64,000 bases of DNA from Pontibacter burrus. Lineage in GTDB: Bacteria > Bacteroidota > Bacteroidia > Cytophagales > Hymenobacteraceae. Position 1 is the stretch's first letter. Each line of letters begins with the position of its first letter. The DNA is taken from the NCBI RefSeq assembly GCF_010686685.1, contig NZ_JAAGWD010000009.1, positions 62,001-126,000 on the forward strand. Direction: 5' to 3'. Below the pieces are notes generated by a model. It had not been told where the DNA came from. It was given only the letters and a program-made list of their open reading frames with translations, and did not search any database. Made by a program: the position numbers and the translations under genes. Shown piece after piece: positions 1-64,000 of this stretch.

Positions 1-643
1 GCAGGTTTGAACGGAATTCACCTTCTTTTCCCTGACGCTTCATAGCACCTACTACTTCACCGTTCACCACAAACGCACGGATATCGGCACCGCCGGCTTC
101 TGATATAAATTCCTGCACTATAATGCGCGCCTTCAGGTTATGAAAAGCCTCTATTACCGATTCGGCTGCTTTGCGGGTTTCAGCTAAAACCACACCTAAG
201 CCTTGCGTACCTTCCAGCAGCTTTATTACCAACGGCGCACCACCAACCTCTTTTACAAGGCCTGAAGTTTCTTTGGAGTAGTTTGTAAAGGCTGTTTTAG
301 GCAAACCAAGCCCTGCACGCCCCAGAATCTGCAACGAGCGTAACTTATCCCTGGAGCGAACTATAGCCTGGGAATCTATAGCACTTTTTACTTTCATCAT
401 CTCGAACTGGCGCACTACGGCTGTACCGTAAAAGGTAACCGACGCCCCAATACGCGGTATAATGGCATCGATCCCCGTCAGTCGCTCTCCTTTGTAAAGA
501 ATGTGCGGATCGCCCTGTTCTATGATCAGGTCGCAGCGTAGGTGATCGAGCACTAAGGCCTCGTGCCCACGCTGCTCAATGGCCTCTACCAACCGGCGGG
601 TAGAGTACAACCTCGGATTGCGGGACAGAATGGCTATTTTCAT
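1..643 (-). CDS. rimK: RimK-type ATP-grasp ligase, C-terminus beyond window
   Basis: Reading the minus strand from the ATG at 643 gives [20 protein letters not shown], the typical start of RimK, the ATP-grasp ligase that adds glutamate residues to the C-terminus of ribosomal protein S6. About 214 codons are present, compared with roughly 300 in characterised RimK, so the last third lies off the left edge. Visible family features are the [11 protein letters not shown] segment, the ATP-grasp stretch [19 protein letters not shown] and the [18 protein letters not shown] segment. Its ATG overlaps the stop of the upstream protease gene by four bases (ATGA), so the two are surely co-translated. The pairing with a RimB-like protease matches rim operons known in other bacteria. 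Confidence 0.9.
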
Positions 644-1134
644 AAATTGGTATTTTTCTGCTGTTGTTTGATTTTATACTTCTGCGCGACGTTTTTACGG
701 GAAACATCAACTATAAACCTGCTTTTTAAAAGCTTGCGCCCGATAAGTACGGGGTATTTCATGTCGCTGCGGTCGGAGAGCGAAAATTCGGCTTCTATTA
801 CTTCATCAAATAGCTTGATGGTTGTACGGATAACGTAACGTTCCTGCACTTCGCCAAAAGAACTTTTTATTTCACGCAGGTCGTACTCGGCAAAGCGTAG
901 CTTTTTGTGGTTGTACTGCGGATGTGACGGATCCAGCAGATCTACACAAATCAGCTTTCTGCCATCAGCTCCGGTTTCTTCGTGTATATCAGAGCAATGG
1001 ATAGCCGACGTGTAAGCACCGGTATCAATTTTAGCTTCTATCTCTTCTATATCCAGCTCCGGCAAAGCCACCATTTCACGGCGGCCAATTACCTTCTTGT
1101 CTGGCTTGGGAGTAAGTCTCTTTTCCTCTTTCAT
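640..1134 (-). CDS. RimB/RloA-like retropepsin-fold protease (Zn_protease family, PF05618)
   Basis: This 164-residue protein belongs to the family often labelled ATP-dependent zinc protease and now considered retropepsin-like. The diagnostic motif is [14 protein letters not shown] near residues 35-48, whose D-T-G resembles the aspartic protease active site. A second block, [17 protein letters not shown], lies near residues 128-144 and is typical of the family. It overlaps rimK by 4 bp and is upstream of it. In Pseudomonas a homologue (RimB) trims glutamates added by RimK, so the same role is inferred here. The spacer upstream (1135-1243) is AT-rich repeat DNA. Confidence 0.85.
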
Positions 1135-1243
1135 TAAATCTTTAATTATGAATTATGAATGCAGAATTATGAATTAACAGAAGTGCAATCTCATATAATG
1201 TACTTATTCTTCTCATTCATAATTCATAATTTATAATTCTTAA
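1135..1243. repeat. AT-rich micro-repeat (AATTATGAATTATGAAT type)
   Basis: The spacer between the protease gene and the sorbosone dehydrogenase gene holds repeated words related to AATTATGAATTATGAAT on one side and the inverse ATTCATAATTCATAATT on the other, forming a long AT-rich imperfect inverted repeat. The same word family occurs near 3478-3510 and 32958-32992. It is seen in sequence; the function is unknown. Confidence 0.7.
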
Positions 1244-2425
1244 TTACTTATTATAAGAGATGCGGTAGATCGCGTTATTATAGTCATCTGATACCAACAG
1301 CGCACCGTCAGGCATCACGATTACGTCTACCGGGCGGCCCCAGGCTTCTCTTCCCTGCAGCCAACCTTCAGCAAAAGGCTCATAGCTCACGGCATTACCA
1401 CGACCATCCAGTTCAACTTTCATCAGGCGGTAACCCAGCGGTTCTGAACGGTTCCAGGAGCCGTGCTCGGCTATAATGATTTGGTTCTTATACTGCTCCG
1501 GGAACATGTTGCCGGTATAAAATTTAAGCCCAAGCGAGGCCACGTGTGGTCCCAACTTTTGCACCGGTTTTACAAACTCATCGCATTTGCGGTCTTTGCC
1601 GAATTCAGGGTCAGCAATTTCGCCGGCGTGGCAGTACGGAAAGCCGAAGTGTAGTCCTTTTTTAGGAGCACGATTCAGCTCATCGGGTGGCATATTATCA
1701 CCCAACATGTCGCGGCCATTGTCTGTAAACCATAGCTCTTTTGTGTTCGGATGCCAGGTAAAGCCAACCGAGTTGCGTACGCCTTCTGCAAAAATCTCCA
1801 TGCCGGTGCCATCAGCATTCAGGCGGGTTATAGTTGCGTATACCGGGTTTTCTTCTTTACACACGTTGCAAGGCGCACCAACCGGAACGTATAATTTACC
1901 ATCAGGGCCAAAGGCGATGTATTTCCAACCGTGGTGCTCGTCGCTTGGGTATTTATCATACACTACTTCGTACTTCGGGTTGTTGCGCATGTTCTGCTCT
2001 ATCGCCGGAAACTTGATGATGCGGCTGATCTCGGCTACATACAGGTCGCCATCTTTCAGTGCAACGCCATTCGGAGATTTTAAGCCAGTAGCTATCGTTA
2101 TTGTCTCGTCGGCTTTTCCATCTTTGTCTTTGTCAACTATAGCAAACACCTTGTCGTTGCTGCGCGTGCCTACAAACAATACACCTGAAGGGCTCAGGGC
2201 CATAGAGCGGGCATTTTCTACATCCTTTGCATAATACTCGATCTTGAAGCCATCAGGTAGTTTTATCTTCGCCAGGCTCTCATCTACAGGCTCGCTTGGG
2301 TTGTCATTAGTAGCAGTAGACTCTGCCTGTTCATTTTCGTCTTTGGTTTCGGCACCAGAGTTACAGGCGGTGCAGAAAAGCAATGCAGCAAAGCTGAAAG
2401 CATAGAGGGTGTTGAAGTATTTCAT
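1244..2425 (-). CDS. PQQ-type glucose/sorbosone dehydrogenase family lipoprotein
   Basis: The 393-residue product starts with a lipoprotein signal (lipobox LFCTAC around residues 17-22) followed by an acidic, low-complexity linker to about residue 48. The rest reads as a six-bladed beta-propeller of the glucose/sorbosone dehydrogenase family. Visible propeller motifs include HHGWKYIAFGPDGKLYVPVG, AEGVRNSVGFTWHPNTKELW, FTDNGRDMLGD and IIAEHGSWNRSEPLGYRLM. Such proteins sit in the periplasm or on the outer membrane and are thought to oxidise sugars or aldoses using PQQ, but many members have no proven substrate. No PQQ synthesis genes are nearby. Confidence 0.85.
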   Translation of the reverse strand: MKYFNTLYAFSFAALLFCTACNSGAETKDENEQAESTATNDNPSEPVDESLAKIKLPDGFKIEYYAKDVENARSMALSPSGVLFVGTRSNDKVFAIVDKDKDGKADETITIATGLKSPNGVALKDGDLYVAEISRIIKFPAIEQNMRNNPKYEVVYDKYPSDEHHGWKYIAFGPDGKLYVPVGAPCNVCKEENPVYATITRLNADGTGMEIFAEGVRNSVGFTWHPNTKELWFTDNGRDMLGDNMPPDELNRAPKKGLHFGFPYCHAGEIADPEFGKDRKCDEFVKPVQKLGPHVASLGLKFYTGNMFPEQYKNQIIIAEHGSWNRSEPLGYRLMKVELDGRGNAVSYEPFAEGWLQGREAWGRPVDVIVMPDGALLVSDDYNNAIYRISYNK

Positions 2426-2661
2426 AGTGTTTAAGTTTAGAGAGAAGTTGCAAGTATAAAACTATAGTTTGAATAAGTATACTTTCCAGTGCAGGTATAG
2501 TTGGCAGAACTGATAATTAAGGAGACTTATCAGTTCGTCTGAACCGGGATTAAAGCAGATGAAGAGACTGGATGGATTTTCTATAAACTATAGTTAGCCA
2601 GCCTAAACTATAGTTTAGTAACTCTGATTGAAACAGAATTATTGAATCAGTATCCCGCTGG
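2426..2661. other. Spacer with several CTATAGTT palindromes
   Basis: The 236-bp spacer contains four or five forms of the abundant palindrome, including full AAACTATAGTTT forms near 2460 and 2607. No gene or clear terminator was recognised. Confidence 0.6.
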
Positions 2662-3474
2662 TTAATCCCTTGAATCACTGGTTCGTTTCTTATGCAGCAG
2701 TTCGGCTACATCGTGCAGCAGGTTTGAGTGGCCGGTTTTGAGTATTACCAGTTCGCCTTTATCTAAAGCACCCATAAATACTTTTACACGCTTTGGGGAT
2801 ATAATCTCGTCGTACTCACCCAGGAACATTGTAACCGGAATTGTGTGCTCGTTTAGTAAGCGCACGATCTGCCGGATGTCGAAATTAAGATCACGGAAAC
2901 CGATCCAGGAGCGGTACACGCGCAGGCGTTTGGCCGTGCTATCCATCTGATAATGCGCAAACCGGATAAGGCTTTTGTGTGCCAGGTTGTACTTGTTAAG
3001 CACCTGCAGAAACTTAAAGAAGGCCTTTGGCTTAATAACGGTGCGCTTAAATAGTTGCTGCATCCAGCCGGGGTAGGTGGCAATGTTGTACCAAAAACTT
3101 GTTTTAATGCCGTCCGGGGCAATCAGATAGAGTTCTTCTATGCGCTCGGGCATCTGCTCAACTAAGGTCAGGGCAAATTTACCACCCATGCTAAAACCCA
3201 TCACCGAAAAGCGCTCAATCTTGTACTTGTCTAAAAAGTGTTCGATTATCTGTTTCAGGAATCCTTTGCTAAGTGGCATATCGTCTTTGTGCAGGCGGCT
3301 GCCCCCATGAAAGAACAGGTCGAATGCATAAATGGTATAGTCGTGGCCAAGGGCCTGCTCCATCGGCAAATAATAGGAACTGCTCTGCCCATACCCATGG
3401 AAAGCCAGCAGCACTTTGCTCCCACTCCCGATCTTGCGGTAATGCAGTTTCGATTTATCCCTGATCAGATACAA
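2662..3474 (-). CDS. alpha/beta hydrolase
   Basis: This is a 270-residue alpha/beta-hydrolase. The nucleophile elbow is GFSMGG (Ser95), the probable acid is in GEYDEII (Asp222), and the probable catalytic His is in KTGHSNLLHD (His249). The oxyanion region is AFHGYGQSSSYY near residues 24-35. There is no signal peptide, so it is probably cytoplasmic. The substrate cannot be deduced from sequence. It stands alone between two repeat-bearing spacers. Confidence 0.85.
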   Translation of the reverse strand: MYLIRDKSKLHYRKIGSGSKVLLAFHGYGQSSSYYLPMEQALGHDYTIYAFDLFFHGGSRLHKDDMPLSKGFLKQIIEHFLDKYKIERFSVMGFSMGGKFALTLVEQMPERIEELYLIAPDGIKTSFWYNIATYPGWMQQLFKRTVIKPKAFFKFLQVLNKYNLAHKSLIRFAHYQMDSTAKRLRVYRSWIGFRDLNFDIRQIVRLLNEHTIPVTMFLGEYDEIISPKRVKVFMGALDKGELVILKTGHSNLLHDVAELLHKKRTSDSRD

Positions 3475-3686
3475 GTTTTAATTATGAATGATGAATTAAG
3501 AATTTTGAATGGTAATACTAAACTATAGTTTATTCGTCATGCATACAATTTAGTTGTCAGAACTATAGATTAATGCGGGGATTTTCTGATCGTCTGAGCG
3601 GGGATTAATGAGATTAACTAAAACCTATAGTTACGGTTTTAAAATCCTGTTCATCCATAAATCCTGTAATTCCTGATTCAGACAAA

Positions 3687-4229
3687 CTATAAGCGCGACA
3701 CGCCTCCTGACACGACAAATTTCATCACGTCGGAACTTGGCACGTTCAGGTAAGTTACATTGCGGCGGGGCACCAGGAAAAGCTCTCCCGAAAAGTTATA
3801 GGAGTGCGGAAAGTATACAGCCACTTTATCGTCTACACCTATAGTTTCCAGCACATCCTGCGTTACAAAACCCAGCTTGTGGTTATCAGAGTCTTCGCTC
3901 ATTTTTACCATCACCGGCTTATTAAACTTCTGGTTATCTCCCACAAAGGCATCAAACAGGTCGCGGATACTGGAATACACAATGCCAACCAAGGGCACTT
4001 TATGAAAAATACGCTCAGTAAGGATGATAAACGGCTTTACCAAAAAAGATGAACCGAGAAACCCAACCAGCGTCAGCAGAATCACCATCAGAAGGATACC
4101 CAACCCCGGAATGCCCAGGTCGAACATATCGTTCAGCCAGTCTATAATGGCCACCACTATCCAGACGGTGATGGTAAAAGGAGCTATGATCAGTAGTCCG
4201 TTAAGGAAATAACCGAGTAAACGTTTCAT
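3687..4229 (-). CDS. DUF502 family inner-membrane protein
   Basis: The 180-residue protein has two transmembrane segments (about residues 5-30 and 42-68) followed by a soluble domain with the family pattern GIVYSSIRDLFDAF (about 101-114), GFVTQD and AVYFPHSYNFSGELFLVPR. This order is characteristic of DUF502 proteins, which are widespread membrane proteins of unknown biochemical role. It lies downstream of ispH but is separated from it by a hairpin terminator at 4245-4270, so it may have its own promoter. Confidence 0.85.
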   Translation of the reverse strand: MKRLLGYFLNGLLIIAPFTITVWIVVAIIDWLNDMFDLGIPGLGILLMVILLTLVGFLGSSFLVKPFIILTERIFHKVPLVGIVYSSIRDLFDAFVGDNQKFNKPVMVKMSEDSDNHKLGFVTQDVLETIGVDDKVAVYFPHSYNFSGELFLVPRRNVTYLNVPSSDVMKFVVSGGVSRL

Positions 4230-4244
4230 GTTTTATAGTTCACA

Positions 4245-4270
4245 AAAAAGGCCTTGCCGAAGCAAAGCCT
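4245..4270 (-). terminator. Rho-independent terminator after ispH
   Basis: On the minus strand this reads AGGC-TTTGC-TTCG-GCAAG-GCCT followed by six T residues. It is a stable hairpin with a TTCG tetraloop located between ispH and the DUF502 gene. Confidence 0.8.
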
Positions 4271-4303
4271 AAATGTAGCAAAAAAGCTAATATATTATAG
4301 TTG

Positions 4304-5200
4304 CTATACTTGCCCGACAGGCTGATTCAGTTTTGCAATATGGTCTGCAACCTGCTGCATCAGCCACATTGGCGTTGAAGTTGCGCCACAAATACCCACG
4401 CTACCAGCATCAGAAAACCACTCAGGATCCAGCTCAGTCTCGTTCTCGATGAAGTAGCTGTTTGGGTTGTGCTGCTTACATACGCTGTACAAAGCCTTAC
4501 CGTTCGAGCTTTTTTTACCGCTTACAAACACCAGCACATCATGCTCTGTAGAGAACTTGGCGAGTTGCGGCTCGCGGTTCGATACCTGGCGACAAATGCT
4601 GTCGTTGGCGTCAAATTCCGGTTGTGTGCTGTCTTGGTTTGCCTGCGCAATACGCTCTTCTATCAGGGCTTTAATATGGTAAAAGCCTTTGGTGCTCTTA
4701 GTTGTCTGACTGAAAAGTGTAACCGGGCGCGTAAAGTCGATCTTTTCCAGGTCTTCTTCCGTGGTAACTATAATGGCTTCGTCGCGGGTTTGCCCCGCCA
4801 GGCCAATTACTTCGGCGTGTCCTACCTGACCATAGATCACAATCTGGCCGTTATCTTCTTTAATAGAATCAAAAGCATGCTTTACACGGTTCTGTAGTTT
4901 TAGCACCACCGGGCAGCTGGCATCAATCAACTCTAAGTTATTCTCCAGTGCAATCTGGTATGTTTCAGGTGGCTCACCGTGTGCGCGAATCAGCACTTTG
5001 CAATCGCGCAGGTTACGCAGTTCTTCACGGTCAATTACGCGCAGGCCCTTTTTGTAAAGGCGCTGCACTTCCATGCTGTTGTGTACTATATCACCGAGGC
5101 AGTATAGTTCTTCTACATGCTCCATCTCGTCTTCTGCCATTTGTATGGCAAACTCTACGCCGAAGCAGTAACCTGAATTTTTATCTATGGTGATGTTCAT
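4304..5200 (-). CDS. ispH: 4-hydroxy-3-methylbut-2-enyl diphosphate reductase
   Basis: IspH (LytB) is the iron-sulfur enzyme of the last step of the methylerythritol phosphate pathway, giving IPP and DMAPP. The 298-residue sequence keeps the three cluster-binding cysteines: Cys12 (SGYCFGV), Cys96 (DASCPVV) and Cys203 (DSICRQVSNRE). The family motif IRAHGEPPET lies near residues 71-80. Length is normal for the family. It follows cmk with a 14-bp gap, an arrangement that recurs in Bacteroidota, so the two are probably one operon ending at the 4245-4270 hairpin. Confidence 0.97.
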   Translation of the reverse strand: MNITIDKNSGYCFGVEFAIQMAEDEMEHVEELYCLGDIVHNSMEVQRLYKKGLRVIDREELRNLRDCKVLIRAHGEPPETYQIALENNLELIDASCPVVLKLQNRVKHAFDSIKEDNGQIVIYGQVGHAEVIGLAGQTRDEAIIVTTEEDLEKIDFTRPVTLFSQTTKSTKGFYHIKALIEERIAQANQDSTQPEFDANDSICRQVSNREPQLAKFSTEHDVLVFVSGKKSSNGKALYSVCKQHNPNSYFIENETELDPEWFSDAGSVGICGATSTPMWLMQQVADHIAKLNQPVGQV

Positions 5201-5214
5201 AACCTATAATTTTT

Positions 5215-5922
5215 TTAGCTCTGCTGCTCTACAGCATACTTTTGTTCAAGCAACTTCGATGCCACCTTATGCATCACAAATTCCACCTGCTCGTCTATCG
5301 TCATATGCGACGTATCCAGCAAATCAGCATCATCGGCACGGCGTAATGGGCTTTCGGCACGTGTAGAGTCAATATGATCACGCTTCTGCAGGTTTTCCTT
5401 TATATCATCCAGGTTCACCAGCTGCTTTTTAGCTAACAGTTCCTGCTGGCGGCGCCTGGCTCTGGTATCCACGTCGGCAGTCATAAAGATCTTCACTTCC
5501 GCATCCGGGAACACGGCGGTACCAATATCACGGCCGTCCATTACCACCCCACGGCGCTTGCCCATTTTCTGTTGCTGCGCCACCATGGCACGGCGTACTT
5601 CAGCTACCACACTTACTTCGCTTACCTGGTTAGAGATATACATTTTGCGTATCTCATCTTCCACGTTCAGGCCGTTCAGATACGTTTCGTTGCGCAGCGT
5701 TTTAGGATTATAATGGAACGTGATGTCGATGTTGTTTAACGCATCCTTTATCTCCTTCGGGTTGGTAAGCGACACATGGTGATCCAGGAAATACAGCGTA
5801 ACCGCCCGGTACATAGCGCCGGTATCGATGTAGGCATAGCCTAGCTCGGCAGCTACCTGTTTGGCCGTAGTACTTTTACCGCACGAGGAATGGCCATCTA
5901 AAGCGATCACGATTTTTTTCAT
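5215..5922 (-). CDS. cmk: cytidylate kinase
   Basis: Cmk phosphorylates CMP and dCMP. The 235-residue protein shows the P-loop GHSSCGKST (residues 10-18), the YIDTGAMYRAVTLY substrate-site motif (about 31-44), and the VMDGRDIGTAVFPDAEVKIF motif near residue 130. Length is typical. It is the first gene of a likely cmk-ispH operon. The gene upstream (small lipoprotein, minus strand) ends 18 bp before it and could be part of the same transcript. Confidence 0.96.
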   Translation of the reverse strand: MKKIVIALDGHSSCGKSTTAKQVAAELGYAYIDTGAMYRAVTLYFLDHHVSLTNPKEIKDALNNIDITFHYNPKTLRNETYLNGLNVEDEIRKMYISNQVSEVSVVAEVRRAMVAQQQKMGKRRGVVMDGRDIGTAVFPDAEVKIFMTADVDTRARRRQQELLAKKQLVNLDDIKENLQKRDHIDSTRAESPLRRADDADLLDTSHMTIDEQVEFVMHKVASKLLEQKYAVEQQS

Positions 5923-5940
5923 AAAGGGAGAGCGTAAAAT

Positions 5941-6096
5941 TTAATTGGAATCGCAAGGGCAAGGTGCTTTGCCGCGCTTGCTCATTTTCTGGTATTTAGC
6001 CGTTTTTTTCTGCTGTGCGGTCTTCTGGCTGCACCCGGCCAGCGAGCCGGAAGCCAAAACGCATGCTATTACCATGTATGAAATTATCTTTCTCAA
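5941..6096 (-). CDS. small lipoprotein, hypothetical
   Basis: A TTG start at 6096 gives a 51-residue product with a good lipoprotein signal: a charged start (RKIISY), a hydrophobic stretch and the lipobox SLAGC. An ATG start at 6075 is possible but would lack the positive N-terminal charge. The mature part is very short, lysine-rich and ends in PCPCDSN. Function is unknown. Small lysine-rich lipoproteins like this are common in Bacteroidota. A longer open frame reaching 6147 exists but its first 17 residues do not look like a signal. Confidence 0.6.
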   Translation of the reverse strand: MRKIISYMVIACVLASGSLAGCSQKTAQQKKTAKYQKMSKRGKAPCPCDSN

Positions 6097-6181
6097 AACG
6101 ACTGACTTTAATGCAAATATAAAGTAATTTACGGGTTCGAGCCCCATTTACAGGCAATTTAATAAACTAATACCAGATACC

Positions 6182-7819
6182 ATGCAGGCAGCCTATACCG
6201 TTTCCGGTCGCATTATAGACATACACAACAAAGCGATATTTGAAGGTACAGTTCAAGTTGCAAACGGCCGCATTTCTAAAATAGTTCGTGAAGCCACCAC
6301 GGCTACAAATTATATTTTACCCGGTTTTGTAGATGCTCACGTGCACGTAGAAAGCTCGATGCTGGTACCCAGTGAATTTGCACGCCTGGCCGTAGTGCAC
6401 GGAAATATAGCTACCATTTCAGACCCGCACGAGATAGGCAATGTGCTTGGTGTGAAAGGTGTGGAGTACATGATCGAGAATGGCAAAAAGACTCCTTTCA
6501 AGTTCTACTTCGGAGCACCGTCGTGCGTGCCTGCCACTCCTTTTGAGACGGCCGGTGCAGAGATAACGGCTGCTGACATAGAAGAATTGTTTAAGCGTGA
6601 CGAGATCGTGTACTTAGCCGAAATGATGAACTGGCCCGGCGTACTGCACCGCGACCCAGTAGTGATGGAGAAGATTGAGCTGGCCAAGAAGTATGGCAAA
6701 GCAGTTGACGGACACGCACCAGGCTTAATGGGCGAACAAGCCAAACTATACGCCTCTGCCGGCATCACGACAGACCACGAATGCTTTACCGCCGAAGAAG
6801 CGCTGGACAAACTGGCTGTAGGCATGAAGATACTGATACGCGAAGGCAGCGCCGCCAAGAACTTTGAAGCGCTTATTCCGCTTTTGCCGGAGCATTACAA
6901 CAACATCATGTTCTGCTCCGACGACAAACATCCGGATAACTTAGTTGAAGGCCACATCAACCTGCTGGTAAAACGCGCACTGGCAAAAGGCAACGATCTG
7001 TTTCATGTGCTGCAGGCGGCTTGTGTAAATCCGGTGGAGCACTACAACATGAAGGTTGGCTTACTAAGAGAAAATGACCCTGCCGATTTTATAGTTGTAG
7101 ACGACCTCGATAACTTTAACGTACTGGCCACTTACATTAACGGCGAAAAAGTAGCTGAGAATGGTAAGTCAAATATCGCTTTCACTGAGAGTGAAACTAT
7201 AAACAACTTCAACACCAGCTCTAAAACTATAGACCAGTTCCAGGTGCCGGCTGCAAATGCGCACAGGATACGTGTGATCGAAGCTTTCGACGGGCAACTG
7301 ATCACTAAAGAAGGTATTGTTACACCTAAGATCGAGAACGGGGTTATAGTTTCGGATGTAGCCAATGATGTGCTGAAGATAACGGTAGTAAACCGGTATG
7401 AAGAAGCAGCGCCGGCTGTGGCTTTTATCAAGAATATCGGTCTAAAATCCGGAGCTATTGCTTCGTCGGTTGGGCACGATTCGCATAACATTATAGCGGT
7501 GGGTGTGGATGATGAAAGTATAACCCGTGCGGTGAACCTGATCATCGGTGCAAAAGGCGGCGTTTCGGCGGTTGATGGTGAAAAAGAGCAGTTGTTGCCC
7601 TTGCCAGTGGCCGGCATTATGTCGGCGGAAGATGGCTACAAAGTGGCGGAAGCCTACTCAACCATAGACAGAATGAGCAAGGAAATGGGCAGTAACCTGG
7701 CATCGCCGTTCATGACACTTTCCTTTATGGCCCTGCTGGTTATTCCATCACTCAAGCTCAGCGACAAAGGTTTATTTAACGGCGATACGTTTTCGTTCGT
7801 ACCTGTAACAGAAGCATAA
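6182..7819 (+). CDS. ade: adenine deaminase
   Basis: The 545-residue protein is an amidohydrolase of the adenine deaminase (AdeC) family, converting adenine to hypoxanthine for purine salvage. Visible family motifs are [14 protein letters not shown] (about 49-62) with the metal-binding Hx[30 protein letters not shown], and [11 protein letters not shown]. The C-terminal half has [14 protein letters not shown] and [10 protein letters not shown], also typical. It begins 35 bp after the divergent small lipoprotein frame and is followed 31 bp later by a TauE-type transporter, so the two may be co-transcribed. Confidence 0.95.
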
Positions 7820-7850
7820 CAAAAGTCCGTGGCTATAGGCCCGGTTATAC

Positions 7851-8699
7851 ATGGAGGAGTTACTCATTTTCTTTATTGGGATGCTGGTGAGTGGTTTCGG
7901 TACCGTCATTGGGTTCGGAGGTGGCGTTTTTATGGTGCCTATCCTCATTATCTTCTTCGGGTATAACATCGAAATAGCCATCGGGTCAACTATGGCAGCG
8001 CTGGTTCCAGCTTCCTTTATCGCTTCTATCTTCAACCTGCGCGACAAAACAATAGATTACCTTGTAGGGACTTTAATTCAACTGCCTGCTATTGCCGGCA
8101 CGGTGCTGGGTGCTTTTTTAGTAGCTTTTCTGCCGGTATTTAAGTTGCAGCTCATATTTGCCATTTTTGTTATTATAGTTGGCGTGTCTATGATCAGGCC
8201 CAAAAAGCAAAAGCAATACGACCCACATGGCGGAATGATGTACCGCCTGCGACGTGTGCCTACCACTTTCATCCGGAAAAACAAGGCTAAACAACTGGCT
8301 TACAGACTAAACGGTGGTGTTGTAACAACGCTGGGCTTTGGCTCGGGAATAATGGCAGGGCTTTTCGGGATTGGTGGCGGCTTTGTGCAGACCCCTATGA
8401 TGATCAAGCTCTTCCGGATACCGGTCCAGATTGCAACGTCTACTTCCCTGTTTATACTGGTGATTACCAGCTTTACAGGTTTCATAAGTCACTATTTGCT
8501 GGGGAATGTGCTCTGGAGCCGTAGTTTACCTTTAATGGCAGCTTTTGCACTGGGCGCACTGGGTGGCAACATTTATAAGCAACGCTGCGGTAAGCTCAAC
8601 AACATGGAAACCATGATCGGGATCGGATTATTTCTGGCTGGCTTTGGTGTACTACTCAACCTGATTCTTAAATCAAACGATATCAGCTTCTCCTTCTAA
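7851..8699 (+). CDS. TauE/SafE family (TSUP) anion exporter
   Basis: The 282-residue protein is almost entirely hydrophobic with about eight predicted membrane segments. It carries the duplicated glycine-rich signatures of the TauE/SafE family: GFGTVIGFGGGVFMVPIL near residues 15-32 and GFGSGIMAGLFGIGGGFVQT near 162-181. Members export sulfite, sulfoacetate or other small organosulfur anions, but the substrate here cannot be told. It sits 31 bp downstream of adenine deaminase on the same strand. Confidence 0.88.
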   Translation: MEELLIFFIGMLVSGFGTVIGFGGGVFMVPILIIFFGYNIEIAIGSTMAALVPASFIASIFNLRDKTIDYLVGTLIQLPAIAGTVLGAFLVAFLPVFKLQLIFAIFVIIVGVSMIRPKKQKQYDPHGGMMYRLRRVPTTFIRKNKAKQLAYRLNGGVVTTLGFGSGIMAGLFGIGGGFVQTPMMIKLFRIPVQIATSTSLFILVITSFTGFISHYLLGNVLWSRSLPLMAAFALGALGGNIYKQRCGKLNNMETMIGIGLFLAGFGVLLNLILKSNDISFSF

Positions 8700-8754
8700 A
8701 ACACCAAAGCCCCTGGATTTGCAGAGGCTCAATTATAGTTACTCAAAAAAGACT

Positions 8755-9195
8755 TTATATTTCTCCGGCTGCTTTACCAGAAAGGTGCTTGCTAAGCAGT
8801 TTGTTTAATTTATCAGCAGTAAGCGGCTTAGTGATATATTCGGCGGAGTACTTTGTTACAGTATCTGTATCCTGGGGGTGAGTTGATGTAGTAAGCACTA
8901 CCATGGTTATGCCTTTTCGGAAGTCAGGGTTCAGGCGTTCGTACAAATCCAGCAGTTCAAACCCATCCATTACAGGCATATTTATGTCCAGAAAGATAAG
9001 TTCCGGCTTAAAGTAATCGCGGCTACCGGGGTCGTAGTTATTGTTGCTTACATTGTACAGATAATCAAATGCCTGTTTACCGTTTACAAATGTATGCACA
9101 TGATCAGTCAACTGCATTCTGTCCAGCAGGCGCTGGTTCAGAAAATTAGTTGTCTCATCATCATCAATAAGTAATATTCCGGAAAGTTTCTTCAT
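8755..9195 (-). CDS. single-domain response regulator (CheY-like)
   Basis: The 146-residue protein is a stand-alone receiver domain. The acidic pocket is DDDE (11-14), the phosphoacceptor is Asp70 in IFLDINMPVMDG, the conserved Thr is in VLTTST and the Lys is in ITKPL. There is no output domain. In Cytophagales such proteins usually work with hybrid histidine kinases encoded elsewhere. No kinase is adjacent. Confidence 0.9.
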   Translation of the reverse strand: MKKLSGILLIDDDETTNFLNQRLLDRMQLTDHVHTFVNGKQAFDYLYNVSNNNYDPGSRDYFKPELIFLDINMPVMDGFELLDLYERLNPDFRKGITMVVLTTSTHPQDTDTVTKYSAEYITKPLTADKLNKLLSKHLSGKAAGEI

Positions 9196-9244
9196 CTTAA
9201 GACTTTGTCACTCAAATCCTATACGATAGTAATCAGATTTACTG

Positions 9245-9252
9245 CAAAGGTA
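9245..9252 (-). promoter_or_regulatory. Probable -7 box (TACCTTTG) of the response regulator gene
   Basis: On the minus strand this is TACCTTTG, matching the Bacteroidota -7 consensus TAnnTTTG. It is about 50 bp upstream of the start codon. No TTTG -33 box is seen at the expected distance, so support is partial. Confidence 0.45.
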
Positions 9253-9460
9253 TTTAATAGTTAATTAAAATTCCCCCTAAACCTACACTAATTATACAGG
9301 CAAGTCCTTTTTACTACATTTCTGGCAGATTACGGCAGTATTTTAGTACAACGGACTAATGTACAAATCTGATCAGAATGTAAGCAACTGCAGGGTTAAG
9401 TATAAATGCAAACTATAGCGTAATGTGCAAAAGCTATACCGGGATTCTAATATAGAGATA

Positions 9461-9487
9461 AAAAAAGCCCGAACCTACTGCCGGGCC
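9461..9487 (-). terminator. Terminator of the CBS-like gene is not here; hairpin between genes, minus-strand T tract
   Basis: The inverted pair GCCCG/CGGGC with a 10-base loop is followed on the minus strand by a run of T residues. It lies just past the stop of the CBS-like gene (stop near 9514), so despite the cautious label it is best read as that gene's terminator. Confidence 0.75.
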
Positions 9488-9513
9488 TTTCTTATTGTTT
9501 CTATATGTTATAG

Positions 9514-10500
9514 TTAGTCGATATAACCCTGAGCACGCATCCACTCATCGTTGTAGATTTTGCCCAAATAACGTGTACCATGGTCTGGTAACAATACTAC
9601 TACTACATCGTTTTCGGTCAGGCTATTTTCGCGGGCATACTCCAGCGCACCATAAACAGCCGTACCGCTCGACCAACCAACAAAAAGGCCTTCTTCTTTT
9701 GCAAGTCTGCGGGTCATAACAGCGCCATCTTTGTCTGTTACTTTTATAAACTGATCGATCAGGTCGAAGTCTACGTTCTTTGGCAGAATGTCTTCGCCGA
9801 TGCCTTCTGTAGCATAAGAATAGATCTCATTCTCGTCGAAAATGCCTGTTTCCTTATACTTCTTAAATACCGAGCCATAGGTATCGATACCTATAGTTTG
9901 CAGCGCCGGGTTCTTTTCTTTCAAGTATTTGGAGATACCAGAAACCGTACCGCCGGTACCCACACCCGTAATAAAGTGTGTTACCTTGCCGCCGCTCTGC
10001 TCCCAGATTTCAGGACCAGTGCTTTCGTAGTGGGCTTTCCAGTTAGAGAGGTTATCGTACTGGTTCGGGTAAAACGAGTTCGGGATTTCCTGGTTAAGGC
10101 GTTTCGCTACCGAGTAATAGGAATCCGGGTGCTCAGGAGCCACATTTGTAGGGCAAACTACTACTTCAGCTCCAACTGCTTTCAGGATATCCATCTTCTC
10201 CTTGCTCTGCTTATCGGCCAGGGTAAAGATACATTTATAGCCTTTGGCAATAGCTGCCAGTGCAAGGCCCATGCCCGTGTTACCGGATGTTCCTTCAATT
10301 ATAGTTCCGCCAGGTTTCAGAATGCCTGCTTTTTCAGCATCTTCAATCATCCTGATTGCCATGCGGTCTTTTACAGAGTTACCCGGGTTCAGGTACTCAA
10401 CTTTTGCCAGAATGGTAGCTTTTACATCTCCTGTAACTTTATTAAGCTTCACCAGCGGCGTGTTACCGATTGCCTCGGTTATGTGGTTCAGATACTTCAT
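9514..10500 (-). CDS. cystathionine beta-synthase-like PLP enzyme (cysteine synthase fold)
   Basis: I chose the ATG at 10500 (328 residues), because it gives the standard family start KYLNHITEAIGNTPLVKLN; the open frame to 10614 adds unlikely residues. The PLP lysine is Lys44 in NPGNSVKDRMA, and the substrate loop is EGTSGNTGMGLA (69-80). The C-terminal part, VEGIGED-like (TEGIGEDILPKNVDF) and the ending GKIYNDEWMRAQGYID, resembles the catalytic core of cystathionine beta-synthase more than CysK. There is no regulatory CBS pair. Likely roles are cystathionine or cysteine synthesis. A cystathionine gamma-synthase/lyase at 45.4 kb could act in the same pathway. Confidence 0.85.
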   Translation of the reverse strand: MKYLNHITEAIGNTPLVKLNKVTGDVKATILAKVEYLNPGNSVKDRMAIRMIEDAEKAGILKPGGTIIEGTSGNTGMGLALAAIAKGYKCIFTLADKQSKEKMDILKAVGAEVVVCPTNVAPEHPDSYYSVAKRLNQEIPNSFYPNQYDNLSNWKAHYESTGPEIWEQSGGKVTHFITGVGTGGTVSGISKYLKEKNPALQTIGIDTYGSVFKKYKETGIFDENEIYSYATEGIGEDILPKNVDFDLIDQFIKVTDKDGAVMTRRLAKEEGLFVGWSSGTAVYGALEYARENSLTENDVVVVLLPDHGTRYLGKIYNDEWMRAQGYID

Positions 10501-10719
10501 GTGAGGTATTATTGAATTCGGGTGCAAAGGTAAGTAAATTAAATTATAGTTTTGGTAGTGCCGGCCAGCCCCTGTTTGGCGTGCCCTGCCTATGTAACAG
10601 CTAAAACAGCGCATAGCGTTCCGGCAGCTATCGTTTCAGGTTATTTTAGTAAAAGTGGCTGGCAGTGTAAATCATAGCTGACAGCAAACAACAGGCTACT
10701 ATATTAGGTATAACTATTT

Positions 10720-10750
10720 TTTGTACGCGCCATAAAAAAGCCTATTTTTG
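10720..10750 (+). promoter_or_regulatory. Bacteroidota-type promoter of sucD
   Basis: A TTTG -33 box (10720-10723) and a TATTTTTG -7 box (10743-10750) are separated by 19 bp, the spacing seen again at trxA. The start codon is 46 bp downstream. Confidence 0.8.
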
Positions 10751-10796
10751 CACATCCTTATTATTAGACGGTTATACATAACTAAATAAGATACAC

Positions 10797-11687
10797 ATGA
10801 GTGTTTTAGTAAATAAAGATTCGAAAGTGATCGTACAGGGCTTTACTGGCTCTGAAGGTTCTTTCCACGCATCTCAGATGATCGAGTACGGCACCAACGT
10901 TGTGGGTGGTGTAACTCCGGGCAAAGGTGGCAACAACCATTTAGACCTGCCTGTATTCAACACAGTGGAAGAAGCTGTAAAAAGAACTGGTGCTGATGTA
11001 TCTATCATTTTCGTGCCACCGGCTTTTGCTGCTGATGCCATTATGGAAGCCGCTGATGCTGGTATTAAAGTGATCGTGTGTATCACAGAAGGTATTCCTG
11101 TAAAAGACATGGTGGCTGCTAAAAACTACATCAAGTCTAAAAATGTAACGCTTATCGGACCTAACTGCCCGGGTGTAATTACGCCAGGTGAGGCAAAGGT
11201 TGGTATCATGCCAGGTTTCGTGTTCAAGCCAGGTCGTATCGGTATCGTTTCCAAATCAGGTACGCTTACTTACGAAGCTGCTGACCAGATCGTGAAAGCT
11301 GGCTTAGGTATCTCTACTGCTATCGGTATCGGTGGTGACCCAATTATCGGTACACCTACAAAAGATGCAGTTCAGTTATTGATGGAAGACCCTGAAACAG
11401 ATGCCATCGTGATGATCGGTGAGATTGGTGGTAACTACGAAGCAATGGCTGCGAAATATATCAGCGAAACTGGTAACAAGAAGCCGGTAGTTGGTTTCAT
11501 TGCTGGCCAGACTGCTCCGGCAGGTCGCCGTATGGGCCACGCAGGTGCTATAGTTGGCGGTGCTGATGATACAGCTGCTGCTAAAATGAAGATTATGCGT
11601 GAGAACGGCATTCATGTAGTAGAGTCTCCTGCTGAAATTGGTGAAGCAATGGTTGCAGCACTTCAGCAAGCAGGTATCACTGCCTAG
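10797..11687 (+). CDS. sucD: succinyl-CoA ligase (ADP-forming), alpha subunit
   Basis: SucD pairs with SucC to interconvert succinyl-CoA and succinate in the TCA cycle with formation of ATP. The 296-residue sequence has the CoA-binding start [21 protein letters not shown]-type region (11-31), the [12 protein letters not shown] motif (121-132) and the phosphohistidine His248 in [13 protein letters not shown]. Length is typical. sucC is not next to it, as is usual in this phylum. It has its own strong promoter and a hairpin terminator immediately after. Confidence 0.97.
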
Positions 11688-11699
11688 TCTGATTCAACG

Positions 11700-12180
11700 C
11701 TATAGTTATAAACAAAGGCTGCTCTGAACAGGGCAGCCTTTGTTGTTTTGTCTGAATCACAGATTAATGGGGATTTGATGGATTGGTGGAAAAGGCTTTA
11801 GATATATAGTCCTATAGTTGCTTTTACTATTTTATCATCCTGAAAGGATAGGATAATATTAGAGAGTGTAAAGGTCACGTCTATAGTTGCTGGCGTAAAA
11901 CCCACCCCTACCCCTCCGAGGAGGGGAATTTCGGCTATAGTTGTGCTATCGTGCTATAGTTCTATAGTTGCTATAATTTTTTATACTCGTGCGGGTTTGT
12001 AACTCAACTGACCCGAAAGGGACAGGTTTATCAAGGGCGTTGACTATAGTTCAATAGTTGCTGTTAGTCATCCCCCTCCCCCTTCAAAGGGGGACTTTCT
12101 GCTACTGCTATAGTTGTAGCTATAGTTTTATAGTCATAGACTCTTTAACTCCTAAACTTTCTAACTTTTTAACTTTCTAA
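11700..12180. repeat. Intergenic mosaic of CTATAGTT palindromes and CCCCTCC blocks
   Basis: This spacer between sucD and oxyR has no gene. I count nine exact CTATAGTT octamers between 11700 and 12127 (starts 11700, 11812, 11881, 11935, 11954, 11962, 12044, 12108, 12120). Between them are the block AACCCACCCCTACCCCTCCGAGGAGGGG-type repeat (about 11900-11928) and a CCCCCTCCC/AAAGGGGGA block (about 12071-12096). An AT-rich micro-repeat of the type TTTAACTTTCTAA ends it near 12140-12180. Confidence 0.85.
11714..11745 (+). terminator. Rho-independent terminator of sucD
   Basis: AAAGGCTGC and GCAGCCTTT form the stem, with a short loop, followed by a T-rich tract. It begins 27 bp after the sucD stop codon. 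Confidence 0.8.
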
Positions 12181-13127
12181 ACTTCGCCCACTTCCACTAC
12201 ATGCTGTTTCTTACGGTTTCTTATAGTTGCAGGCAGCGAATCAACAATTTCTTTTTGCAGCGCTTCAATCAGCTTTTTCTTCAGGAAACTTTTGTGCACT
12301 ACCAGGCTTACTTCGCGCAGTGGTTGTGGCTCGCTGAATGGTCTTATCAACCGCTTCTTTTCTTCCGGCATCTCGAGCACCGATAGCTCGGGCAGTAACG
12401 TAAGGCCATGCTGGGTTTCTACAATTCGTTTCAGTGTTTCCAGGGAACCGCTTCTATAGTCTAAATTAGCTCCTTCAGAACCACCCATGCTGCCTCCACG
12501 GTTACAAATGTTAAGCACCTGACTCCGGAAGCAATGTCCTTCGTTCAGAACCCACAAATCATCAGGAAGCAACTCGGTTGGGTCTATTTCTTTCTGTTTT
12601 GCCAACGAGTGCTGCGGATTTACATACACCATAAAAGCCTCATAAAATAGCGGCAGCTCCTTTATAGTTTTATTTTCGAGCGGCGTAACCAGCAAACCTA
12701 CATCCAGCAATTCGTGGTTAAGCTTACTCACAATCTCGTTTGTCAGCAATTCCTGCACTACTACACGCACCTGCGGATATTTCTCAAGGAAGCTTGTTAT
12801 AAATAATGGCATCAGGTAAGGCGCCAGCGTGGGTATAACCCCTATGCGCAACTCGCCACTCAGTTCCTTTTTCTGGTTCTGTACCAGTTCCTGTATCTTT
12901 TTAGACTCTGCCAGCACCACACGCGCCTGCGCAATAATCTCCTTCCCTATCTCGGTTGGCCTAACCGGCACACGACTCCTGTCGAAAAGCTGCACACCTA
13001 GTTCCTCTTCAAGTTTTTGTAGCTGCATGCTCAGGGTTGGCTGCGTTACGAAGCAGTTTTCAGCAGCTGTAGCAAAGTGGCGGTACGTATCTACAGCCAC
13101 CAAATATTCCAGTTGTATTAGCGTCAT
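12177..13127 (-). CDS. oxyR: peroxide-sensing LysR-type regulator OxyR
   Basis: The 316-residue protein has an N-terminal LysR winged helix (about 1-60, with TLIQLEYLVAV and QPTLSMQLQKLEEELG) and a LysR substrate domain. The redox pair of OxyR is present at the exact positions known from E. coli: Cys199 in EGHCFRS and Cys208 in VLNICNR. This strongly supports hydrogen peroxide sensing by disulfide formation. It is transcribed divergently from dps, a classical OxyR target, with a 146-bp shared control region containing an OxyR-like box at 13168-13182. Confidence 0.93.
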   Translation of the reverse strand: MTLIQLEYLVAVDTYRHFATAAENCFVTQPTLSMQLQKLEEELGVQLFDRSRVPVRPTEIGKEIIAQARVVLAESKKIQELVQNQKKELSGELRIGVIPTLAPYLMPLFITSFLEKYPQVRVVVQELLTNEIVSKLNHELLDVGLLVTPLENKTIKELPLFYEAFMVYVNPQHSLAKQKEIDPTELLPDDLWVLNEGHCFRSQVLNICNRGGSMGGSEGANLDYRSGSLETLKRIVETQHGLTLLPELSVLEMPEEKKRLIRPFSEPQPLREVSLVVHKSFLKKKLIEALQKEIVDSLPATIRNRKKQHVVEVGEV

Positions 13128-13154
13128 TCTATACTTCTGATATTGTTCTCAACT

Positions 13155-13182
13155 ATAAATTTACACTATAGAATTTATCTAT
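13155..13182. promoter_or_regulatory. Candidate OxyR operator between oxyR and dps
   Basis: ATAG-N7-CTAT occurs at 13168-13182, matching the half-operator pattern known for OxyR. A second near copy (ATAA-N7-CTAT) overlaps it at 13155-13169. The box is about 20 bp upstream of the dps -33 element, a position suited to activation. Caution: the sequence also resembles the abundant CTATAG palindrome of this genome. Confidence 0.5.
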
Positions 13183-13202
13183 CAAAGCATAAAAAGTATT
13201 GA

Positions 13203-13234
13203 TTTGATTGATGATCAATATTTCAGGATCTTTG
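13203..13234 (+). promoter_or_regulatory. Probable dps promoter
   Basis: TTTG at 13203-13206 and GATCTTTG at 13227-13234 (one mismatch to TAnnTTTG) are 20 bp apart. The dps start codon is 39 bp downstream. Confidence 0.6.
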
Positions 13235-13273
13235 TAGCGTAATAAGAGAGACAATCATCAAAAACCAAAAACT

Positions 13274-13747
13274 ATGAATAAGCTAACCAACATCGGACTG
13301 CAGAAAGAAGACTCAAGACAAATGGCAGACAGACTGAACGAACTGCTCGCAAACTACCACCTGTACTACCAGAACCTGCGTGGTTTTCATTGGAACATCA
13401 AAGGTGTGAACTTCTTTCAGCTGCACGCTAAGTTCGAGGAGCTTTATAACAAAGCATTAACACAGATAGATACTATAGCCGAGCGTATTTTAACGGTTGG
13501 ACAACAGCCGTTGCACACGTTCTCGGAATACACCCGTGTGGCTACAATTAAAGAAGCTGCTAACCTGAGCAATGACAAGGAAACAGTAGAGGCCACACAC
13601 CAAAACCTGACGGTTATCCTTAACCTGGAGCGCGAAATTCTGAGCCTGGCCTCAGAAACCGGCGATGAGGGTACAATAGCGCTACTAAGCGAAGACATCA
13701 ATGAGATTGAGAAAACGCTCTGGATGTTGAAAGCTTTCCTGAGCTAA
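13274..13747 (+). CDS. dps: Dps family DNA-binding ferritin-like protein
   Basis: The 157-residue protein is a Dps-type mini-ferritin, which stores iron by oxidising Fe(II) with hydrogen peroxide and protects DNA. The dinuclear ferroxidase pattern is visible in LRGFHWNIKGVNFFQLHAKF (about 38-57) with the downstream EELYNKALTQIDTIAERI helix. Length is usual for the family. Divergent OxyR next door makes peroxide induction very likely. Confidence 0.95.
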   Translation: MNKLTNIGLQKEDSRQMADRLNELLANYHLYYQNLRGFHWNIKGVNFFQLHAKFEELYNKALTQIDTIAERILTVGQQPLHTFSEYTRVATIKEAANLSNDKETVEATHQNLTVILNLEREILSLASETGDEGTIALLSEDINEIEKTLWMLKAFLS

Positions 13748-13886
13748 TCATCATAAATACATAAGGCTAAAGTGTGAGTGAAATAGTGGCAGAAGCGGTG
13801 CAAGTTACTCAGCGCTGCAACTGCACCTGTTATGGCTCATCCGTAAAGCTCCCTTTTAAATTAATACAGCTTAAACATAGATGAAA

Positions 13887-13915
13887 GCGCCTGTAGTTTC
13901 TGCAGGCGTTTTGTG
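13887..13915 (+). terminator. Possible dps terminator
   Basis: CGCCTGTAG and CTGCAGGCG pair around a short TTT loop, followed by TTTTGTG. It is a plausible but not strong intrinsic terminator 140 bp after dps. Confidence 0.45.
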
Positions 13916-13984
13916 CTGTTTGGAGTGTATGAACTGGCTTAGAGCTTTTGTTGTAACTTGGAGCTATAGTTCTATAGTTGGCAA

Positions 13985-14327
13985 TTAACCCACCCTACCC
14001 CTCCCAAGAGGGGAATAACGGCTATAGCTATAGTTTAAGCTATCGTGCTATAGTTACAAATCACGAGCAGGCAGGCGCAGCCTGCCCCAAGGAACTACTA
14101 CCACGGAAAGGCGATGAAACTATAGTTATTAAAACAATAAGAACTATAGCTATCGAAAGATCACAGTCCTGGGGTTGAGCGCCTTTGACTTGTTGCGGTG
14201 CCGCCAGGCAATCCAAGGAACGAGGAGAGCAAGAAGGCAGCAGCGCGATGGACGAAGACGGGGCCCCGCGGCCGTGAGCGCACCAAAGCTAGATATGACC
14301 ACTATAGGCTAATAGAGCTCCCAGGAT
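13985..14327 (+). repeat. Composite intergenic repeat, copy A (subfamily 1)
   Basis: Ordered blocks: a TTAACCCACC..CTCCCAAGAGGGG start (13985-14015), the palindromic CAGGCAGGCGCAGCCTGCCC (14068-14087), AAGGAACTACTACCACGG (14089-14106), CACAGTCCTGGGGTTGAGCG (14162-14181), GACGGGGCCCCGCGGCCGTG (14258-14277), and AGCTCCCAGGAT (14316-14327). CTATAGTT palindromes fill the gaps. The variable centre (TTGACTTGTTGCGGTGCC, GCAAGAAGGCAGCAGCGCG) matches copy D. Confidence 0.85.
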
Positions 14328-14552
14328 ATGTGGTGGCTATAGAATGAGTTGCTTGTGTCAAGTAGTGACTATAGTTAACTACAGAACACATAAGATCCTT
14401 CGGCTTCGCTCAGGATGACAAAGAAATAACTACTCGACAAGACAAAGAAATAACTATAAGCTCAGATAGATTTCTCACCATACTCGAAATGACAGGAGTA
14501 GAAACTATAGCTCTCACAAGAACGATAACTAAATAGAAACTATAAAAAGAAA

Positions 14553-14588
14553 AAGCCGCCTGCTGTAGCTCAGTACAACAAGCGGCCT
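14553..14588 (-). terminator. Terminator of rny operon
   Basis: GCCGC and GCGGC are the base of a long imperfect hairpin (also TGCTGT/ACAACA), followed on the minus strand by TTTTTCTTTTT. It begins 25 bp after the rny stop codon. Confidence 0.7.
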
Positions 14589-14612
14589 ACTTTGGCTAAA
14601 AGTATATCCTAA

Positions 14613-16178
14613 TTATTTCGCGTAGCTGATCGCTCTCATTTCGCGGATAACCGTGATCTTGATCTGACCCGGGTATTGCATTTCCTTCTCGATCTTCTGC
14701 GAGATATCAAATGAAAGCTGTGCAGCTTTTTCGTCTGTTACATTATCGGCATCTACCATTACGCGCAGCTCACGGCCGGCCTGAATGGCGTAGCACTGGT
14801 TTACACCTTCAAAAGAGATAGCAGCTTCTTCCAGTTCTTTCAGACGCTTGATATACGACTCCATGATCTCGCGACGGGCACCCGGCCTAGAACCTGAAAT
14901 AGCATCGCAAGCCTGCACCAGTGGAGAGATCATCGCAGTCATTTCAATTTCGTCGTGGTGGGCACCAATGGCGTTGCACACATCCGGATGCTCTTTGTAC
15001 TTCTTGGCAAGCTCCATACCGATGATGGCGTGTGGCAGTTCCGGCTCGTCTGGCGTTACTTTACCGATATCGTGTAATAAACCGGCACGTTTAGCATGCT
15101 TCACATTCAGGCCAAGCTCGGCAGCCATGGTAGCGCAAAGGTTGGCAACCTCACGCGAGTGTTGCAGCAGGTTCTGGCCATAAGAAGAACGGAAACGCAT
15201 ACGACCCACCATCTTGATCAACTCTGGGTGCAGGCCGTGGATACCAAGGTCAATGGCAGTACGCTCACCGATCTCTACGATTTCCTCTTCAATGTTCTTA
15301 CGTGTTTTGGAAACAACCTCTTCAATACGGGCCGGGTGAATACGACCGTCGGCAACCAAACGGTGCAGCGACAGACGCGCAATTTCACGGCGAACCGGAT
15401 CGAAACCAGAGATAATGATGGCTTCCGGGGTATCATCAACTATAATTTCAACGCCGGTAGCAGCTTCAAGGGCACGTATGTTACGGCCTTCACGACCAAT
15501 AATCTTACCTTTGATATCGTCGCTCTCGATGTTGAATACCGAAACGCAGTTCTCGATGGCATGCTCAGCAGCTGTACGCTGAATGGTTTCGATAACGATC
15601 TTCTTAGCCTCTTTGGTAGCGGTAAGTTTCGCCTGCGCAATAATGTCCTTGATGTGCGATGATGCCTGTGTAGTAGCCTCGTTTTTCAGGGCATCTACCA
15701 GTTGCTCGCGGGCTTCGGCTGCAGTTAAACCGGCAATTTTCTCGAGTTGGGCTACAACTTCTTTATGCTGGTTTTCTACTTCTTCTTTGCGCTTGTGCAA
15801 GTGATCCAGCTGCAGGTTTAAAGCTTCTTTTTCCTTGTTCAGCTCGTTCTCGCGGCGCTTGTTATCTTCCATCTGCTTGGTAACATGCTGCTCGCGCTGC
15901 TTTACCTTGTTCTCGTTCTGGATGATAATGTTTTTCTTCTTGTTTGATTCTTCTTCAAACTCAGATTTCAGCTTCAGGAATTTCTCCTTAGCCTCCAGCA
16001 TGCGGTCCTTCTTGATAGCTTCAGCGTTTATCTCGGCTTCGCGGATAATTGCTTTTGCTTTCTGGCGGGCGGCATTTTCCTGCTGCTTGTATACTTTTTG
16101 CAGCAGCACGCGCCCAATGTAAACGCCCACACCGAGCGCTACAATAGCTGTGATTAAAATGGATAGAATATCGGGCAT
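14613..16178 (-). CDS. rny: ribonuclease Y
   Basis: RNase Y is a membrane-anchored endoribonuclease that starts mRNA decay. The 521-residue protein has an N-terminal membrane helix (about 5-25), a long charged coiled coil (30-200), a KH domain with [20 protein letters not shown], and an HD domain with GLLHDIGKV near residue 370. Length matches the family. It is the last gene of pheT - coiled-coil protein - zapA - rny, an order I recognise from other Bacteroidota, linking translation, division and RNA decay genes. Confidence 0.97.
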
Positions 16179-16277
16179 GTTAACATGTTTTTAAGTTTGT
16201 TAAAAACACATGAGCAGTGCCTGCAATAAGACGGGTTTAAAGCTGTTTTAGCTACGAAGTAAAGGTAGTCAGTAAGA

Positions 16278-16562
16278 TTATTTTACCGACGAAAGCAGGT
16301 CATCCAGCACATTCAGCTGCTGGCCTACCTTAGAAAGATGATTGTTTTTGTCTTCTTCCAGTTTCATTTTTTCCACCATGGTTTCAAAAGCAACCATTGC
16401 CAGAAGGTCCTGCTTATCCTGGATTCCGAATTGATCCTTAAAGTACTTCAGGCGCTCATTCAACACCTTGCCCACTATCCGGAGTCTTTCTTCTTCTTCT
16501 TCCTTTACCCGCATCGGATACTCGCGTTCTGCGATGCGAATCTTTATCGATAATTCACTCAT
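16278..16562 (-). CDS. zapA: cell division protein ZapA
   Basis: The 94-residue protein has the ZapA layout: a small N-terminal beta domain (SIKIRIAEREYPMRVKEEEE), then a long helix ending in a coiled coil, with the characteristic LLAMVAFETMVEKMKLEE. ZapA bundles FtsZ filaments at the division ring. It lies 56 bp after the coiled-coil gene and 99 bp before rny. Confidence 0.88.
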   Translation of the reverse strand: MSELSIKIRIAEREYPMRVKEEEEERLRIVGKVLNERLKYFKDQFGIQDKQDLLAMVAFETMVEKMKLEEDKNNHLSKVGQQLNVLDDLLSSVK

Positions 16563-16618
16563 CCGTTGCGTTTTTATAGTTCCTGCTCACCTTTTCTGCA
16601 CTGTAACTCATGTGGTTA

Positions 16619-16915
16619 CTAGTCGCGCAGGTAAGCAATGCACTTATCGATTTCTCTGATATATTCGTTTAACTTCAGCTTTAACTCAGTCGAATTTGCA
16701 GGATTTCCTGCTATCGTGTCTACAATTTTAACAATATTCTCCTGATTTTGAAAATTTTTTATTTGCTGATCTTTCTCGTCCAGCTGTGTTTCCAGGAGTT
16801 TAATTTCGTCGCGGGCATTGCTAAGCTGCTGCTGCACATCGGCATAGCGGCTTAGCAGTTTCCGTAATTTATCTTCAATTTGCTTTAACTGTTGTAATTG
16901 CGCTTCCTTTGCCAT
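16619..16915 (-). CDS. coiled-coil protein between pheT and zapA (ZapB-like by position)
   Basis: This 98-residue protein is almost wholly predicted coiled coil in its first 60 residues (QLQQLKQIEDKLRKLLSRYA), followed by a short helical tail ending AYLRD. It starts 3 bp after the pheT stop and precedes zapA, so translation is probably coupled to pheT. Its size and position suggest a partner of ZapA, but sequence alone does not prove it. Confidence 0.8.
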   Translation of the reverse strand: MAKEAQLQQLKQIEDKLRKLLSRYADVQQQLSNARDEIKLLETQLDEKDQQIKNFQNQENIVKIVDTIAGNPANSTELKLKLNEYIREIDKCIAYLRD

Positions 16916-16918
16916 GGC

Positions 16919-19339
16919 TTATTTGCGGATAAAGGCTCCTAACTGTTTTTCAAACTGCTGCATCAAACGTGTCATGGTGGAGTCAATTACTTTATCGGTA
17001 AGGGTTTGCTGTTTATCGAGCAACGTAAAGCTAATGGCATACGCTTTTTTGCCCTGTTCTATCTTATCGCCTTCGTACACGTCAAACACGTTCACATCCT
17101 GCAGCAGCTTGCGCTCTGTTCTGAAGGCAATATGCTTCACCTGGTCAAAGGTAACATTCTTATCCAATACAAGGGATAGGTCGCGGCGCACTTCCGGGAA
17201 TTTCGGCAGTTCTTCGCCAGCAAGGTTAGCTTTGTATTTTTTCAGCAGGTAATCCCAGTTCAGTTCAGCGTACCAAACCTGTTCCTTCACTTCCATAAAC
17301 TTCGCTACACCCGCATCAACCGGCCCTATCTCGGCAACTATAGTTCCATTTTTTACATAAGCCACACCTTGTTTCATGTATGGGTTTGGCTGCAGCGGCT
17401 GTGTTTCGTAATCCGAAGCGTTCAGTTTGCGCAGTATGTTCTGCACTACAGCGGCCAGGTCATGGAAAGCCATTTTAGCACCCGGCTGTCTCCAGCTTTC
17501 GGCAGTCAAGTTACCGGCCATGTACAGTGCCAAACGGCGGCTCTCTTTGGTGGTACCGTCTTCCAGTCGCTGGTAAGTTTTGCCCAGTTCAAATAATTTC
17601 AGGTCGCGCTGGCGGCGGTTAATGTTGCGGCGCAGCACTTCCAGCCCCGAAAACACCATGCTCTTACGCAGCACGTCCAAGTCTTCGGAGTTATAGTTTA
17701 AAACCTTCACCAAGCCTGCCACTTCAGCATCGCCGGCTGGCTTATAGTAGTTGGAGTTGGTTATAGAGTTGGTGATGATCTCATGGAAGCCCTGGTCAGC
17801 GATGTAATCCATGATGCCATCGGTCACATCTTCCGGGTAAGGTTTAGAGAAGCTGGCCATGTACGAAGTGCCCATTTGCTCGCTCACCTCGATGTTGTTA
17901 AAGCCATAGATGCGCAGGATTTCTTCAACTACATCAGCTTCGCGCTTCACATCCACTTTAAATGGTGGTACAGACAGCTCCAGGTGCGTTTCAGATTCAC
18001 CTTTTACTTCAATGCCCAGATCCGTAAGTATAGTTTTAATACGCTCCGAACCGATGTACTGCCCGATTAACTGGTGCGTGCGCTCAATGCTCAGGCTCAG
18101 TTCCGTATTCTGGATAGGGTTTGGATAAACATCCACTATTTCAGAAGAGATAAGGCCACCAGCAATTTCCTGCATCAGCAGAGCAGCACGCTTCAGGGCA
18201 GTGATGACCATGTTTGGATCAGTACCACGTTCGAAACGGAAAGATGCATCTGTTTTCAGACCATGTACCATACCTGTGCGACGCACATAATCCGGCGAGA
18301 AGTAAGCACTCTCGATAAATATAGTTGTGGTCTCTTCCGAAACTCCTGATTTCTTACCTCCGAACACACCGGCAATTGCCATTGGCTCTTCAGTGTTGCA
18401 GATCATCAGGTCGTTAGCCTTCATTTTGCGTTCTACATCGTCCAGCGTTACAAAAGGAGTACCTTCTGCTATAGTTTTAACGATGATCTTATCGCCTTTA
18501 ATCTGGTTTGCATCAAAAGCATGAAGCGGCTGGCCCAGTTCGTGCAGCACATAGTTTGTAATGTCAACTATATTATTAATCGGCGACAGGTCGATAGCGC
18601 GCAGTTTTTTCTGCAGCCACTCCGGCGACGGGCCAACTTTTACGCCGGTTATAGTTACACCAGCATAGCGCGGACAAGCTTCCAGGTTCTCAACTTCAAC
18701 AGCTATAGTTCGGTTGGTATTCTCTACTTTAAAAGCAGAAACATCCGGCAATGTAGCAGGAGTTTTCAGCAGTGCCTGCAGGTCGCGGGCAACACCGAAA
18801 TGCGATGCTGCATCAGCACGGTTTGGCGTTAAACCAATCTCAAAAACTTCATCCGGGTTCAATCCAAAGTATTCCGCAGCAGGTGTTCCGTTTGGCAAGT
18901 CGGTGTCCAGCACCATAATGCCGGCATGCGACGTACCAATACCAATCTCATCTTCGGCACAAATCATTCCCTCCGAAACAGCGCCACGTATTTTAGACTT
19001 CTTAATCTTGAACGGTTCACCACCAGTTGGGTAAAGTGTGCTGTTTACGGTTGCTACCACCACTTTCTGGCCAGCAGCTACGTTTGGCGCACCACACACA
19101 ATCTGGCTCGGCTCTCCGGCACCGATATCCACGGTAGTCAGGCTTAGTTTGTCTGCATCCGGGTGGCGTTCGCAGGTCAGTACTTCGCCTATCACAATGC
19201 CTTCCAGGCCGCCTTTAACAGCTTCCAGTTTGTGAATTCCTTCTACTTCCAGGCCAGCGCCCGTTAGCAAAGCACCAACTTCTCCCGCGTTCTTATCTAT
19301 ATGTATCAGCTGTTTTAACCAGTCGAGTGAGATCAGCAT
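16919..19339 (-). CDS. pheT: phenylalanine--tRNA ligase, beta subunit
   Basis: The 806-residue protein has the bacterial PheT plan: an EMAP-like tRNA-binding domain (about 40-150), the B3/B4 editing domain, the B5 domain, a catalytic-like core, and a C-terminal ferredoxin-fold anticodon-binding domain (from about 710, FPEVRRDLSLVLDKNVTFDQ). It joins with PheS to charge tRNA-Phe. pheS is not adjacent in this window. It is first in the operon with the coiled-coil gene, zapA and rny. Many copies of the CTATAG palindrome lie within its coding sequence (for example near 17336, 18470 and 18705). Confidence 0.97.
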   Translation of the reverse strand: MLISLDWLKQLIHIDKNAGEVGALLTGAGLEVEGIHKLEAVKGGLEGIVIGEVLTCERHPDADKLSLTTVDIGAGEPSQIVCGAPNVAAGQKVVVATVNSTLYPTGGEPFKIKKSKIRGAVSEGMICAEDEIGIGTSHAGIMVLDTDLPNGTPAAEYFGLNPDEVFEIGLTPNRADAASHFGVARDLQALLKTPATLPDVSAFKVENTNRTIAVEVENLEACPRYAGVTITGVKVGPSPEWLQKKLRAIDLSPINNIVDITNYVLHELGQPLHAFDANQIKGDKIIVKTIAEGTPFVTLDDVERKMKANDLMICNTEEPMAIAGVFGGKKSGVSEETTTIFIESAYFSPDYVRRTGMVHGLKTDASFRFERGTDPNMVITALKRAALLMQEIAGGLISSEIVDVYPNPIQNTELSLSIERTHQLIGQYIGSERIKTILTDLGIEVKGESETHLELSVPPFKVDVKREADVVEEILRIYGFNNIEVSEQMGTSYMASFSKPYPEDVTDGIMDYIADQGFHEIITNSITNSNYYKPAGDAEVAGLVKVLNYNSEDLDVLRKSMVFSGLEVLRRNINRRQRDLKLFELGKTYQRLEDGTTKESRRLALYMAGNLTAESWRQPGAKMAFHDLAAVVQNILRKLNASDYETQPLQPNPYMKQGVAYVKNGTIVAEIGPVDAGVAKFMEVKEQVWYAELNWDYLLKKYKANLAGEELPKFPEVRRDLSLVLDKNVTFDQVKHIAFRTERKLLQDVNVFDVYEGDKIEQGKKAYAISFTLLDKQQTLTDKVIDSTMTRLMQQFEKQLGAFIRK

Positions 19340-19968
19340 GTCGTAATTTTTAATCTTTTATAGTTTAGCTCTATCGTTTGAGCCAGTTAACTTCAAAATT
19401 AAGCATTATTCTGTTTCCTGCTGCAAGTGGTGTAAAATTGTGGAGGTTTATAGTTTATATTTAGCCATGTCGAGCGAAGCCGAGACATCTCTATGTCCTT
19501 TAGCTAACTATAGCTGCCATTTGCCATAAGCAGTTCGTACCATAGTGACCTTTTATCCTGGGAGCTCAACTGACCTATTGTTTTATAGTTGATTTGATGC
19601 GCTCACGGCCGCGGGGCCCCGTCTTCGTCCATCGCGCGGTGTACCTTTCTTTTGCTCGTCCCTCGCAATGCCTGGCGGCACCAGAAATCTACAAGGCGCT
19701 CAACCCAAAGACTGAGATCATTCGATAGCTTAGGCTATAGTTTATAGTTTGATGAACTATAGTTGCATCGCCTTTCCGTGGTCGTAGTTTCGTGGGGCAG
19801 GCTGCGCCTGCCTGCTCTGTAACTATAGCACGATAGTCTGAACTAAAGCAAAAACAGAAAGTCCCCTCTCGGGAGGGGGTAGGGGTGGGTTAAAAATGCT
19901 AATTATAAAACTATAGCTGCCAACTATAGCAAAAGTTTTAATCCTGTAAATTCTGATTCAGACACACA
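19340..19968. other. Repeat-filled spacer upstream of pheT
   Basis: No gene in these 629 bp. The pheT promoter presumably lies near 19340-19440 but no clear box is seen. Further along are a GTCGAGCGAAGCCGAGACAT hairpin word (19467-19490), composite repeat copy B, and several palindromes. Confidence 0.7.
19555..19892 (-). repeat. Composite intergenic repeat, copy B (subfamily 2)
   Basis: Same ordered blocks as copy A in reverse: ATCCTGGGAGCT (19555-19566), CACGGCCGCGGGGCCCCGTC (19604-19623), GGCGCTCAACCCAAAGACTG, CATCGCCTTTCCGTGG, GGCAGGCTGCGCCTGCCTG, and the CCCCTCTCGGGAGGGGGTAG end (19863-19882). The variable centre (GGTGTACCTTTCTTTTGCTC) matches copy C rather than A or D. Confidence 0.85.
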
Positions 19969-20736
19969 TTACTTCTTCAGATCTCTTCCGCCTACATTAA
20001 TTACAAACCCAAGTGCAAACACAGAGTAGGCGGCGGTAAGGGTTTCGCGGTTTTTGAGGCCGATGGTAGTGCCGGTAGTATACTGCAACTGTACCGATGG
20101 ATTAAGGGTGAGGCGTGTGTAGAAAATGGGCTCCAGGAAAATATTATCTTCTTCGGCAGCGGGCAAACTATTCAGCTTATAGTCGTGCATGTTTACGTAG
20201 CTGGCGCGAAGCGCAGTACCATAGTTCAGCGGAAACTCGCGGCTAAAAAGGCTCAGCGACCGCTTCTTTTTAGACGTGAAATTTACCTGCGTAAAATATT
20301 TGCTAAACTTCGCTTCGTGGCGGTTATAGGTCATTTCGCCGGTTTCCTTATGTTCCTCTTTCTCGGTGCGGTCGCTGGAGCCTCCGCCATATCCGGCATA
20401 AATTTCAAGGATACGGTTGTTATCCGGACCAAAAGTGGTAAAGTAGCCACCACCAGCTTCAAGTAAATTATGTCTGAAATCGCGTTTGCGGCGCTCGCTG
20501 TTCAGCATAGAGCCGTTCAGCACCACGGCAAAATGGTCTGACACGGCATAGGCGGTGTTAAAAGTAATATTTCCCTTCAGCGAAACGTGGCCTCCGGCGC
20601 TCACCTCGCCTTTTTGTGTAAACATGGGTACATTGGGTACGTTAGGCATGTAGGCCGACACACAACCAGAAAGCAGGACAGGAAAACTTAAAACTATAGT
20701 TACATACAGGGCACTACGCTTTCCGGCATTCAGCAT
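19969..20736 (-). CDS. outer-membrane beta-barrel-like lipoprotein, hypothetical
   Basis: I prefer the ATG at 20736 (255 residues) because it places charged residues (NAGKRS) before a hydrophobic stretch and the lipobox LLSGC. After it come repeated alternating strands with aromatic and glycine residues (AGGHVSLKGNITFNTAYAVS, GGGYFTTFGPDN, IYAGYGGGS, VQLQYTTGTTIG) ending VFALGFVINVGGR, which suggests a small beta-barrel of about 8-10 strands. Function is unknown. It is a single gene between a composite repeat and a glycosyltransferase. Confidence 0.75.
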   Translation of the reverse strand: MLNAGKRSALYVTIVLSFPVLLSGCVSAYMPNVPNVPMFTQKGEVSAGGHVSLKGNITFNTAYAVSDHFAVVLNGSMLNSERRKRDFRHNLLEAGGGYFTTFGPDNNRILEIYAGYGGGSSDRTEKEEHKETGEMTYNRHEAKFSKYFTQVNFTSKKKRSLSLFSREFPLNYGTALRASYVNMHDYKLNSLPAAEEDNIFLEPIFYTRLTLNPSVQLQYTTGTTIGLKNRETLTAAYSVFALGFVINVGGRDLKK

Positions 20737-20886
20737 AAAAAGCTCAATAATACGGTTACTCATTTTACGGGCAGGCACCTGAGGAGCCTCAAATTAAAAG
20801 GTTGGATTAAATAAAATACTATAGTTCAAATCGTTACCCCGAAGCAGCGCTGAAGTAAATTTGCAGAAGCGCTACCTCCTGAGCGG

Positions 20887-22014
20887 TTAATTTTTTAAAA
20901 GTTGCTGGTATAACGTGTAGAGTTGCGTGATGGTGTGCTCAGGCCGGAATTTCAGTGTATGCGCATATCCCTGCTGTATCATTTGCTGCCGCAACGTTTC
21001 GCTTTGCCCTACCCTGGCTATTGCAGCAGCTAGTTCCTGCACATTATCCGGATCGATGTAGATGGCCGCGTCTCCGCCGGCTTCGCTGAAACAGGAGCCT
21101 TTGGATGTAATAACCGGCACACCGCTATTCAACGCTTCCACAATCGGAATACCAAACCCCTCAAATATAGAAGGGTAAGCAAAAACGGTAGCCATCTGGT
21201 AAAAAGCAGGTAACTCCTGGAAGGGTATATAAGGCATAAAGTGTACTCTCGCCTCCAGCTTATGGTGTGCTATATATGCTCTCAGGCCATCAGCATATTT
21301 TGTTTTCTTCCCTATAAATACTAATTCCAGATCAGCACCAGACTCGTGCCAGGCCTTTAACAGGTTCAGCTGATTTTTACGCGGCTCTAGTGTGCCTACA
21401 CATAAAAGGTAGTTGTCCGGAAGCCCATAGTTATGCTTTATCCTCTTTAGGGTTTCAGCATCGCATGGGTGGTGGAAAACCGGGTCACAATCCTGGTAAA
21501 TCACTTCAATTTTGGCCGGGTCTGTACCAAAAAACGCAACTAAATCGTTCTTTGTCTGATCACTGATCGCTACAATACGATGCGCCTGCTTGCAGGCACT
21601 CCTGAACTTTTTGTCATAGATCAGGCGGTCGGCAGGTTTAAACAGCTCCGGATACCTTAAATAAATAAGGTCGTGTATAGTTACCACCGCCCTCGGAACA
21701 TGCTTGCTTATGTTTGCCGGAAGCTCATTACTAAGGCCATGAAAAATATCAAGCTGCTGGTGCTTTACTTCTGATGCCAATTGAAAGACACGCCATAAAG
21801 ATGAAAGCTTTCTCCAGATGCCCTGCGGCTCCACCACCCTGACATTATTATAAGGAGTATACAGATCCCGGAAAAGTTCGTGCCGCTTTGGTGTGTACAG
21901 GAAGTACGCGTTCTGCGGAAACAACTCTACAAGCGAAGTGATCGTGAATCGGCTATAGTTGCCCAAGCCGGAAGTATTGGTAAAAGCACGTTTGGCATCA
22001 AATCCTATCTTCAT
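20887..22014 (-). CDS. glycosyltransferase family 4 (GT-B fold)
   Basis: The 375-residue protein starts MKIGFDAKRAFTNTSGLGNY, with the GLGNYS nucleotide-sugar loop. The C-terminal domain has CVGTLEPRKNQLNLLKAW (donor-binding region) and the EX7E-type motif EGFGIPIVEALNSGVPVI. These are features of mannosyl- or glucosyl-transferases of family GT4. It probably builds a cell-surface polysaccharide, but no polysaccharide locus is present around it, so acceptor and donor are unknown. Confidence 0.9.
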   Translation of the reverse strand: MKIGFDAKRAFTNTSGLGNYSRFTITSLVELFPQNAYFLYTPKRHELFRDLYTPYNNVRVVEPQGIWRKLSSLWRVFQLASEVKHQQLDIFHGLSNELPANISKHVPRAVVTIHDLIYLRYPELFKPADRLIYDKKFRSACKQAHRIVAISDQTKNDLVAFFGTDPAKIEVIYQDCDPVFHHPCDAETLKRIKHNYGLPDNYLLCVGTLEPRKNQLNLLKAWHESGADLELVFIGKKTKYADGLRAYIAHHKLEARVHFMPYIPFQELPAFYQMATVFAYPSIFEGFGIPIVEALNSGVPVITSKGSCFSEAGGDAAIYIDPDNVQELAAAIARVGQSETLRQQMIQQGYAHTLKFRPEHTITQLYTLYQQLLKN

Positions 22015-22223
22015 GAGAGGCCTTGTAATAATTATAAAGTGTATTCTTCGTTTTGATCAGGCATTAAAGGCAGGACTTGCTATAGTTCAGCAAAAGGCCT
22101 CAGCAAGGTAGTAACCGGATAATTTGATCAAATCAATTCCTAAATTTAGAGATAAATAGTAGTTTTAAGTTATGTTTAAAGAGAAGTGTTTAATTTAACC
22201 TTCTGTTAACCGAAAGAAAATAC

Positions 22224-23513
22224 ATGAGATACCTGCCTATCAGCAATGAGTTGTTTGTGCACAACCGCCGCAACTTCACAAAAGAGCTGAAACCATCCTC
22301 TATCGCTATCTTCCATTCCAACGATGTAATGCCAACAAACGCCGATGGCTCTATGGCATTCCGCCAGAACAACGACCTGTTTTACCTGTCGGGCGTGGAC
22401 CAGGAAGAAAGCATTCTGATTTTATTCCCGGATGCAAAGGACCAGCGCATGAAAGAAGTGCTGTTTGTGCGCGAAACCAACGACCACATCCTGACCTGGG
22501 AAGGCTATAAACTAACAAAGCAGCAGGCACAGGAAGTGTCGGGCATTAAAACCATACTCTGGACACACGAATTCAAGTCGGTACTGAACACGCTGATGGC
22601 CGAAGCTGAGCATGTGTACCTGAACAGCAACGAGCACCTGCGCGCCGTAGTGGAAGTAGAAACCCGCGATGCACGCTTCATTAAATGGGTGAAAGAGCGC
22701 TATCCGCTGCACAAACTGGAGCGCAGCACGCCGATCATGCACTACCTGCGCGCTATCAAATCAGACCTAGAAATCTCCCTAATCCGCAAGGCCTGCCACA
22801 TTACCGAGCTTGGTTTCCGCAGACTGCTGAACTTTATTAAGCCGGGCGTAATGGAATACGAGATAGAAGCTGAACTATGGCACGAGTTTATCCGCAACCG
22901 TTCGCGCGGGCCGGCTTATGGCTCTATCATAGCGTCGGGGTCTAATGCCTGCATTTTGCATTATGTAGATAATAACCAGGAATGTAAAGACGGCGATATG
23001 CTGCTGATGGACTTTGGTGCAGAGTATGCCAACTATGCATCGGACCTGAGCCGTACGGTGCCGGTTAACGGTAAATTCACCCCGCGCCAGCGCGATGTTT
23101 ATGAAGCTGTACTGCGCGTTATGAAAGGAGCAACACAAATGCTGGTGCCAGGCAACACACTGGATCAGTATCACGCTTTTGTAGGCACCCTGATGGAGAA
23201 CGAGCTTATCCGCCTGGGCTTACTGAACGAAAACGATGTGCGCAACCAGGACCCAGCTGCACCGCTTTACAAAAAGTACTTTATGCATGGCACTTCACAC
23301 TTCTTAGGGCTGGATGTGCATGATGTGGGCAATAAATATCGTCCGTTTGAAGAGGGCATGGTATTTACCTGCGAACCGGGTATTTATATCTGGGACGAGG
23401 GCATTGGCGTGCGCCTGGAGAACGATATTCTGGTAACCAAAAACGGCCCGGTAGACCTGATGAAGGACATTCCGCTAGAAGCCGACGACATAGAGCGCCT
23501 GATGAAGAAATAG
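22224..23513 (+). CDS. pepP: Xaa-Pro aminopeptidase (M24B)
   Basis: The 429-residue protein has the N-terminal creatinase-like domain (about 1-165) and a pita-bread M24 metallopeptidase domain. Metal ligands are visible in MDFGAEYANYASDLSRT (two Asp), HGTSHFLGLDVHDVG (His), CEPGIYIW (Glu) and GVRLENDILVT (Glu). It removes N-terminal residues before proline. Length matches PepP. A strong terminator follows. Confidence 0.93.
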   Translation: MRYLPISNELFVHNRRNFTKELKPSSIAIFHSNDVMPTNADGSMAFRQNNDLFYLSGVDQEESILILFPDAKDQRMKEVLFVRETNDHILTWEGYKLTKQQAQEVSGIKTILWTHEFKSVLNTLMAEAEHVYLNSNEHLRAVVEVETRDARFIKWVKERYPLHKLERSTPIMHYLRAIKSDLEISLIRKACHITELGFRRLLNFIKPGVMEYEIEAELWHEFIRNRSRGPAYGSIIASGSNACILHYVDNNQECKDGDMLLMDFGAEYANYASDLSRTVPVNGKFTPRQRDVYEAVLRVMKGATQMLVPGNTLDQYHAFVGTLMENELIRLGLLNENDVRNQDPAAPLYKKYFMHGTSHFLGLDVHDVGNKYRPFEEGMVFTCEPGIYIWDEGIGVRLENDILVTKNGPVDLMKDIPLEADDIERLMKK

Positions 23514-23542
23514 GTAACTATAGCAAGTTGACCAATTTTATA

Positions 23543-23576
23543 AGACTGCCGGTTTTGTGCCGGCAGTCTTTTTTTG
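23543..23576 (+). terminator. Rho-independent terminator of pepP
   Basis: AGACTGCCGG and CCGGCAGTCT form a perfect 10-bp stem around a 7-base loop, followed by seven T residues. Confidence 0.9.
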
Positions 23577-23873
23577 TGCTCTTACCACCCTGTACTGTAT
23601 GTAACATAAATTTATAGGCACCTGTAAAACCTTGTAGTGTAGTATCAGTTGAAATATAAGATACAATTTTCTGAACCAGAAGACACCCCACGTTGCCGCT
23701 GCCCAGATGGCGGAGAAGAATTAAAGACTTTGCTTATGACAAGATTTTACACTTTTCAAAAACTGTTTCGGCAGTACTCCAATTATGCTTGTTGTACAAT
23801 TTATTATTAGCGTACGTATAAACCTGATCGAAATATGTACGTATTGACATATCAACATATACTCAATAAAACT
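23577..23873. other. Spacer before the OmpA/TSP3 gene
   Basis: About 300 bp without a gene. It is AT-rich near 23740-23870, as expected for a long 5' leader, but I see no convincing promoter pair or structured RNA. Confidence 0.5.
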
Positions 23874-25328
23874 ATGCGAACACGATTAACAAAATTTAGT
23901 GCAATAGCATTTGTGCTTGTATTTCTGCTTTCAGCGAATACAGCCTTGTTTGCACAAAATGCTGATAGACGGACAAACCTCCAGATATATGGTAGTGCTC
24001 TTCAATATAAAGGGGAGCTTGGAAACCAGTTCTTTGAGAAAGATATGGAGTGGGGCGGGGGAATCTCGCTTAACCGTTACCTGAGCCCATCTTTTGATGC
24101 TGGCTTACACCTCACTTATGGCGGCGCTGATGCCGTGAACGGAGCAAGCAGTATGGATGCGAACATTGGTACTGCTATGCTTGGCCTGCGTCTTAAAATG
24201 TATGGTAAAATCCTGAAAGAGGATGCTTTTATCGGACCATACCTGACAGTAGCGGGTGGTCTTGCATTTGCTTCAGCTGACGGTTCTGTAAACGGAACAG
24301 CTTTTGACGACAACTTTACAACAAGTGCCCTTATGGGTGGTGCCGGTATTCGCCTGCGCTTCTCTGATGTGGTAAGCGCTTTCGTACAAACCGGTTACCT
24401 GTTTACAGGCAACGATGGCTTTGATGGACAGAAAGGTGGCGATAACGACCGCTTCTTACAGCACAACTTTGGCCTTGGTTTTAACCTTGGCAAAGCCACA
24501 GACACTGACGGCGACGGTGTGCCAGACAGACGCGACAAGTGTCCTGACACTCCAACCGGCGTACAGGTAGATAAGAACGGTTGCCCTATTGATACTGACG
24601 GTGACGGTGTTCCGGATTACCAGGATCAGTGCCCTACCGAGGCTGGCGTAGCTAACCTGCAGGGTTGCCCTGACCGTGATGGCGATGGCGTTGCTGACAA
24701 AGACGACCAGTGCCCAGATGAAGCTGGTACTGCCGCTACGCAAGGTTGCCCTGACTCAGATGGTGATGGTGTAGCTGACCGCGACGATAAATGCCCTGAC
24801 ACTCCGGCTGGCGTACAGACTGGCCCAGATGGTTGCCCAACAGACGCTGACGGTGACGGTGTTCCGGATAACGAAGACCTATGCCCTAACTCTGCCGGTC
24901 CGGCTGATAAAGGTGGTTGCCCTGAACTGGATGCTGCTACACTGAAGCTGATGGAAGAGAAAGTACGCTTCGAGTTTGACCGTGCCCGTGTGCAGGAAGG
25001 TTACAAGCAACTACTGGATAGCATTGTAGTAGCGCTTGAGAAATACCCTGACCATGTACTGCTGATCAAAGGTCACGCTGACCACATTGGTTCTGCGGAA
25101 TACAACCAGGCACTGTCTGAGCGTAGAGCACAGGCTGTAAAAGATTACCTGATCGAGCGTGGTGTACAAAACCCTGACAGACTGGTAACGCGTGGCTATG
25201 GTGAAACACAACCACTTGTTAAAGTAAACGAGCGACTGTCTAAACGCAGAACAGAAAGCGCGAGAGCTAAAAACAGACGAGTTGGTTTCGAGCTAAACAC
25301 TCCGGACATGAAGCTGAATATGGATTAA
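23874..25328 (+). CDS. OmpA family protein with thrombospondin type-3 repeats
   Basis: I chose the ATG at 23874 (484 residues), which gives a clean signal peptide (RTRLTKFSAIAFVLVFLLSA ... LFAQ). Next is an eight-strand-like N-terminal barrel (to about residue 205), then five or six calcium-binding TSP3 repeats of the type DTDGDGVPDxxDxCP (about 209-350), then an OmpA peptidoglycan-binding domain with LLIKGHADHIGSAEYNQALS and ERRAQAVKDYLI. This is a common abundant outer-membrane protein in Bacteroidota, joining the outer membrane to the wall. An upstream ATG at 23835 adds 13 residues and is less likely. Confidence 0.93.
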   Translation: MRTRLTKFSAIAFVLVFLLSANTALFAQNADRRTNLQIYGSALQYKGELGNQFFEKDMEWGGGISLNRYLSPSFDAGLHLTYGGADAVNGASSMDANIGTAMLGLRLKMYGKILKEDAFIGPYLTVAGGLAFASADGSVNGTAFDDNFTTSALMGGAGIRLRFSDVVSAFVQTGYLFTGNDGFDGQKGGDNDRFLQHNFGLGFNLGKATDTDGDGVPDRRDKCPDTPTGVQVDKNGCPIDTDGDGVPDYQDQCPTEAGVANLQGCPDRDGDGVADKDDQCPDEAGTAATQGCPDSDGDGVADRDDKCPDTPAGVQTGPDGCPTDADGDGVPDNEDLCPNSAGPADKGGCPELDAATLKLMEEKVRFEFDRARVQEGYKQLLDSIVVALEKYPDHVLLIKGHADHIGSAEYNQALSERRAQAVKDYLIERGVQNPDRLVTRGYGETQPLVKVNERLSKRRTESARAKNRRVGFELNTPDMKLNMD

Positions 25329-25354
25329 ATAGAATAGATTAGCGTCAATTCAAA

Positions 25355-25387
25355 AGCGCCCTGGCATTTGCCGGGGCGCTTTTTTTG
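25355..25387 (+). terminator. Rho-independent terminator of the OmpA/TSP3 gene
   Basis: AGCGCCC and GGGCGCT close a hairpin also pairing GGC/GCC inside, followed by eight T residues. Confidence 0.9.
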
Positions 25388-25632
25388 TAGTAGTGTGTGG
25401 TTGGGATTCTAATTTCCGGGATTAGAGCTTTGGCAATAGCCGAGGCTGTAGTTCTATAGTTTGCGAAGGTCCAACCACCCCTAACCCCCTCCTTAACCAA
25501 GGAGGGAAGCTTTTTGCCTTCGCTATAGTTAGAATTATAGTTCCATAATTGCTGTTTGTCATCCCCCTACCCCCTTCAAAGGGGGACTTTGAGCTATTGC
25601 TATAGTTTGCCTTATAGTTCTATAGTTGGCAA

Positions 25633-25991
25633 TTAACCCATCCCTACCCCTCCCAAGAGGGGAATTTCTGTTCATTCTATAGTTGGACTATCGTGCTATA
25701 GCTACAGACCAAAACCAGGCAGGCAGCGCCTGCCCTAAGGAACTACTACCATGCAAAGGCGACAGCACTATAGCTGCTCAACTAAACTATGGCTTAGCTA
25801 TCGAAAGATCACAGTCTTTGGGTTGAGCGCCTCGAGAGGTTCCGGTGCCGTCAGGCATTGCGACAATAGGAGCAAAAGAAATGTACACCGCGCGATGCCC
25901 TTATCGAGGGCCCCTACCCAAGACGGGGCCCCGCGGCCGTGAGCGCACCAAAGCCAACTATAAAACGATAGGTGAGTAAAGCTCCCAGGAT
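25633..25991 (+). repeat. Composite intergenic repeat, copy C (subfamily 2)
   Basis: Blocks in the same order and strand as copy A: TTAACCCATCCCTACCCCTC start, CCAGGCAGGCAGCGCCTGCC, AAGGAACTACTACCATGC, CACAGTCTTTGGGTTGAGCG, GACGGGGCCCCGCGGCCGTG, AGCTCCCAGGAT. It has an extra 20-odd bases (CCCTTATCGAGGGCCCC) before the GACGGGGCCCC block. The centre (GCAAAAGAAATGTACACCGC) matches copy B. Confidence 0.85.
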
Positions 25992-26269
25992 AAAAGGTAA
26001 CTATAGTATAAACTGCTTGTAACAAGTGGTAACTACAGTTAGCTATAGAAGTGTAGCTTCAACTATAGTTTGAGATAGATTTCTCACTGTGTTCGAAATG
26101 ACAATAAAGTAAACTATAGAACATATAAGATGTCTCGACTAACGCTTGACATGACAAACGAGAACTATAGCTTGAGCATAAAACCAAATCCTTATAAAGA
26201 AGTAAAATCCGGATTAGTAATAAGGCGCTGAAATAACAGATTGTAATTTTAAACTAACACTCTTTCCCG

Positions 26270-26277
26270 TACCTTTG
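26270..26277 (+). promoter_or_regulatory. Possible -7 box (TACCTTTG) of the M16 peptidase gene
   Basis: TACCTTTG matches TAnnTTTG and lies 19 bp before the start codon, which would imply a very short leader. No clear -33 TTTG is seen. Confidence 0.4.
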
Positions 26278-26296
26278 CAGGCTAATTCAGAACTGA

Positions 26297-27529
26297 ATGC
26301 TTGATTACCATTTACATACATTACCAAACGGCATCCGCATTATCCATAAGCAGGTGAACCACACCAAAATAGCCCACAGCGGCTTTATTATGGATATTGG
26401 TAGCCGCGATGAAGTTCTCCACGAACTGGGCCTGGCGCACTTCTGGGAGCACATGGCTTTTAAAGGTACTGCCAAGCGCAAGTCCTTCCATATTATAAAC
26501 AGCCTGGAGTCGGTTGGGGGCGAATTGAATGCCTACACTACCAAAGAAAAGATCTGTTTCTATAGTTCGGTGCTGGACAAACATTTCGAACGGTCTTTCG
26601 AACTCCTTACAGATATTACCTTTCGATCCGTTTTCCCGGAAAAAGAAATTGAAAAAGAGCGCGGCGTAATTCTGGAGGAGATGGCGATGTATCTTGATAC
26701 ACCTGAAGAAGCTATAGTTGATGAATTCGACAACGTAGTCTTCGGGAACCATCCGCTGGGGAATAACATATTGGGCACCCGAGAAAGTGTTTCAGGATTT
26801 GAAAAACAGGACTTCCTGAATTTTATAGACCGCAACCTGAGTACCGATACCATGGCATTCTGCTCTGTGAGCAACTGGCCTTTCGAGAAGGTATTGAAAC
26901 TGGCTTATAAGTACCTGGCAGATATCCCAACTATAACCAGGAGCCGCGAGCGGGTGCCATTCCTGGAGTACCAGCCACAATCTATTACTATAGAAAAGCC
27001 TATTTCGCAGGCACATTGCGTGATTGGCTGCCCGGCCTATGCTCTAGCCGATGACCGCCGCATCCCGTTTTTTATGCTGGTAAACATTTTAGGCGGCCCT
27101 GGCATGAACTCACGCCTTAACCTGGCTGTGCGCGAAAAGCATGGGTTGGTGTATACCATCGATGCCAACTACGCCACCTATATTGATACAGGTCTATTCT
27201 CAATTTACTTCGGCACGGAGAAAAAACAACTGAAACGCACTACATCGCTTGTACTAAAAGAGATGAAAAAGCTGCGCGAAAAGCCGCTTGGCTCGCTGCA
27301 GCTGCACACCGCCAAAGAGCAACTAATGGGTCAGTTGGCCATGGCCGAAGAAAGCAACATGGGCCTGATGATGATGCTGGGTAAAAGCATACTGGATCAG
27401 AACAAAGTAGAGCCACTGAACGAGATTTTCGATAAGATAAAGAGTATAGATTCGGGACACCTGATAGAAATTGCCAATGACGTGCTGCGCGAAGATCAAC
27501 TCAGCTTCCTGAACTATGTGCCTAATTAA
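26297..27529 (+). CDS. M16 family zinc peptidase
   Basis: The 410-residue protein starts with the M16 layout and carries the inverted zinc motif HFWEH (in GLAHFWEHMAFKGTAKR, about residues 48-64) with the distal Glu in the helix of FDNVVFGNHPLG / EEMAMYLDTPEEA region. The C-terminal half has the family GGPGMNSRLNLAVREKHGL motif. No signal peptide is seen, so it is probably cytoplasmic like processing-peptidase homologues. The O-methyltransferase gene follows after an 80-bp spacer. Confidence 0.9.
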   Translation: MLDYHLHTLPNGIRIIHKQVNHTKIAHSGFIMDIGSRDEVLHELGLAHFWEHMAFKGTAKRKSFHIINSLESVGGELNAYTTKEKICFYSSVLDKHFERSFELLTDITFRSVFPEKEIEKERGVILEEMAMYLDTPEEAIVDEFDNVVFGNHPLGNNILGTRESVSGFEKQDFLNFIDRNLSTDTMAFCSVSNWPFEKVLKLAYKYLADIPTITRSRERVPFLEYQPQSITIEKPISQAHCVIGCPAYALADDRRIPFFMLVNILGGPGMNSRLNLAVREKHGLVYTIDANYATYIDTGLFSIYFGTEKKQLKRTTSLVLKEMKKLREKPLGSLQLHTAKEQLMGQLAMAEESNMGLMMMLGKSILDQNKVEPLNEIFDKIKSIDSGHLIEIANDVLREDQLSFLNYVPN

Positions 27530-27608
27530 TGGCTGTATTGCTAAATGATTAAATTGTTAAAAACCACAATAGCAATTTAGCAATCAACAATTTAACAATT
27601 TAAAAAAG
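27530..27608. repeat. AT-rich micro-repeat (AATTGTTAAA/ATTTAGCAAT type)
   Basis: The spacer contains an imperfect inverted series of AT-rich words (TAAATTGTTAAA, GCAATTTAGCAATC, AACAATTTAACAATTTAAA). It ends directly at the start of the methyltransferase gene. Confidence 0.6.
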
Positions 27609-28253
27609 ATGGAATTCATTGACGAAGAATTGCAGCAATATGCCGAGGACCATACTTCGCCGGAAAGTGAACTGCTGCGCAAGGTAAACCGCCAGACACA
27701 CCTGAGCGTGATGAAGCCACGCATGCTTTCGGGCCATTTGCAGGGGCGCTTACTGGCTATGTTCTCGCAGATGATCCAACCGAATCAAATTCTGGAAATC
27801 GGCACCTATACCGGCTATTCGGCCCTTTGCCTTGCCGAAGGCCTGCAGGCAGGTGGCACCCTACATACAATTGATATAAATGAAGAGCTGGAAGACCGCG
27901 TGCGTGGTTATTTTGCTGAAGCCGGCTTATCCGAAACTATAAAATATTATATTGGCAACGCGCTTGACATCATCCCAACTATAAACGCCACCTTCGACCT
28001 GGTTTTTATAGATGCCGATAAAATTAACAACGCTGCCTACTACGACCTTGTGATCGATAAAGTGCGCCCGGGCGGCTACATAATTGCCGACAATGTACTG
28101 TGGAGTGGCAAAGTTTTGGAGAAATACAGAAAGAAACTAGACGAAGACACAGCAGCCCTGCTGGCCTTTAATAAAAAAGTGCACGACGACGAGCGGGTTG
28201 AAAACATCATGCTGCCTGTGCGTGACGGGTTGCTGGTTGCCCGGAAGAAGTAA
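27609..28253 (+). CDS. SAM-dependent O-methyltransferase (caffeoyl-CoA OMT-like)
   Basis: The 214-residue protein belongs to Methyltransf_3. The SAM-binding motif is ILEIGTYTGYSALCLAEGL (about 57-75), followed by LHTIDINEE, and metal-site residues in FDLVFIDADKINNAAYYD (Asp at about 134 and 136) and ADNVLWSG. Bacterial members methylate catechol-like substrates, but the physiological substrate is usually unknown. It is probably co-transcribed with the M16 peptidase gene. Confidence 0.92.
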   Translation: MEFIDEELQQYAEDHTSPESELLRKVNRQTHLSVMKPRMLSGHLQGRLLAMFSQMIQPNQILEIGTYTGYSALCLAEGLQAGGTLHTIDINEELEDRVRGYFAEAGLSETIKYYIGNALDIIPTINATFDLVFIDADKINNAAYYDLVIDKVRPGGYIIADNVLWSGKVLEKYRKKLDEDTAALLAFNKKVHDDERVENIMLPVRDGLLVARKK

Positions 28254-28271
28254 GAATAGAACTATAGCATC

Positions 28272-28321
28272 AAACTATAAGTGGTCTGGAATATGGAAAT
28301 TTTCCGGACCACTTATAGTTT
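28272..28321. terminator. Hairpin terminator built on the CTATA word
   Basis: AAACTATAAGTGGTC and GACCACTTATAGTTT are a perfect inverted pair, with further pairing of GGAA/TTCC inside. It follows the O-methyltransferase gene by 18 bp. There is only a weak T tract, so function as a terminator is inferred. Confidence 0.65.
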
Positions 28322-28408
28322 CTACAACTCTGCCTTCAAAATTATATTCAGCAATTATTTTATATTAAAAACTTGGCAAAGGGTTTTAGAATACGGACCT
28401 TTTTGCTT

Positions 28409-28416
28409 TATTTTTG
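28409..28416 (+). promoter_or_regulatory. Probable -7 box (TATTTTTG) of the lytic transglycosylase gene
   Basis: TATTTTTG is identical to the sucD -7 box. It lies 112 bp before the start codon. A TTTG -33 box is not evident. Confidence 0.5.
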
Positions 28417-28527
28417 CAATTGGGTCTTCCTATATAGAACAAACTATAAATTAGCCCATTACTTCCGGTTGCCTCAACAGCAACTATAGCCAGAATACCA
28501 TAAGCCAAAGTATAATATTACCTTTTT

Positions 28528-30897
28528 ATGAGACAGCTCTCTACCCTCTTTATTTTATTGTTTCTGCCCTTGTTTGCGTGGGCGCAGCAGACCGTAGTGG
28601 TTCCCCAGAATGTGTATTTCGCGGATATACACCTTACCATTTCGGATGGTGCCCAGCAAGTGATCCAGAAAAAAGTGGATGCCCTGCATAAAAACCCGAC
28701 CTATTTCCAGGCGAAGGTTGAATTGGCAGATGCTTATTTCCCACTGATCGATCAGATATTTAAAGAAGAGGGCGTGCCTGCTGACCTTAAATTCCTGTCG
28801 CTTCAGGAAAGCGGCCTGATAGGCGATGCTGTTTCTACATCTAATGCGGTTGGTTACTGGCAGTTTAAACGCGAAGCCGCGTCAGATTTTAACCTGCGTG
28901 TAGATAATGTGGTAGATGAGCGCAAGCATATTCTGGAAGCCAGCCGTGGCGCTGCCAGGTACTTTAAGCGCAGCAACAACTACTATAACAACTGGTTCAA
29001 CTCCATTTTATCTTACTACCTGGGTTATAGTGGTGCAAAAGCAGCTACTAAAACATCCGACATCGGTGTCAAGAAAATGACCGTAACTGAGAAAACGCAC
29101 GAGTACCTGCTTACTTTCCTGGCCCATAAAATTGCTTACGAAAACCATGTTGGCAGAAATGCCAAGCCAGCTATTGCGCTTCAGCCGCTGCGTGCCACAC
29201 CTGGCCAAAGCCTTGCCGAGATAGCACTGGATAACAAAACAGATTTTGCAGAACTAGAAAAATACAACAAATGGCTATTGGGTAGCACCATTCCATCAGA
29301 CAAGGATTACTATGTAATGCTGCCTTTGCGTGGTGCAGAGCGTGTAATTCTGGCATCAAACGAAAATACAACAAACCTACCGGTTGCCAGCAGCAAGCAA
29401 AAGGCCAGCAGCGCAGCAGCGGCCATGGTTACTCGTAACGGCCTGAATGCATTAGTAGCACGCCAGGGCGACAATAAAGATAAACTGGCATTACAAGCCG
29501 GAATCTCAACCCGCAAATTCTTAAAGTATAACGACCTGCGCAGTTTCGACAAGATTGAGGCCGGCGTAGCATACTATACCGAGAGAAAAGGTACCAGCGC
29601 CACTGCTGCTGAGTTCCACGTGGTGCAGCCCGGCGAAACCATGCAGATGATCTCTCAGCACTATGGTATACAGTTAAAGCACCTGGTGTTTAAAAACCGT
29701 ATGAAGCGCAATGAAGTACCAGTGCCTGGTCGTGTGTTATGGCTGAAAAACCGCAGACCGCTGAATAAACCGGTAGAGGTACGCGAACTGAACAAACAGG
29801 TAGCTGCCAAGCAGGAAATGGCTGCCAGCGAAGTGAAGCCGGTAGCAAAAACGACAACAACTGCCAGACAAACGGACAACGGCAAAAAAGAGAACGTGAT
29901 TACACGCTTCTTCAACAGCTTCAAGAAAAACAAAAAGCAGACAGAGCCAGCTACAGTACAGGAAACTATAAAAGAAGAAACTATAGTTACAGAAGAAGAT
30001 GAAAAAGTAACTATAGAAGAGATTGCGCCACCAGTAGAAGAAAAGCCAGTGCAGCCTGTTACGCGAGAAGCCATGTACCCTGGCAGCAGAACACCTGCTG
30101 CCACAAAGCCAGCAGCGACTACGCCGAAACAGGATCCAGCTAAAACTACACCAGCTACCACTACAACACCAACACAAGAACCTGCTAAAGCTATGCCGGC
30201 TAAACAAGAGCCGGTAAAAGCAGAACCAGCGAAACCAGTAACAACTACTACGCATGCAAAAACAGCTGAACCAGTAAAGGCTACAGAACCTGTTAAAGAA
30301 GTAGTACCTGTAACCAAAACGGCTAAACACGTTGTCAAGCAGGGCGAGACATTATACGGCATCTCTAAGATGTACAACGTAACAGTTGCTGACCTTACCA
30401 GCTGGAATAAGCTTGGCGAAGGTCCATTGAAACTAGGCCAGGAACTGATAATTGCTGAGCCCCTTACACCAAGTCAACCAACTGAGCCTGCTGAGGAAGA
30501 GGTAGAAGAAGTACAGGAAATGAAACCAGTTGGCGGTAAGCACACGGTTGCTGCCGGCGAAACGCTTTACCAGATATCTAAGAAGTATAATGTAACGCTG
30601 GATGAGTTGAAGCAGTGGAATAACCTGGCGGAAGGTGTACTTTCTATTGGCCAGGAACTATGGGTAGTTACGCCACCAGCCGGTGCGCCAGTTAAATCAG
30701 AAGTTGCTCCGGCCACAGAATCTGCTCCGGTACAAACTATAACCGAAGACACTTACCACACGGTTGTAGCCGGCGAAAGCATGTATAAGATCTCGCGCCA
30801 GTATGGTGTAACAATAAAAGACATCATGGAGTGGAACAAGAAAGATGACTTTAACGTGAAGCCAGGCGAAAAACTCCTGATCAAGAAAAAGAACTAA
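28528..30897 (+). CDS. MltD-like lytic transglycosylase with four LysM domains
   Basis: The 789-residue protein has a signal peptide (RQLSTLFILLFLPLFAWAQ), then an SLT-type lytic transglycosylase domain with catalytic Glu94 in LSLQESGL and the NAVGYWQFKREAA motif. LysM-like peptidoglycan-binding domains lie at about 362-405, 600-643, 670-713 and 742-787. Between about 430 and 600 is a Pro/Thr/Lys-rich linker. It cleaves the glycan strand during wall remodelling. The linker region contains several CTATA words encoding Thr-Ile pairs. A terminator follows. Confidence 0.93.
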   Translation: MRQLSTLFILLFLPLFAWAQQTVVVPQNVYFADIHLTISDGAQQVIQKKVDALHKNPTYFQAKVELADAYFPLIDQIFKEEGVPADLKFLSLQESGLIGDAVSTSNAVGYWQFKREAASDFNLRVDNVVDERKHILEASRGAARYFKRSNNYYNNWFNSILSYYLGYSGAKAATKTSDIGVKKMTVTEKTHEYLLTFLAHKIAYENHVGRNAKPAIALQPLRATPGQSLAEIALDNKTDFAELEKYNKWLLGSTIPSDKDYYVMLPLRGAERVILASNENTTNLPVASSKQKASSAAAAMVTRNGLNALVARQGDNKDKLALQAGISTRKFLKYNDLRSFDKIEAGVAYYTERKGTSATAAEFHVVQPGETMQMISQHYGIQLKHLVFKNRMKRNEVPVPGRVLWLKNRRPLNKPVEVRELNKQVAAKQEMAASEVKPVAKTTTTARQTDNGKKENVITRFFNSFKKNKKQTEPATVQETIKEETIVTEEDEKVTIEEIAPPVEEKPVQPVTREAMYPGSRTPAATKPAATTPKQDPAKTTPATTTTPTQEPAKAMPAKQEPVKAEPAKPVTTTTHAKTAEPVKATEPVKEVVPVTKTAKHVVKQGETLYGISKMYNVTVADLTSWNKLGEGPLKLGQELIIAEPLTPSQPTEPAEEEVEEVQEMKPVGGKHTVAAGETLYQISKKYNVTLDELKQWNNLAEGVLSIGQELWVVTPPAGAPVKSEVAPATESAPVQTITEDTYHTVVAGESMYKISRQYGVTIKDIMEWNKKDDFNVKPGEKLLIKKKN

Positions 30898-30940
30898 GAT
30901 TTTTAGATTTAAATAATCTCAGAATTTCATGAGAGGTGGA

Positions 30941-30968
30941 AGAGCCAGCTATAACTGCTGGCTCTTTT
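30941..30968 (+). terminator. Terminator of the transglycosylase gene
   Basis: AGAGCCAGC and GCTGGCTCT form the stem, followed by TTTTAATTT. Confidence 0.8.
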
Positions 30969-31307
30969 AATTTATGCCTGCAACTATAAACTAGCCCTAG
31001 GTGCGACTATTGAAATGTGCTTGGGGCTACTAACCCACCCCTACCCCCTCCGAGGAGGGGAATACCCTAATATACCTCTCTAAGGAGCAGAGCTATTTCA
31101 TTTTATCTTCTTCTGGCGCGGATCTGTGATCCGTGACTTACAAATAAAGTCGGATTTGTAGTCCTACTGGGCCGGAGGCCCAACTATAGTTCGACACGAG
31201 CGAGGACGCTCGCGCCATAGTCTCACTTAAATCAGAAGAAACAAATCCCCTCCTCGGAGGGGGTAGGGGTGGGTTAATCGTTATTTGAATCAGCTTACAA
31301 CTATAAG
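30969..31307. repeat. Intergenic block with inverted CCCCTCC repeats and REP-like palindromes
   Basis: AACCCACCCCTACCCCCTCC (about 31030) and its inverse GGAGGGGGTAGGGGTGGGTT (about 31256-31275) face each other and enclose three palindromes: GCGGATCTGTGATCCGTG (about 31118-31135), TGGGCCGGAGGCCCA (about 31168-31182) and CGAGCGAGGACGCTCGCG (about 31197-31214). The whole looks like a MITE-like unit of about 245 bp. No gene is present. Confidence 0.7.
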
Positions 31308-32636
31308 CTATCTTTTCTGAGGTGGGGCAGTTAAGTTAGAAGCTGCCTGCAAACCAGTCGCTATTTCCGGGAGAATGCCTAAGCGTTGATAGATAGGGTG
31401 CACCATTTTACGCAGGCGGGGCAGACTTAGAGCTAGCGGCACTACGCAAATCGCACATAGAAAGCCACACGCTGCCAGGGTATAAGTTACCCCAATACTT
31501 TCAGCCACCGAGCTCGCCAGCATACTCCCGATAGGCGCCATCCCCATAAAAGCCGTGGAATACATGCTCATTACCCGGCCGCGCTTGTCGTCGTCCACCA
31601 GCGTCTGCAGCAGCGTATTGCACGATGCCATGGTCACGATCATTCCGAAACCGGTAAAGAGCATCAGCAGCAGCGATAAGATCAGTATTTTAGAAAACGA
31701 GAAAGCGATCAGGGCTAAGCCAAAGATGGACATCGTGAAAATGATAACCTTGCCCAAGCCAAGAACAGATTTACGTTGTGCCAGGAAAAGCGCCCCGCTA
31801 AGCGCCCCTACCCCCGATGCCCCCATCAGGAAACCAAGTGTATTAGCACCACCATGCAGAATATCGCGGGCAAACACGGGCAGAAAAACACTAAAAGGCA
31901 TCCCGAACAAACTGATAAGCCCAACCACTAAAATAAGCGTGCGGATAGGTGGAAAACTGAAAGCATAGGCAAAGCCTTCTTTCAAGGACTGAAACACTTT
32001 GCTTTCGGTCTTTACCGGTACAAATGGCTTCAGGCGCATCAGCAACAACGACGAGATAACAGCAATGTAGCTCAATGCGTTTATCAGGATACACATACCC
32101 TCTCCCACAGCCGCAATCAAAACACCGGCTATAGATGGCCCCACCAACCGCGCCATGTTAAACATCGAAGAGTTCAGGGCAATGGCATTGCTCAGGTCCT
32201 CACGCTGGTCTACCATCTCTACCACAAAAGACTGGCGCGTAGCCATATCAAAAGCGTTTATAGTTCCGAGCAGCGCGCTCAACGACAGAATATGCCAGAC
32301 TTCTATCGTTTCGGTGAGCACTAAAAAAGCCAACGTAGATGCCTGTACCATAGAAAGCCCTTGCGTTATAAGCAGAATCTTCTGCCTGTTAAACCGGTCG
32401 GCAAATACACCGGCAAATGGCCCGAGTAAAAACGATGGAATCTGGCTCGAGAACGTAACAGCTCCCAGCAGGAAAACAGAGTCGGTAAGGCGGTACACCA
32501 GCCAGCTCAGCGCGATCTGTTGCATCCAGGTACCGATCAGCGAGATGCCCTGTCCTGTAAAAAACAGCCTGTAGTTGCGGTAACGCAAGGCCCTGAACAT
32601 CCCGCCAATCTTCTCCGGTTTTGCTGTAGATTCCAT
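31308..32636 (-). CDS. MFS transporter (EntS-like efflux family)
   Basis: The 442-residue protein has about twelve membrane segments and the start MFRALRYRNYRLFFTGQGIS typical of the MFS_3/EntS-type group. Visible loop motifs are LLGPFAGVFADRFNRQKIL (the MFS GxxxDRxxR signature) and LVDDDKRGRVMSMYSTAFMG (its second-half counterpart). These exporters include the enterobactin exporter, but the substrate here is unknown and no siderophore genes are near. Confidence 0.9.
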   Translation of the reverse strand: MESTAKPEKIGGMFRALRYRNYRLFFTGQGISLIGTWMQQIALSWLVYRLTDSVFLLGAVTFSSQIPSFLLGPFAGVFADRFNRQKILLITQGLSMVQASTLAFLVLTETIEVWHILSLSALLGTINAFDMATRQSFVVEMVDQREDLSNAIALNSSMFNMARLVGPSIAGVLIAAVGEGMCILINALSYIAVISSLLLMRLKPFVPVKTESKVFQSLKEGFAYAFSFPPIRTLILVVGLISLFGMPFSVFLPVFARDILHGGANTLGFLMGASGVGALSGALFLAQRKSVLGLGKVIIFTMSIFGLALIAFSFSKILILSLLLMLFTGFGMIVTMASCNTLLQTLVDDDKRGRVMSMYSTAFMGMAPIGSMLASSVAESIGVTYTLAACGFLCAICVVPLALSLPRLRKMVHPIYQRLGILPEIATGLQAASNLTAPPQKR

Positions 32637-32998
32637 TCTTCTCTTTATACCTGATTCTTCTATGACTTACTCCTTACGCACAACAGCGCAACTATAGTTA
32701 TAAGATTTAAAACGGTGGTATGTTTAGCTGATGGCTATTCTATGGTTCGGAAATAAGGCAAACTATAGCTTCGGGCAACTATAGCTGCGTGACAGAAACT
32801 ATAAGCAATCATCAAAACTATAGTATAAAACCCGAGACTATTTTGAGCTCTTTTTTGTTGTAGCCAAAGGGGCTTTATAGTTTGGGTAAGCGCCCGTTTT
32901 TCTGTAATTTTAACATCCCATGAATGAACTGAAACTATAGTTTGCGTTATGCGGGTTTCATTCATAATTCATCATTCGTAATTCATAATTCTCTCCGA
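32637..32998. other. Divergent promoter region between the MFS gene and dnaE
   Basis: About 360 bp with several palindromes (for example 32691, 32761, 32779, 32815, 32934), and near 32955-32995 an AT-rich micro-repeat (ATTCATAATTCATCATTCG) directly before dnaE. No gene or clear promoter box was recognised. Confidence 0.6.
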
Positions 32999-35900
32999 AT
33001 GCCTGTTTTTTCGCATTTACATACCCACACCCAGTATTCGCTGCTTGATGGCCAGGCCAGCATTGGCGCGCTCATGAAAAAGGCGCAGGCCGATGGTATG
33101 CCAGCCGTAGCCATGACCGACCACGGTAACATGTTCGGTGCTTTTAACTTTGTGGCCGAAGCCAACAAGTACAATGTAAAGCCTATAGTTGGCTGTGAGT
33201 TTTACCTGACCCTGGACCGTCACCAAAAATCGTTTAGCAAAGAGCAGAAAGATGTGCGCCACCACCAGTTGCTGCTAGCCAAAGACCAAGAAGGCTACAA
33301 AAACCTGTCGAAGCTGTGCTCGCTTTCTTACATAGAAGGGGTATACAGTAAATGGCCGCGCATTGACAAGGAGCTGTTGGTGAAATACCACAAAGGCCTT
33401 ATTGCCACCAGCTGCTGTATTGGTGCTGAAGTGCCCCAGGCGATACTATGGAAGACCGAAGAAGAAGCAGAAGAGATATTTAAGTGGTGGCTCGACCTGT
33501 TTGGCGAAGACTACTACATTGAGATACAGCGCCACGGCTTGCAGAACATCGACGGCACCGGCAAAAGCCAGGAAGACATAAACCAGGTGCTCCTGAAGTG
33601 GGCCAAAAAGTACAACGTAAAAGTTATCTGCACCAACGACTCGCACTACGTGGAGCAGGACGACTGGAATGCACACGACATTCTGCTGTGCGTAAATACC
33701 GGCGAAGACCAGGGTACCCCGGTTGGTGATTTCCAGACGCGTTACTATAGATTTTTGTCGGATGACCAGAAGGTGATCTATGATACGGTGGATAACGTGC
33801 GCAATAAGTATGGCAACCAGGCTGGTATCCGCCAGATGCTGCAGCGCATTGAAGAAGCCGGCCCAAGAACCCGTTTCGGTTTCCCGAACGACCAGTTCTA
33901 TTTTAAGTCGCAAGCCGAAATGAACGAGCTGTTTAAGGATGTGCCGGAAGCTGTAGATAATACCAACGAGATTGTAGACAAGATAACGCCGCCAGTTCTG
34001 AAGCGCGACATCCTGCTACCTAACTTCCCGCTGCCGCCACAGTTTGCCAATGCCGACGAATACCTGCGCCACCTGACCTATGAAGGGGCCGCCAAACGTT
34101 ATTCCGAGATCACGCCGGAAGTTGAAGAACGATTAGACTACGAGCTGCGCATTATCCAGACAATGGGTTTTGCCGGTTATTTCCTTATCGTTCAGGACTT
34201 TATAAACCGTGGCCGCGATATGGGTGTGTTTGTGGGGCCGGGCCGTGGTTCTGCGGCTGGTTCTGCGGTAGCATATTGCGTGGGTATCACCAACATCGAC
34301 CCGATCAAGTATAGTTTGCTGTTCGAGCGATTCCTGAATCCGGAGCGTGTATCCATGCCCGATATTGATATTGACTTCGACGACGTGAACCGCCAGCGCG
34401 TGATCGATTATGTGGTAGATAAATACGGTAAAAACCAGGTAGCCCAGATCATCACCTTTGGTACGATGGCTGCCAAGTCATCTATAAAAGATGTAGCGCG
34501 TTCTACCAGCTTACCACTTGCCGAAGCCAACGAACTGGCCAAAATGGTACCGGATGCACCGGGTACCACGCTGGCAAAAGCCTTTATCGAGAACCTGGAA
34601 CTGGCCGCCATCCGTGAAGGTAATGATGCCCGCGCTGCCGTACTGAAACTGGCTGAAAAGCTGGAAGGCTCGGTGCGTAACACCGGTATCCACGCGGCTG
34701 GTGTCATCATCGCCCCAGACGACTTGACAGACTATATCCCGGTTTCGACATCCAAAGACTCCGACCTGCTGATCACCCAGTTTGATGGCAAGGTAGTAGA
34801 GAGCGCTGGTATGTTGAAAATGGACTTTCTGGGTCTGAAGACGCTGACTATCATCAAAGATGCCATGGAGCTCATCAAGAAAAACCATGGTGTGGAGATC
34901 GACATTGATAATATTCCGCTGGATGACGAGAAAACCTATGCCCTTTACCAGCGAGGCGATACGATAGGCACGTTCCAGTTTGAGTCGGAAGGCATGCGCA
35001 TGTACTTAAAAGACCTGCAGCCGACCAACATAGAAGACTTGATCGCCATGAACGCCCTTTACCGTCCGGGCCCGATGCAGTTCATCCCGAACTTCATTAA
35101 CCGGAAGCATGGCCGCGAAGAAGTAGAATACCCGCACGAGCTGCTGGAGCCGATCCTGAACTACTCTTACGGTATCATGGTGTACCAGGAGCAGATCATG
35201 CAGACGGCCCAGATCCTGGCCGGTTACTCGCTGGGTGGTGCTGACCTGCTGCGCCGCGCCATGGGTAAGAAGGACATGAAAAAGATGGCCGAGGAGCGCG
35301 AGAAGTTCATTAAAGGAGCCGGTGAGTTGCATAAGATTCCTGCTAAAAAGGCTTCGGAAGTGTTCGACGTAATGGAGAAGTTCGCCCAGTACGGCTTTAA
35401 CCGCTCCCACTCAGCTGCTTACTCTGTTGTTGCTTACCAAACTGGCTACCTAAAGGCCCACTACCCTGCCGAATACATGGCGGCGGTGCTTACCAACAAC
35501 ATGAACGACATCAAAAAGGTGACGTTCTTTATTGAAGAAGCCCGCAAGCAAGGTGTTCCGGTTCTTGGCCCGGACGTGAACGAATCGTTGCTGAAATTTA
35601 ACGTGAACGAGCAGGGCCACATTCGCTTTGGTTTAGGTGCCATAAAAGGAACCGGCGAAGCTGCCGTAGAGGCCATTATTACCGAGCGCGAGCAGAACGG
35701 CCATTACCAGGACATCTTCGATTTCTCGAAGCGCGTGAACCTGCGTGCGGTAAACAAAAAGACTTTTGAAAGTATGGCCATGGCCGGCGCTTTCGATTCG
35801 TTTGGCTTGTACCACAGAGCACAGCTTTTAGAAGTACCAGAAGGCGAGAACATCAGCTTACTGGAAAAAGCCGTACGTTACGGTAACAACTACCAGGCCG

Positions 35901-36622
35901 AGCAACAGGCAGCACAGCAGTCGTTGTTCGGGGGAAGTGCCGCAGTAGCATCGCCGTTACCCAAAATACCGGAAGTAACTCCCTGGTCTCAGGCTGAAAT
36001 GCTGCGTCGTGAGAAAGATGTGGTAGGTTTCTACATCTCAGGCCACCCGCTCGACCAGTTTAAGCTGGAGATTGACTCTTACTGCACTTGCGGCTTAGAT
36101 AAGATTGAAGAGTACAAGACCCGCGATATTAACGTAGCTGGTATGGTGACGGAAGTAGTGATCCGCACAGGCCGTAACGGTAATCCGTTTGCCCTGTTTA
36201 CCATAGAAGATTACGACACCAGCATGCAGATGGCGCTGTTTGGGGAAGATTATGTAAAGTTCTCCCCTTACCTGAAAGGTGGCCTGTACCTATTTATCCG
36301 GGGTAAAGTGCAGTTGCGCTATAAAACTGAAGACCAGTGGGAGCTTAAGCCGATCAACATTCAGTTGCTGGGCGATGTGATGGATAAAATGGCGCAAGGC
36401 GTACAGGTAAACATCAACCTGCAGCTCTTTACACCCAATATTGCCGATGCCTTAGAAGAAGCTATAGTTGCCAGCCCGGGCCAGAAACGCCTGGAACTGA
36501 CATTAATGGTACCGGAAGAACGCCTGGCGCTGCCAACTTACTCGCGCAAGTATCGAATCGACCCGAAAGTGTTCCTGGAGTCGATAAAAGAACTGGGATT
36601 GGGTGAGTGCAAGTTGATATAG
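32999..36622 (+). CDS. dnaE: DNA polymerase III alpha subunit
   Basis: I chose the ATG at 32999 (1207 residues) because it begins PVFSHLHTHTQYSLLDGQAS, the standard PHP-domain start; a TTG-initiated longer frame would translate repeat DNA. Next are the polymerase core with VGPGRGSAAGSAVAYC and the catalytic MPDIDIDFDD, the (HhH)2 region and an OB fold (about 1000-1080, NVAGMVTEVVIRTG). The length is slightly above E. coli DnaE, as in other Bacteroidota. It is the main replicative polymerase. At least two exact CTATAGTT copies lie inside the gene. Confidence 0.97.
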   Translation: MPVFSHLHTHTQYSLLDGQASIGALMKKAQADGMPAVAMTDHGNMFGAFNFVAEANKYNVKPIVGCEFYLTLDRHQKSFSKEQKDVRHHQLLLAKDQEGYKNLSKLCSLSYIEGVYSKWPRIDKELLVKYHKGLIATSCCIGAEVPQAILWKTEEEAEEIFKWWLDLFGEDYYIEIQRHGLQNIDGTGKSQEDINQVLLKWAKKYNVKVICTNDSHYVEQDDWNAHDILLCVNTGEDQGTPVGDFQTRYYRFLSDDQKVIYDTVDNVRNKYGNQAGIRQMLQRIEEAGPRTRFGFPNDQFYFKSQAEMNELFKDVPEAVDNTNEIVDKITPPVLKRDILLPNFPLPPQFANADEYLRHLTYEGAAKRYSEITPEVEERLDYELRIIQTMGFAGYFLIVQDFINRGRDMGVFVGPGRGSAAGSAVAYCVGITNIDPIKYSLLFERFLNPERVSMPDIDIDFDDVNRQRVIDYVVDKYGKNQVAQIITFGTMAAKSSIKDVARSTSLPLAEANELAKMVPDAPGTTLAKAFIENLELAAIREGNDARAAVLKLAEKLEGSVRNTGIHAAGVIIAPDDLTDYIPVSTSKDSDLLITQFDGKVVESAGMLKMDFLGLKTLTIIKDAMELIKKNHGVEIDIDNIPLDDEKTYALYQRGDTIGTFQFESEGMRMYLKDLQPTNIEDLIAMNALYRPGPMQFIPNFINRKHGREEVEYPHELLEPILNYSYGIMVYQEQIMQTAQILAGYSLGGADLLRRAMGKKDMKKMAEEREKFIKGAGELHKIPAKKASEVFDVMEKFAQYGFNRSHSAAYSVVAYQTGYLKAHYPAEYMAAVLTNNMNDIKKVTFFIEEARKQGVPVLGPDVNESLLKFNVNEQGHIRFGLGAIKGTGEAAVEAIITEREQNGHYQDIFDFSKRVNLRAVNKKTFESMAMAGAFDSFGLYHRAQLLEVPEGENISLLEKAVRYGNNYQAEQQAAQQSLFGGSAAVASPLPKIPEVTPWSQAEMLRREKDVVGFYISGHPLDQFKLEIDSYCTCGLDKIEEYKTRDINVAGMVTEVVIRTGRNGNPFALFTIEDYDTSMQMALFGEDYVKFSPYLKGGLYLFIRGKVQLRYKTEDQWELKPINIQLLGDVMDKMAQGVQVNINLQLFTPNIADALEEAIVASPGQKRLELTLMVPEERLALPTYSRKYRIDPKVFLESIKELGLGECKLI

Positions 36623-36748
36623 TAATTTGAAAATCTGGAGATGAGGAGATTTGAAAATGAATCTGCTTATGCTATCAAACTATAGAAGGTGCGTTGCTTT
36701 GAGTGGCGCACTTTTTTTGTTTATAGTTGTTTAAACACTGAGGTTGCT

Positions 36749-36865
36749 CATCCGGACATCTGTGTCCGGATGAACTCTGCCGGGGACATCCGTGTCCCCG
36801 TTATACACGAATAACGCGGACGTGGAAGTCCGCAGCAGATGGGTTTCGGACACAGATGTCCGAAA
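36749..36865. repeat. Four REP-type palindromes next to a RAYT gene
   Basis: CATCCGGACATCTGTGTCCG (from 36749), CGGGGACATCCGTGTCCCCG (36781-36800), GCGGACGTGGAAGTCCGC (36816-36833) and TTCGGACACAGATGTCCGAA (36845-36864). The first and last have inverse cores (GGACATCTGTGTCC and GGACACAGATGTCC). They lie just past the 3' end of the RAYT gene. Confidence 0.85.
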
Positions 36866-36882
36866 CAGCATTATCTTGCTAA

Positions 36883-37428
36883 TTACTCCAATAACTCCAC
36901 CTCAATCAATCCGCCCAAGCCTGCATAATTTGAAGCAGAACTATACAGGTAATGTTCCGGCTCAGCTACAATTTCCGCGCGCACAGGGTTCTGATGAATA
37001 TAGTTTAGCTTTTGATCGATGAATTCATTAGAGTATAATTCTTTTGCTTCGTTGCCATCCTGCCATAGTTTATAGTGCCGCACTTTAGGGTTTAACTTCG
37101 CGCTAAACTCAAAGCGGTGTAACATCCAGTGCCTGCGGCTTTCGGGCTCTTTTTGTATAGCGTCCACAAGTTGCCTGCTGGTAAAACCTTTAAAGTCCCG
37201 AAGTATATCTGATAGTGCTTTTCCTTCGTCTGCAACCGCTATCAGGTGCAGGTGGTTGCTCATCAGGCACCAGGCATATAGTTTCAGCCCTTTCTTCTGC
37301 TGGCAGAATTTAAGTGCATCAACTATAATGTGTCTGTATATAGGGCGCGTAAAAACATCAACCCAATCTACAACTGTCATTGTCAGGAAATACATGCCAT
37401 CACCAGCTATTCTGTTTCGTATACCCAT
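36883..37428 (-). CDS. REP-associated tyrosine transposase (RAYT)
   Basis: The 181-residue protein is of the Y1_Tnp (IS200-like HUH) family. Features are the start YFLTMTVVDWVDVFTR, the HUH motif in MSNHLHLIAV (about 56-65) and the typical C-terminal KLNYIHQNPVRAEIV (about 138-152) followed by YLYSSASNYAG. RAYTs process single-stranded REP palindromes; exactly such palindromes flank the gene's 3' side. It appears complete and intact. Confidence 0.93.
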   Translation of the reverse strand: MGIRNRIAGDGMYFLTMTVVDWVDVFTRPIYRHIIVDALKFCQQKKGLKLYAWCLMSNHLHLIAVADEGKALSDILRDFKGFTSRQLVDAIQKEPESRRHWMLHRFEFSAKLNPKVRHYKLWQDGNEAKELYSNEFIDQKLNYIHQNPVRAEIVAEPEHYLYSSASNYAGLGGLIEVELLE

Positions 37429-37610
37429 GCCGCCTTATACATCAGGCAGCAGGCTACGGTTTTCAAACTTTAGTTGCTGCCACATAGGCATCGCAAATCT
37501 CTCCTAAAAACAAATCACCCACATCACTTGTTATAGTTTACAATTTATACTTTCGGGCAATTCGACCGTACTACTATAGATAAACCAGCCACCTTGTCAG
37601 GTAGCTATAG

Positions 37611-37641
37611 TTTGGGCTTATATTTGCCGAAGCTATATTTG
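37611..37641 (+). promoter_or_regulatory. Bacteroidota-type promoter of trxA
   Basis: TTTG (37611-37614) and TATATTTG (37634-37641) are 19 bp apart, the same as at sucD. The start codon is 47 bp downstream. Confidence 0.8.
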
Positions 37642-37688
37642 TTACTATATTTATAACACAGAATTTAACCAACATAAACGCTAAAGTT

Positions 37689-38015
37689 ATGGCTAACAAA
37701 GCAATAGAAATCACAGACGCGAACTTTAATGAAATAATCAATTCAGATAAGCCGGTGCTGGTAGACTTTTGGGCAGAGTGGTGCGGACCATGCCGCATGG
37801 TAGGCCCGATCGTAGAAGAACTGGCAGGCGATTACGAAGGCAAAGCCGTTATCGGTAAAGTAGACGTGGATGCAAACCCACAGACATCTGCTAAATTCGG
37901 TATCCGCAGCATTCCTACGCTACTGGTTTTCAAAAACGGTGAAGTAGTAGATAAGCAAGTGGGCGCTGTGCCTAAAAATGTACTGGCTCAGAAGCTGGAT
38001 GCGCAAATGGCGTAA
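37689..38015 (+). CDS. trxA: thioredoxin
   Basis: The 108-residue protein has the classical thioredoxin fold and active site WCGPC in DFWAEWCGPCRMVGP (about 26-40), the cis-proline motif IRSIPTLLVFKNG, and the normal length. It is cytoplasmic and donates electrons to reductases such as ribonucleotide reductase and peroxiredoxins. Confidence 0.97.
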   Translation: MANKAIEITDANFNEIINSDKPVLVDFWAEWCGPCRMVGPIVEELAGDYEGKAVIGKVDVDANPQTSAKFGIRSIPTLLVFKNGEVVDKQVGAVPKNVLAQKLDAQMA

Positions 38016-38035
38016 GCTTCGAACTATACAAACTA

Positions 38036-38077
38036 AAAACCCCCTTTTGCAACTATAGCAAAAGGGGGTTTTGTTTT
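38036..38077 (+). terminator. Terminator of trxA (bidirectional)
   Basis: AACCCCCTTTTGC and GCAAAAGGGGGTT form a 13-bp perfect stem whose loop is AACTATA, part of the abundant palindrome. A T-rich tract follows on the plus strand and an A-rich tract precedes it, so it may also end the convergent DUF421 gene. Confidence 0.9.
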
Positions 38078-38082
38078 TACAT

Positions 38083-38577
38083 CTACTTTTTATAGATAAT
38101 ACTGATGTTACCGTTGCGCTCCAGGTAAGCTGTTTCTATAGTTGATATGTCAGTGCTGCCTTTTATGCGCACAGCCTCTTGCAAGTCGTTTTCAGTTACG
38201 CTGTATTTTTGCAGGGCATCGTGCAGGAGCTTTCCGTTTTTTATGAGTTCCACGGGCCTGCCCTTAAGAAAATCACCAAACCTGCCGGATGTATGATACG
38301 CTATAGTTGCCAGCCCGCGATGCAGTATTACCAATACCAGTGCCGCTGCCAGCGTAGGCCAGAATGGCGAGTTACCGGTTATAGCCCTGCTGAGGATAGA
38401 ACCAAAAACTATACCCAGTATAATATCGAAAGCTGTGTTTTTACCGAATACACGCGGATTGCCCACCCTGACGATAAGCAAGGCAGCCATAAACACACCT
38501 ATGGCCCGTAACGACATCTGCCACCAGGTCAGGGTATCTTCTCCTATCCCAAATAAATAATTAAAATCAAATTCCAT
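38083..38577 (-). CDS. DUF421 (YetF-like) membrane protein
   Basis: The 164-residue protein has three membrane segments (about 20-42, 48-66, 70-92) and a small C-terminal domain with GRPVELIKNGKLLHDALQKY and ETAYLERNGNISII. This is the DUF421/YetF plan. The biochemical role is unknown; a Bacillus relative affects spore germination. It is a single gene convergent with trxA. Confidence 0.85.
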   Translation of the reverse strand: MEFDFNYLFGIGEDTLTWWQMSLRAIGVFMAALLIVRVGNPRVFGKNTAFDIILGIVFGSILSRAITGNSPFWPTLAAALVLVILHRGLATIAYHTSGRFGDFLKGRPVELIKNGKLLHDALQKYSVTENDLQEAVRIKGSTDISTIETAYLERNGNISIIYKK

Positions 38578-38614
38578 GTGCTTCTGCCAACGCAGCGCAC
38601 ACCTATAAAGTTAT

Positions 38615-40540
38615 TTAACTGGGGCACTCACATAGCTTTTTATCTATAAGGCAGAGCGTGTTATAGTTCTGCTCCGCGTCCTGTAGCAGGCGCTGTAATT
38701 TTTTAGTATAGTCGAGCACCTTTTGTAGCTGCACAATCTCGGTTGCCTGCTTGGTATGGGCATCTAAGGCTTTTACAGTGGCATCAAAAGCTTCACTTTT
38801 CTCGCTGATGCGGGCATAATATGTATTCATGCCGGAATCAGAACTAGCTACAACTATAGCCTGCAGGTTATTGTTAAAACACAACTGCCAGCGCAGGTAA
38901 GTAAACACCTGTTGCTCTGCCTGCTGGCGCAGCCTGGTCATTTCGTGTACTGCTTCGCGCAGTCGGTAACTTTCGTAGCGCTTGTTAAAGGCTGTAACCG
39001 CATCGCGTACTTTGTCGCGGCAGCTCATACAGTTGCTGGCATTGGCCTTGTCCTGCAGGGCATTGCGCATCAGCAGGCTCTCATCTGAGGCTGGTGTATC
39101 TTCCAGTTTCTTCACTTCTTTCTCAAACACCGCACTATACTGCATGTCTTCCAGCTTGTTACGCAATCTAACTATAGCCTCGCCCTCTACCGATGCCGAC
39201 AACAGGTCTGGGCGTGGCAATTCTACAGCATATAGTTTAGCTAGTGCCGCTTCGCGCTTTTCTGGCGTGTTGTAGGCCGAGAGGTTGTTTTCCAGCTCGC
39301 GTAGCGTATTTACCAGCATTTTGCCGTTTTTCAGGTTGTGGTCGGCATCCAGGTACAGATCAGCGTTGGCAAGTATGGCTACGTATTCCGGTTTAAAAAT
39401 ATTGTTGTATGTACTGTTGCTCACCATTTCCTTCTCACGGGCATCCAGCGTGGTTCTCAGGCGTTTGTATTCCTGAATAATGGCAAACAGGTTCTTGGCG
39501 TTTATTTCAGGGCTATTGTTGCGGTAGTTCAGCCTGTATATGTTCAGGTGCTGCTTCATTTCAGCAAACACACGCAAATACTCTACAAACAGCTTTTCCT
39601 GACGGTAAGTCTCATCGTTTACCAGTTTCTGTTCATAGGCAGTCTGTATTTTCTGCTTGCGTCTTTCTATCAGGTCAAGGGTAACTTCATCGCCGGTCAG
39701 CACATCCATTTTGTACAGCGATTTATAGTTTACAACCACCATGTAAGGATAATCCTTGTAGTTGGTCATCTCCTCCAACATGCGACGCTCCAGCTTATTC
39801 GGGTTTTTAGAGAGATAATCGGCCAGGCGAACGGATTTTATAGTTACCGTTTTTACATCGTTTGGCACAAACACATACACTTTTACAGAGTGCAGGCGCG
39901 TATCAAAATTCTGACCTTCGTATAGCCTTATAGTTGAGCTGAAGCGGTATTCGCGCTTGCGGGTGCGGGTGCTGAGCAGGTTGCCAAACTCCCCTACCAG
40001 CGACAGCACAGCATTTGTAGGCGTTGTGAGCTTAGAGAGATTTACCAGCTGGTTTGCCACCAGATTAAACACCTGGTCGCCTTCGTCGTTGGTTACAGCT
40101 TTGGCATTTATAGTTGCGTCTACGTTATTCTGTGCCGACGAGAGCGGCATTTTGTCGATGATACGCACTACTTCCAGGTTATCGCTTACCTGTGTTTTAT
40201 AGCTCTTGTTATCCTGATTTACATAGAAGTTATAAAGCGGATACACAATCTCGTCGTTTCCGAAGAGCTTCATGTTCTTGAGCTGCGCTGTAATAAACAG
40301 GTACTCCAGCTGGTTACTGTAACGCTTCTTAGGCTTTTTTACGCCACGCTCCAGCTCGTTGAGTACGCGGTTAAACTTATTACCATTAAACAGATAGATG
40401 TCTGTACTCAGGTATTGCCATTCGTCAGAGAACACAAAATCATCGGTGTAACTATAGCCGAGTCGGGTCTCAATGTTCTTTTGTGCTAAAATTTGCTGGC
40501 TAACCAGCAGAAAAAATAAGAATAGTATAATCTTTCTCAT
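38615..40540 (-). CDS. secreted, mostly helical protein of unknown function
   Basis: The 641-residue protein has a signal peptide (RKIILFLFFLLVSQQILAQ). The first 260 residues read as beta-rich (LGYSYTDDFVFSDEWQYLS, YRFSSTIRLYEGQ, VKVYVFVPNDVKTVTIKSVR), and from about 290 on it is long charged helices likely to form coiled coils. Four cysteines lie late in the sequence (NCMSCRDKV, CFNNN) and three near the end (LCLIDKKLCECPS). I do not recognise a family. It stands alone with unremarkable codon use, so it is probably a native envelope or periplasmic protein. Confidence 0.7.
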   Translation of the reverse strand: MRKIILFLFFLLVSQQILAQKNIETRLGYSYTDDFVFSDEWQYLSTDIYLFNGNKFNRVLNELERGVKKPKKRYSNQLEYLFITAQLKNMKLFGNDEIVYPLYNFYVNQDNKSYKTQVSDNLEVVRIIDKMPLSSAQNNVDATINAKAVTNDEGDQVFNLVANQLVNLSKLTTPTNAVLSLVGEFGNLLSTRTRKREYRFSSTIRLYEGQNFDTRLHSVKVYVFVPNDVKTVTIKSVRLADYLSKNPNKLERRMLEEMTNYKDYPYMVVVNYKSLYKMDVLTGDEVTLDLIERRKQKIQTAYEQKLVNDETYRQEKLFVEYLRVFAEMKQHLNIYRLNYRNNSPEINAKNLFAIIQEYKRLRTTLDAREKEMVSNSTYNNIFKPEYVAILANADLYLDADHNLKNGKMLVNTLRELENNLSAYNTPEKREAALAKLYAVELPRPDLLSASVEGEAIVRLRNKLEDMQYSAVFEKEVKKLEDTPASDESLLMRNALQDKANASNCMSCRDKVRDAVTAFNKRYESYRLREAVHEMTRLRQQAEQQVFTYLRWQLCFNNNLQAIVVASSDSGMNTYYARISEKSEAFDATVKALDAHTKQATEIVQLQKVLDYTKKLQRLLQDAEQNYNTLCLIDKKLCECPS

Positions 40541-40705
40541 GTATCAGTACTTGTCGGACTGCAAGGTTCTGCGTATACTCCTTTGTAAACTTACGGCACA
40601 TAACATTGCCAGCAAAACGCTGCAGCCTGTGGTATAGTGCTTTAAAGTTGCTAATAAATTTTTAAGCTTCACAGTTCCAAACTGAGAAACAAACTATAAA
40701 ATAGT

Positions 40706-41104
40706 ATGAAACCGATAGCACAAATTGCATTTGTTATAATTTGCCTTGCAGCAATACAACCTGCGTTTGCACAGCACGGCAATGGCACCACAACAGTTGT
40801 AGCTACAACTACCAAAACGCTCTCCGAAACTGACAAAATTACGCAACTGATAGAGGAAATTCGCAGCATGCAAGGCGCTACATTTATCAGAAATGGCAGC
40901 GAACACTCCTGCCAGGAAGCTGCCGACCACCTGCAGGCGAAATGGGAGAAGCACGGTAAAAGGATAAAATCTGCAGAAGAATTTATAAAACACCTGGCCA
41001 CCAAATCGTCGGCCAGCGGAGAAACATATAAGATTAGGTTTGCCGATGGCAGGGAGGCACCAACAGCCGAGCTGCTGCACGAAAGGCTTAAAAGCCTTGA
41101 GTAA
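40706..41104 (+). CDS. DUF5329-like secreted small protein
   Basis: The 132-residue protein has a signal peptide (KPIAQIAFVIICLAAIQPAFA) and then a segment EIRSMQGATFIRNGSEHSCQ..AADHLQAKWEKHGKRI followed by AEEFIKHLATKSSASGETYKI. This pattern agrees with the DUF5329 family, small periplasmic proteins of unknown role. No partner gene is nearby. Confidence 0.75.
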   Translation: MKPIAQIAFVIICLAAIQPAFAQHGNGTTTVVATTTKTLSETDKITQLIEEIRSMQGATFIRNGSEHSCQEAADHLQAKWEKHGKRIKSAEEFIKHLATKSSASGETYKIRFADGREAPTAELLHERLKSLE

Positions 41105-41197
41105 TTGATAAACTATAGTTGCAGGCCAGGTGCTGGTCAGCAACCATAAACGGAATGTGTTTGGGCTGCGTACCTAAGCCTGATAACTTAAACACCC

Positions 41198-41563
41198 ATG
41201 CTACAACTTTTAGAAGAATCGAAAGGTGACCTGGTGGCACTCCGGATCTCGGGCCATGTGGATATAAACGATTATGAGGTAATGTTGCCGGTGCTCGAGG
41301 AAAAGATTAGGCAGTATGGAAAGATCAGTGTTTATGCGGAACTGCAGGAGCTGGAAGACATCAGTTTTAAGGCCTTGTGGCAGGACCTGAAATTTGATTT
41401 TAAACATGCCGCCGATTTTAAAAAAGCAGCTTTAGTGGGTGAGCAGAAATGGCTGGACTGGCTTACCATTGCAGCTTCGCCTTTTACAACGGCTAAAGTA
41501 AAGCATTTTACACTGGAGCAGCGGCAGCAAGCCATAGATTGGGTACAATCCCCGGAAGCCTGA
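41198..41563 (+). CDS. SpoIIAA/STAS-like protein
   Basis: The 121-residue protein matches the SpoIIAA-like (PF11964) pattern: VALRISGHVDINDYEVMLPV near the start, YAELQELEDISFKALWQDLK in the middle, and FKKAALVGEQKWLDWLT..FTTAKVKHF near the end. Members are small cytoplasmic proteins often induced in stress; the role is not known. A long bidirectional terminator follows. Confidence 0.8.
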   Translation: MLQLLEESKGDLVALRISGHVDINDYEVMLPVLEEKIRQYGKISVYAELQELEDISFKALWQDLKFDFKHAADFKKAALVGEQKWLDWLTIAASPFTTAKVKHFTLEQRQQAIDWVQSPEA

Positions 41564-41585
41564 ATTCCGCATCAACTATAGAAGC

Positions 41586-41626
41586 AGAAAGCGGCTGATA
41601 CTACCTATAAGTATCAGCCGCTTTCT
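41586..41626. terminator. Bidirectional terminator
   Basis: AGAAAGCGGCTGATACT and AGTATCAGCCGCTTTCT are a perfect 17-bp inverted repeat around a 7-base loop, between convergent STAS-like and asparaginase genes. Confidence 0.85.
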
Positions 41627-41647
41627 GGTTAAAGTAAACTATAGTTA

Positions 41648-42688
41648 TCAGTCTTTATAGATGGCAACTTCGGATTTACCCTTTTTAATATAACCACGGT
41701 ACATACCAGCCGAGTTAAATGGCATGGCAATATTTCCGTTCTTATCTATGGCTATTACACCACCTTCGCCACCGAGCTTTACTAGTTTCTTCATCACTAC
41801 TTCATGAGCTGCTTTCTTTAAACTATAGCCTTTGTATTCCATAAGGGCAGCTATGTCGTGGGCAACCACCGAACGGATAAAATACTCGCCGTGGCCTGTG
41901 GCAGATACAGCACAGGTATTGTTATCGGCGTAAGTACCAGCTCCTATAATAGGCACGTCGCCTACACGGCCATAGCGTTTGTTGGTCATGCCGCCAGTTG
42001 ATGTGGCTGCTGCAACGTTTCCGTAAGCATCCAGGGCAACTGCGCCAACGGTACCAAACTTCTCTCCTTCCACAAAAATGTTTTCGTTGCTACTGGTGCC
42101 GGTGCTGTCGTGGTCTAGCCTGGTCTTTTCGCCTTCTTTTTCTCTTAACTTCTGTAGTTGCTGAAAACGGGTCTCGGTATGGAAGTAGGATGGGTTTACG
42201 ATCTCAAGCCCTTTTTCTTTGGCAAACTTCTCTGCCCCTGGTCCTATCAGCATCACGTGTTCTGATTTTTCCATTACAGCCCGTGCCGCACTAATCGGGT
42301 TACGAACTATAGTTAAGCTTGCTACTGCACCTGCTTTGCCTGTTTTGCCATCCATAATGGCAGCGTCAAGTTCGTTTTTGCCTTCGTTGGTAAACACTGC
42401 GCCTTTTCCTGCATTAAAAAGCGGCGAATCTTCCATTACACGAACAGCCGCTTCTACGGCATCGAGGCTGGTGCCACCTTTCTCCAGAATGGCATAGCCT
42501 GTCTGAAGTGCCTGGTTCAGCGCTTCTTTATAGGCCTTTTCTTTTTCTGGGGTCATGTTGGCCTTGGTTATAGTGCCTGCACCGCCATGTATTACCAGCG
42601 TAATTTTAGAATAGTCGGGCTTGGTTTGTGCCACGCTTACAACTGCCATCAGCAGGAACAGGCACAGAAAGTAGAGTTGCTTTTTCAT
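41648..42688 (-). CDS. isoaspartyl peptidase/L-asparaginase (Ntn hydrolase), exported
   Basis: The 346-residue protein has a signal peptide (KKQLYFLCLFLLMAVVSVAQ) and is a plant-type asparaginase. The autoprocessing site and nucleophile Thr are in GTVGAVALDAYGN, and substrate-site motifs TSTGGMTNKRYGRVGDVPI and GHGEYFIRS follow. The N-terminal half has VIHGGAGTI. It is predicted to be periplasmic and to remove isoaspartyl dipeptides or asparagine. It is a single gene. Confidence 0.93.
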   Translation of the reverse strand: MKKQLYFLCLFLLMAVVSVAQTKPDYSKITLVIHGGAGTITKANMTPEKEKAYKEALNQALQTGYAILEKGGTSLDAVEAAVRVMEDSPLFNAGKGAVFTNEGKNELDAAIMDGKTGKAGAVASLTIVRNPISAARAVMEKSEHVMLIGPGAEKFAKEKGLEIVNPSYFHTETRFQQLQKLREKEGEKTRLDHDSTGTSSNENIFVEGEKFGTVGAVALDAYGNVAAATSTGGMTNKRYGRVGDVPIIGAGTYADNNTCAVSATGHGEYFIRSVVAHDIAALMEYKGYSLKKAAHEVVMKKLVKLGGEGGVIAIDKNGNIAMPFNSAGMYRGYIKKGKSEVAIYKD

Positions 42689-43018
42689 GATTGCGATGTG
42701 AAAGGAACAGGTGCTAATTTATTCTTTTTTTATGTAAACCAGTAATCTGGTCGCAGAACCTTACAACTATAACCGGATTGTGTGCTTACGTTCAGCACTG
42801 AGCCATGTAAAAAACATCATACTTTTATAATTCATTAACAGCCAGTTAGCTAAAAATATTCAATTTCTACAATATTATATAAAGCTTTCCGTTTATGGAG
42901 CACGAAACATAGTAAATTGCTAATTTAGCCTAGCTTTAGATTGGTTTTTTTTACATCTTTGTGCTTATAATTGCATTACATACAATTACACATTTAAAAC
43001 TAACAACAAATTAAAAAC
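42689..43018. other. AT-rich region upstream of the OmpA lipoprotein
   Basis: 330 bp without a gene. It is AT-rich, with a TTTG at 42958-42961 preceded by TACATC that might be part of a promoter, but the spacing to any -33 box is not convincing. Confidence 0.4.
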
Positions 43019-43741
43019 ATGAAATTAACCTTTGTAAAAGCGTCATTTTCTGTTCTGCTTTGCACTACCCTGCTGGCGTCATGTGTATCTTCTAAGAAAT
43101 ACGAAGACCTGAAAGCTAGCAAAGAAGCCCTTGAGGCTGAGCAGGCTGCATCTAAGCAAAAAGTAGATGAACTTACTGCTTCTCTTAAGGAGCGTGAGCA
43201 ATCTCTGGCTGATTTAGAGCGCAGAATGAATGAGCAGCAGAAAGCGCTGAACAACCTTAAGAATGATGTTAACGCAGCACTGCAGGGCTTTAACCAAGGT
43301 GACCTAAGCGTGGAAGTAAGAAACGGTAAAGTATACGTTTCTATGTCTGACAAGCTTTTATTTAACACTGGTAGCACTAAAGTAAACCCAGGCGGCCAGA
43401 AGGCGCTTGACCAGCTGGTTAACGTACTGAAGCAAAACAACGAAGTTGGTGTTATGGTTGAAGGCCACACTGATGACGTAGAAGTTCTGCCAGGTACTAA
43501 GAAAATTGCTGACAACTGGGATCTGAGCGTACTGCGTGCAACTGAGATTACTCGTATGCTGACTCAGAAAGGCTTATCTCCAGACAGAGTAACTCCTGCA
43601 GGCCGTGCTTACTACCAGCCAGCTGACACAGGACGTACTGCTGCAGCTAAAGCTAAAAACCGTCGTACTGAGATCGTTCTGATCCCAGACCTGACTGAAG
43701 TATATAAAGTATTGGGCGTAGATGCTCAGGCTAAAATGTAG
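43019..43741 (+). CDS. OmpA family peptidoglycan-associated lipoprotein
   Basis: The 240-residue protein has a lipobox (LLASC, Cys19 region), a coiled-coil region (about 25-85, SKKYEDLKASKEALEAEQAA), and an OmpA-C domain (about 105-235) with VMVEGHTDDVEVLPGTKKIA and KAKNRRTEIVLIPD. It probably anchors the outer membrane to the wall. Length suits a Pal-like protein with an added coiled coil. A strong terminator follows. Confidence 0.92.
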   Translation: MKLTFVKASFSVLLCTTLLASCVSSKKYEDLKASKEALEAEQAASKQKVDELTASLKEREQSLADLERRMNEQQKALNNLKNDVNAALQGFNQGDLSVEVRNGKVYVSMSDKLLFNTGSTKVNPGGQKALDQLVNVLKQNNEVGVMVEGHTDDVEVLPGTKKIADNWDLSVLRATEITRMLTQKGLSPDRVTPAGRAYYQPADTGRTAAAKAKNRRTEIVLIPDLTEVYKVLGVDAQAKM

Positions 43742-43784
43742 TAATCAGCTGCTAAAAGCTAGATTTAGTTAAACTACAAAGATA

Positions 43785-43820
43785 AAAAGGCTGCCAGCTT
43801 TATAGTTGGCAGCCTTTTTT
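43785..43820 (+). terminator. Terminator of the OmpA lipoprotein gene
   Basis: GGCTGCCA and TGGCAGCC form the stem; the loop contains TATAGTT. Six T residues follow. Confidence 0.9.
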
Positions 43821-43937
43821 ATGTGGTACAATTACAAAGGTTTGGCAGTTACGAAGCGTTTTATGCATCTGCTATAATTGTCGGATGGAAAACTTTGGCT
43901 TCCTTTCTCTTAGCATTATCTCTCTCGATCAAAGCGA

Positions 43938-44441
43938 TCAACCTTTCTGCTGTTTAGCTAAAGTTATGGCATTAAAGAGGTCGTCTGCTTTCTGTGAGCC
44001 GATGAGAAGAGGTTTCTGGTTATAAAAATATAGTTTAACGCCTTCATTACCATATACATTATAGGCATTTCCCTTCATGCTGCCCCTGATGCCCCAGCCA
44101 CCATATTCCCTAATCGGGTTGTAGGTTACTTTTTCATAGTTACGCAGTTCGTGCAGCACTATAGTAACAGGCTTTATAAGGAAAGGCCAGAAACGTGCAC
44201 GCAGTTCACCGGGTACCACTTCCGTAACCAGCGACATTCTGTAAAAGAACAGCGGCAGCCCCACTCCTACTAATCCTGTCATTATAGTCAGCATCACATC
44301 TGGCACTGGTCTGTTGCCAAACTGCCCACCCAATATAACCTGGTATACAAAGCCCGCCCAGAATATACCCGATACGCCAAATATAACCACCCACAGCCAT
44401 ATCTGTTTGAACCGTTGCCTTTCCCGGAATATAATTTCCAT
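43938..44441 (-). CDS. small membrane protein, hypothetical (DUF6141-like by topology)
   Basis: The 167-residue protein has two adjacent membrane segments (about 15-40 and 45-68) and a soluble C-terminal domain with ELRARFWPFLIKPVTIVLHE and LYFYNQKPLLIGSQKADDLF, resembling a PH-like domain as in other small membrane proteins. The family assignment is uncertain; I suggest a role only by topology. It is a single gene next to composite repeat copy D. Confidence 0.6.
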   Translation of the reverse strand: MEIIFRERQRFKQIWLWVVIFGVSGIFWAGFVYQVILGGQFGNRPVPDVMLTIMTGLVGVGLPLFFYRMSLVTEVVPGELRARFWPFLIKPVTIVLHELRNYEKVTYNPIREYGGWGIRGSMKGNAYNVYGNEGVKLYFYNQKPLLIGSQKADDLFNAITLAKQQKG

Positions 44442-44805
44442 TGTTTAGAAGTTAGCTAAATTAGTGCGTTATAGAAAGGTAAGCATTCCCGGCTGATAGT
44501 TCCAGTGGTTACTAATGTTTATCCGGTTTAATAATTTGATTCTGTTAGAGTACAGGATAGTTCTATAGTTCTTCTTCCTTGTCATGTCGAGCGTAGTCGA
44601 GACATCTTTTATGTCTCACAGTTACCTGTTGCTGGCACGAGCGTCCTCGCTCGTGACTTGCGATGGTGTTGCGTCTCCTGACTCAACTGGCCTGAAAGGA
44701 TAACTATACTAATAGCTTTGGCTATAGTTCTATAAGTAGCTATAGTTTTATAGTTGACTATAGTTGCTGGATTGCCACAAGCAGTATCTTTCATAGCTAC
44801 TGTCG

Positions 44806-45145
44806 ATCCTGGGAGCTTTACTGGCCTACAGTATTATAGATGCTTTGGTGCGCTCACGGCCGCGAGGCCCCGTCTTCGGGCATCGCGCTGCTGCCTTCTT
44901 GCTACCCTCGCTGCGCTCGTGTTGCCTGCGGCACCGCAACAAGTCAAAGGCGCTCAACCCAAAGACTGAAATCCCTCGATAGCTATAGCTATAGTTTAAT
45001 GGTTAGCTATAGTTTATCGCTTTTCCGTGGTAGTAGTTTCTTGTGTCAGGCTGCGCCTGCCTGTTCGTGGACTGTAACTATAGAACTATAACTGTTGAAA
45101 GGTAAAAGCAGAATTCCCCTCTTGGGAGGGGCTGGGGTGGGTTAA
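44806..45145 (-). repeat. Composite intergenic repeat, copy D (subfamily 1)
   Basis: Blocks in reverse: ATCCTGGGAGCT, CACGGCCGCGAGGCCCCGTC, GGCGCTCAACCCAAAGACTG, TATCGCTTTTCCGTGGTAGT, CAGGCTGCGCCTGCCTG, CCCCTCTTGGGAGGGGCTGG. The variable centre (GGCACCGCAACAAGTCAAAG) matches copy A. Confidence 0.85.
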
Positions 45146-45317
45146 TTGGTAACTATAGAACTATAACCCGAACTATAGCAAAGGGTGTAAAACTCCTCGC
45201 CCTTGACAAGGAGGGGTTAGGGGTGGTTGGATTAACCGAAATTATAAAACTATACTACCAACTATAGCAAAACCCTAATCCCAAAAATTAGAAAACGCTT
45301 TTAATTACTGATTAAAC

Positions 45318-45350
45318 AAAAAGCCGTCAACTATACTAGTTGACGGCTCC
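45318..45350 (-). terminator. Terminator of the cystathionine enzyme gene
   Basis: AGCCGTCAACTA and TAGTTGACGGCT form a 12-bp stem with a short loop; on the minus strand it is followed by TTTTTG. Confidence 0.85.
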
Positions 45351-45401
45351 TTAAACTATAAACAAGTCTTTTGCCCTTCGTCAAAAAACGCCTTTCAAAT
45401 C

Positions 45402-46541
45402 TTATCCAATCGCCTGCTCTAAATCAGCAATCAAGTCTTCGGCATCTTCAACACCTACACTTAGTCTGATCAGCGAGTCGCTCAGGCCAGCTTTCATACG
45501 CTCTTCGCGTGGGATGCTGGCGTGCGTCATGGTAGCAGGGTGACCGCAAAGCGATTCAACACCGCCTAAAGATTCTGCTAAGGCAAAGAATTTAAATCGC
45601 TCCAGCACTCTTGTTGCATCTTCAACTTTATCACCTTTCAGCACAAACGAAATCATCCCACCAAAGTCGTTCATCTGTTCTTTGGCTACGCTGTGGTTGT
45701 TGTGGTCTTCAAAACCTGGCCAGAAAACCTTCTCAACTTTCGGGTGATTACGCAGATACTCCGCAATTTTGCGGCCGTTCTGGCAATGCCGCTCCATGCG
45801 CAAGTGCAGCGTTTTTAAGCCACGCAGCAGCAGGAAGCAATCCTGTGGGCCCGGTGTTCCCCCGCAAGCATTCTGTATAAACGCCAGTCTTTCGTGCAGC
45901 TCATCGTCTTTAACTATAAGCGCGCCCATTACCACATCCGAGTGACCACCCATGTATTTGGTCAGTGAGTGCATTACGATGTCAGCGCCTAAATCTAATG
46001 GCGTTTGCAGATAAGGCGTGGCAAAAGTGTTATCGGCAACCAGAATCAGGTTATGCTTCTTTGCAATTGCAGCGCAGCCTTTAATATCAATAATGTTCAG
46101 TAGCGGGTTAGTCGGCGTTTCTACCCAGATCATTTTGGTGTTCTCGTTTACCAGCGCTTCTACCTTGCTCAGGTCGGCCATGTTGGTAAAATGAAACTTG
46201 ATGCCATAGTTCTGGAAAATCTTGGTAAAAATGCGGTAACTCCCACCATACAGGTCGTTTGTAGAGATTACTTCATCGCCTGGCGATAGTAACTTTATTA
46301 CGGCATCAATTGCGGCCATACCTGACGCGAAGCACAAACCATGTTTGCCATTCTCAAGGGCGGCCAGGGCATTCTGCAATTGAGTACGGGTTGGGTTGTG
46401 CGTACGCGAGTACTCATAGCCTTTGTGGTCGCCTGGTGAGCGCTGCACGTAAGTTGATGTCTGGTAAATTGGCGTCATGATGGCGCCTGTGGTTGGGTCT
46501 GGTTCTACACCAGCATGTATGGCTTTTGTTCCGAATTTCAT
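45402..46541 (-). CDS. cystathionine gamma-synthase / gamma-lyase (Cys/Met metabolism PLP enzyme)
   Basis: The 379-residue protein has the family start KFGTKAIHAGVEPDPTTGAI, the pocket motif SGMAAIDAVIKLL, the metal-free PLP Lys in MHSLTKYMGGHSDVV (Lys about 197), and the C-terminal SLGGVESLCGHPATMTHASI. It is either a gamma-synthase (methionine direction) or gamma-lyase (cysteine direction); sequence alone does not separate them. With the CBS-like enzyme at 9.5 kb, reverse transsulfuration is possible. It is a single gene. Confidence 0.92.
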   Translation of the reverse strand: MKFGTKAIHAGVEPDPTTGAIMTPIYQTSTYVQRSPGDHKGYEYSRTHNPTRTQLQNALAALENGKHGLCFASGMAAIDAVIKLLSPGDEVISTNDLYGGSYRIFTKIFQNYGIKFHFTNMADLSKVEALVNENTKMIWVETPTNPLLNIIDIKGCAAIAKKHNLILVADNTFATPYLQTPLDLGADIVMHSLTKYMGGHSDVVMGALIVKDDELHERLAFIQNACGGTPGPQDCFLLLRGLKTLHLRMERHCQNGRKIAEYLRNHPKVEKVFWPGFEDHNNHSVAKEQMNDFGGMISFVLKGDKVEDATRVLERFKFFALAESLGGVESLCGHPATMTHASIPREERMKAGLSDSLIRLSVGVEDAEDLIADLEQAIG

Positions 46542-46710
46542 GTGCTATAGTTTAATTATAAACGATACTCCGCAAGTTAATAAAAACTGAGTAGGATAGG
46601 TAAAACAGCGCCCGGCTATAGTTGTTTAGCAAAAGTAAACTTTGTAGTACGGCAAAATCTTTTCTCCTTTGTCTTTCGTCTGTGATTAACATTACTAAAC
46701 CCGTAAGCTA

Positions 46711-47430
46711 ATGAAGCTGATACCGCTGCTCCGAAACCTTGTACGTGAAAATGCCTCTACGTTTGTGTCGATGGTGTTGTTGGTGATAGTGCCTGTGACG
46801 GTAAGCTCTACTTTAGCTGTTTACTTGTACCAGTACCAGGACCTGCTGAGTAACCTGACATTTTGGGAACTGCTTTTATACTTTGCAGCAATTTCTTTTA
46901 CGATGGCGCTGGCCCTTACTCCTACAACTTTTGTGGCACTGGTAAGTGGGTTCTTTTTAGGTTGGGTTGCTTTTCCGGGAGTGGTGGTAGCATATGGCAT
47001 TGCAGCGCTGGTAGGCTATAGTTTGGCCCGCCTTATCGATCATGGCAAAATGATGAGCTTTCTGAACCGTTTCGAGAATGCCCGAAACCTGATGCAGGAA
47101 CTACGCAACCAAAGCTGGAGCCTTATTTTTCTGACGCGTATTTCGCCCGTGCTACCTTTCGCCTTAATGAATTTTGTATTGTCGCTGCTGCAGGTGAACC
47201 GTACCCGTTTTTTTGTAGCTAGTATAGTTGGTATGCTTCCGCGTACACTTTTCTTTTACTGGATAGGTACACAAGCCCGCGATATTATTTCTTTGTTACA
47301 GAACCCTGACAGCGGCATCATCGGACAATTGCTCATGATCGGCCTGATAATCATTTCGATAGGTGGTTTGTACATTGTATTTGATCGTGCTTTGAAGAAA
47401 GCTTTGAAGAAAGCCAGCGCTAAAAATTAA
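46711..47430 (+). CDS. TVP38/TMEM64 (SNARE-associated/DedA-like) membrane protein
   Basis: The 239-residue protein has about six membrane segments and the family block AYGIAALVGYSLARLIDHG followed by LIFLTRISPVLPFALMNFV (the conserved R-x-S/T-P motif region), then an FVASIVGMLPRTLFFYWIGT segment. It is of the VTT-domain family, often linked to lipid scrambling or membrane homeostasis. It is followed by tRNA-Arg. Confidence 0.88.
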   Translation: MKLIPLLRNLVRENASTFVSMVLLVIVPVTVSSTLAVYLYQYQDLLSNLTFWELLLYFAAISFTMALALTPTTFVALVSGFFLGWVAFPGVVVAYGIAALVGYSLARLIDHGKMMSFLNRFENARNLMQELRNQSWSLIFLTRISPVLPFALMNFVLSLLQVNRTRFFVASIVGMLPRTLFFYWIGTQARDIISLLQNPDSGIIGQLLMIGLIIISIGGLYIVFDRALKKALKKASAKN

Positions 47431-47449
47431 AAAAATGTGTGTTTGGGGC

Positions 47450-47480
47450 TTGCATCCTAATAAAAAACGCCGTTACTTTG
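47450..47480 (+). promoter_or_regulatory. Possible promoter of tRNA-Arg
   Basis: TTG at 47450-47452 and TTACTTTG at 47473-47480 (one mismatch to TAnnTTTG) are about 20 bp apart, and the tRNA begins 20 bp downstream. Confidence 0.4.
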
Positions 47481-47500
47481 CATCACCAAAACGGAAAAAT

Positions 47501-47574
47501 GGTCACGTAGCTCAACTGGATAGAGCATCTGACTACGAATCAGAAGGTTAGGGGTTCGACTCCCTTCGCGACCA
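47501..47574 (+). tRNA. tRNA-Arg(ACG)
   Basis: A complete cloverleaf: acceptor GGTCACG/CGCGACC, D arm GCTC...GAGC, anticodon stem TCTGA/TCAGA with loop CTACGAA (anticodon ACG), T arm AGGGG-TTCGACT-CCCTT, discriminator A. The acceptor stem has one A-C mismatch (position 5 with 68). CCA is not encoded. A hairpin terminator follows at 47586. Confidence 0.95.
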
Positions 47575-47585
47575 CTTGAAAATCA

Positions 47586-47620
47586 GCCACTTACGAGTAA
47601 AATCGTTGAGTGGCTTTTTT
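47586..47620 (+). terminator. tRNA-Arg terminator; left copy of a 20-bp direct repeat
   Basis: GCCACTTACGAGTAAAATCG followed by TTGAGTGGC and T7 forms a hairpin terminator. The first 20 bases recur exactly at 55770-55789, followed by a diverged hairpin arm and again a T run. This may be an att site for the region between them. Confidence 0.7.
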
Positions 47621-47831
47621 TATGTACACACATTTTGCACACAGATTTCTAATCTGACTCCTCTCTTTTGAGTTTATTTCTCCCAGCCTTCCGTTGTTTC
47701 ATCAGATAAAAAAATTAAGCTATTCCGCAATAGCTTATTTACTTAGCCACTTCCTTTCCAGCTAATTTGTCTTCGTCCCTCTTAAGCCCTATAAAATTTA
47801 ATGCCTTCACCATCTCCATCATCTTTGCTAT
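47621..47831. other. Start of the foreign region, no gene seen
   Basis: About 210 bp, AT-rich, without recognisable genes or repeats, leading into the radC relic. Confidence 0.5.
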
Positions 47832-47987
47832 AACAACCCTTCCGGCAACAGTAAGGTTAGCACAGCTGACCTACGGCTGGCAAAGAAATTGAAACTAGGC
47901 GAGGAACCGCTCGACATCGCCGTCTCGGACTACATCATCGTCACCAGCGAGACTTACTACTCTATGGCAGACGAAGGGTTTTTATAG
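47832..47987 (+). pseudogene. C-terminal relic of a RadC-family (JAB domain) protein
   Basis: The plus-strand frame reads NNPSGNSKVSTADLRLAKKL, then DIAVSDYIIVTSETYYSMAD and EGFL before a stop. This matches the C-terminal third of RadC/JAB-domain proteins (canonical HNHPSGN.. and SFADEGLL). The first metal His is replaced by Asn (NNPSG), and nothing of the N-terminal part remains. RadC-like genes are common cargo of integrative elements in Bacteroidota. Confidence 0.8.
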
Positions 47988-48061
47988 CCCTTTTGTTGCT
48001 CATTGTCCAAAGTTCAAAAAGGGTAGCATACCCCAACGTTACTTTATATTAAGCAAAACTA

Positions 48062-49627
48062 CTACTCTTGCTGATGCTTCAGCAACTTTCGTCCCTTCTC
48101 TGTTATTACATAACGCTGTAAAGGGCTGCTAGGCCGATCCTTAATAGTGCGATCTAATAAACCCTCGGCTAATAAAGGGTCAATATACCGTCGTGCGTTG
48201 TCAGTATGATTTGCCAAGCCTAATACGCCCTCTAGAATGTCTTTCCGTTTAGCTGGCTTCAGTGCATATTTAAGGACCTTCATATGCTCTGGCTCCAGCC
48301 TCTTCGCAAGTTCCTCTTCAGCCTGGTCGTTAACCTGGTCGTTAGCTTGGTCACTCTCGACTAAGCTGGCCTCTAAAAATGCAGGGTGGCAGAAGATCTC
48401 CACCTCAAAGAAGGTTCGGTCATCATCTGTTCTAAAAATAGGAGCGGGGGACCCGTTGCTTTCCAATACCCTCTTGATCGTAGGAATACCAGTGGCCCTG
48501 CCTTCCGTCAGGTCCAACTCCTTCAGGAAATCGCCCAGCCGGCGGTTCCGGTAGCGTCGGGGCCTGATCCGCCCACTCCTAAGATCCTCCTGGCGGATAG
48601 AGCGGTCCGGCCCTCCATAGTTGAGAATCACGATGGATTCAGGTGTCACCCGGATCTCTACCTGTTCCCGAACCAGATAGTCGCGGTGATACAGGGCATT
48701 GGCAACGGCCTCCTCCAAGGCCGCATAAGGGTAGTTCCATAAGCGAACTGCCTCCGCCTTGCCCTGCTGCTTGATTACCTTCTCCCTTAGAAAGTTGGTC
48801 TGAAGCAGATCCAGCGCTTTGCGAATCATGGCGGGCACGGGACCGGTTATTCTGGGAAATTCTGTAAACTCCGGATGCCCCTCCCCCTCCGGGAAATACA
48901 CCACGTCAACCCAGGTGGCGGGAAAGAATCTTTCGGGATGCTCGTTGAACATCATCAAGGCCACATTGCGCGGGAAGCGGTGCTCTGCGGGGCCCTCCAC
49001 GAGCAGCATTTGCTCGAGCACCTCCGTCTTGGTGTGCTGCTCCATCCACTCCATCAGCCTGCTCCCCACCCTTCGCAGGTGGTCCTGCACCAGCACCATA
49101 GACACGTCCTCCAGGCTCGCCTGCGTGTTGGGGCGGTCATCAAAGGGAACCTGGTTAGCCAAGCTGATCAGCTCCTGCTGGGTCTCCTGGTCTGCCTTGA
49201 CAGAGTTGGCATAGCGGCGGACGTAGTAAAAGTACCTTTTCTGGCTGGCCGTTATCTGCTCGGGCACCTCGTAGGGCCGGTTAGAGCCGCCGGGAACCCA
49301 GATAACCAACAGTTGGCGCCCGTCCACCTCTTCGATGAAGACCTTGGGGATGTAGATCGGTCTTATAAGGTTGTTGAAGCCAATCATCTTCCGCTGTATC
49401 TCCGCAAGCTCCGCCGCTGAAAGTCCCTTGACTGGGCGCTTCGGCACGCCCTCCTCCTCCACTATCCCCACGATAATGTAGCCGCCGCCCGTGTTCTCAA
49501 AATCGTTGGCAAAGGCGCAGATAGAGCGGTAGATGGCGTCCGGGTTCCACCCTTCCTTGAACTCTATCCGGTCAGACTCCACAGAGCGCTGATGCAGGAG
49601 GTCTTCTATGTTGATGTGTAGAGGCAT
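48062..49627 (-). CDS. Schlafen AlbA_2 / HATPase_c_4 ATP-binding protein
   Basis: I chose the ATG at 49627 (521 residues); an open frame reaching 49804 adds sequence without homologous look. The N-terminal AlbA_2 domain has SVESDRIEFKEGWNPDAIYR (about 13-32) and GGGYIIVGIVEEEG. The C-terminal part has the HATPase_c_4-like EEAVANALYHRDYLVREQVE and GGPDRSIRQEDLRSGR, then a winged-helix-like tail. Such proteins are common on mobile elements and may act in transcription or defence, but the role is unproven. Its GC content appears higher than the left half. Confidence 0.85.
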   Translation of the reverse strand: MPLHINIEDLLHQRSVESDRIEFKEGWNPDAIYRSICAFANDFENTGGGYIIVGIVEEEGVPKRPVKGLSAAELAEIQRKMIGFNNLIRPIYIPKVFIEEVDGRQLLVIWVPGGSNRPYEVPEQITASQKRYFYYVRRYANSVKADQETQQELISLANQVPFDDRPNTQASLEDVSMVLVQDHLRRVGSRLMEWMEQHTKTEVLEQMLLVEGPAEHRFPRNVALMMFNEHPERFFPATWVDVVYFPEGEGHPEFTEFPRITGPVPAMIRKALDLLQTNFLREKVIKQQGKAEAVRLWNYPYAALEEAVANALYHRDYLVREQVEIRVTPESIVILNYGGPDRSIRQEDLRSGRIRPRRYRNRRLGDFLKELDLTEGRATGIPTIKRVLESNGSPAPIFRTDDDRTFFEVEIFCHPAFLEASLVESDQANDQVNDQAEEELAKRLEPEHMKVLKYALKPAKRKDILEGVLGLANHTDNARRYIDPLLAEGLLDRTIKDRPSSPLQRYVITEKGRKLLKHQQE

Positions 49628-50001
49628 AGGGTAAAAGTAACACAGTAAGCCGGAATCAGCAACAGGCAGGAAGAAGAATAGGCCTTCACCATAACGTGGC
49701 CGCATGAAGCAGTATAGCTTGACCACACCATATCGGCCAGCCAAATCTACTGGTCCTGTCAGTGGCCCAAGGAATATCGGACTCCTATTCCAAGGAGGCA
49801 ACACCTTGCGCCTTTAATTCAAAGTGGCTATATTAGCTTTCATAAGCAGTGGGGCTAGCCTTTTGCTTTCTTAATACCTATAGGGTGAACTTCGACTGTT
49901 CGCCTGATAGGCCAAGCCTCCCGAGAATCAGTTGGTAAAACAGGGACAGTCGTAGAACAGACTAAACGATGCGGAGACTGACCATCTGAAAAGCTTAGGC
50001 C
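49628..50001. other. Spacer, nothing recognised
   Basis: About 370 bp between divergent genes. I see no gene, repeat or promoter box. Confidence 0.5.
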
Positions 50002-50907
50002 ATGAAGCACTTGAAGAAGTTCCTGACCCGCCTGCAGACCTTTGAGCTCAACCCTATTCAAAGGAGAGTGGTTACAGGTCCTTACGGCCACCAGGAAGTG
50101 CGCAGCTACGACCTCCGGCACGAGACGCACTACGACGAGGCCGCCGTCTTCAAAAGCGAGCTCAGGCTCCTCTCCCAGCTGGCCGCGCTCGATCTTCTTC
50201 CCCTCCACCGCCCGCAACTGCAGCTGGTCTTGGGGCAGATGACCGAGTTAGAGGACCACTTCAGGGCCTTTTGGGTCAGCTTCCACAACCACGCCCCGGA
50301 CTATGGGCAGGCTGAGCTGCCGGCTACCTCCACCAGCTCAGCCTGCCCGAACTGTTTGTCATGCGCAACCTGCAACCCATCGAGGTCGGCATAGAGATCC
50401 AGGAGGAGCTAATAGATGACCTGGCCGAGTCGGTCAAGCTGCGGGAGAAAAGGAGCTGGAAGCGAATGCCCTTCCCCCCTGCCTAGCCCGTTACGGGTTT
50501 CCCCCGCTTTGTGGACGGGGTGACGGAGAGGCTCTTTGGGATCCTCAAGGGCTACTTTACCCCGGAGGACCAGCAGCAGCTACTGGCCCTGTTGCAGGAG
50601 AACCGATCCCCCGCCTCCCCACTGCTCTTCCACGGCAACGGCAACCAGCTGGCCAACGCCTTCAAGCAGCTCTACGAGGCCAACCTGATCATGGGCTGCC
50701 TCAAATCGGACCTAGAGGCGTGGATCTCCCGTCACTTTGCCTATGTCTACCGCAAGCAGCAGAGGACCCTCCCCCCGAACTACCTGGCCGCCATCATTCT
50801 CCTCCAACGCCAAGCCCTGTCAGTCCCCCATCCTGGACGTACGCAGGCAGCCCGACGGAACCTATGCCGTCTTCCCGGCGCTGCGCACGCAGAAAAACTA
50901 CAGCTAA
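50002..50907 (+). pseudogene. Unknown mobile-element gene, broken by frameshifts and a stop
   Basis: From ATG 50002 the frame reads KHLKKFLTRLQTFELNPIQR and continues to about 50320; a -1 shift then restores YLHQLSLPELFVMRNLQPIE up to TAG at 50484. After that stop the same frame continues (GFPRFVDGVTERLFGILKGY, ... NLIMGCLKSDLEAWISRHFA), and a second shift near 50805 restores SPILDVRRQPDGTYAVFPAL, ending at 50905-50907. It may be one gene of about 300 residues or two adjoining ones. I do not recognise the family. By position (before an excisionase-like gene) a regulatory role on the element is possible. Confidence 0.65.
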
Positions 50908-51000
50908 CTATTAGGAAACAGGCAGGCTGCAGGACGGCCATCTTGCAGCCTTGCTAACTCATGCCCTACCATTGCAGCACAAACCAAACAGAATGCTGCC

Positions 51001-51315
51001 ATGGAACATCTCACCTTCGACCAACTCCCCCGCGCCGTCAGCCAGCTGCACGAGCAGATGGGCCGCATCGAGCGGCTGCTACTCGAGCACCGCCCCCAGC
51101 AGAAAGCAGAAGAGGCCATCCTCAACATCCACCTCTCCGTGGCCACGCTCTACACCAAGGTCAGCTGCCGGGAGCTGCCCTTCAGCAAGCGGGGCAAGCG
51201 CCTCTACTTTCACCGAGGTGAGCTGGAGGAGTGGGTCCGCCAGGGCCGCAGGAAGACTGTTTCCGAGATCCGCGAGGAGGCGGTCGAGCTTGTTGCAGGC
51301 AGGAAAAGAAAGTAG
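51001..51315 (+). CDS. helix-turn-helix protein, excisionase-like
   Basis: The 104-residue protein has a helical start (QLPRAVSQLHEQMGRIERLL) and a MerR/excisionase-type HTH: HLSVATLYTKVSCRELPFSK followed by RGKRLYFHRGELEEWVRQG (about 44-80). This is the HTH_17 plan found in excision accessory proteins of Bacteroidota integrative elements. It is followed 88 bp later by a primase gene, the order known from NBU-type elements. Confidence 0.8.
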   Translation: MEHLTFDQLPRAVSQLHEQMGRIERLLLEHRPQQKAEEAILNIHLSVATLYTKVSCRELPFSKRGKRLYFHRGELEEWVRQGRRKTVSEIREEAVELVAGRKRK

Positions 51316-51402
51316 TGCCTACCAGGAAAAAGAATGCCTGCCACGAGGAAAAAGCACTTCCCACCCCGATCATTTCCACTCTTGCCTCTGAAGGGAAAAA
51401 CG

Positions 51403-52360
51403 ATGAACATTCAGCAGATCAACAGTGAAATTGCCATCACCGATTACCTGGCCAGCCAAGGCATCCAGCCTGCCTACAAGCGGGGCTGTGACTGGTGGTA
51501 CATCTCCCCGGTGCGGATGGCCGAGCGCACGCCTTCATTCAAGGTCAACACGCGCCTGAACTGCTGGTACGACCACGGCAGCGGGGAGGGCGGCAAGGTC
51601 TTCGACCTGGCCATGCGCCTGCACCGCTCCGCCTCCATTCGAGAGGTCATCCAGCTCCTGACGGAGCACTCCCTCTCTTCAGCGGCAACATCTACCCTAA
51701 CCATCAAGCCAGCTGGGACGCCGGACAACCGGCAAAGCGCAGCGATCACACTGGAATCACCGCCCGGTATCCAGGTACTGGCGGCAAAGCCGCTGGAGGA
51801 GAACAGCCCACTGGCAAGCTACCTGCTTCAGCGCGGCATCCCCTTCGACACAGCAAGTCCCTATTGCCGACAGGTAAGCTTTGCCATCGGCACCAGGCGC
51901 TATGAGGCAAACGGGTTTGAAAACCGCTCGGGTGGCTATGAACTGCGTAACGCCTGGTTCAAGGGATCCTCCTCCCCCCAAAGACATCACCTTCGTGGAC
52001 AACGGTTCGGGCACCGTCAGCCTTGTGGAGGGATTCACGGACTTCCTCTCCCTCCTCGAGCTTCGACCCCACCTCAAAACCAATGCCAGCTTCCTTGTCC
52101 TCAATTCTCTTGCACTGGTTAACAGAAGCTTGGAGCTGCTCGGCCGGCACCGACGGGTACTCCTCTACCTGGATCAGGATGCAGCTGGCAGGAAGGTGAC
52201 CGAGCGGCTGCTCCAATCAAATCTCAACTGCAGGGACCACTCCTCCCTTTACAAATACTACAAGGACTTGAACGAGCTGCTGGTGGCCAGGCAAGGGAAG
52301 GCTAAACAGCTTCGACTAGGACCTGTCCACGGGAAGCGGGCTACCGGAAAGCAACTTTAA
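51403..52360 (+). pseudogene. CHC2/TOPRIM primase of a mobile element, frameshifted
   Basis: The first frame begins NIQQINSEIAITDYLASQGI and contains the zinc-finger-like SPVRMAERTPSFKVNTRLNC..WYDHGSGEGGKVFDLAMRLH. Near 51974-51979 (a run of six C) reading must slip one base to continue as ITFVDNGSGTVSLVEGFTDF, LSLLELRPHL, the TOPRIM EGFTD and YLDQDAAGRKVTERLL motifs, to the stop at 52358. Without the slip the protein ends at 52122. It resembles PrmN1-type primases of mobilizable elements. The shift may be real decay, a sequencing error or recoding. Confidence 0.8.
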
Positions 52361-52466
52361 GAGCGGGGAGCAAGTTTGTGTTTTTGTCATACAAAAACCT
52401 CTGCCGGCCCTGCGCTCCCGGTAGTCGCAGCAGGGATTTCTTCTCACAACGAGAAGCAACAAGAGC

Positions 52467-52792
52467 ATGGAATCAGAGACAGCACAGCGGCAGCAAAGCC
52501 ATGAGAGAAAAAAGGGCGGCCGCCCCGCCAAGCGGGTGAAGCGGAGCCACACCCTCGTCATGCGGGTGACCGACACAGAGCGGCTCCTAATTGCAGACAA
52601 GGCGAGAGAGGCTGGCCTGAGCCTCTCGGCCTGGTTTCGGGTGGCGGCCAAGAAGGCCGGATCGTGGCGCGCCTTCGTCCAGAGGAGGCGGCCTCGCTGC
52701 GTATGCTCTCGGGGCTGGCCAACAACCTCAACCAGCTAGCCCGGCTGACCCACAGGAGGGGGTGCTGTCCCTGCAGGGCAGGTGCCGCCTAG
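52467..52792 (+). pseudogene. MobC-like mobilization protein, frameshifted and truncated
   Basis: The frame from 52467 gives basic residues and VMRVTDTERLLIADKAREAG, LSLSAWFRVAAKKA, as in MobC. A shift near 52660-52680 restores the classical MobC signature LRMLSGLANNLNQLARLTHR, then about 14 residues to TAG at 52790. Normal MobC continues further and is followed by a relaxase gene, which is absent. The break point lies at 52760-52792. Confidence 0.8.
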
Positions 52793-53022
52793 GCGATCAT
52801 TTTCTCTAGCTCCGGCCGTTCCTTACTCTTGCCCGATTTCTTTCCTTTGAATATGTGCCCGTACCTGTTGTGGGTGAGCGCGTAAAGCTGCAGGTCTAAT
52901 TCGTGGTCATGGATTAGCCCCTCACCAAGAAAAGGGCCAACGTGCTGTCCCACCTTTCTGTTTAGCCTGAAACGGCAGCCGACGGGGATGAAGTTTGCCT
53001 CGTCCTGAAAAAAGTTGATAGT
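52789..53022 (-). pseudogene. C-terminal fragment of an unknown protein
   Basis: The minus strand keeps an open frame of about 77 codons (NFFQDEANFIPVGCRFRLNR, HDHELDLQLYALTHNRYGHI, FKGKKSGKSKERPELEKMIA) that ends with TAG at 52791-52789, butted onto the mobC end. There is no start codon; a stop lies just upstream. It is probably the tail of a gene cut when the region was rearranged. The family is not recognised. Confidence 0.5.
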
Positions 53023-53030
53023 TTACATTA

Positions 53031-53477
53031 TTAACCCCGTCTCCAGGTCAAAAATGAGTTGACCTCTTTACCATTAGAAACAATAGGCGTTGCCGTGCTG
53101 AGGTGTAACAAATCGCCCTCTATTTTCACCACCCGTGGCTGCGTTTGCCCCGTCCAGTTGGGGAACAATGAAACGAACATGGAGTGCGTCAGCGACTGCT
53201 TTTCCTCATCTACATGGAAGGGACCTGAGTAGGCAATGTAAGTGGAGGCTTCCTGCTTGTATTCTTCGTCCGTGCCATCGAACCAGTCTCCCGAAGCGAA
53301 GCTCCTTCTGTCGGGATGCATCAGTTGGGCAGACATATACCCATCCGGCGTATACATGATAATGCCCATCGGCTTTTCACTCATGGGGTAGAACGGGTCA
53401 GAGCTATCCACAGGCTTTTCGATATACGAGACCAGCATCCAAGCGCCGATCAACCGCTCTCTTAATGTGTTTGCCAT
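53031..53477 (-). CDS. lipocalin-like domain protein
   Basis: The 148-residue protein starts ANTLRERLIGAWMLVSYIEK (the lipocalin GxW motif) and continues with YPMSEKPMGIIMYTPDGYMS and a C-terminal VVKIEGDLLHLSTATPIVS..FLTWRR. This is the Lipocalin_5 (lipocalin-like) plan. Such proteins often sit with SDR and alcohol dehydrogenase genes, as here. The ligand is unknown. It is followed on the same strand by nothing intact; the SDR gene is upstream by 36 bp. Confidence 0.85.
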   Translation of the reverse strand: MANTLRERLIGAWMLVSYIEKPVDSSDPFYPMSEKPMGIIMYTPDGYMSAQLMHPDRRSFASGDWFDGTDEEYKQEASTYIAYSGPFHVDEEKQSLTHSMFVSLFPNWTGQTQPRVVKIEGDLLHLSTATPIVSNGKEVNSFLTWRRG

Positions 53478-53513
53478 ACGTTTGACCTTAAAATCAGAAG
53501 ATAGTGATAAACA

Positions 53514-54275
53514 TCAGGAAGCTGCTTTAGCGTCGCCATCAATCGGCAGGATTTGCCCTGATATCATTTTAGCACTGTCGGAGGCTAAAAACAGGGCCAG
53601 TGCAGCAATGTCTTTGGGGTCTATAAATCCTTTCAAAGACTGTATCGCCATGGCCTTGTCTTTTTCCTCTTCGAAGCTGGTGCCGTTGGCATCTGCTCTT
53701 CCCTGCAACACTCTCTCAATCCGGGAGCCGGCCACCGCTCCTGGTAAAATGGCATTAGCGCGAATGCCATACCTGCCTAATTCAATGGAGAGAGTTTTGG
53801 TGAAACCTACAATACCCCACTTGGCGGTGGAATAAGGGCTCCGGTTTTCATAGCCAAACCTGCCGGCCAGCGAGGACATGTTGATGATGACGCCGGCAGA
53901 AGACTTTTTCAGAAAAGGAATGGCCGACCGGGTCACATAGAAGGTTCCATTGATATCCACCTGCATTACTTTCTCCCATTCGTCGGGGTCGATTTCTTCC
54001 ACCGGCGACGTAGGACCAGAAATGCCGGCGTTATTGACAAGTACATCCAAACCGCCCAAAGCTTGCGCTCCGAAAGCCACCATCGCTTCCACGTCGCTTC
54101 GCTTAGAAACATCGCATACTTTGGTAACTACGCCAGGCACGTTGTGCTCGAGCTCCATTAGGGCAGCTTCATCGATATCGCAAACAAATACATTTGCGCC
54201 GCTTGCTGCAAATGCTTTTACGATTTCGAGGCCTATACCTGCGGCGCCTGCAGTTACGATTACTTTTTGGCTCAT
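53514..54275 (-). CDS. short-chain dehydrogenase/reductase
   Basis: The 253-residue protein is a classical SDR. Visible are the coenzyme motif TAGAAGIGLEIVKAF (about 8-22; TGxxxGIG with Ala), NNAGISG, the catalytic Ser in INMSSLAG, and YSTAK (about 156-160). The pattern DxxD-type CDIDEAA favours NAD. Substrate unknown. It is likely co-transcribed with the lipocalin-like gene. Confidence 0.9.
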   Translation of the reverse strand: MSQKVIVTAGAAGIGLEIVKAFAASGANVFVCDIDEAALMELEHNVPGVVTKVCDVSKRSDVEAMVAFGAQALGGLDVLVNNAGISGPTSPVEEIDPDEWEKVMQVDINGTFYVTRSAIPFLKKSSAGVIINMSSLAGRFGYENRSPYSTAKWGIVGFTKTLSIELGRYGIRANAILPGAVAGSRIERVLQGRADANGTSFEEEKDKAMAIQSLKGFIDPKDIAALALFLASDSAKMISGQILPIDGDAKAAS

Positions 54276-54622
54276 GATTCAGGGTTTGAGGTAAATAAAA
54301 TCCTCCTGTCACATCATAATAGGGGAGCCTTGCTTTCTATTCATACGCTTCACTGTTTCAGTGCTGCCTGCTTGTTCGTGTGCGTTTTATATCCACAAAA
54401 AGTTCATTTCAAACTCCAGCGATTAACGTGTGTTTAGAAAGGCAGATCAATGACAAGGGCGAATTTCCTTCCTTTTGCAAGGCCCTGGAGCTTTCTCTGG
54501 ATAACCCAATCTTCCAGGTTGGTAGTTGGATCTATTGAACACCTTACATTAACGCACTTAACCAATAAACGTGTTTAATAAATAATCAATCGCAAGTAAA
54601 CAATAATTTCACGTAGGCGACT
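54276..54622. other. Spacer, nothing recognised
   Basis: About 350 bp between the SDR gene and a dehydrogenase relic. No gene or clear promoter pair is seen. Confidence 0.45.
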
Positions 54623-54820
54623 ATGAAAATCCAGGCAGCTGTATTAAACGACGTAGATGAGTTATTAACAATCGAAGAAGTAGGATAAGCGGAACCCGGT
54701 GCTGACGAAGTTCTGGTTAAGGTCATAGTGACAGGGGTGTGGCATATTGATGCGAAATCCATCAATGGCAGAGGAGCACCTTTTCCGGCTATAAGTGGTC
54801 ACGAAGGAGCCGGCATTGTG
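54623..54820 (+). pseudogene. N-terminal relic of a zinc alcohol dehydrogenase
   Basis: The frame reads KIQAAVLNDVDELLTIEEVG, then a TAA stop, then AEPGADEVLVKVIVTGVWHI, DAKSINGRGAPFPAISGHEG and AGIV. This is the start of a medium-chain zinc dehydrogenase. The zinc Cys of the usual GVCHTD motif is Trp (GVWHID), and the rest of the gene is missing. It probably accompanied the SDR gene as cargo. Confidence 0.75.
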
Positions 54821-54997
54821 TCCAGTACGTCATTTTTTTATCGTTCTATCCTATCTTCTGGATCTCTATCTAAAACATTAGCTGCTTGTACTAGTATAGG
54901 AAACTAGAAAAACAGTATAACAGTCAAACTATGAAAGCCAACCAATCAGGTAAGTACCGTTGGCTGGCATTTACCCGGTTAAACAAATGAATCAGGT

Positions 54998-55222
54998 ATG
55001 ATTTACAAAGACGAATTGCAAAATAAAGCGATGAAGCTGCCGGTAGCAGAGGCCAATTACTTGTCATTGGAGCTGAACGCAAACCGCTCAGTAGTCCATT
55101 ATAAGTTCCTCAGGCCTGTTAGTCAGGAGGAGAGCCAGCACGGGCTTGAATTTTTCACTGACTGTATCTTAGGCTTAAAAAAAGAGTTAAAGAATACAAA
55201 ATCACATCTAAATCTGGATTAA
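54998..55222 (+). CDS. small hypothetical protein
   Basis: The frame encodes 74 residues (IYKDELQNKAMKLPVAEANY ... GLKKELKNTKSHLNLD) preceded by AATCAGGT. Composition is ordinary for a globular small protein. I do not recognise a family. It lies in a degraded region, so it may be a relic. Confidence 0.35.
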   Translation: MIYKDELQNKAMKLPVAEANYLSLELNANRSVVHYKFLRPVSQEESQHGLEFFTDCILGLKKELKNTKSHLNLD

Positions 55223-55769
55223 GAATGTAGCTGCTACTCTCCCCATGAAGGCTCCTTATATTAAAGAGGTTGTTTATCAAGTTGCGTTTCAACTTCTAGC
55301 AGGATTCTGATGACAGTAGCTTGTTCTATGATACAGAATACTATTACACCTCCTGTATTACCACAGCCAAACCCTTCAACTTCTAATGTAATAGACCTGA
55401 GGGTATCTTTAGTTATCTCATTAATCCCTCAATTAATGATACAATCACACCAGTGGCAAATCCAAATCAGCCATAATACTGTGCCGCTATTACCTTCTAC
55501 TGATACCAAGTAGATCATTCCTTGGTGCACCAAACGTGCATCATATTGTTCCCAAACAAGGGACTAACCCGGGACCAACATGCCAGGTTAGTAACTGATT
55601 AGTATCTGACAGGGGTGAGATGCCTTTCTCAAAGCAGGATCGTTAGCGAGGTAGGGTCAAAATAATCTTCCCCCTCATCCAGTATATCAATGTATTTGAG
55701 AGACTATTACACTTGCTCTCACTGTTGATCAGGGGGCTGGTTCAAGCCCAGGAGGGAGATCGATAATGG
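55223..55769. other. Degraded region, no supported gene
   Basis: About 550 bp before the right repeat. Open frames here are short and unconvincing. A T-arm-like GGCTGGTTCAAGCCC lies at 55735-55749 but does not fold into a full tRNA. Confidence 0.45.
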
Positions 55770-55803
55770 GCCACTTACGAGTAAAATCGCTAGATGGCTT
55801 TTT
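55770..55803 (+). repeat. Right copy of the 20-bp tRNA-downstream repeat
   Basis: GCCACTTACGAGTAAAATCG at 55770-55789 is identical to 47586-47605; then CTAGATGGC and a T run. The distance is 8,184 bp. It may be attR of an integrated element, or a duplicate terminator. Confidence 0.65.
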
Positions 55804-55843
55804 TATTTGCATCTAAACTGCTCTTCTAGTTTTCAAAAGTATG

Positions 55844-57346
55844 TTACGTTTGCTGCAGGTGATGCTTTTGCAGGTACGCGTTAGGGGCATGCTCCAGGGC
55901 CCCTTCCGGAAGCCACTGCCACCACTCTCCCAAATCTTTTTGAATGATGTTTTTATAAAAGGGAGGCAGTAACTTTGACTCCCCTTCAAAGTACTTCCTG
56001 AATGCCACGTCTTCCACCAGGTTTTTGCGCACCTGCCGGTAAAACCGCAGGCGTCCGTACCCCTCAGAAGAAACAGCCCGCATCAGGTTCATCCACTTGG
56101 CCGAGGAGCTAGGTGTGGCCATAAAGCGCCTGTAAATAGCCTTTCTGGAGAAGGTGTAGGCCGTCAGGTCGATCACCCTGTCATAGAACTCCACCCACCC
56201 GTAGTTGCGGGGCCTTACGTTCATGGCTAGGTGGTTGTTGAGAAAGTGAAAGGGCAGCACCCTGCCCGCCCGCTGGTACTCCAGGTTAAGCGGGGCCGCC
56301 TGCCCAAAGGCGCTCAGCAGGGAGTAACCGGGAAAGGCCGCCGGGGACAGGTCCACGAAGCGCTTGGTCAGCTCGAAGGGCTCGGCGCCCTGGTCGCTGT
56401 CCAGCCCCAGCACAAAGTTAGTCTGCACGTAGGGCACGTAGCGGAACATCATGTTCACGTGCTCGGAGATGCGGGCCACCTTCTCCTCCTCCACCCTGCG
56501 CGAGGTTCTGGACTTGTTCCCCAGCTCGTACCAGGACTCGATGCCGGGCAGCAGGGCATCAAAGCCGTTGCGCTGCATTACCCGCAGGTGTTCCTCGGTC
56601 AGGATGGACAGGCTGCTCTCGGCAAAGAAACGGAAGCTCCCCGGGGGGCCGCGGAGGCGATGGCCTCCATGTTGGCCTCAAAGCGCACGCCGAAGTTAGG
56701 GTCGTGCCAGCCGACGGTGGGCTTGCGGAACTTTGTCAGCAGAAAACGCAGGTCCTCCCTTACCACGTCAAAGTTCATGGGCTGGTAGTCCACCGTGGCG
56801 TCTATGCAGAAGGAACAGGTATAGGGGCAGCCGACGCTCCCGATCATAGGCACTACCTGAAGAAAGGGTGCCTTCTTTATAGTAGGCTCAATAAACTTCC
56901 ACCGCTCCTTTACCCCTGGCAGGTGCGCGGGCTGCCGAAAGGTATCTGCCCTCGGGCCGCTGCGGACTGCAGTCCTGGAGTACGTCCACGATGGTGGATT
57001 TATGGGTGAAGCCCAGCACGTAATCAAAGTACTTCACCGCATCATCCGGATAGCAACGCGCGTGGGGGCCACCCAACACCGTCACCGCGCCCAGGCTGCG
57101 AAAGTATTGGCTAAGGGCGTAGGCCAGTAAAGCCGCCTGGGTAAAGGAGCAGATAAAGACCACGTCAACCCCTTTGGGCAGCTCCTTCCGCAGATCCTCA
57201 CGACCGGTGTAACATACCAGCACCACCTCATGGCCTTCCTGCTCACACCAAGTAGGCACCACCTGCGGCATAATGCTCGCCAGGTTCGCATGCATGACCC
57301 TGGCCCACAGGGTATCGGCAGGACCTTTGCTCACCAGGTCAACCAC
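55844..57346 (-). pseudogene. B12-binding radical SAM protein, broken by two frameshifts
   Basis: Three frames together give one protein of about 490 residues. The N-terminal part (from 57346, VDLVSKGPADTLWARVMHAN ... VLGGPHARCYPDD) is a B12-binding domain. After a shift near 56930 the middle holds the radical SAM motif GCPYTCSFC, with DPNFGVRFEANMEAIAS. After a second shift near 56641-56650 (run of six G) the rest continues from the region before LRVMQRNGFDALLPGIESWY to the stop at 55844. Members do varied radical reactions; the substrate is unknown. Confidence 0.8.
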
Positions 57347-57561
57347 ACCCCAATTCTTTATCTTGCCATATATCAGGACATAGGTTGCAGGCCAAGCGCA
57401 TACGCACTTTTAGCTAGCATTTGTACTTTACTTATGCTTAGTTTTTAATTACTTGATTAAGCGTAAAATGGTTTTCAAGGATGCTATAGGTGGCTGCTGC
57501 TCCCCTTGGAAGGCAGTGCCGCCGTATTAGAGCAGACGGTCTACCCAACGCCAAGCCGCTC

Positions 57562-57822
57562 CTAATAGAGATAGTTCCTGTGCCCTGCCTTTGCCAGGCG
57601 GGCTCCTTCCTTTATTCCTTCATCTGTGATGGTATAGGTACAGGGGATGACCCCATCCAGAGTCTGAATGTGGCCGCTTTGGACCAGCTCATCTACCAAA
57701 AGTTGCAGGTGGTTGCCGCCCGGGGATGCGCCGAGGTTACCCACTTTGGCGAAATCGTCAATGGTGAGAGTTTCATGCTTGATCAATGCGTTCAAGACAA
57801 TGGTCCGGTTTAGTGTAGCCAT
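57562..57822 (-). CDS. small winged-helix-like hypothetical protein
   Basis: The 86-residue protein reads ATLNRTIVLNALIKHETLTI, DDFAKVGNLGASPGGNHLQL, LVDELVQSGHIQTLDGVIPC, TYTITDEGIKEGARLAKAGH. The pattern (helix, helix, recognition helix, wing TYTITDEG) suggests a winged helix. Start codon ATG at 57822 follows a clean spacer. No family named. Confidence 0.7.
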   Translation of the reverse strand: MATLNRTIVLNALIKHETLTIDDFAKVGNLGASPGGNHLQLLVDELVQSGHIQTLDGVIPCTYTITDEGIKEGARLAKAGHRNYLY

Positions 57823-58043
57823 GGTGGTTGTGCTTAAATGGTGAATAAATTCTTTTCAGCTGATGCGCAAATAGAGTAAGTTTGTGTTGAGGGCAGGTCC
57901 GATGTTGAGCGGCGTAGCCTTCCGCTTAGACCAGTTTCACATCCACTTGTCTAAGGTAAACCTATAGGAGCGGGCTACCGGCACTTTGAATTACATGCGG
58001 CCGGTTCTGTAGCAGCATATCATCCGACTACCAACGCCTCATT
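57823..58043. other. Spacer, nothing recognised
   Basis: About 220 bp with no gene or repeat. Confidence 0.4.
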
Positions 58044-58202
58044 TTACACAAGCTCACGCTCAAAGTATACAAGTTCTTTTTCTTGAGGACGCTCCAGGTT
58101 AGTGCAGTAGTAGATGCGCTTCACGTATCGCCTTACCTTCAGCTTCAGACCGGGGTTTACTTTGGTGTACACGATAGATCCCTCTGGATATTTATTTTCC
58201 AT
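58044..58202 (-). CDS. 52-residue conserved-looking small protein
   Basis: The frame reads MENKYPEGSIVYTKVNPGLK, LKVRRYVKRIYYCTNLERPQ, EKELVYFERELV. It is basic and beta-rich and looks like a family of tiny Bacteroidota proteins, which I recall only vaguely. The start at 58202 is 18 bp after the stop of the upstream 123-residue gene, so co-translation is likely. Too short for most gene finders. Confidence 0.7.
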   Translation of the reverse strand: MENKYPEGSIVYTKVNPGLKLKVRRYVKRIYYCTNLERPQEKELVYFERELV

Positions 58203-58220
58203 GGTGGGGTAAATTAGGGG

Positions 58221-58592
58221 TTAGTTGTTGTTAGATTTTCTGGCTGCTTTTGCTGCCTTCTTTGCCTGCATGTCAGCATCCGTTCGGGTACGCTGGGCTT
58301 TTGCCTCCATTCTGGCGGCGCGTTTAGCATGCTTGGCCGCATAGGCCGCTTCTTTGTTTAGTCTTTTTGCTTCTTTGGCATTCGCTTCTGCCACCCGGGC
58401 ATCAGCTTTAGTATTTTTCTTTAGCTCTTTAGCATCTGATAAGCGATGTTCATCAGCAATGGCTTTCTCCTTTGCTGCTTCCTGATCCTGTTTTTGCTTT
58501 TCCTTGGTAGGTGTATTCTGTGAAAAGGATTGTGTTGTTACGAGCATTAGGAATCCTGTAATCAACGAAATTAAAATGGTCTTATAAGTCAT
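58221..58592 (-). CDS. exported Ala/Lys-rich coiled-coil protein
   Basis: The 123-residue protein has a signal peptide (TYKTILISLITGFLMLVTTQ, then SFSQ) and a mature part almost entirely Ala, Lys, Glu and Arg in helical repeats (AKEAKRLNKEAAYAAKHAKR). Probably periplasmic; function unknown. It lies upstream of the 52-residue gene on the same strand. Confidence 0.75.
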   Translation of the reverse strand: MTYKTILISLITGFLMLVTTQSFSQNTPTKEKQKQDQEAAKEKAIADEHRLSDAKELKKNTKADARVAEANAKEAKRLNKEAAYAAKHAKRAARMEAKAQRTRTDADMQAKKAAKAARKSNNN

Positions 58593-58920
58593 ATTTGTCA
58601 GGAAAAGGTATATTCTATTATCCTACTTAGTTGTACGGGTAGATGAGCAGGTCAACTGGAATTAATTGACAATAAGGCACTTATATTCATTAAAGGTGTT
58701 CCAGGCGTTCTCTTGGCACATTTACAGGGCTTAGTTTATTCTTTTCATGGGTGAGAAGGGGCGCATAGCCCATTGGAAATAAATTAAAGCTGCTAATACT
58801 CAAACTATTACGGTTGGTGCGCTTGTTATACATTCATACCCCCTATCCGGCCTGATGGCCAGAACCGACCAGCCGATTGGCTGCCCCGCTTTTATTCGTC
58901 CCGCTGCTAAAACCTTAACT
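58593..58920. other. Divergent spacer, nothing recognised
   Basis: About 330 bp between divergent genes. It is likely to hold two promoters, but no clear TTTG/TAnnTTTG pair is seen. Confidence 0.4.
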
Positions 58921-59349
58921 ATGAAAAATGACCTTGTCAATTACCGGGACTATGCAGCCTGCCTTACCCAGCTACTGGGGCGAACGCCCAGCCCAACCGA
59001 ACTGATTGGCTTTGAGGATAACCAGCACTTGCTGCAGATAAACAGGCGCTCAACTGAAAACGACGCCTACCGGATTACTTTCCTGAACGATACCCCTGTG
59101 ACGCTATTGGCTGACGGTATGATTTTGGGTAGCGCCATTCAGCTGCACAGCCAGGAAGGAGGGCACAGGTTCTACACTGTCATGTTTGAGGAACAGGGCA
59201 CCGTGGAAGAACATTACCTGATGCTGGACGCCTCTGTGGAGTCGGCTGTGGTAGGTGGGGTCAGAACCGCGTTGGTGCAGCACGTGCGGCTGATCACCAT
59301 CGAAGACCTGGTGCTGAGGTACAACCCCGTGATGTATAACCTTACTTAA
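58921..59349 (+). CDS. hypothetical protein
   Basis: I use the ATG at 58921 (142 residues: KNDLVNYRDYAACLTQLLGR ...). An open frame from 58855 would add an unlikely 22 residues. The middle has NQHLLQINRRSTENDAYRIT and ILGSAIQLHSQEGGHRFYTV, and the end ITIEDLVLRYNPVMYNLT. No family recognised. It is followed 10 bp later by the next gene, so co-transcription is likely. Confidence 0.6.
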   Translation: MKNDLVNYRDYAACLTQLLGRTPSPTELIGFEDNQHLLQINRRSTENDAYRITFLNDTPVTLLADGMILGSAIQLHSQEGGHRFYTVMFEEQGTVEEHYLMLDASVESAVVGGVRTALVQHVRLITIEDLVLRYNPVMYNLT

Positions 59350-59359
59350 CCTAAATGAG

Positions 59360-59710
59360 ATGACACAGGACCAATTTTACCATTGCCTGAACAGGATTCT
59401 GGAGCTCAGAGAGAAGATCAAACAGACGTATGATGTTCGCAGGAAAGCTCAGGCAGCAGAATCTGCCGAGGCTGAAGAGCAGGTGGATTTCGATTCGCTC
59501 AGGCGCTTTGCCGATAACAAGGAAAAAGCAGACAAGAACACTGCCAATTCACAGGCACTGCTAAAAGAGCTCGCCGCCCAGGAAGCAAAAATAAGGGTAT
59601 TCGTGCCAGCACAACTCTACGGCACCCGAATTGAGGCAACCCTCCCGGGTCAGGCCCCACTGTACGTGCTGGTGGAAACTGACCAGATAGTCATTGAAAA
59701 AGGCCTTTAG
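59360..59710 (+). CDS. hypothetical coiled-coil protein
   Basis: The 116-residue protein has a long charged helix (LNRILELREKIKQTYDVRRK to about residue 80) and a short beta tail (IEATLPGQAPLYVLVETDQI). It is 10 bp downstream of the 142-residue gene. No family recognised. Confidence 0.6.
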   Translation: MTQDQFYHCLNRILELREKIKQTYDVRRKAQAAESAEAEEQVDFDSLRRFADNKEKADKNTANSQALLKELAAQEAKIRVFVPAQLYGTRIEATLPGQAPLYVLVETDQIVIEKGL

Positions 59711-59720
59711 GGGCTATGGC

Positions 59721-59921
59721 TCAACCAAGTTTGTTGATAAAATTTGAAAGCTGGCTGGTGTACCCTCCTTTGGTGAGGCAGAGCATTTCCTCAGTATCGT
59801 CGTTCCTTACCCATGTGAGCATATTGTCTTGCCTCCCGTTTTGGTGCGTGTACTCTTCCCAGTATTCGTGAGCAGCCGCTAAAGCCTTGCGCTCCAGTTC
59901 TTGTAGTTTGTCCTCTCTCAT
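59721..59921 (-). CDS. small hypothetical protein
   Basis: The 66-residue frame reads REDKLQELERKALAAAHEYW, EEYTHQNGRQDNMLTWVRND, DTEEMLCLTKGGYTSQLSNF, INKLG. Helical N-terminus and beta C-terminus look like a real small protein. It is convergent with the previous gene. Confidence 0.5.
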   Translation of the reverse strand: MREDKLQELERKALAAAHEYWEEYTHQNGRQDNMLTWVRNDDTEEMLCLTKGGYTSQLSNFINKLG

Positions 59922-60213
59922 GTTCTAAAGGTTTGCTGCGTGATATAAGCTACTTTGTGCAGTTCAGTATACGTAGCCTGCATAGAAGTAGTGTGTAGAC
60001 CATCGGCTATTTTAGCAGGGCACCCAACTTACAGTAGCGCACGCCTGTCTGTCTTCCCAGACAAGAGCTAATATGGCAAAGCACTAGTAAGAGCGACATG
60101 ATCTTGTGTCACGGAATACTACAGCAATCAAAACACCCCGAGCTGTCACTGTCCGTAAAATAAAACAGTAAACAGACATTCCTTTTGGCCTTTCAGTGTT
60201 TTCAATACATGCT
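59922..60213. other. Spacer upstream of the AsmA-like gene
   Basis: About 290 bp with no gene seen; presumably holds the promoter of the giant gene. Confidence 0.4.
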
Positions 60214-63200
60214 ATGCCAGATTCAGCTAAAACCGGGTGGGGCCACAAAGCCCTGAAGACTGCAGGCATTGTGCTAATCAGTCTCGCTGGTTTTTTACTG
60301 GTGGTGCTGGTCTTGCTATACCTCTTGGCCGAACCCCTGGTGGAGCGGTATCTTAAAAAGCAGGTTGCTGTGCACACCGAAGGGCTTTACCAGGTCAACT
60401 TTCACGACTTGCAGCTGCACCTGCGAACGCGCAGCATCACCCTACGGGGGCTGCATCTCTATCCGGATCCTGCCGTGCACCAACGGCAAAAGGAGAAGGG
60501 GCGGGCCAGCCGAATCCTTCTCGATGTCCAAAGTCCGGGGCTGACCGTTACCCGAATTAACCTGGTGGACCTGCTTTTTAAGAACCACTTAGGTATGCAC
60601 ACCGTCGTGGCGGAGCGCCCGGTGGTCACGCAGTTGCTGGACGAATCGGTGGAGAAAGAAGAGAGTCACAGCAGTAAGGGGAGCGGTTCCCTGAAAGCAA
60701 TCAGCATCTGGCAGCTGAACGTACAGCAAGCCAGGTACCGTTACCTGGTACTGGGGCAACGCAAAAGGCCACGCCATGAAACTCCCCGGCTTTCGTTACA
60801 GGTGCAAGACCTGCGGTTAGACTTACAGAAACAGAAGGGTATTTTTGAAATGCTCAGTGCAAGCAGAGTGGAGCTAAATATCCGGGACTATGCCTTCTAT
60901 GCTCCAGACAGCGTGTACGCCATGAACGTCGGGCAGCTTTCCTACTCCTCCACAAAGCAGACTCTGAAAGCAGAAGGGATAGCCGTACAGCCGGATTACT
61001 CAGTAAACGCGGCAATGCCTAAAGACCGGGCTCTGCACCTGCTCTACCAGTTCCGGATTCCTTTGCTATACCTGACAGGCGTGGATGCCGAAGCAGCCTG
61101 GCGAACAAAGCGCTTGCACCTTAGCAAGTTACTCATAGAGCGCCCCGTCCTTACTGTAATGGAGGACCTCTCCGTAGCTGACTCCTCGGATTCTCCTGCC
61201 CTAGCCGGTATATACGCTCAAATCTCCCCATACTTAAAGGAAATCAGCACAGAGGAGGTGCACCTTAGCGACGGCAGCTTCAGTTACCGCCAGAAGAACA
61301 GGATAGTGCATACGCTCCACCGCCTGGGCAGGGCAACTATAGACCTGCAGGCGCTGCAGCTCGACTCGGCCACCTTTTTTGCGCCGAAAGCAAACGCCTT
61401 CGCAGCAGAGATAAGTGCAGCCCTAAGAAACTATACATACACACCTTATAACAGTCCGTACCTCTTACAGGTTGGCAGCTTGCGGCTCTCTTCCCAAGAC
61501 AAAACCCTGCAGGTAGATAACCTGCACCTGGCCGGAGACTGGGACAAGAACGATCGCCTGAAAGCCCGGAAAAAGGCATTGCGTATGTTTTACGACATCT
61601 CCCTGCCACGCCTGCACCTTCAGGGCCTGGACCTGCTGCAAGCTTTGCGCACATCCCGACTGGCAATCGATCGCATGACCGCTGAGAGACCCATCATTGA
61701 TGTACGAAAGGACGAACAAGTGACTGGTACTGGGGAGAGAGATGATCATCAGGAGGTGAACCGGCAAATTTCAGGGTTGGTAAACAGGCTGGAAGTAGGA
61801 AAGATAGACATTGTAGATGCCTCGCTCACTAAGCACAGTAAAACCAGACGCATGCAGCGCCTGCAGGAATTGGAGCATGCCAACCTAACTGCCACGGGAC
61901 TGCATGTTGATCTGCCTTATACCTTCCATCCGGATGAGAAACTCCCGTTGGAGGATGTCGTTGTGACAGCCCAAAGTTATCGCTCTCAGCTGCCCGACAA
62001 TACCTATACGTATGCCCTGACGGGCCTGCGCTACTCCACCCGCCAGTTGGAGTTTACCGCACGTACCGCAGAGGTTCTCTCCAGCAACAGTGCCAATGAC
62101 CAGCACAAGCGTATTCATAACGCCAGTCGCACCCTTTTTGATTTGTCTGCCAATAAGTTGCGGGTAACAGGCGTGGACCTGGTAAAGGCGCTGTACACCA
62201 GGCGGCTGGAGATAGACCAAGTGATTCTTCGGCAGCCAAAGGTAGCCATTCTTGTGGACCGTAAGGTGACTGCCTTAGAGTTGGAGCGTCATGGGGTAAG
62301 AAAAGGGCTTTTCGAGCTCGTGGATATAATTTCTGCAAACGGCATTCAACTGGAAGACGGCTCCTTTGCATTCAACGAAAGGCTGGCTCCGGTGATGCGT
62401 ACCCATTGGCTGGAGCACGTCAACGTTACCGTCTCAGGCTTTGTACTTACTCCCGCTGTTTTTGCCAACCTGGCCGATGCGCTTCCGATGCGGGAGCTGA
62501 ACCTGCAGGCCAAAAACTATACTTATAAAACCACCGACAGCCTGTATACCATCAGGCTCGACAGCCTGTATTATTCCAGCAGGACAAAAGAAGTCATCGC
62601 CCATACATTCAGTGTTAGTGCCGACAGGGGAGTGAATGAGCGCCTGAAAGTGAATAGCCCTGACCTGGCGAGCCACAACCTGATCGATATTTCTGCCAAA
62701 AGGTCCCGCATAACCGGTTTTAACCTGATCCAAGCCTATGCAACCGGACAGTACCGCATGGACAGCCTCCTGCTGACAGGCCCGAAAGTAAAAATTCTTC
62801 AGGATCATAACGTCATTCCGGTAAATGCCCGGACTGCGGCTGCCCAACTGACAGAACTGCAAACGGGTTTTAGGGTAGGGCGCGTGCAGGTTTCAGATGG
62901 CACACTTGACTTTAATATACTGGAAGATACCATCCGCATCAGCCAGACCCTGGAGCATGTAGCACTGGGGATTGACCAGTTACGGCTGGTATCATGGGAG
63001 GAGACAGAGGTGCTTGATATATTTGACGCAGACGACTTGGAGTTGCTGGTGCAAGGGTATTCCTACTATACTGCAGACAGCCTGTATGTTATTGAAGTAA
63101 ATGATATACGGGCCTCCATGTTAGCCAGGAAACTGCTGGTAGACAGCCTTCGGGTGCGGCCGCTGTATAGTAAACAAGAATATGCAGCCCTGTTTACTTA

Positions 63201-64000
63201 CGCCCGGGACCGCATCGATCTGGCAGTAGCTGAGATGGAAATGCAGGGCATCAGCCTGCGGGCGCTGTTCGACCGGCAGGATTTGATAGCAGCTAAAATG
63301 TTGGTCCGAAACCCAAATGTAGAAGTATACCGGGACAACCGTTTAGGGATTGACCCGGCACAAAAGCCTCCGACGCTGCAAAGAGCCCTACGCGGGGCCG
63401 GGATCTACATCCGGCTGGATACTATACTGGTTGAAAAGCAGAGCCTGGTGGAACACCCTGTCATCGCCATAAACGCTATCAGGCCGGGTGTACTTGTGCT
63501 GGAAGATATTCGTATGGAGCTATATAACGTCACGAACGATTCAGCGTTCATCCGGCTGAATAACATGCTGACAATAAACGCTTCGGCGCAGTTTATGGGC
63601 GTCAGCACGCTGCATGCCCGCTTTCAGTTTCAGATGGATCACCCGGAAGACCGCTACACTTGTGAGGGTACGTTGGATCCCATGGATTTTTCAGCCCTTA
63701 ACCCTTTGGTAGAGAACATGCTGTTTATCCGGGCATCGAGCGGCCGGATAAACCAGGTTTCCTTTCTGGTAGAGGCCACGGATCGCCTGGCTACCGGTCA
63801 GGTGAGTTTTCCTTACAACAACCTGAAAATACAACTCCTGAACAAGCAGCACCCGGAAAACCCTGATTTTCTGCTAAAGGCAGAGAGTCTGCTGATTAAT
63901 ACATTTATTATCAAGTCCAACAACCCGTCCACTCTTGGCAAATTCAGGGAAGGCACGTTTCAGGTTAAGCGTGATCCCCAGCGTTCCGTTTCCTACCACC
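60214..64000 (+). CDS. AsmA/DUF748-like giant envelope protein, runs off the right edge
   Basis: An unbroken frame from ATG 60214 to the window end gives more than 1,260 residues. A single membrane helix near the start (about 15-40, GIVLISLAGFLLVVLVLLYL) is followed by long repeated beta-rich segments (TLRGLHLYPDP, LDRLRLDLQK-like, VGKIDIVDASLTK, RVSDGTLDFNI-type). The late part (HPEDRYTCEGTLDPMDFSAL, NPLVENMLFIRASSGRINQV) matches the DUF748/AsmA C-terminal plan. These bridge-like proteins may move lipids between membranes. The open frame has no stop, so the true end lies outside. Confidence 0.85.
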   Translation, partial: MPDSAKTGWGHKALKTAGIVLISLAGFLLVVLVLLYLLAEPLVERYLKKQVAVHTEGLYQVNFHDLQLHLRTRSITLRGLHLYPDPAVHQRQKEKGRASRILLDVQSPGLTVTRINLVDLLFKNHLGMHTVVAERPVVTQLLDESVEKEESHSSKGSGSLKAISIWQLNVQQARYRYLVLGQRKRPRHETPRLSLQVQDLRLDLQKQKGIFEMLSASRVELNIRDYAFYAPDSVYAMNVGQLSYSSTKQTLKAEGIAVQPDYSVNAAMPKDRALHLLYQFRIPLLYLTGVDAEAAWRTKRLHLSKLLIERPVLTVMEDLSVADSSDSPALAGIYAQISPYLKEISTEEVHLSDGSFSYRQKNRIVHTLHRLGRATIDLQALQLDSATFFAPKANAFAAEISAALRNYTYTPYNSPYLLQVGSLRLSSQDKTLQVDNLHLAGDWDKNDRLKARKKALRMFYDISLPRLHLQGLDLLQALRTSRLAIDRMTAERPIIDVRKDEQVTGTGERDDHQEVNRQISGLVNRLEVGKIDIVDASLTKHSKTRRMQRLQELEHANLTATGLHVDLPYTFHPDEKLPLEDVVVTAQSYRSQLPDNTYTYALTGLRYSTRQLEFTARTAEVLSSNSANDQHKRIHNASRTLFDLSANKLRVTGVDLVKALYTRRLEIDQVILRQPKVAILVDRKVTALELERHGVRKGLFELVDIISANGIQLEDGSFAFNERLAPVMRTHWLEHVNVTVSGFVLTPAVFANLADALPMRELNLQAKNYTYKTTDSLYTIRLDSLYYSSRTKEVIAHTFSVSADRGVNERLKVNSPDLASHNLIDISAKRSRITGFNLIQAYATGQYRMDSLLLTGPKVKILQDHNVIPVNARTAAAQLTELQTGFRVGRVQVSDGTLDFNILEDTIRISQTLEHVALGIDQLRLVSWEETEVLDIFDADDLELLVQGYSYYTADSLYVIEVNDIRASMLARKLLVDSLRVRPLYSKQEYAALFTYARDRIDLAVAEMEMQGISLRALFDRQDLIAAKMLVRNPNVEVYRDNRLGIDPAQKPPTLQRALRGAGIYIRLDTILVEKQSLVEHPVIAINAIRPGVLVLEDIRMELYNVTNDSAFIRLNNMLTINASAQFMGVSTLHARFQFQMDHPEDRYTCEGTLDPMDFSALNPLVENMLFIRASSGRINQVSFLVEATDRLATGQVSFPYNNLKIQLLNKQHPENPDFLLKAESLLINTFIIKSNNPSTLGKFREGTFQVKRDPQRSVSYH

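Follow-up and report, generated by a model that had tools for sequence, protein, structure and literature searches.

Loss of an iterated palindrome at a tRNA-Arg gene of Pontibacter burrus and its probable origin in tandem integrative elements

Introduction

Tandem insertion of mobile elements is a normal route by which bacteria gain DNA. In the tandem accretion described for CIMEs and IMEs, elements stand one behind the other on one end of a target gene, carry decayed genes, and have integrases that resemble one another in specificity without being closely related (PMC5704250). The same source covers NBU1, Tn4555 and Tn4399 of Bacteroides, integrated mobilisable elements of the Bacteroidota with a tyrosine integrase (PMC5704250). 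In Synechococcus elongatus, acquired DNA contains few copies of the highly iterated palindrome HIP1, and this scarcity assists in recognising islands (PMC3025956). Tandem integration and the use of word scarcity to mark foreign DNA are thus both already known.

Here we describe a locus in Pontibacter burrus that resembles these systems. The stretch analysed (the window) is 64,000 nucleotides long, and a first-pass annotation of it had noticed a palindrome that disappears at a tRNA-Arg gene. Our analysis turns this unexplained change in composition into an insertion site, with both ends of one element (element 1) and, on a different contig (C11), the probable distal end of another (element 2). 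Positions beyond the window are given as window-equivalents.

Results

The window contains 114 copies of the hexamer CTATAG, where 100 shuffles give 14.8 ± 3.85. Of the 114, 110 lie left of position 47,575 and just four right of it (49,878; 57,484; 57,962; 61,337), a sharper drop than the first-pass annotation had claimed; the single octamer that it reported on the right is AACTATAG, at 61,335. CTATAG is enriched 8-fold left of the tRNA and stands at chance level in the window to its right (4 observed, 3.1 expected), and the longer words ACTATAGT and CTATAGTT have 23 and 61 copies on the left side of the window versus none on the right. At the left-hand density 16.4 kb would hold 38 copies of CTATAG (Poisson P(≤4) = 3e-12). 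Over the contig, the density drops at tRNA-Arg(ACG) from 1.99 per kb on its left to 0.25 per kb on its right as far as the contig end. CCCCTCC blocks had also been described as lost from the right-hand spacers. This holds for non-coding DNA, where CCCCTCC/GGAGGGG falls from 1.32 to 0.22 per kb and three of the four right-hand copies lie within ORFs, but not overall, the 13 left and 4 right copies giving similar rates per kb.

The word has the properties of a HIP-type palindrome, being a palindromic octamer far above expectation, genome-wide and in related genomes. On the left of the contig ACTATAGT occurs 49 times against 1.57 expected, and the genome holds 1300 copies of AACTATAGTT compared with 9 of a reversed control decamer. 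Among 49 other Pontibacter genomes, AACTATAGTT exceeds 1000 copies in four, numbers 104-330 in three and is at or below 28 in 42, so that, with the host included, 5 of 50 Pontibacter genomes have more than 1000 copies. The word is chiefly intergenic (7.23 per kb versus 0.91 per kb in backbone ORFs). Where DNA could be aligned, relatives without the word differ at its positions mostly by substitution, not by gaps. No paper about the CTATAG/ACTATAGT word was among the matches listed in the open-licence literature.

On its left the acquired DNA is bounded by the 3′ end of the tRNA-Arg gene (Table 1); each of the 34 relatives has a tRNA-Arg(ACG) after its VTT gene. A 46-nt copy of this 3′ end lies 22.96 kb from the tRNA, adjoining a tyrosine recombinase gene, and element 1 extends from 47,576 to window-equivalent 70,537 (22.96 kb) with the recombinase at its right end. 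The suspicion that the right side had been acquired is borne out by this insertion site, with its duplicated 3′ end and recombinase at 70.5 kb. The arm repeats TGTACACACA..TTGCACACA occur at the two ends of element 1. Its left-end hairpin terminator probably replaces the native tRNA terminator; by a visual count, 12 of 34 relatives have a hairpin of the GCCACTTAC...GTGGCTTTTTT class after the tRNA.

Table 1. Features at the tRNA-Arg boundary and within element 1 (window coordinates)
Feature	Position	Strand	Remarks
tRNA-Arg(ACG)	47501..47575	+	integration target; ARAGORN, Rfam RF00005
attL core, last 46 nt of tRNA	47530..47575	+	repeat 98% at window-equivalent 70,492-70,537 (L005:6492-6537)
hairpin terminator, left end of element 1	47578..47620	+	direct repeat D1
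arm-type repeat TGTACACACATTTTGCACACAG	47623..47644	+	near-identical copy beside integrase, L005:6358-6378
AlbA/Schlafen + RecG-C-like ATPase ORF, 580 aa, open	48062..49804	-	Pfam
broken ORF, two pieces	50002..50957	+	single open 317-aa ORF in L032
helix-turn-helix protein (HTH_17)	51001..51315	+	family match
primase (DnaG Zn-ribbon)	51334..52122	+	L032 has a longer ORF (318 aa) with Zn-ribbon + Toprim
truncated mobilisation protein (NikA-like/MobA), 90 aa	52467..52739	+	L032 version 131 aa with MobC
lipocalin-like passenger gene	53031..53477	-	Pfam
short-chain dehydrogenase (SDR) passenger gene	53514..54275	-	Pfam
internal copy of left-end terminator, 84%	55762..55804	+	direct repeat of 47,578-47,620 (43 nt)
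broken gene, three ORF pieces	55844..57409	-	B12/radical-SAM by weak NCBIfam matches
1,296-aa open ORF	60196..64000, on to 64,083	+	relatives in 18/49 other genus genomes

The integrase of element 1 is a 448-aa open ORF with Arm-DNA-bind_5, SAM_5 and Phage_integrase domains, on the minus strand, starting 112 nt before the tRNA 3′ copy; the arm repeat overlaps the beginning of the ORF as listed, which probably places the true start downstream. Among the 54 matches listed, nine at 86-89% come from eight other genomes, which are all word-poor (0-18 copies of AACTATAGTT), and in 8 of 8 close matches examined the integrase gene adjoins both a tRNA-Arg 3′ end and an arm repeat. Inspection covered loci L107-L118 out of these 54; in the distant relatives L116-L118 (62-67%) no tRNA-Arg 3′ end was found within the 4.3 kb examined for each.

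Genes right of the tRNA had been described as often broken. This applies to the RteC-like ORF, the primase, the mobilisation gene, the radical-SAM-like gene and nhaA, but the AlbA/Schlafen, lipocalin, SDR, 1,296-aa, AI-2E-type transporter and integrase ORFs are open. The two-piece ORF at 50,002, which we take to be RteC-like, gave no family match in family searches on its pieces, and the HTH_17 protein may be excisionase-like. In a genus search, the best relatives of the 580-aa AlbA/Schlafen ORF (85%, 85% and 84%) are in the word-poor genomes G048, G022 and G013, with an 80% relative in word-rich G038. The radical-SAM-like gene is open over 514-528 aa in five other genus genomes (six matches, 83-92%), G038 included, and has a shorter 283-aa frame in G019. 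For the 1,296-aa ORF family searches including Pfam found no family; its relatives include one in word-rich G014 (60%). Among the ORFs scanned, which lack part of element 2, the truncated NikA/MobA-like protein was the only conjugation-related match and no relaxase or coupling protein was found. The transfer genes of element 1 have probably decayed.

A second, AT-rich element begins at the 46-nt tRNA copy (window-equivalent 70,492-70,537) and reaches the contig end. Its recombinase and arm repeats differ from those of element 1, with GTAAAACA pairs at its two ends. Very probably its left 9.4 kb lie on the window's contig and its right 3.2 kb on C11. The C11 end carries AT-rich DNA, a 402-aa integrase, a copy of the last 16 nt of tRNA-Arg (C11:1030235-1030250(-)) and then a terminator, which is 94.6% like the terminator after tRNA-Arg in L007 and looks like the native one. 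L025 has the same tmRNA flank as this end, 6.5 kb to the right of tRNA-Arg. The C29 end would join the C11 end across an assembly gap. The 3′ end of the target tRNA is thus duplicated at the ends of both elements, the 16-nt copy of element 2 lying across that gap, and the two predicted tyrosine recombinases (448 and 402 aa), which combine catalytic, SAM-like and arm-binding domains, each lie beside an att site. Two other flanks were rejected as the host's own right flank: the nuo flank of L007, since the host's nuoN is 44 kb from the distal att, on C11, and the recQ-purD flank of L008, which here is on C24, its first 20 kb word-rich. The location on C24 of the recQ-purD genes of L008 and ten further relatives indicates that the neighbourhood has been rearranged too.

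A recQ-purD-type flank lies right of tRNA-Arg in 11 of 34 relatives. Its distance from the tRNA is at most about 1.3 kb in L008, L009, L010, L012, L016, L018 and L028, about 2.9 kb in L014 and L023, and about 5.4 kb in L029. Related genomes with an unoccupied site therefore exist, but recQ-purD differs from the C11 flank, so this is not the exact empty site of this lineage. Within the right arms compared (at most about 10 kb), element 1 is unmatched in the word-rich relatives L006, L007, L008 and L030, and the word-poor Pontibacter L032 has a 2.9-kb block 81.5% similar after the same tRNA. The outcome of this sister-strain comparison, suggested earlier, fits repeated site-specific insertion rather than shared inheritance. 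Where backbone genes follow the tRNA, recQ-purD in L008 and nuo genes in L007, CTATAG occurs 18 and 11 times to its right; in the other AT-rich DNA of L006 and L030 it occurs once and three times. The VTT gene is closest to that of the host in these four (87-92%, versus 50-83% in the other 30 relatives). Words were aligned in 14 of the 34 relatives, over window positions 30,001-47,575 only, with matches below 200 bp dropped. The fraction held in common at aligned positions was 13/23 in L008, 5/7 in L006, 7/17 in L030, 2/8 in L029 and 1/18 in L007, and 0-2 of 6-13 in nine relatives that have 0-4 CTATAG in the left arm. L007 is weaker in the word.

Dinucleotide composition follows the boundary in part. 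delta* reaches 125-126 between 47.6 and 53.6 kb, and windows beyond 67.6 kb give 95-171, compared with a maximum of 87 over 53 windows left of the tRNA; in 4-kb windows starting at 53.6-65.6 kb it is 56-81, the backbone range. As a sole marker composition therefore fails in the middle of element 1, where the lineage-specific word can still mark acquired DNA. As a single-locus classifier, the 8-kb word count is itself imperfect. Its lowest value at seven non-Xer recombinase sites is 0-3 at five and 6 and 7 at two, with 7 also at one Xer control and a background 5% point of 3 and minimum of 1 (26 stretches; L070, with prophage-like genes, excluded). A comparison with patchiness elsewhere in the genome, also suggested in the first-pass annotation, gave a mixed answer: other recombinase-linked regions tend to be word-poor, not each one clearly, but the sampled stretches L066 and L040 are low in the word without a recombinase.

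Discussion

We consider it very probable that an integrative element has its left attachment site at this tRNA-Arg boundary, with a second element in tandem, and that the imported DNA was without the word. The att site of the element duplicates the 3′ end of tRNA-Arg(ACG), and a tyrosine recombinase would join this site to the tRNA gene in the chromosome; the element would restore the tRNA 3′ end and bring its own hairpin terminator, and element 2 would stand in tandem behind element 1. The imported DNA would lack ACTATAG(T), a word already common in this Pontibacter clade, and word density would drop to chance at the tRNA because the incoming elements lacked it. This model draws on duplicated tRNA 3′ ends, two recombinases, arm repeats, partly foreign composition, the word distribution, and relatives with and without the elements. 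From such sequence features we infer the recombination reaction at tRNA-Arg and the order in which the two elements inserted.

Acquisition later than the spread of the word, as the first-pass annotation had proposed, is the best-supported order, since L008 shares 13 of 23 words but has no such element at this tRNA and the nearest integrases are in word-poor genomes. As counterpoints, L007 has only one common word in 18, and passenger genes also have 80-83% relatives in word-rich G038. The opposite order, in which the element predates the spread and a word-making or word-keeping process spares mobile DNA, leaving the absence undatable, is unlikely. It would agree with these G038 relatives and with the broken genes of element 1, which indicate decay under way; for HIP1, too, selection may account for a lack of the word, rDNA and ribosomal protein genes being examples (PMC3025956). 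It sits poorly with the shared words of L008, whose site is without the element, and with close integrases in word-poor genomes when the VTT gene is closest in L006, L007, L008 and L030. The words in backbone ORFs also speak against plain exclusion from genes.

The extent of the acquired DNA raises a further alternative. The first-pass annotation had offered 47.6-55.8 kb as a minimum unit, and the 43-nt direct repeat bounding it (Table 1), together with the most foreign composition within element 1 at 47.6-53.6 kb, would suit an acquired unit of only that size. We regard this as improbable: chance-level word density continues to the contig end, the true tRNA copy and recombinase lie at 70.5 kb, and element 2 follows. 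The 55.8-kb repeat was rejected as the right end of element 1 because the tRNA copy is absent there; bases before 55,762 looked tRNA-like by eye, but no significant tRNA remnant was found upstream of that position, 269 of 500 shuffles scoring as high. The repeat may be an old element junction, internal to element 1. Mis-assembly or contamination joined at the tRNA would find some room in a genome of 29 contigs, with the window's contig ending inside element 2, yet it is very improbable given the duplicated tRNA ends, the arm repeats and the reciprocal att and tmRNA flank on C11, which are traces of real integration, the integrase-att module repeated in relatives, and a genome completeness of 99.99 with contamination of 1.1. 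Chance patchiness or high coding density is refuted by the counts and has a negligible probability. A mostly intergenic word should indeed be rarer in gene-dense stretches, but the right side has the smaller share of coding DNA (0.72 versus 0.79), and in non-coding DNA the CTATAG rate drops all the same, from 7.82 to 0.65 per kb. The lowest count in 187 overlapping 16.4-kb blocks on the left of the contig is 19, versus 4 on the right. In 283 overlapping blocks, drawn from 27 sampled 20-kb stretches (three on the window's contig) and 49.6 kb on the left side of the tRNA, counts average 31.5 (s.d. 9.1) with a minimum of 8, inside a prophage-like stretch; contigs under 16.4 kb were excluded, and several very small contigs read as N.

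With tandem integration as the preferred reading, we tentatively suggest, as a possibility that we hold somewhat short of even, that the HIP-type palindrome (A)ACTATAGT(T) arose in one Pontibacter clade and reached more than 1000 copies largely by in-place substitution, that it is kept out of imported DNA or has lacked the time to arise there, and that its density would measure the residence time of a DNA segment in this lineage. To our knowledge, how iterated palindromes spread is still open for HIP1. A word above 1000 copies in 5 of 50 genomes offers a young system in which to ask this.

The locus shares with CIME/IME accretion its tandem arrangement on the end of one target gene, its decayed genes, and a pair of integrases alike in specificity yet not closely related. 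Element 1 keeps an open 448-aa integrase, lies in Pontibacter and is known here from sequence; its integration genes are not gone, so it is not a CIME in the strict sense (PMC5704250). Like the Bacteroides mobilisable elements, the locus has a tyrosine integrase, and it retains parts of a primase and of a mobilisation protein. It differs from them in using tRNA-Arg(ACG) as target and in its truncated mobilisation gene, and the ORFs scanned include no relaxase or coupling protein (PMC5704250). In contrast to HIP1, the word here is (A)ACTATAGT(T), belongs to a Pontibacter clade of the Bacteroidota, is mainly intergenic, and has its boundary set by att sites (PMC3025956).

The word falls to chance level at tRNA-Arg(ACG)

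The first-pass annotation had claimed that a palindrome common on the left almost vanishes past tRNA-Arg(ACG). The core of this word is CTATAG, and common octamers include ACTATAGT, AACTATAG and CTATAGTT. The window, bases 62,001-126,000 of contig C29, holds 114 cores, compared with 14.8 in shuffled sequence, and the tRNA divides them into 110 on the left and 4 on the right, as claimed. A first-order Markov model predicts 26.2 cores for the part of contig C29 (141,896 bases of a 4.31-Mb genome) left of the tRNA, where 218 were observed, and 3.1 for the part of the window to its right, so that the right side lacks enrichment rather than being depleted. The 32.3 kb from the tRNA to the end of C29 are word-poor throughout (8 cores, 8.8 expected). 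Although the word favours intergenic DNA (7.23 per kb versus 0.91 in ORFs), the coding fraction right of the tRNA is no higher than on the left.

Element 1 is bounded by a duplicated tRNA end

The drop had also been read as the edge of acquired DNA, and the duplicated tRNA 3' end with a recombinase at its distal copy upholds this reading. Beside that copy starts a minus-strand ORF of 448 aa for a tyrosine recombinase with arm-binding, SAM-like and catalytic domains, and TGTACACACA-TTTGCACACA is present just within each end. Together, the tRNA copy, adjoining recombinase and end repeats delimit element 1 (Table). The acquired unit, put earlier at 47.6-55.8 kb at least, instead reaches 70,537. 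Directly after the tRNA, element 1 has a hairpin terminator of its own; by an eye count, 12 of 34 relatives have a terminator of this class after tRNA-Arg. A 43-nt repeat inside the element is an internal copy of this terminator; the bases preceding it resemble tRNA-Arg no better than shuffles do, so it may at most be an old, decayed junction.

Coordinates of the features (window positions unless a contig or locus is named; those beyond 64,000 are window-equivalent)
Feature	Position	Remarks
tRNA-Arg(ACG), 3' end	47,575	
Element 1	47,576-70,537	
Second copy of last 46 nt of tRNA-Arg	70,492-70,537 (C29:132,492-132,537)	98% identity
Element 1 genes, first part		AlbA/Schlafen ATPase; ORF in two pieces, presumably RteC-like; HTH_17 protein; primase; truncated NikA/MobA-like protein
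Element 1 genes, second part		lipocalin; short-chain dehydrogenase; broken radical-SAM-like gene; 1,296-aa ORF; broken nhaA; AI-2E-type transporter; integrase
Block related to L032	49,974-52,789	81.5% identity
43-nt repeat	55,762	
Element 2, start	70,538	
Candidate phage-defence genes, element 2	L005:6860-9841	on C29
PbeC-like ORF, element 2	L092:12285-13415	at C11 end
purD	C24:24866-26152	
Composite repeat in L008	L008:12442-13134	
Its matches in the window	14148-14425; 19460-19964; 25917-26049; 44749-44984	
CTATAG drop in G014	G014:C47:144000-180000	
Prophage-like stretch L070	C11:100001-120000	
Word-poor stretch L066	C27:1-20000	

One block of element 1 has a counterpart behind the same tRNA in the relative L032, where its ORFs are longer or open. 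Contigs of two other genomes match parts of 48.1-67.3 kb at 69-84% (G022) and of 55.9-64.1 kb at 67-81% (G014); a 60-kb stretch of each contig contained no tRNA by ARAGORN, so passenger genes do move from one context to another. In G014, a word-rich genome, relatives of the 1,296-aa ORF and the radical-SAM fragment sit at a CTATAG drop, where counts per 4 kb fall from 6-13 ahead of position 144 kb to 1-4 beyond it. The AlbA/Schlafen ORF also matches Argonaute-associated PADLOC models.

A second element in tandem

AT-rich DNA (31-39% GC in 2-kb steps) follows element 1 and carries different repeats (GTAAAACATAAGTAAAACA). The left end of this element 2 is 82% identical over 66 bp to the left end in P. 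fetidus (L006), and C29 terminates within element 2. The end of contig C11 is likewise AT-rich (34% GC in the last 2 kb) and holds a 402-aa recombinase built from the same domains as that of element 1, GGTAAAACA repeats, the final 16 nt of tRNA-Arg and a terminator 94.6% like that after tRNA-Arg in L007. A tmRNA gene lies another 1.5 kb on, and the flank matching the tmRNA side begins 6.5 kb right of tRNA-Arg in L025. We infer that the two contig ends bracket one tandem array across an unassembled gap. The candidate defence genes of element 2 are an ABC-3C CTD12-type protein and a DUF2326 protein (PADLOC PDC-S73 and PDC-M68B models); the PbeC-like ORF also matches candidate defence models.

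The site in relatives

Searching with the gene preceding the tRNA returned 34 loci (31 Pontibacter, 2 Hymenobacter, 1 Botryobacter). The proposed comparison with sister strains at this tRNA found word-rich L008 without element 1; its flank, common to ten other relatives, starts about 1 kb past the tRNA. That flank includes purD, which here lies amid word-rich DNA on contig C24, so the insertion neighbourhood has also been rearranged. Right of the tRNA, L008 has a dispersed composite repeat with many matches in our genome (pieces of 43-546 bp, 67-94%).

Within 110 nt of the tRNA, 13 of the 34 relatives (L006-L039) carry an exact direct repeat that is 8-12 nt long and recurs every 11-13 nt. The repeat sequences vary by species (types GCATAC, GGGCAC, GGGTGCGG, GGTACAC and CACCACAC), which may mean that integrase arm sites come with, and differ between, the element families. 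L007 has such a repeat without an obvious element.

Acquisition relative to word spread

Among 49 other genomes of the genus, AACTATAGTT occurs more than 1000 times in 4 (1087-1477), 104-330 times in 3 and at most 28 times in 42; our genome has 1300 decamers of (A)ACTATAGT(T). In the aligned backbone left of the tRNA, words in common with ours number 13/23 in L008, 5/7 in L006, 7/17 in L030, 2/8 in L029 and 1/18 in L007, and 0-2 of 6-13 in nine relatives with few words. L006, L007, L008 and L030 may themselves be among the 49 genomes. Much of the word set thus predates the split from L008. Eight genomes with 0-18 words hold the closest relatives of the integrase (86-89%). All eight close relatives fetched have a tRNA-Arg 3' end and arm repeat beside the gene; of three more distant ones (62-67%), none showed the tRNA end and two the arm repeat. 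Word-rich G014 has no integrase relative at E <= 1e-60, and the best identities in word-rich G017, G028 and G038 are 56%, 54% and 61%.

The claim that acquisition followed word spread thus gains from L008, with its words and no element 1, and from the word-poor hosts of close integrases. The same picture would result if whatever makes the word passed over mobile DNA. As proof the order has two further caveats: broken genes show that element 1 already has some age, and in word-rich G038 some of the passenger genes have relatives at 80-83%. The simplest reading is that element 1 was acquired from a word-poor Pontibacter after the word had spread.

Recombinase sites elsewhere

Word density elsewhere, another proposed check, gave a mixed answer: most recombinase sites are low, but so are some stretches without a recombinase, such as L066, whose large ORFs have Ig-like and secretion-sorting domains. 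The genome has nine recombinase matches: two at the tRNA-Arg(ACG) site, five elsewhere, and the two strongest to the domain, which we take to be XerC/D. In density profiles, the five lie at or near the start of word-poor tracts, which measure from 8 to about 36 kb; tRNA-Ser and tRNA-Arg(TCG) edge two, and tRNA-Ala lies inside a third. The lowest 8-kb CTATAG count containing the recombinase gene was 0-3 at five of the seven non-Xer sites, 6 and 7 at two, and 13 and 7 at the Xer sites (background median 10, 5% point 3, minimum 1). Recombinase sites are clearly word-poor as a trend; the word count is not a clear test for a single locus. The minimum 16.4-kb count was 8 across 27 sampled 20-kb stretches and 49.6 kb left of the tRNA; it falls in L070, which has terminase-like, DnaB and D12-class and C5 DNA methylase genes near an integrase.

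Comparison with known systems

The tRNA-Arg boundary is a further instance of a known phenomenon. PMC5704250 describes IMEs and CIMEs that integrate in tandem at a common gene end and decay, and PMC3025956 takes scarcity of HIP1, the iterated palindrome of cyanobacteria, with unusual codon usage as a sign of acquired genes in Synechococcus elongatus; PMC3497702 gives a related oligomer method. PMC3025956 also says that HIP1 is thought to arise in place through mutation. Rare cyanobacteria have iterated palindromes besides HIP1 (PMC4390886), and the main text of that paper does not contain the terms Bacteroidetes or CTATAG. Like HIP1, (A)ACTATAGT(T) is an iterated palindrome, here confined to part of Pontibacter, and comparison of aligned positions suggests an origin by substitution, not insertion. 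The less ordinary part is the word itself in Pontibacter, rather than the boundary.
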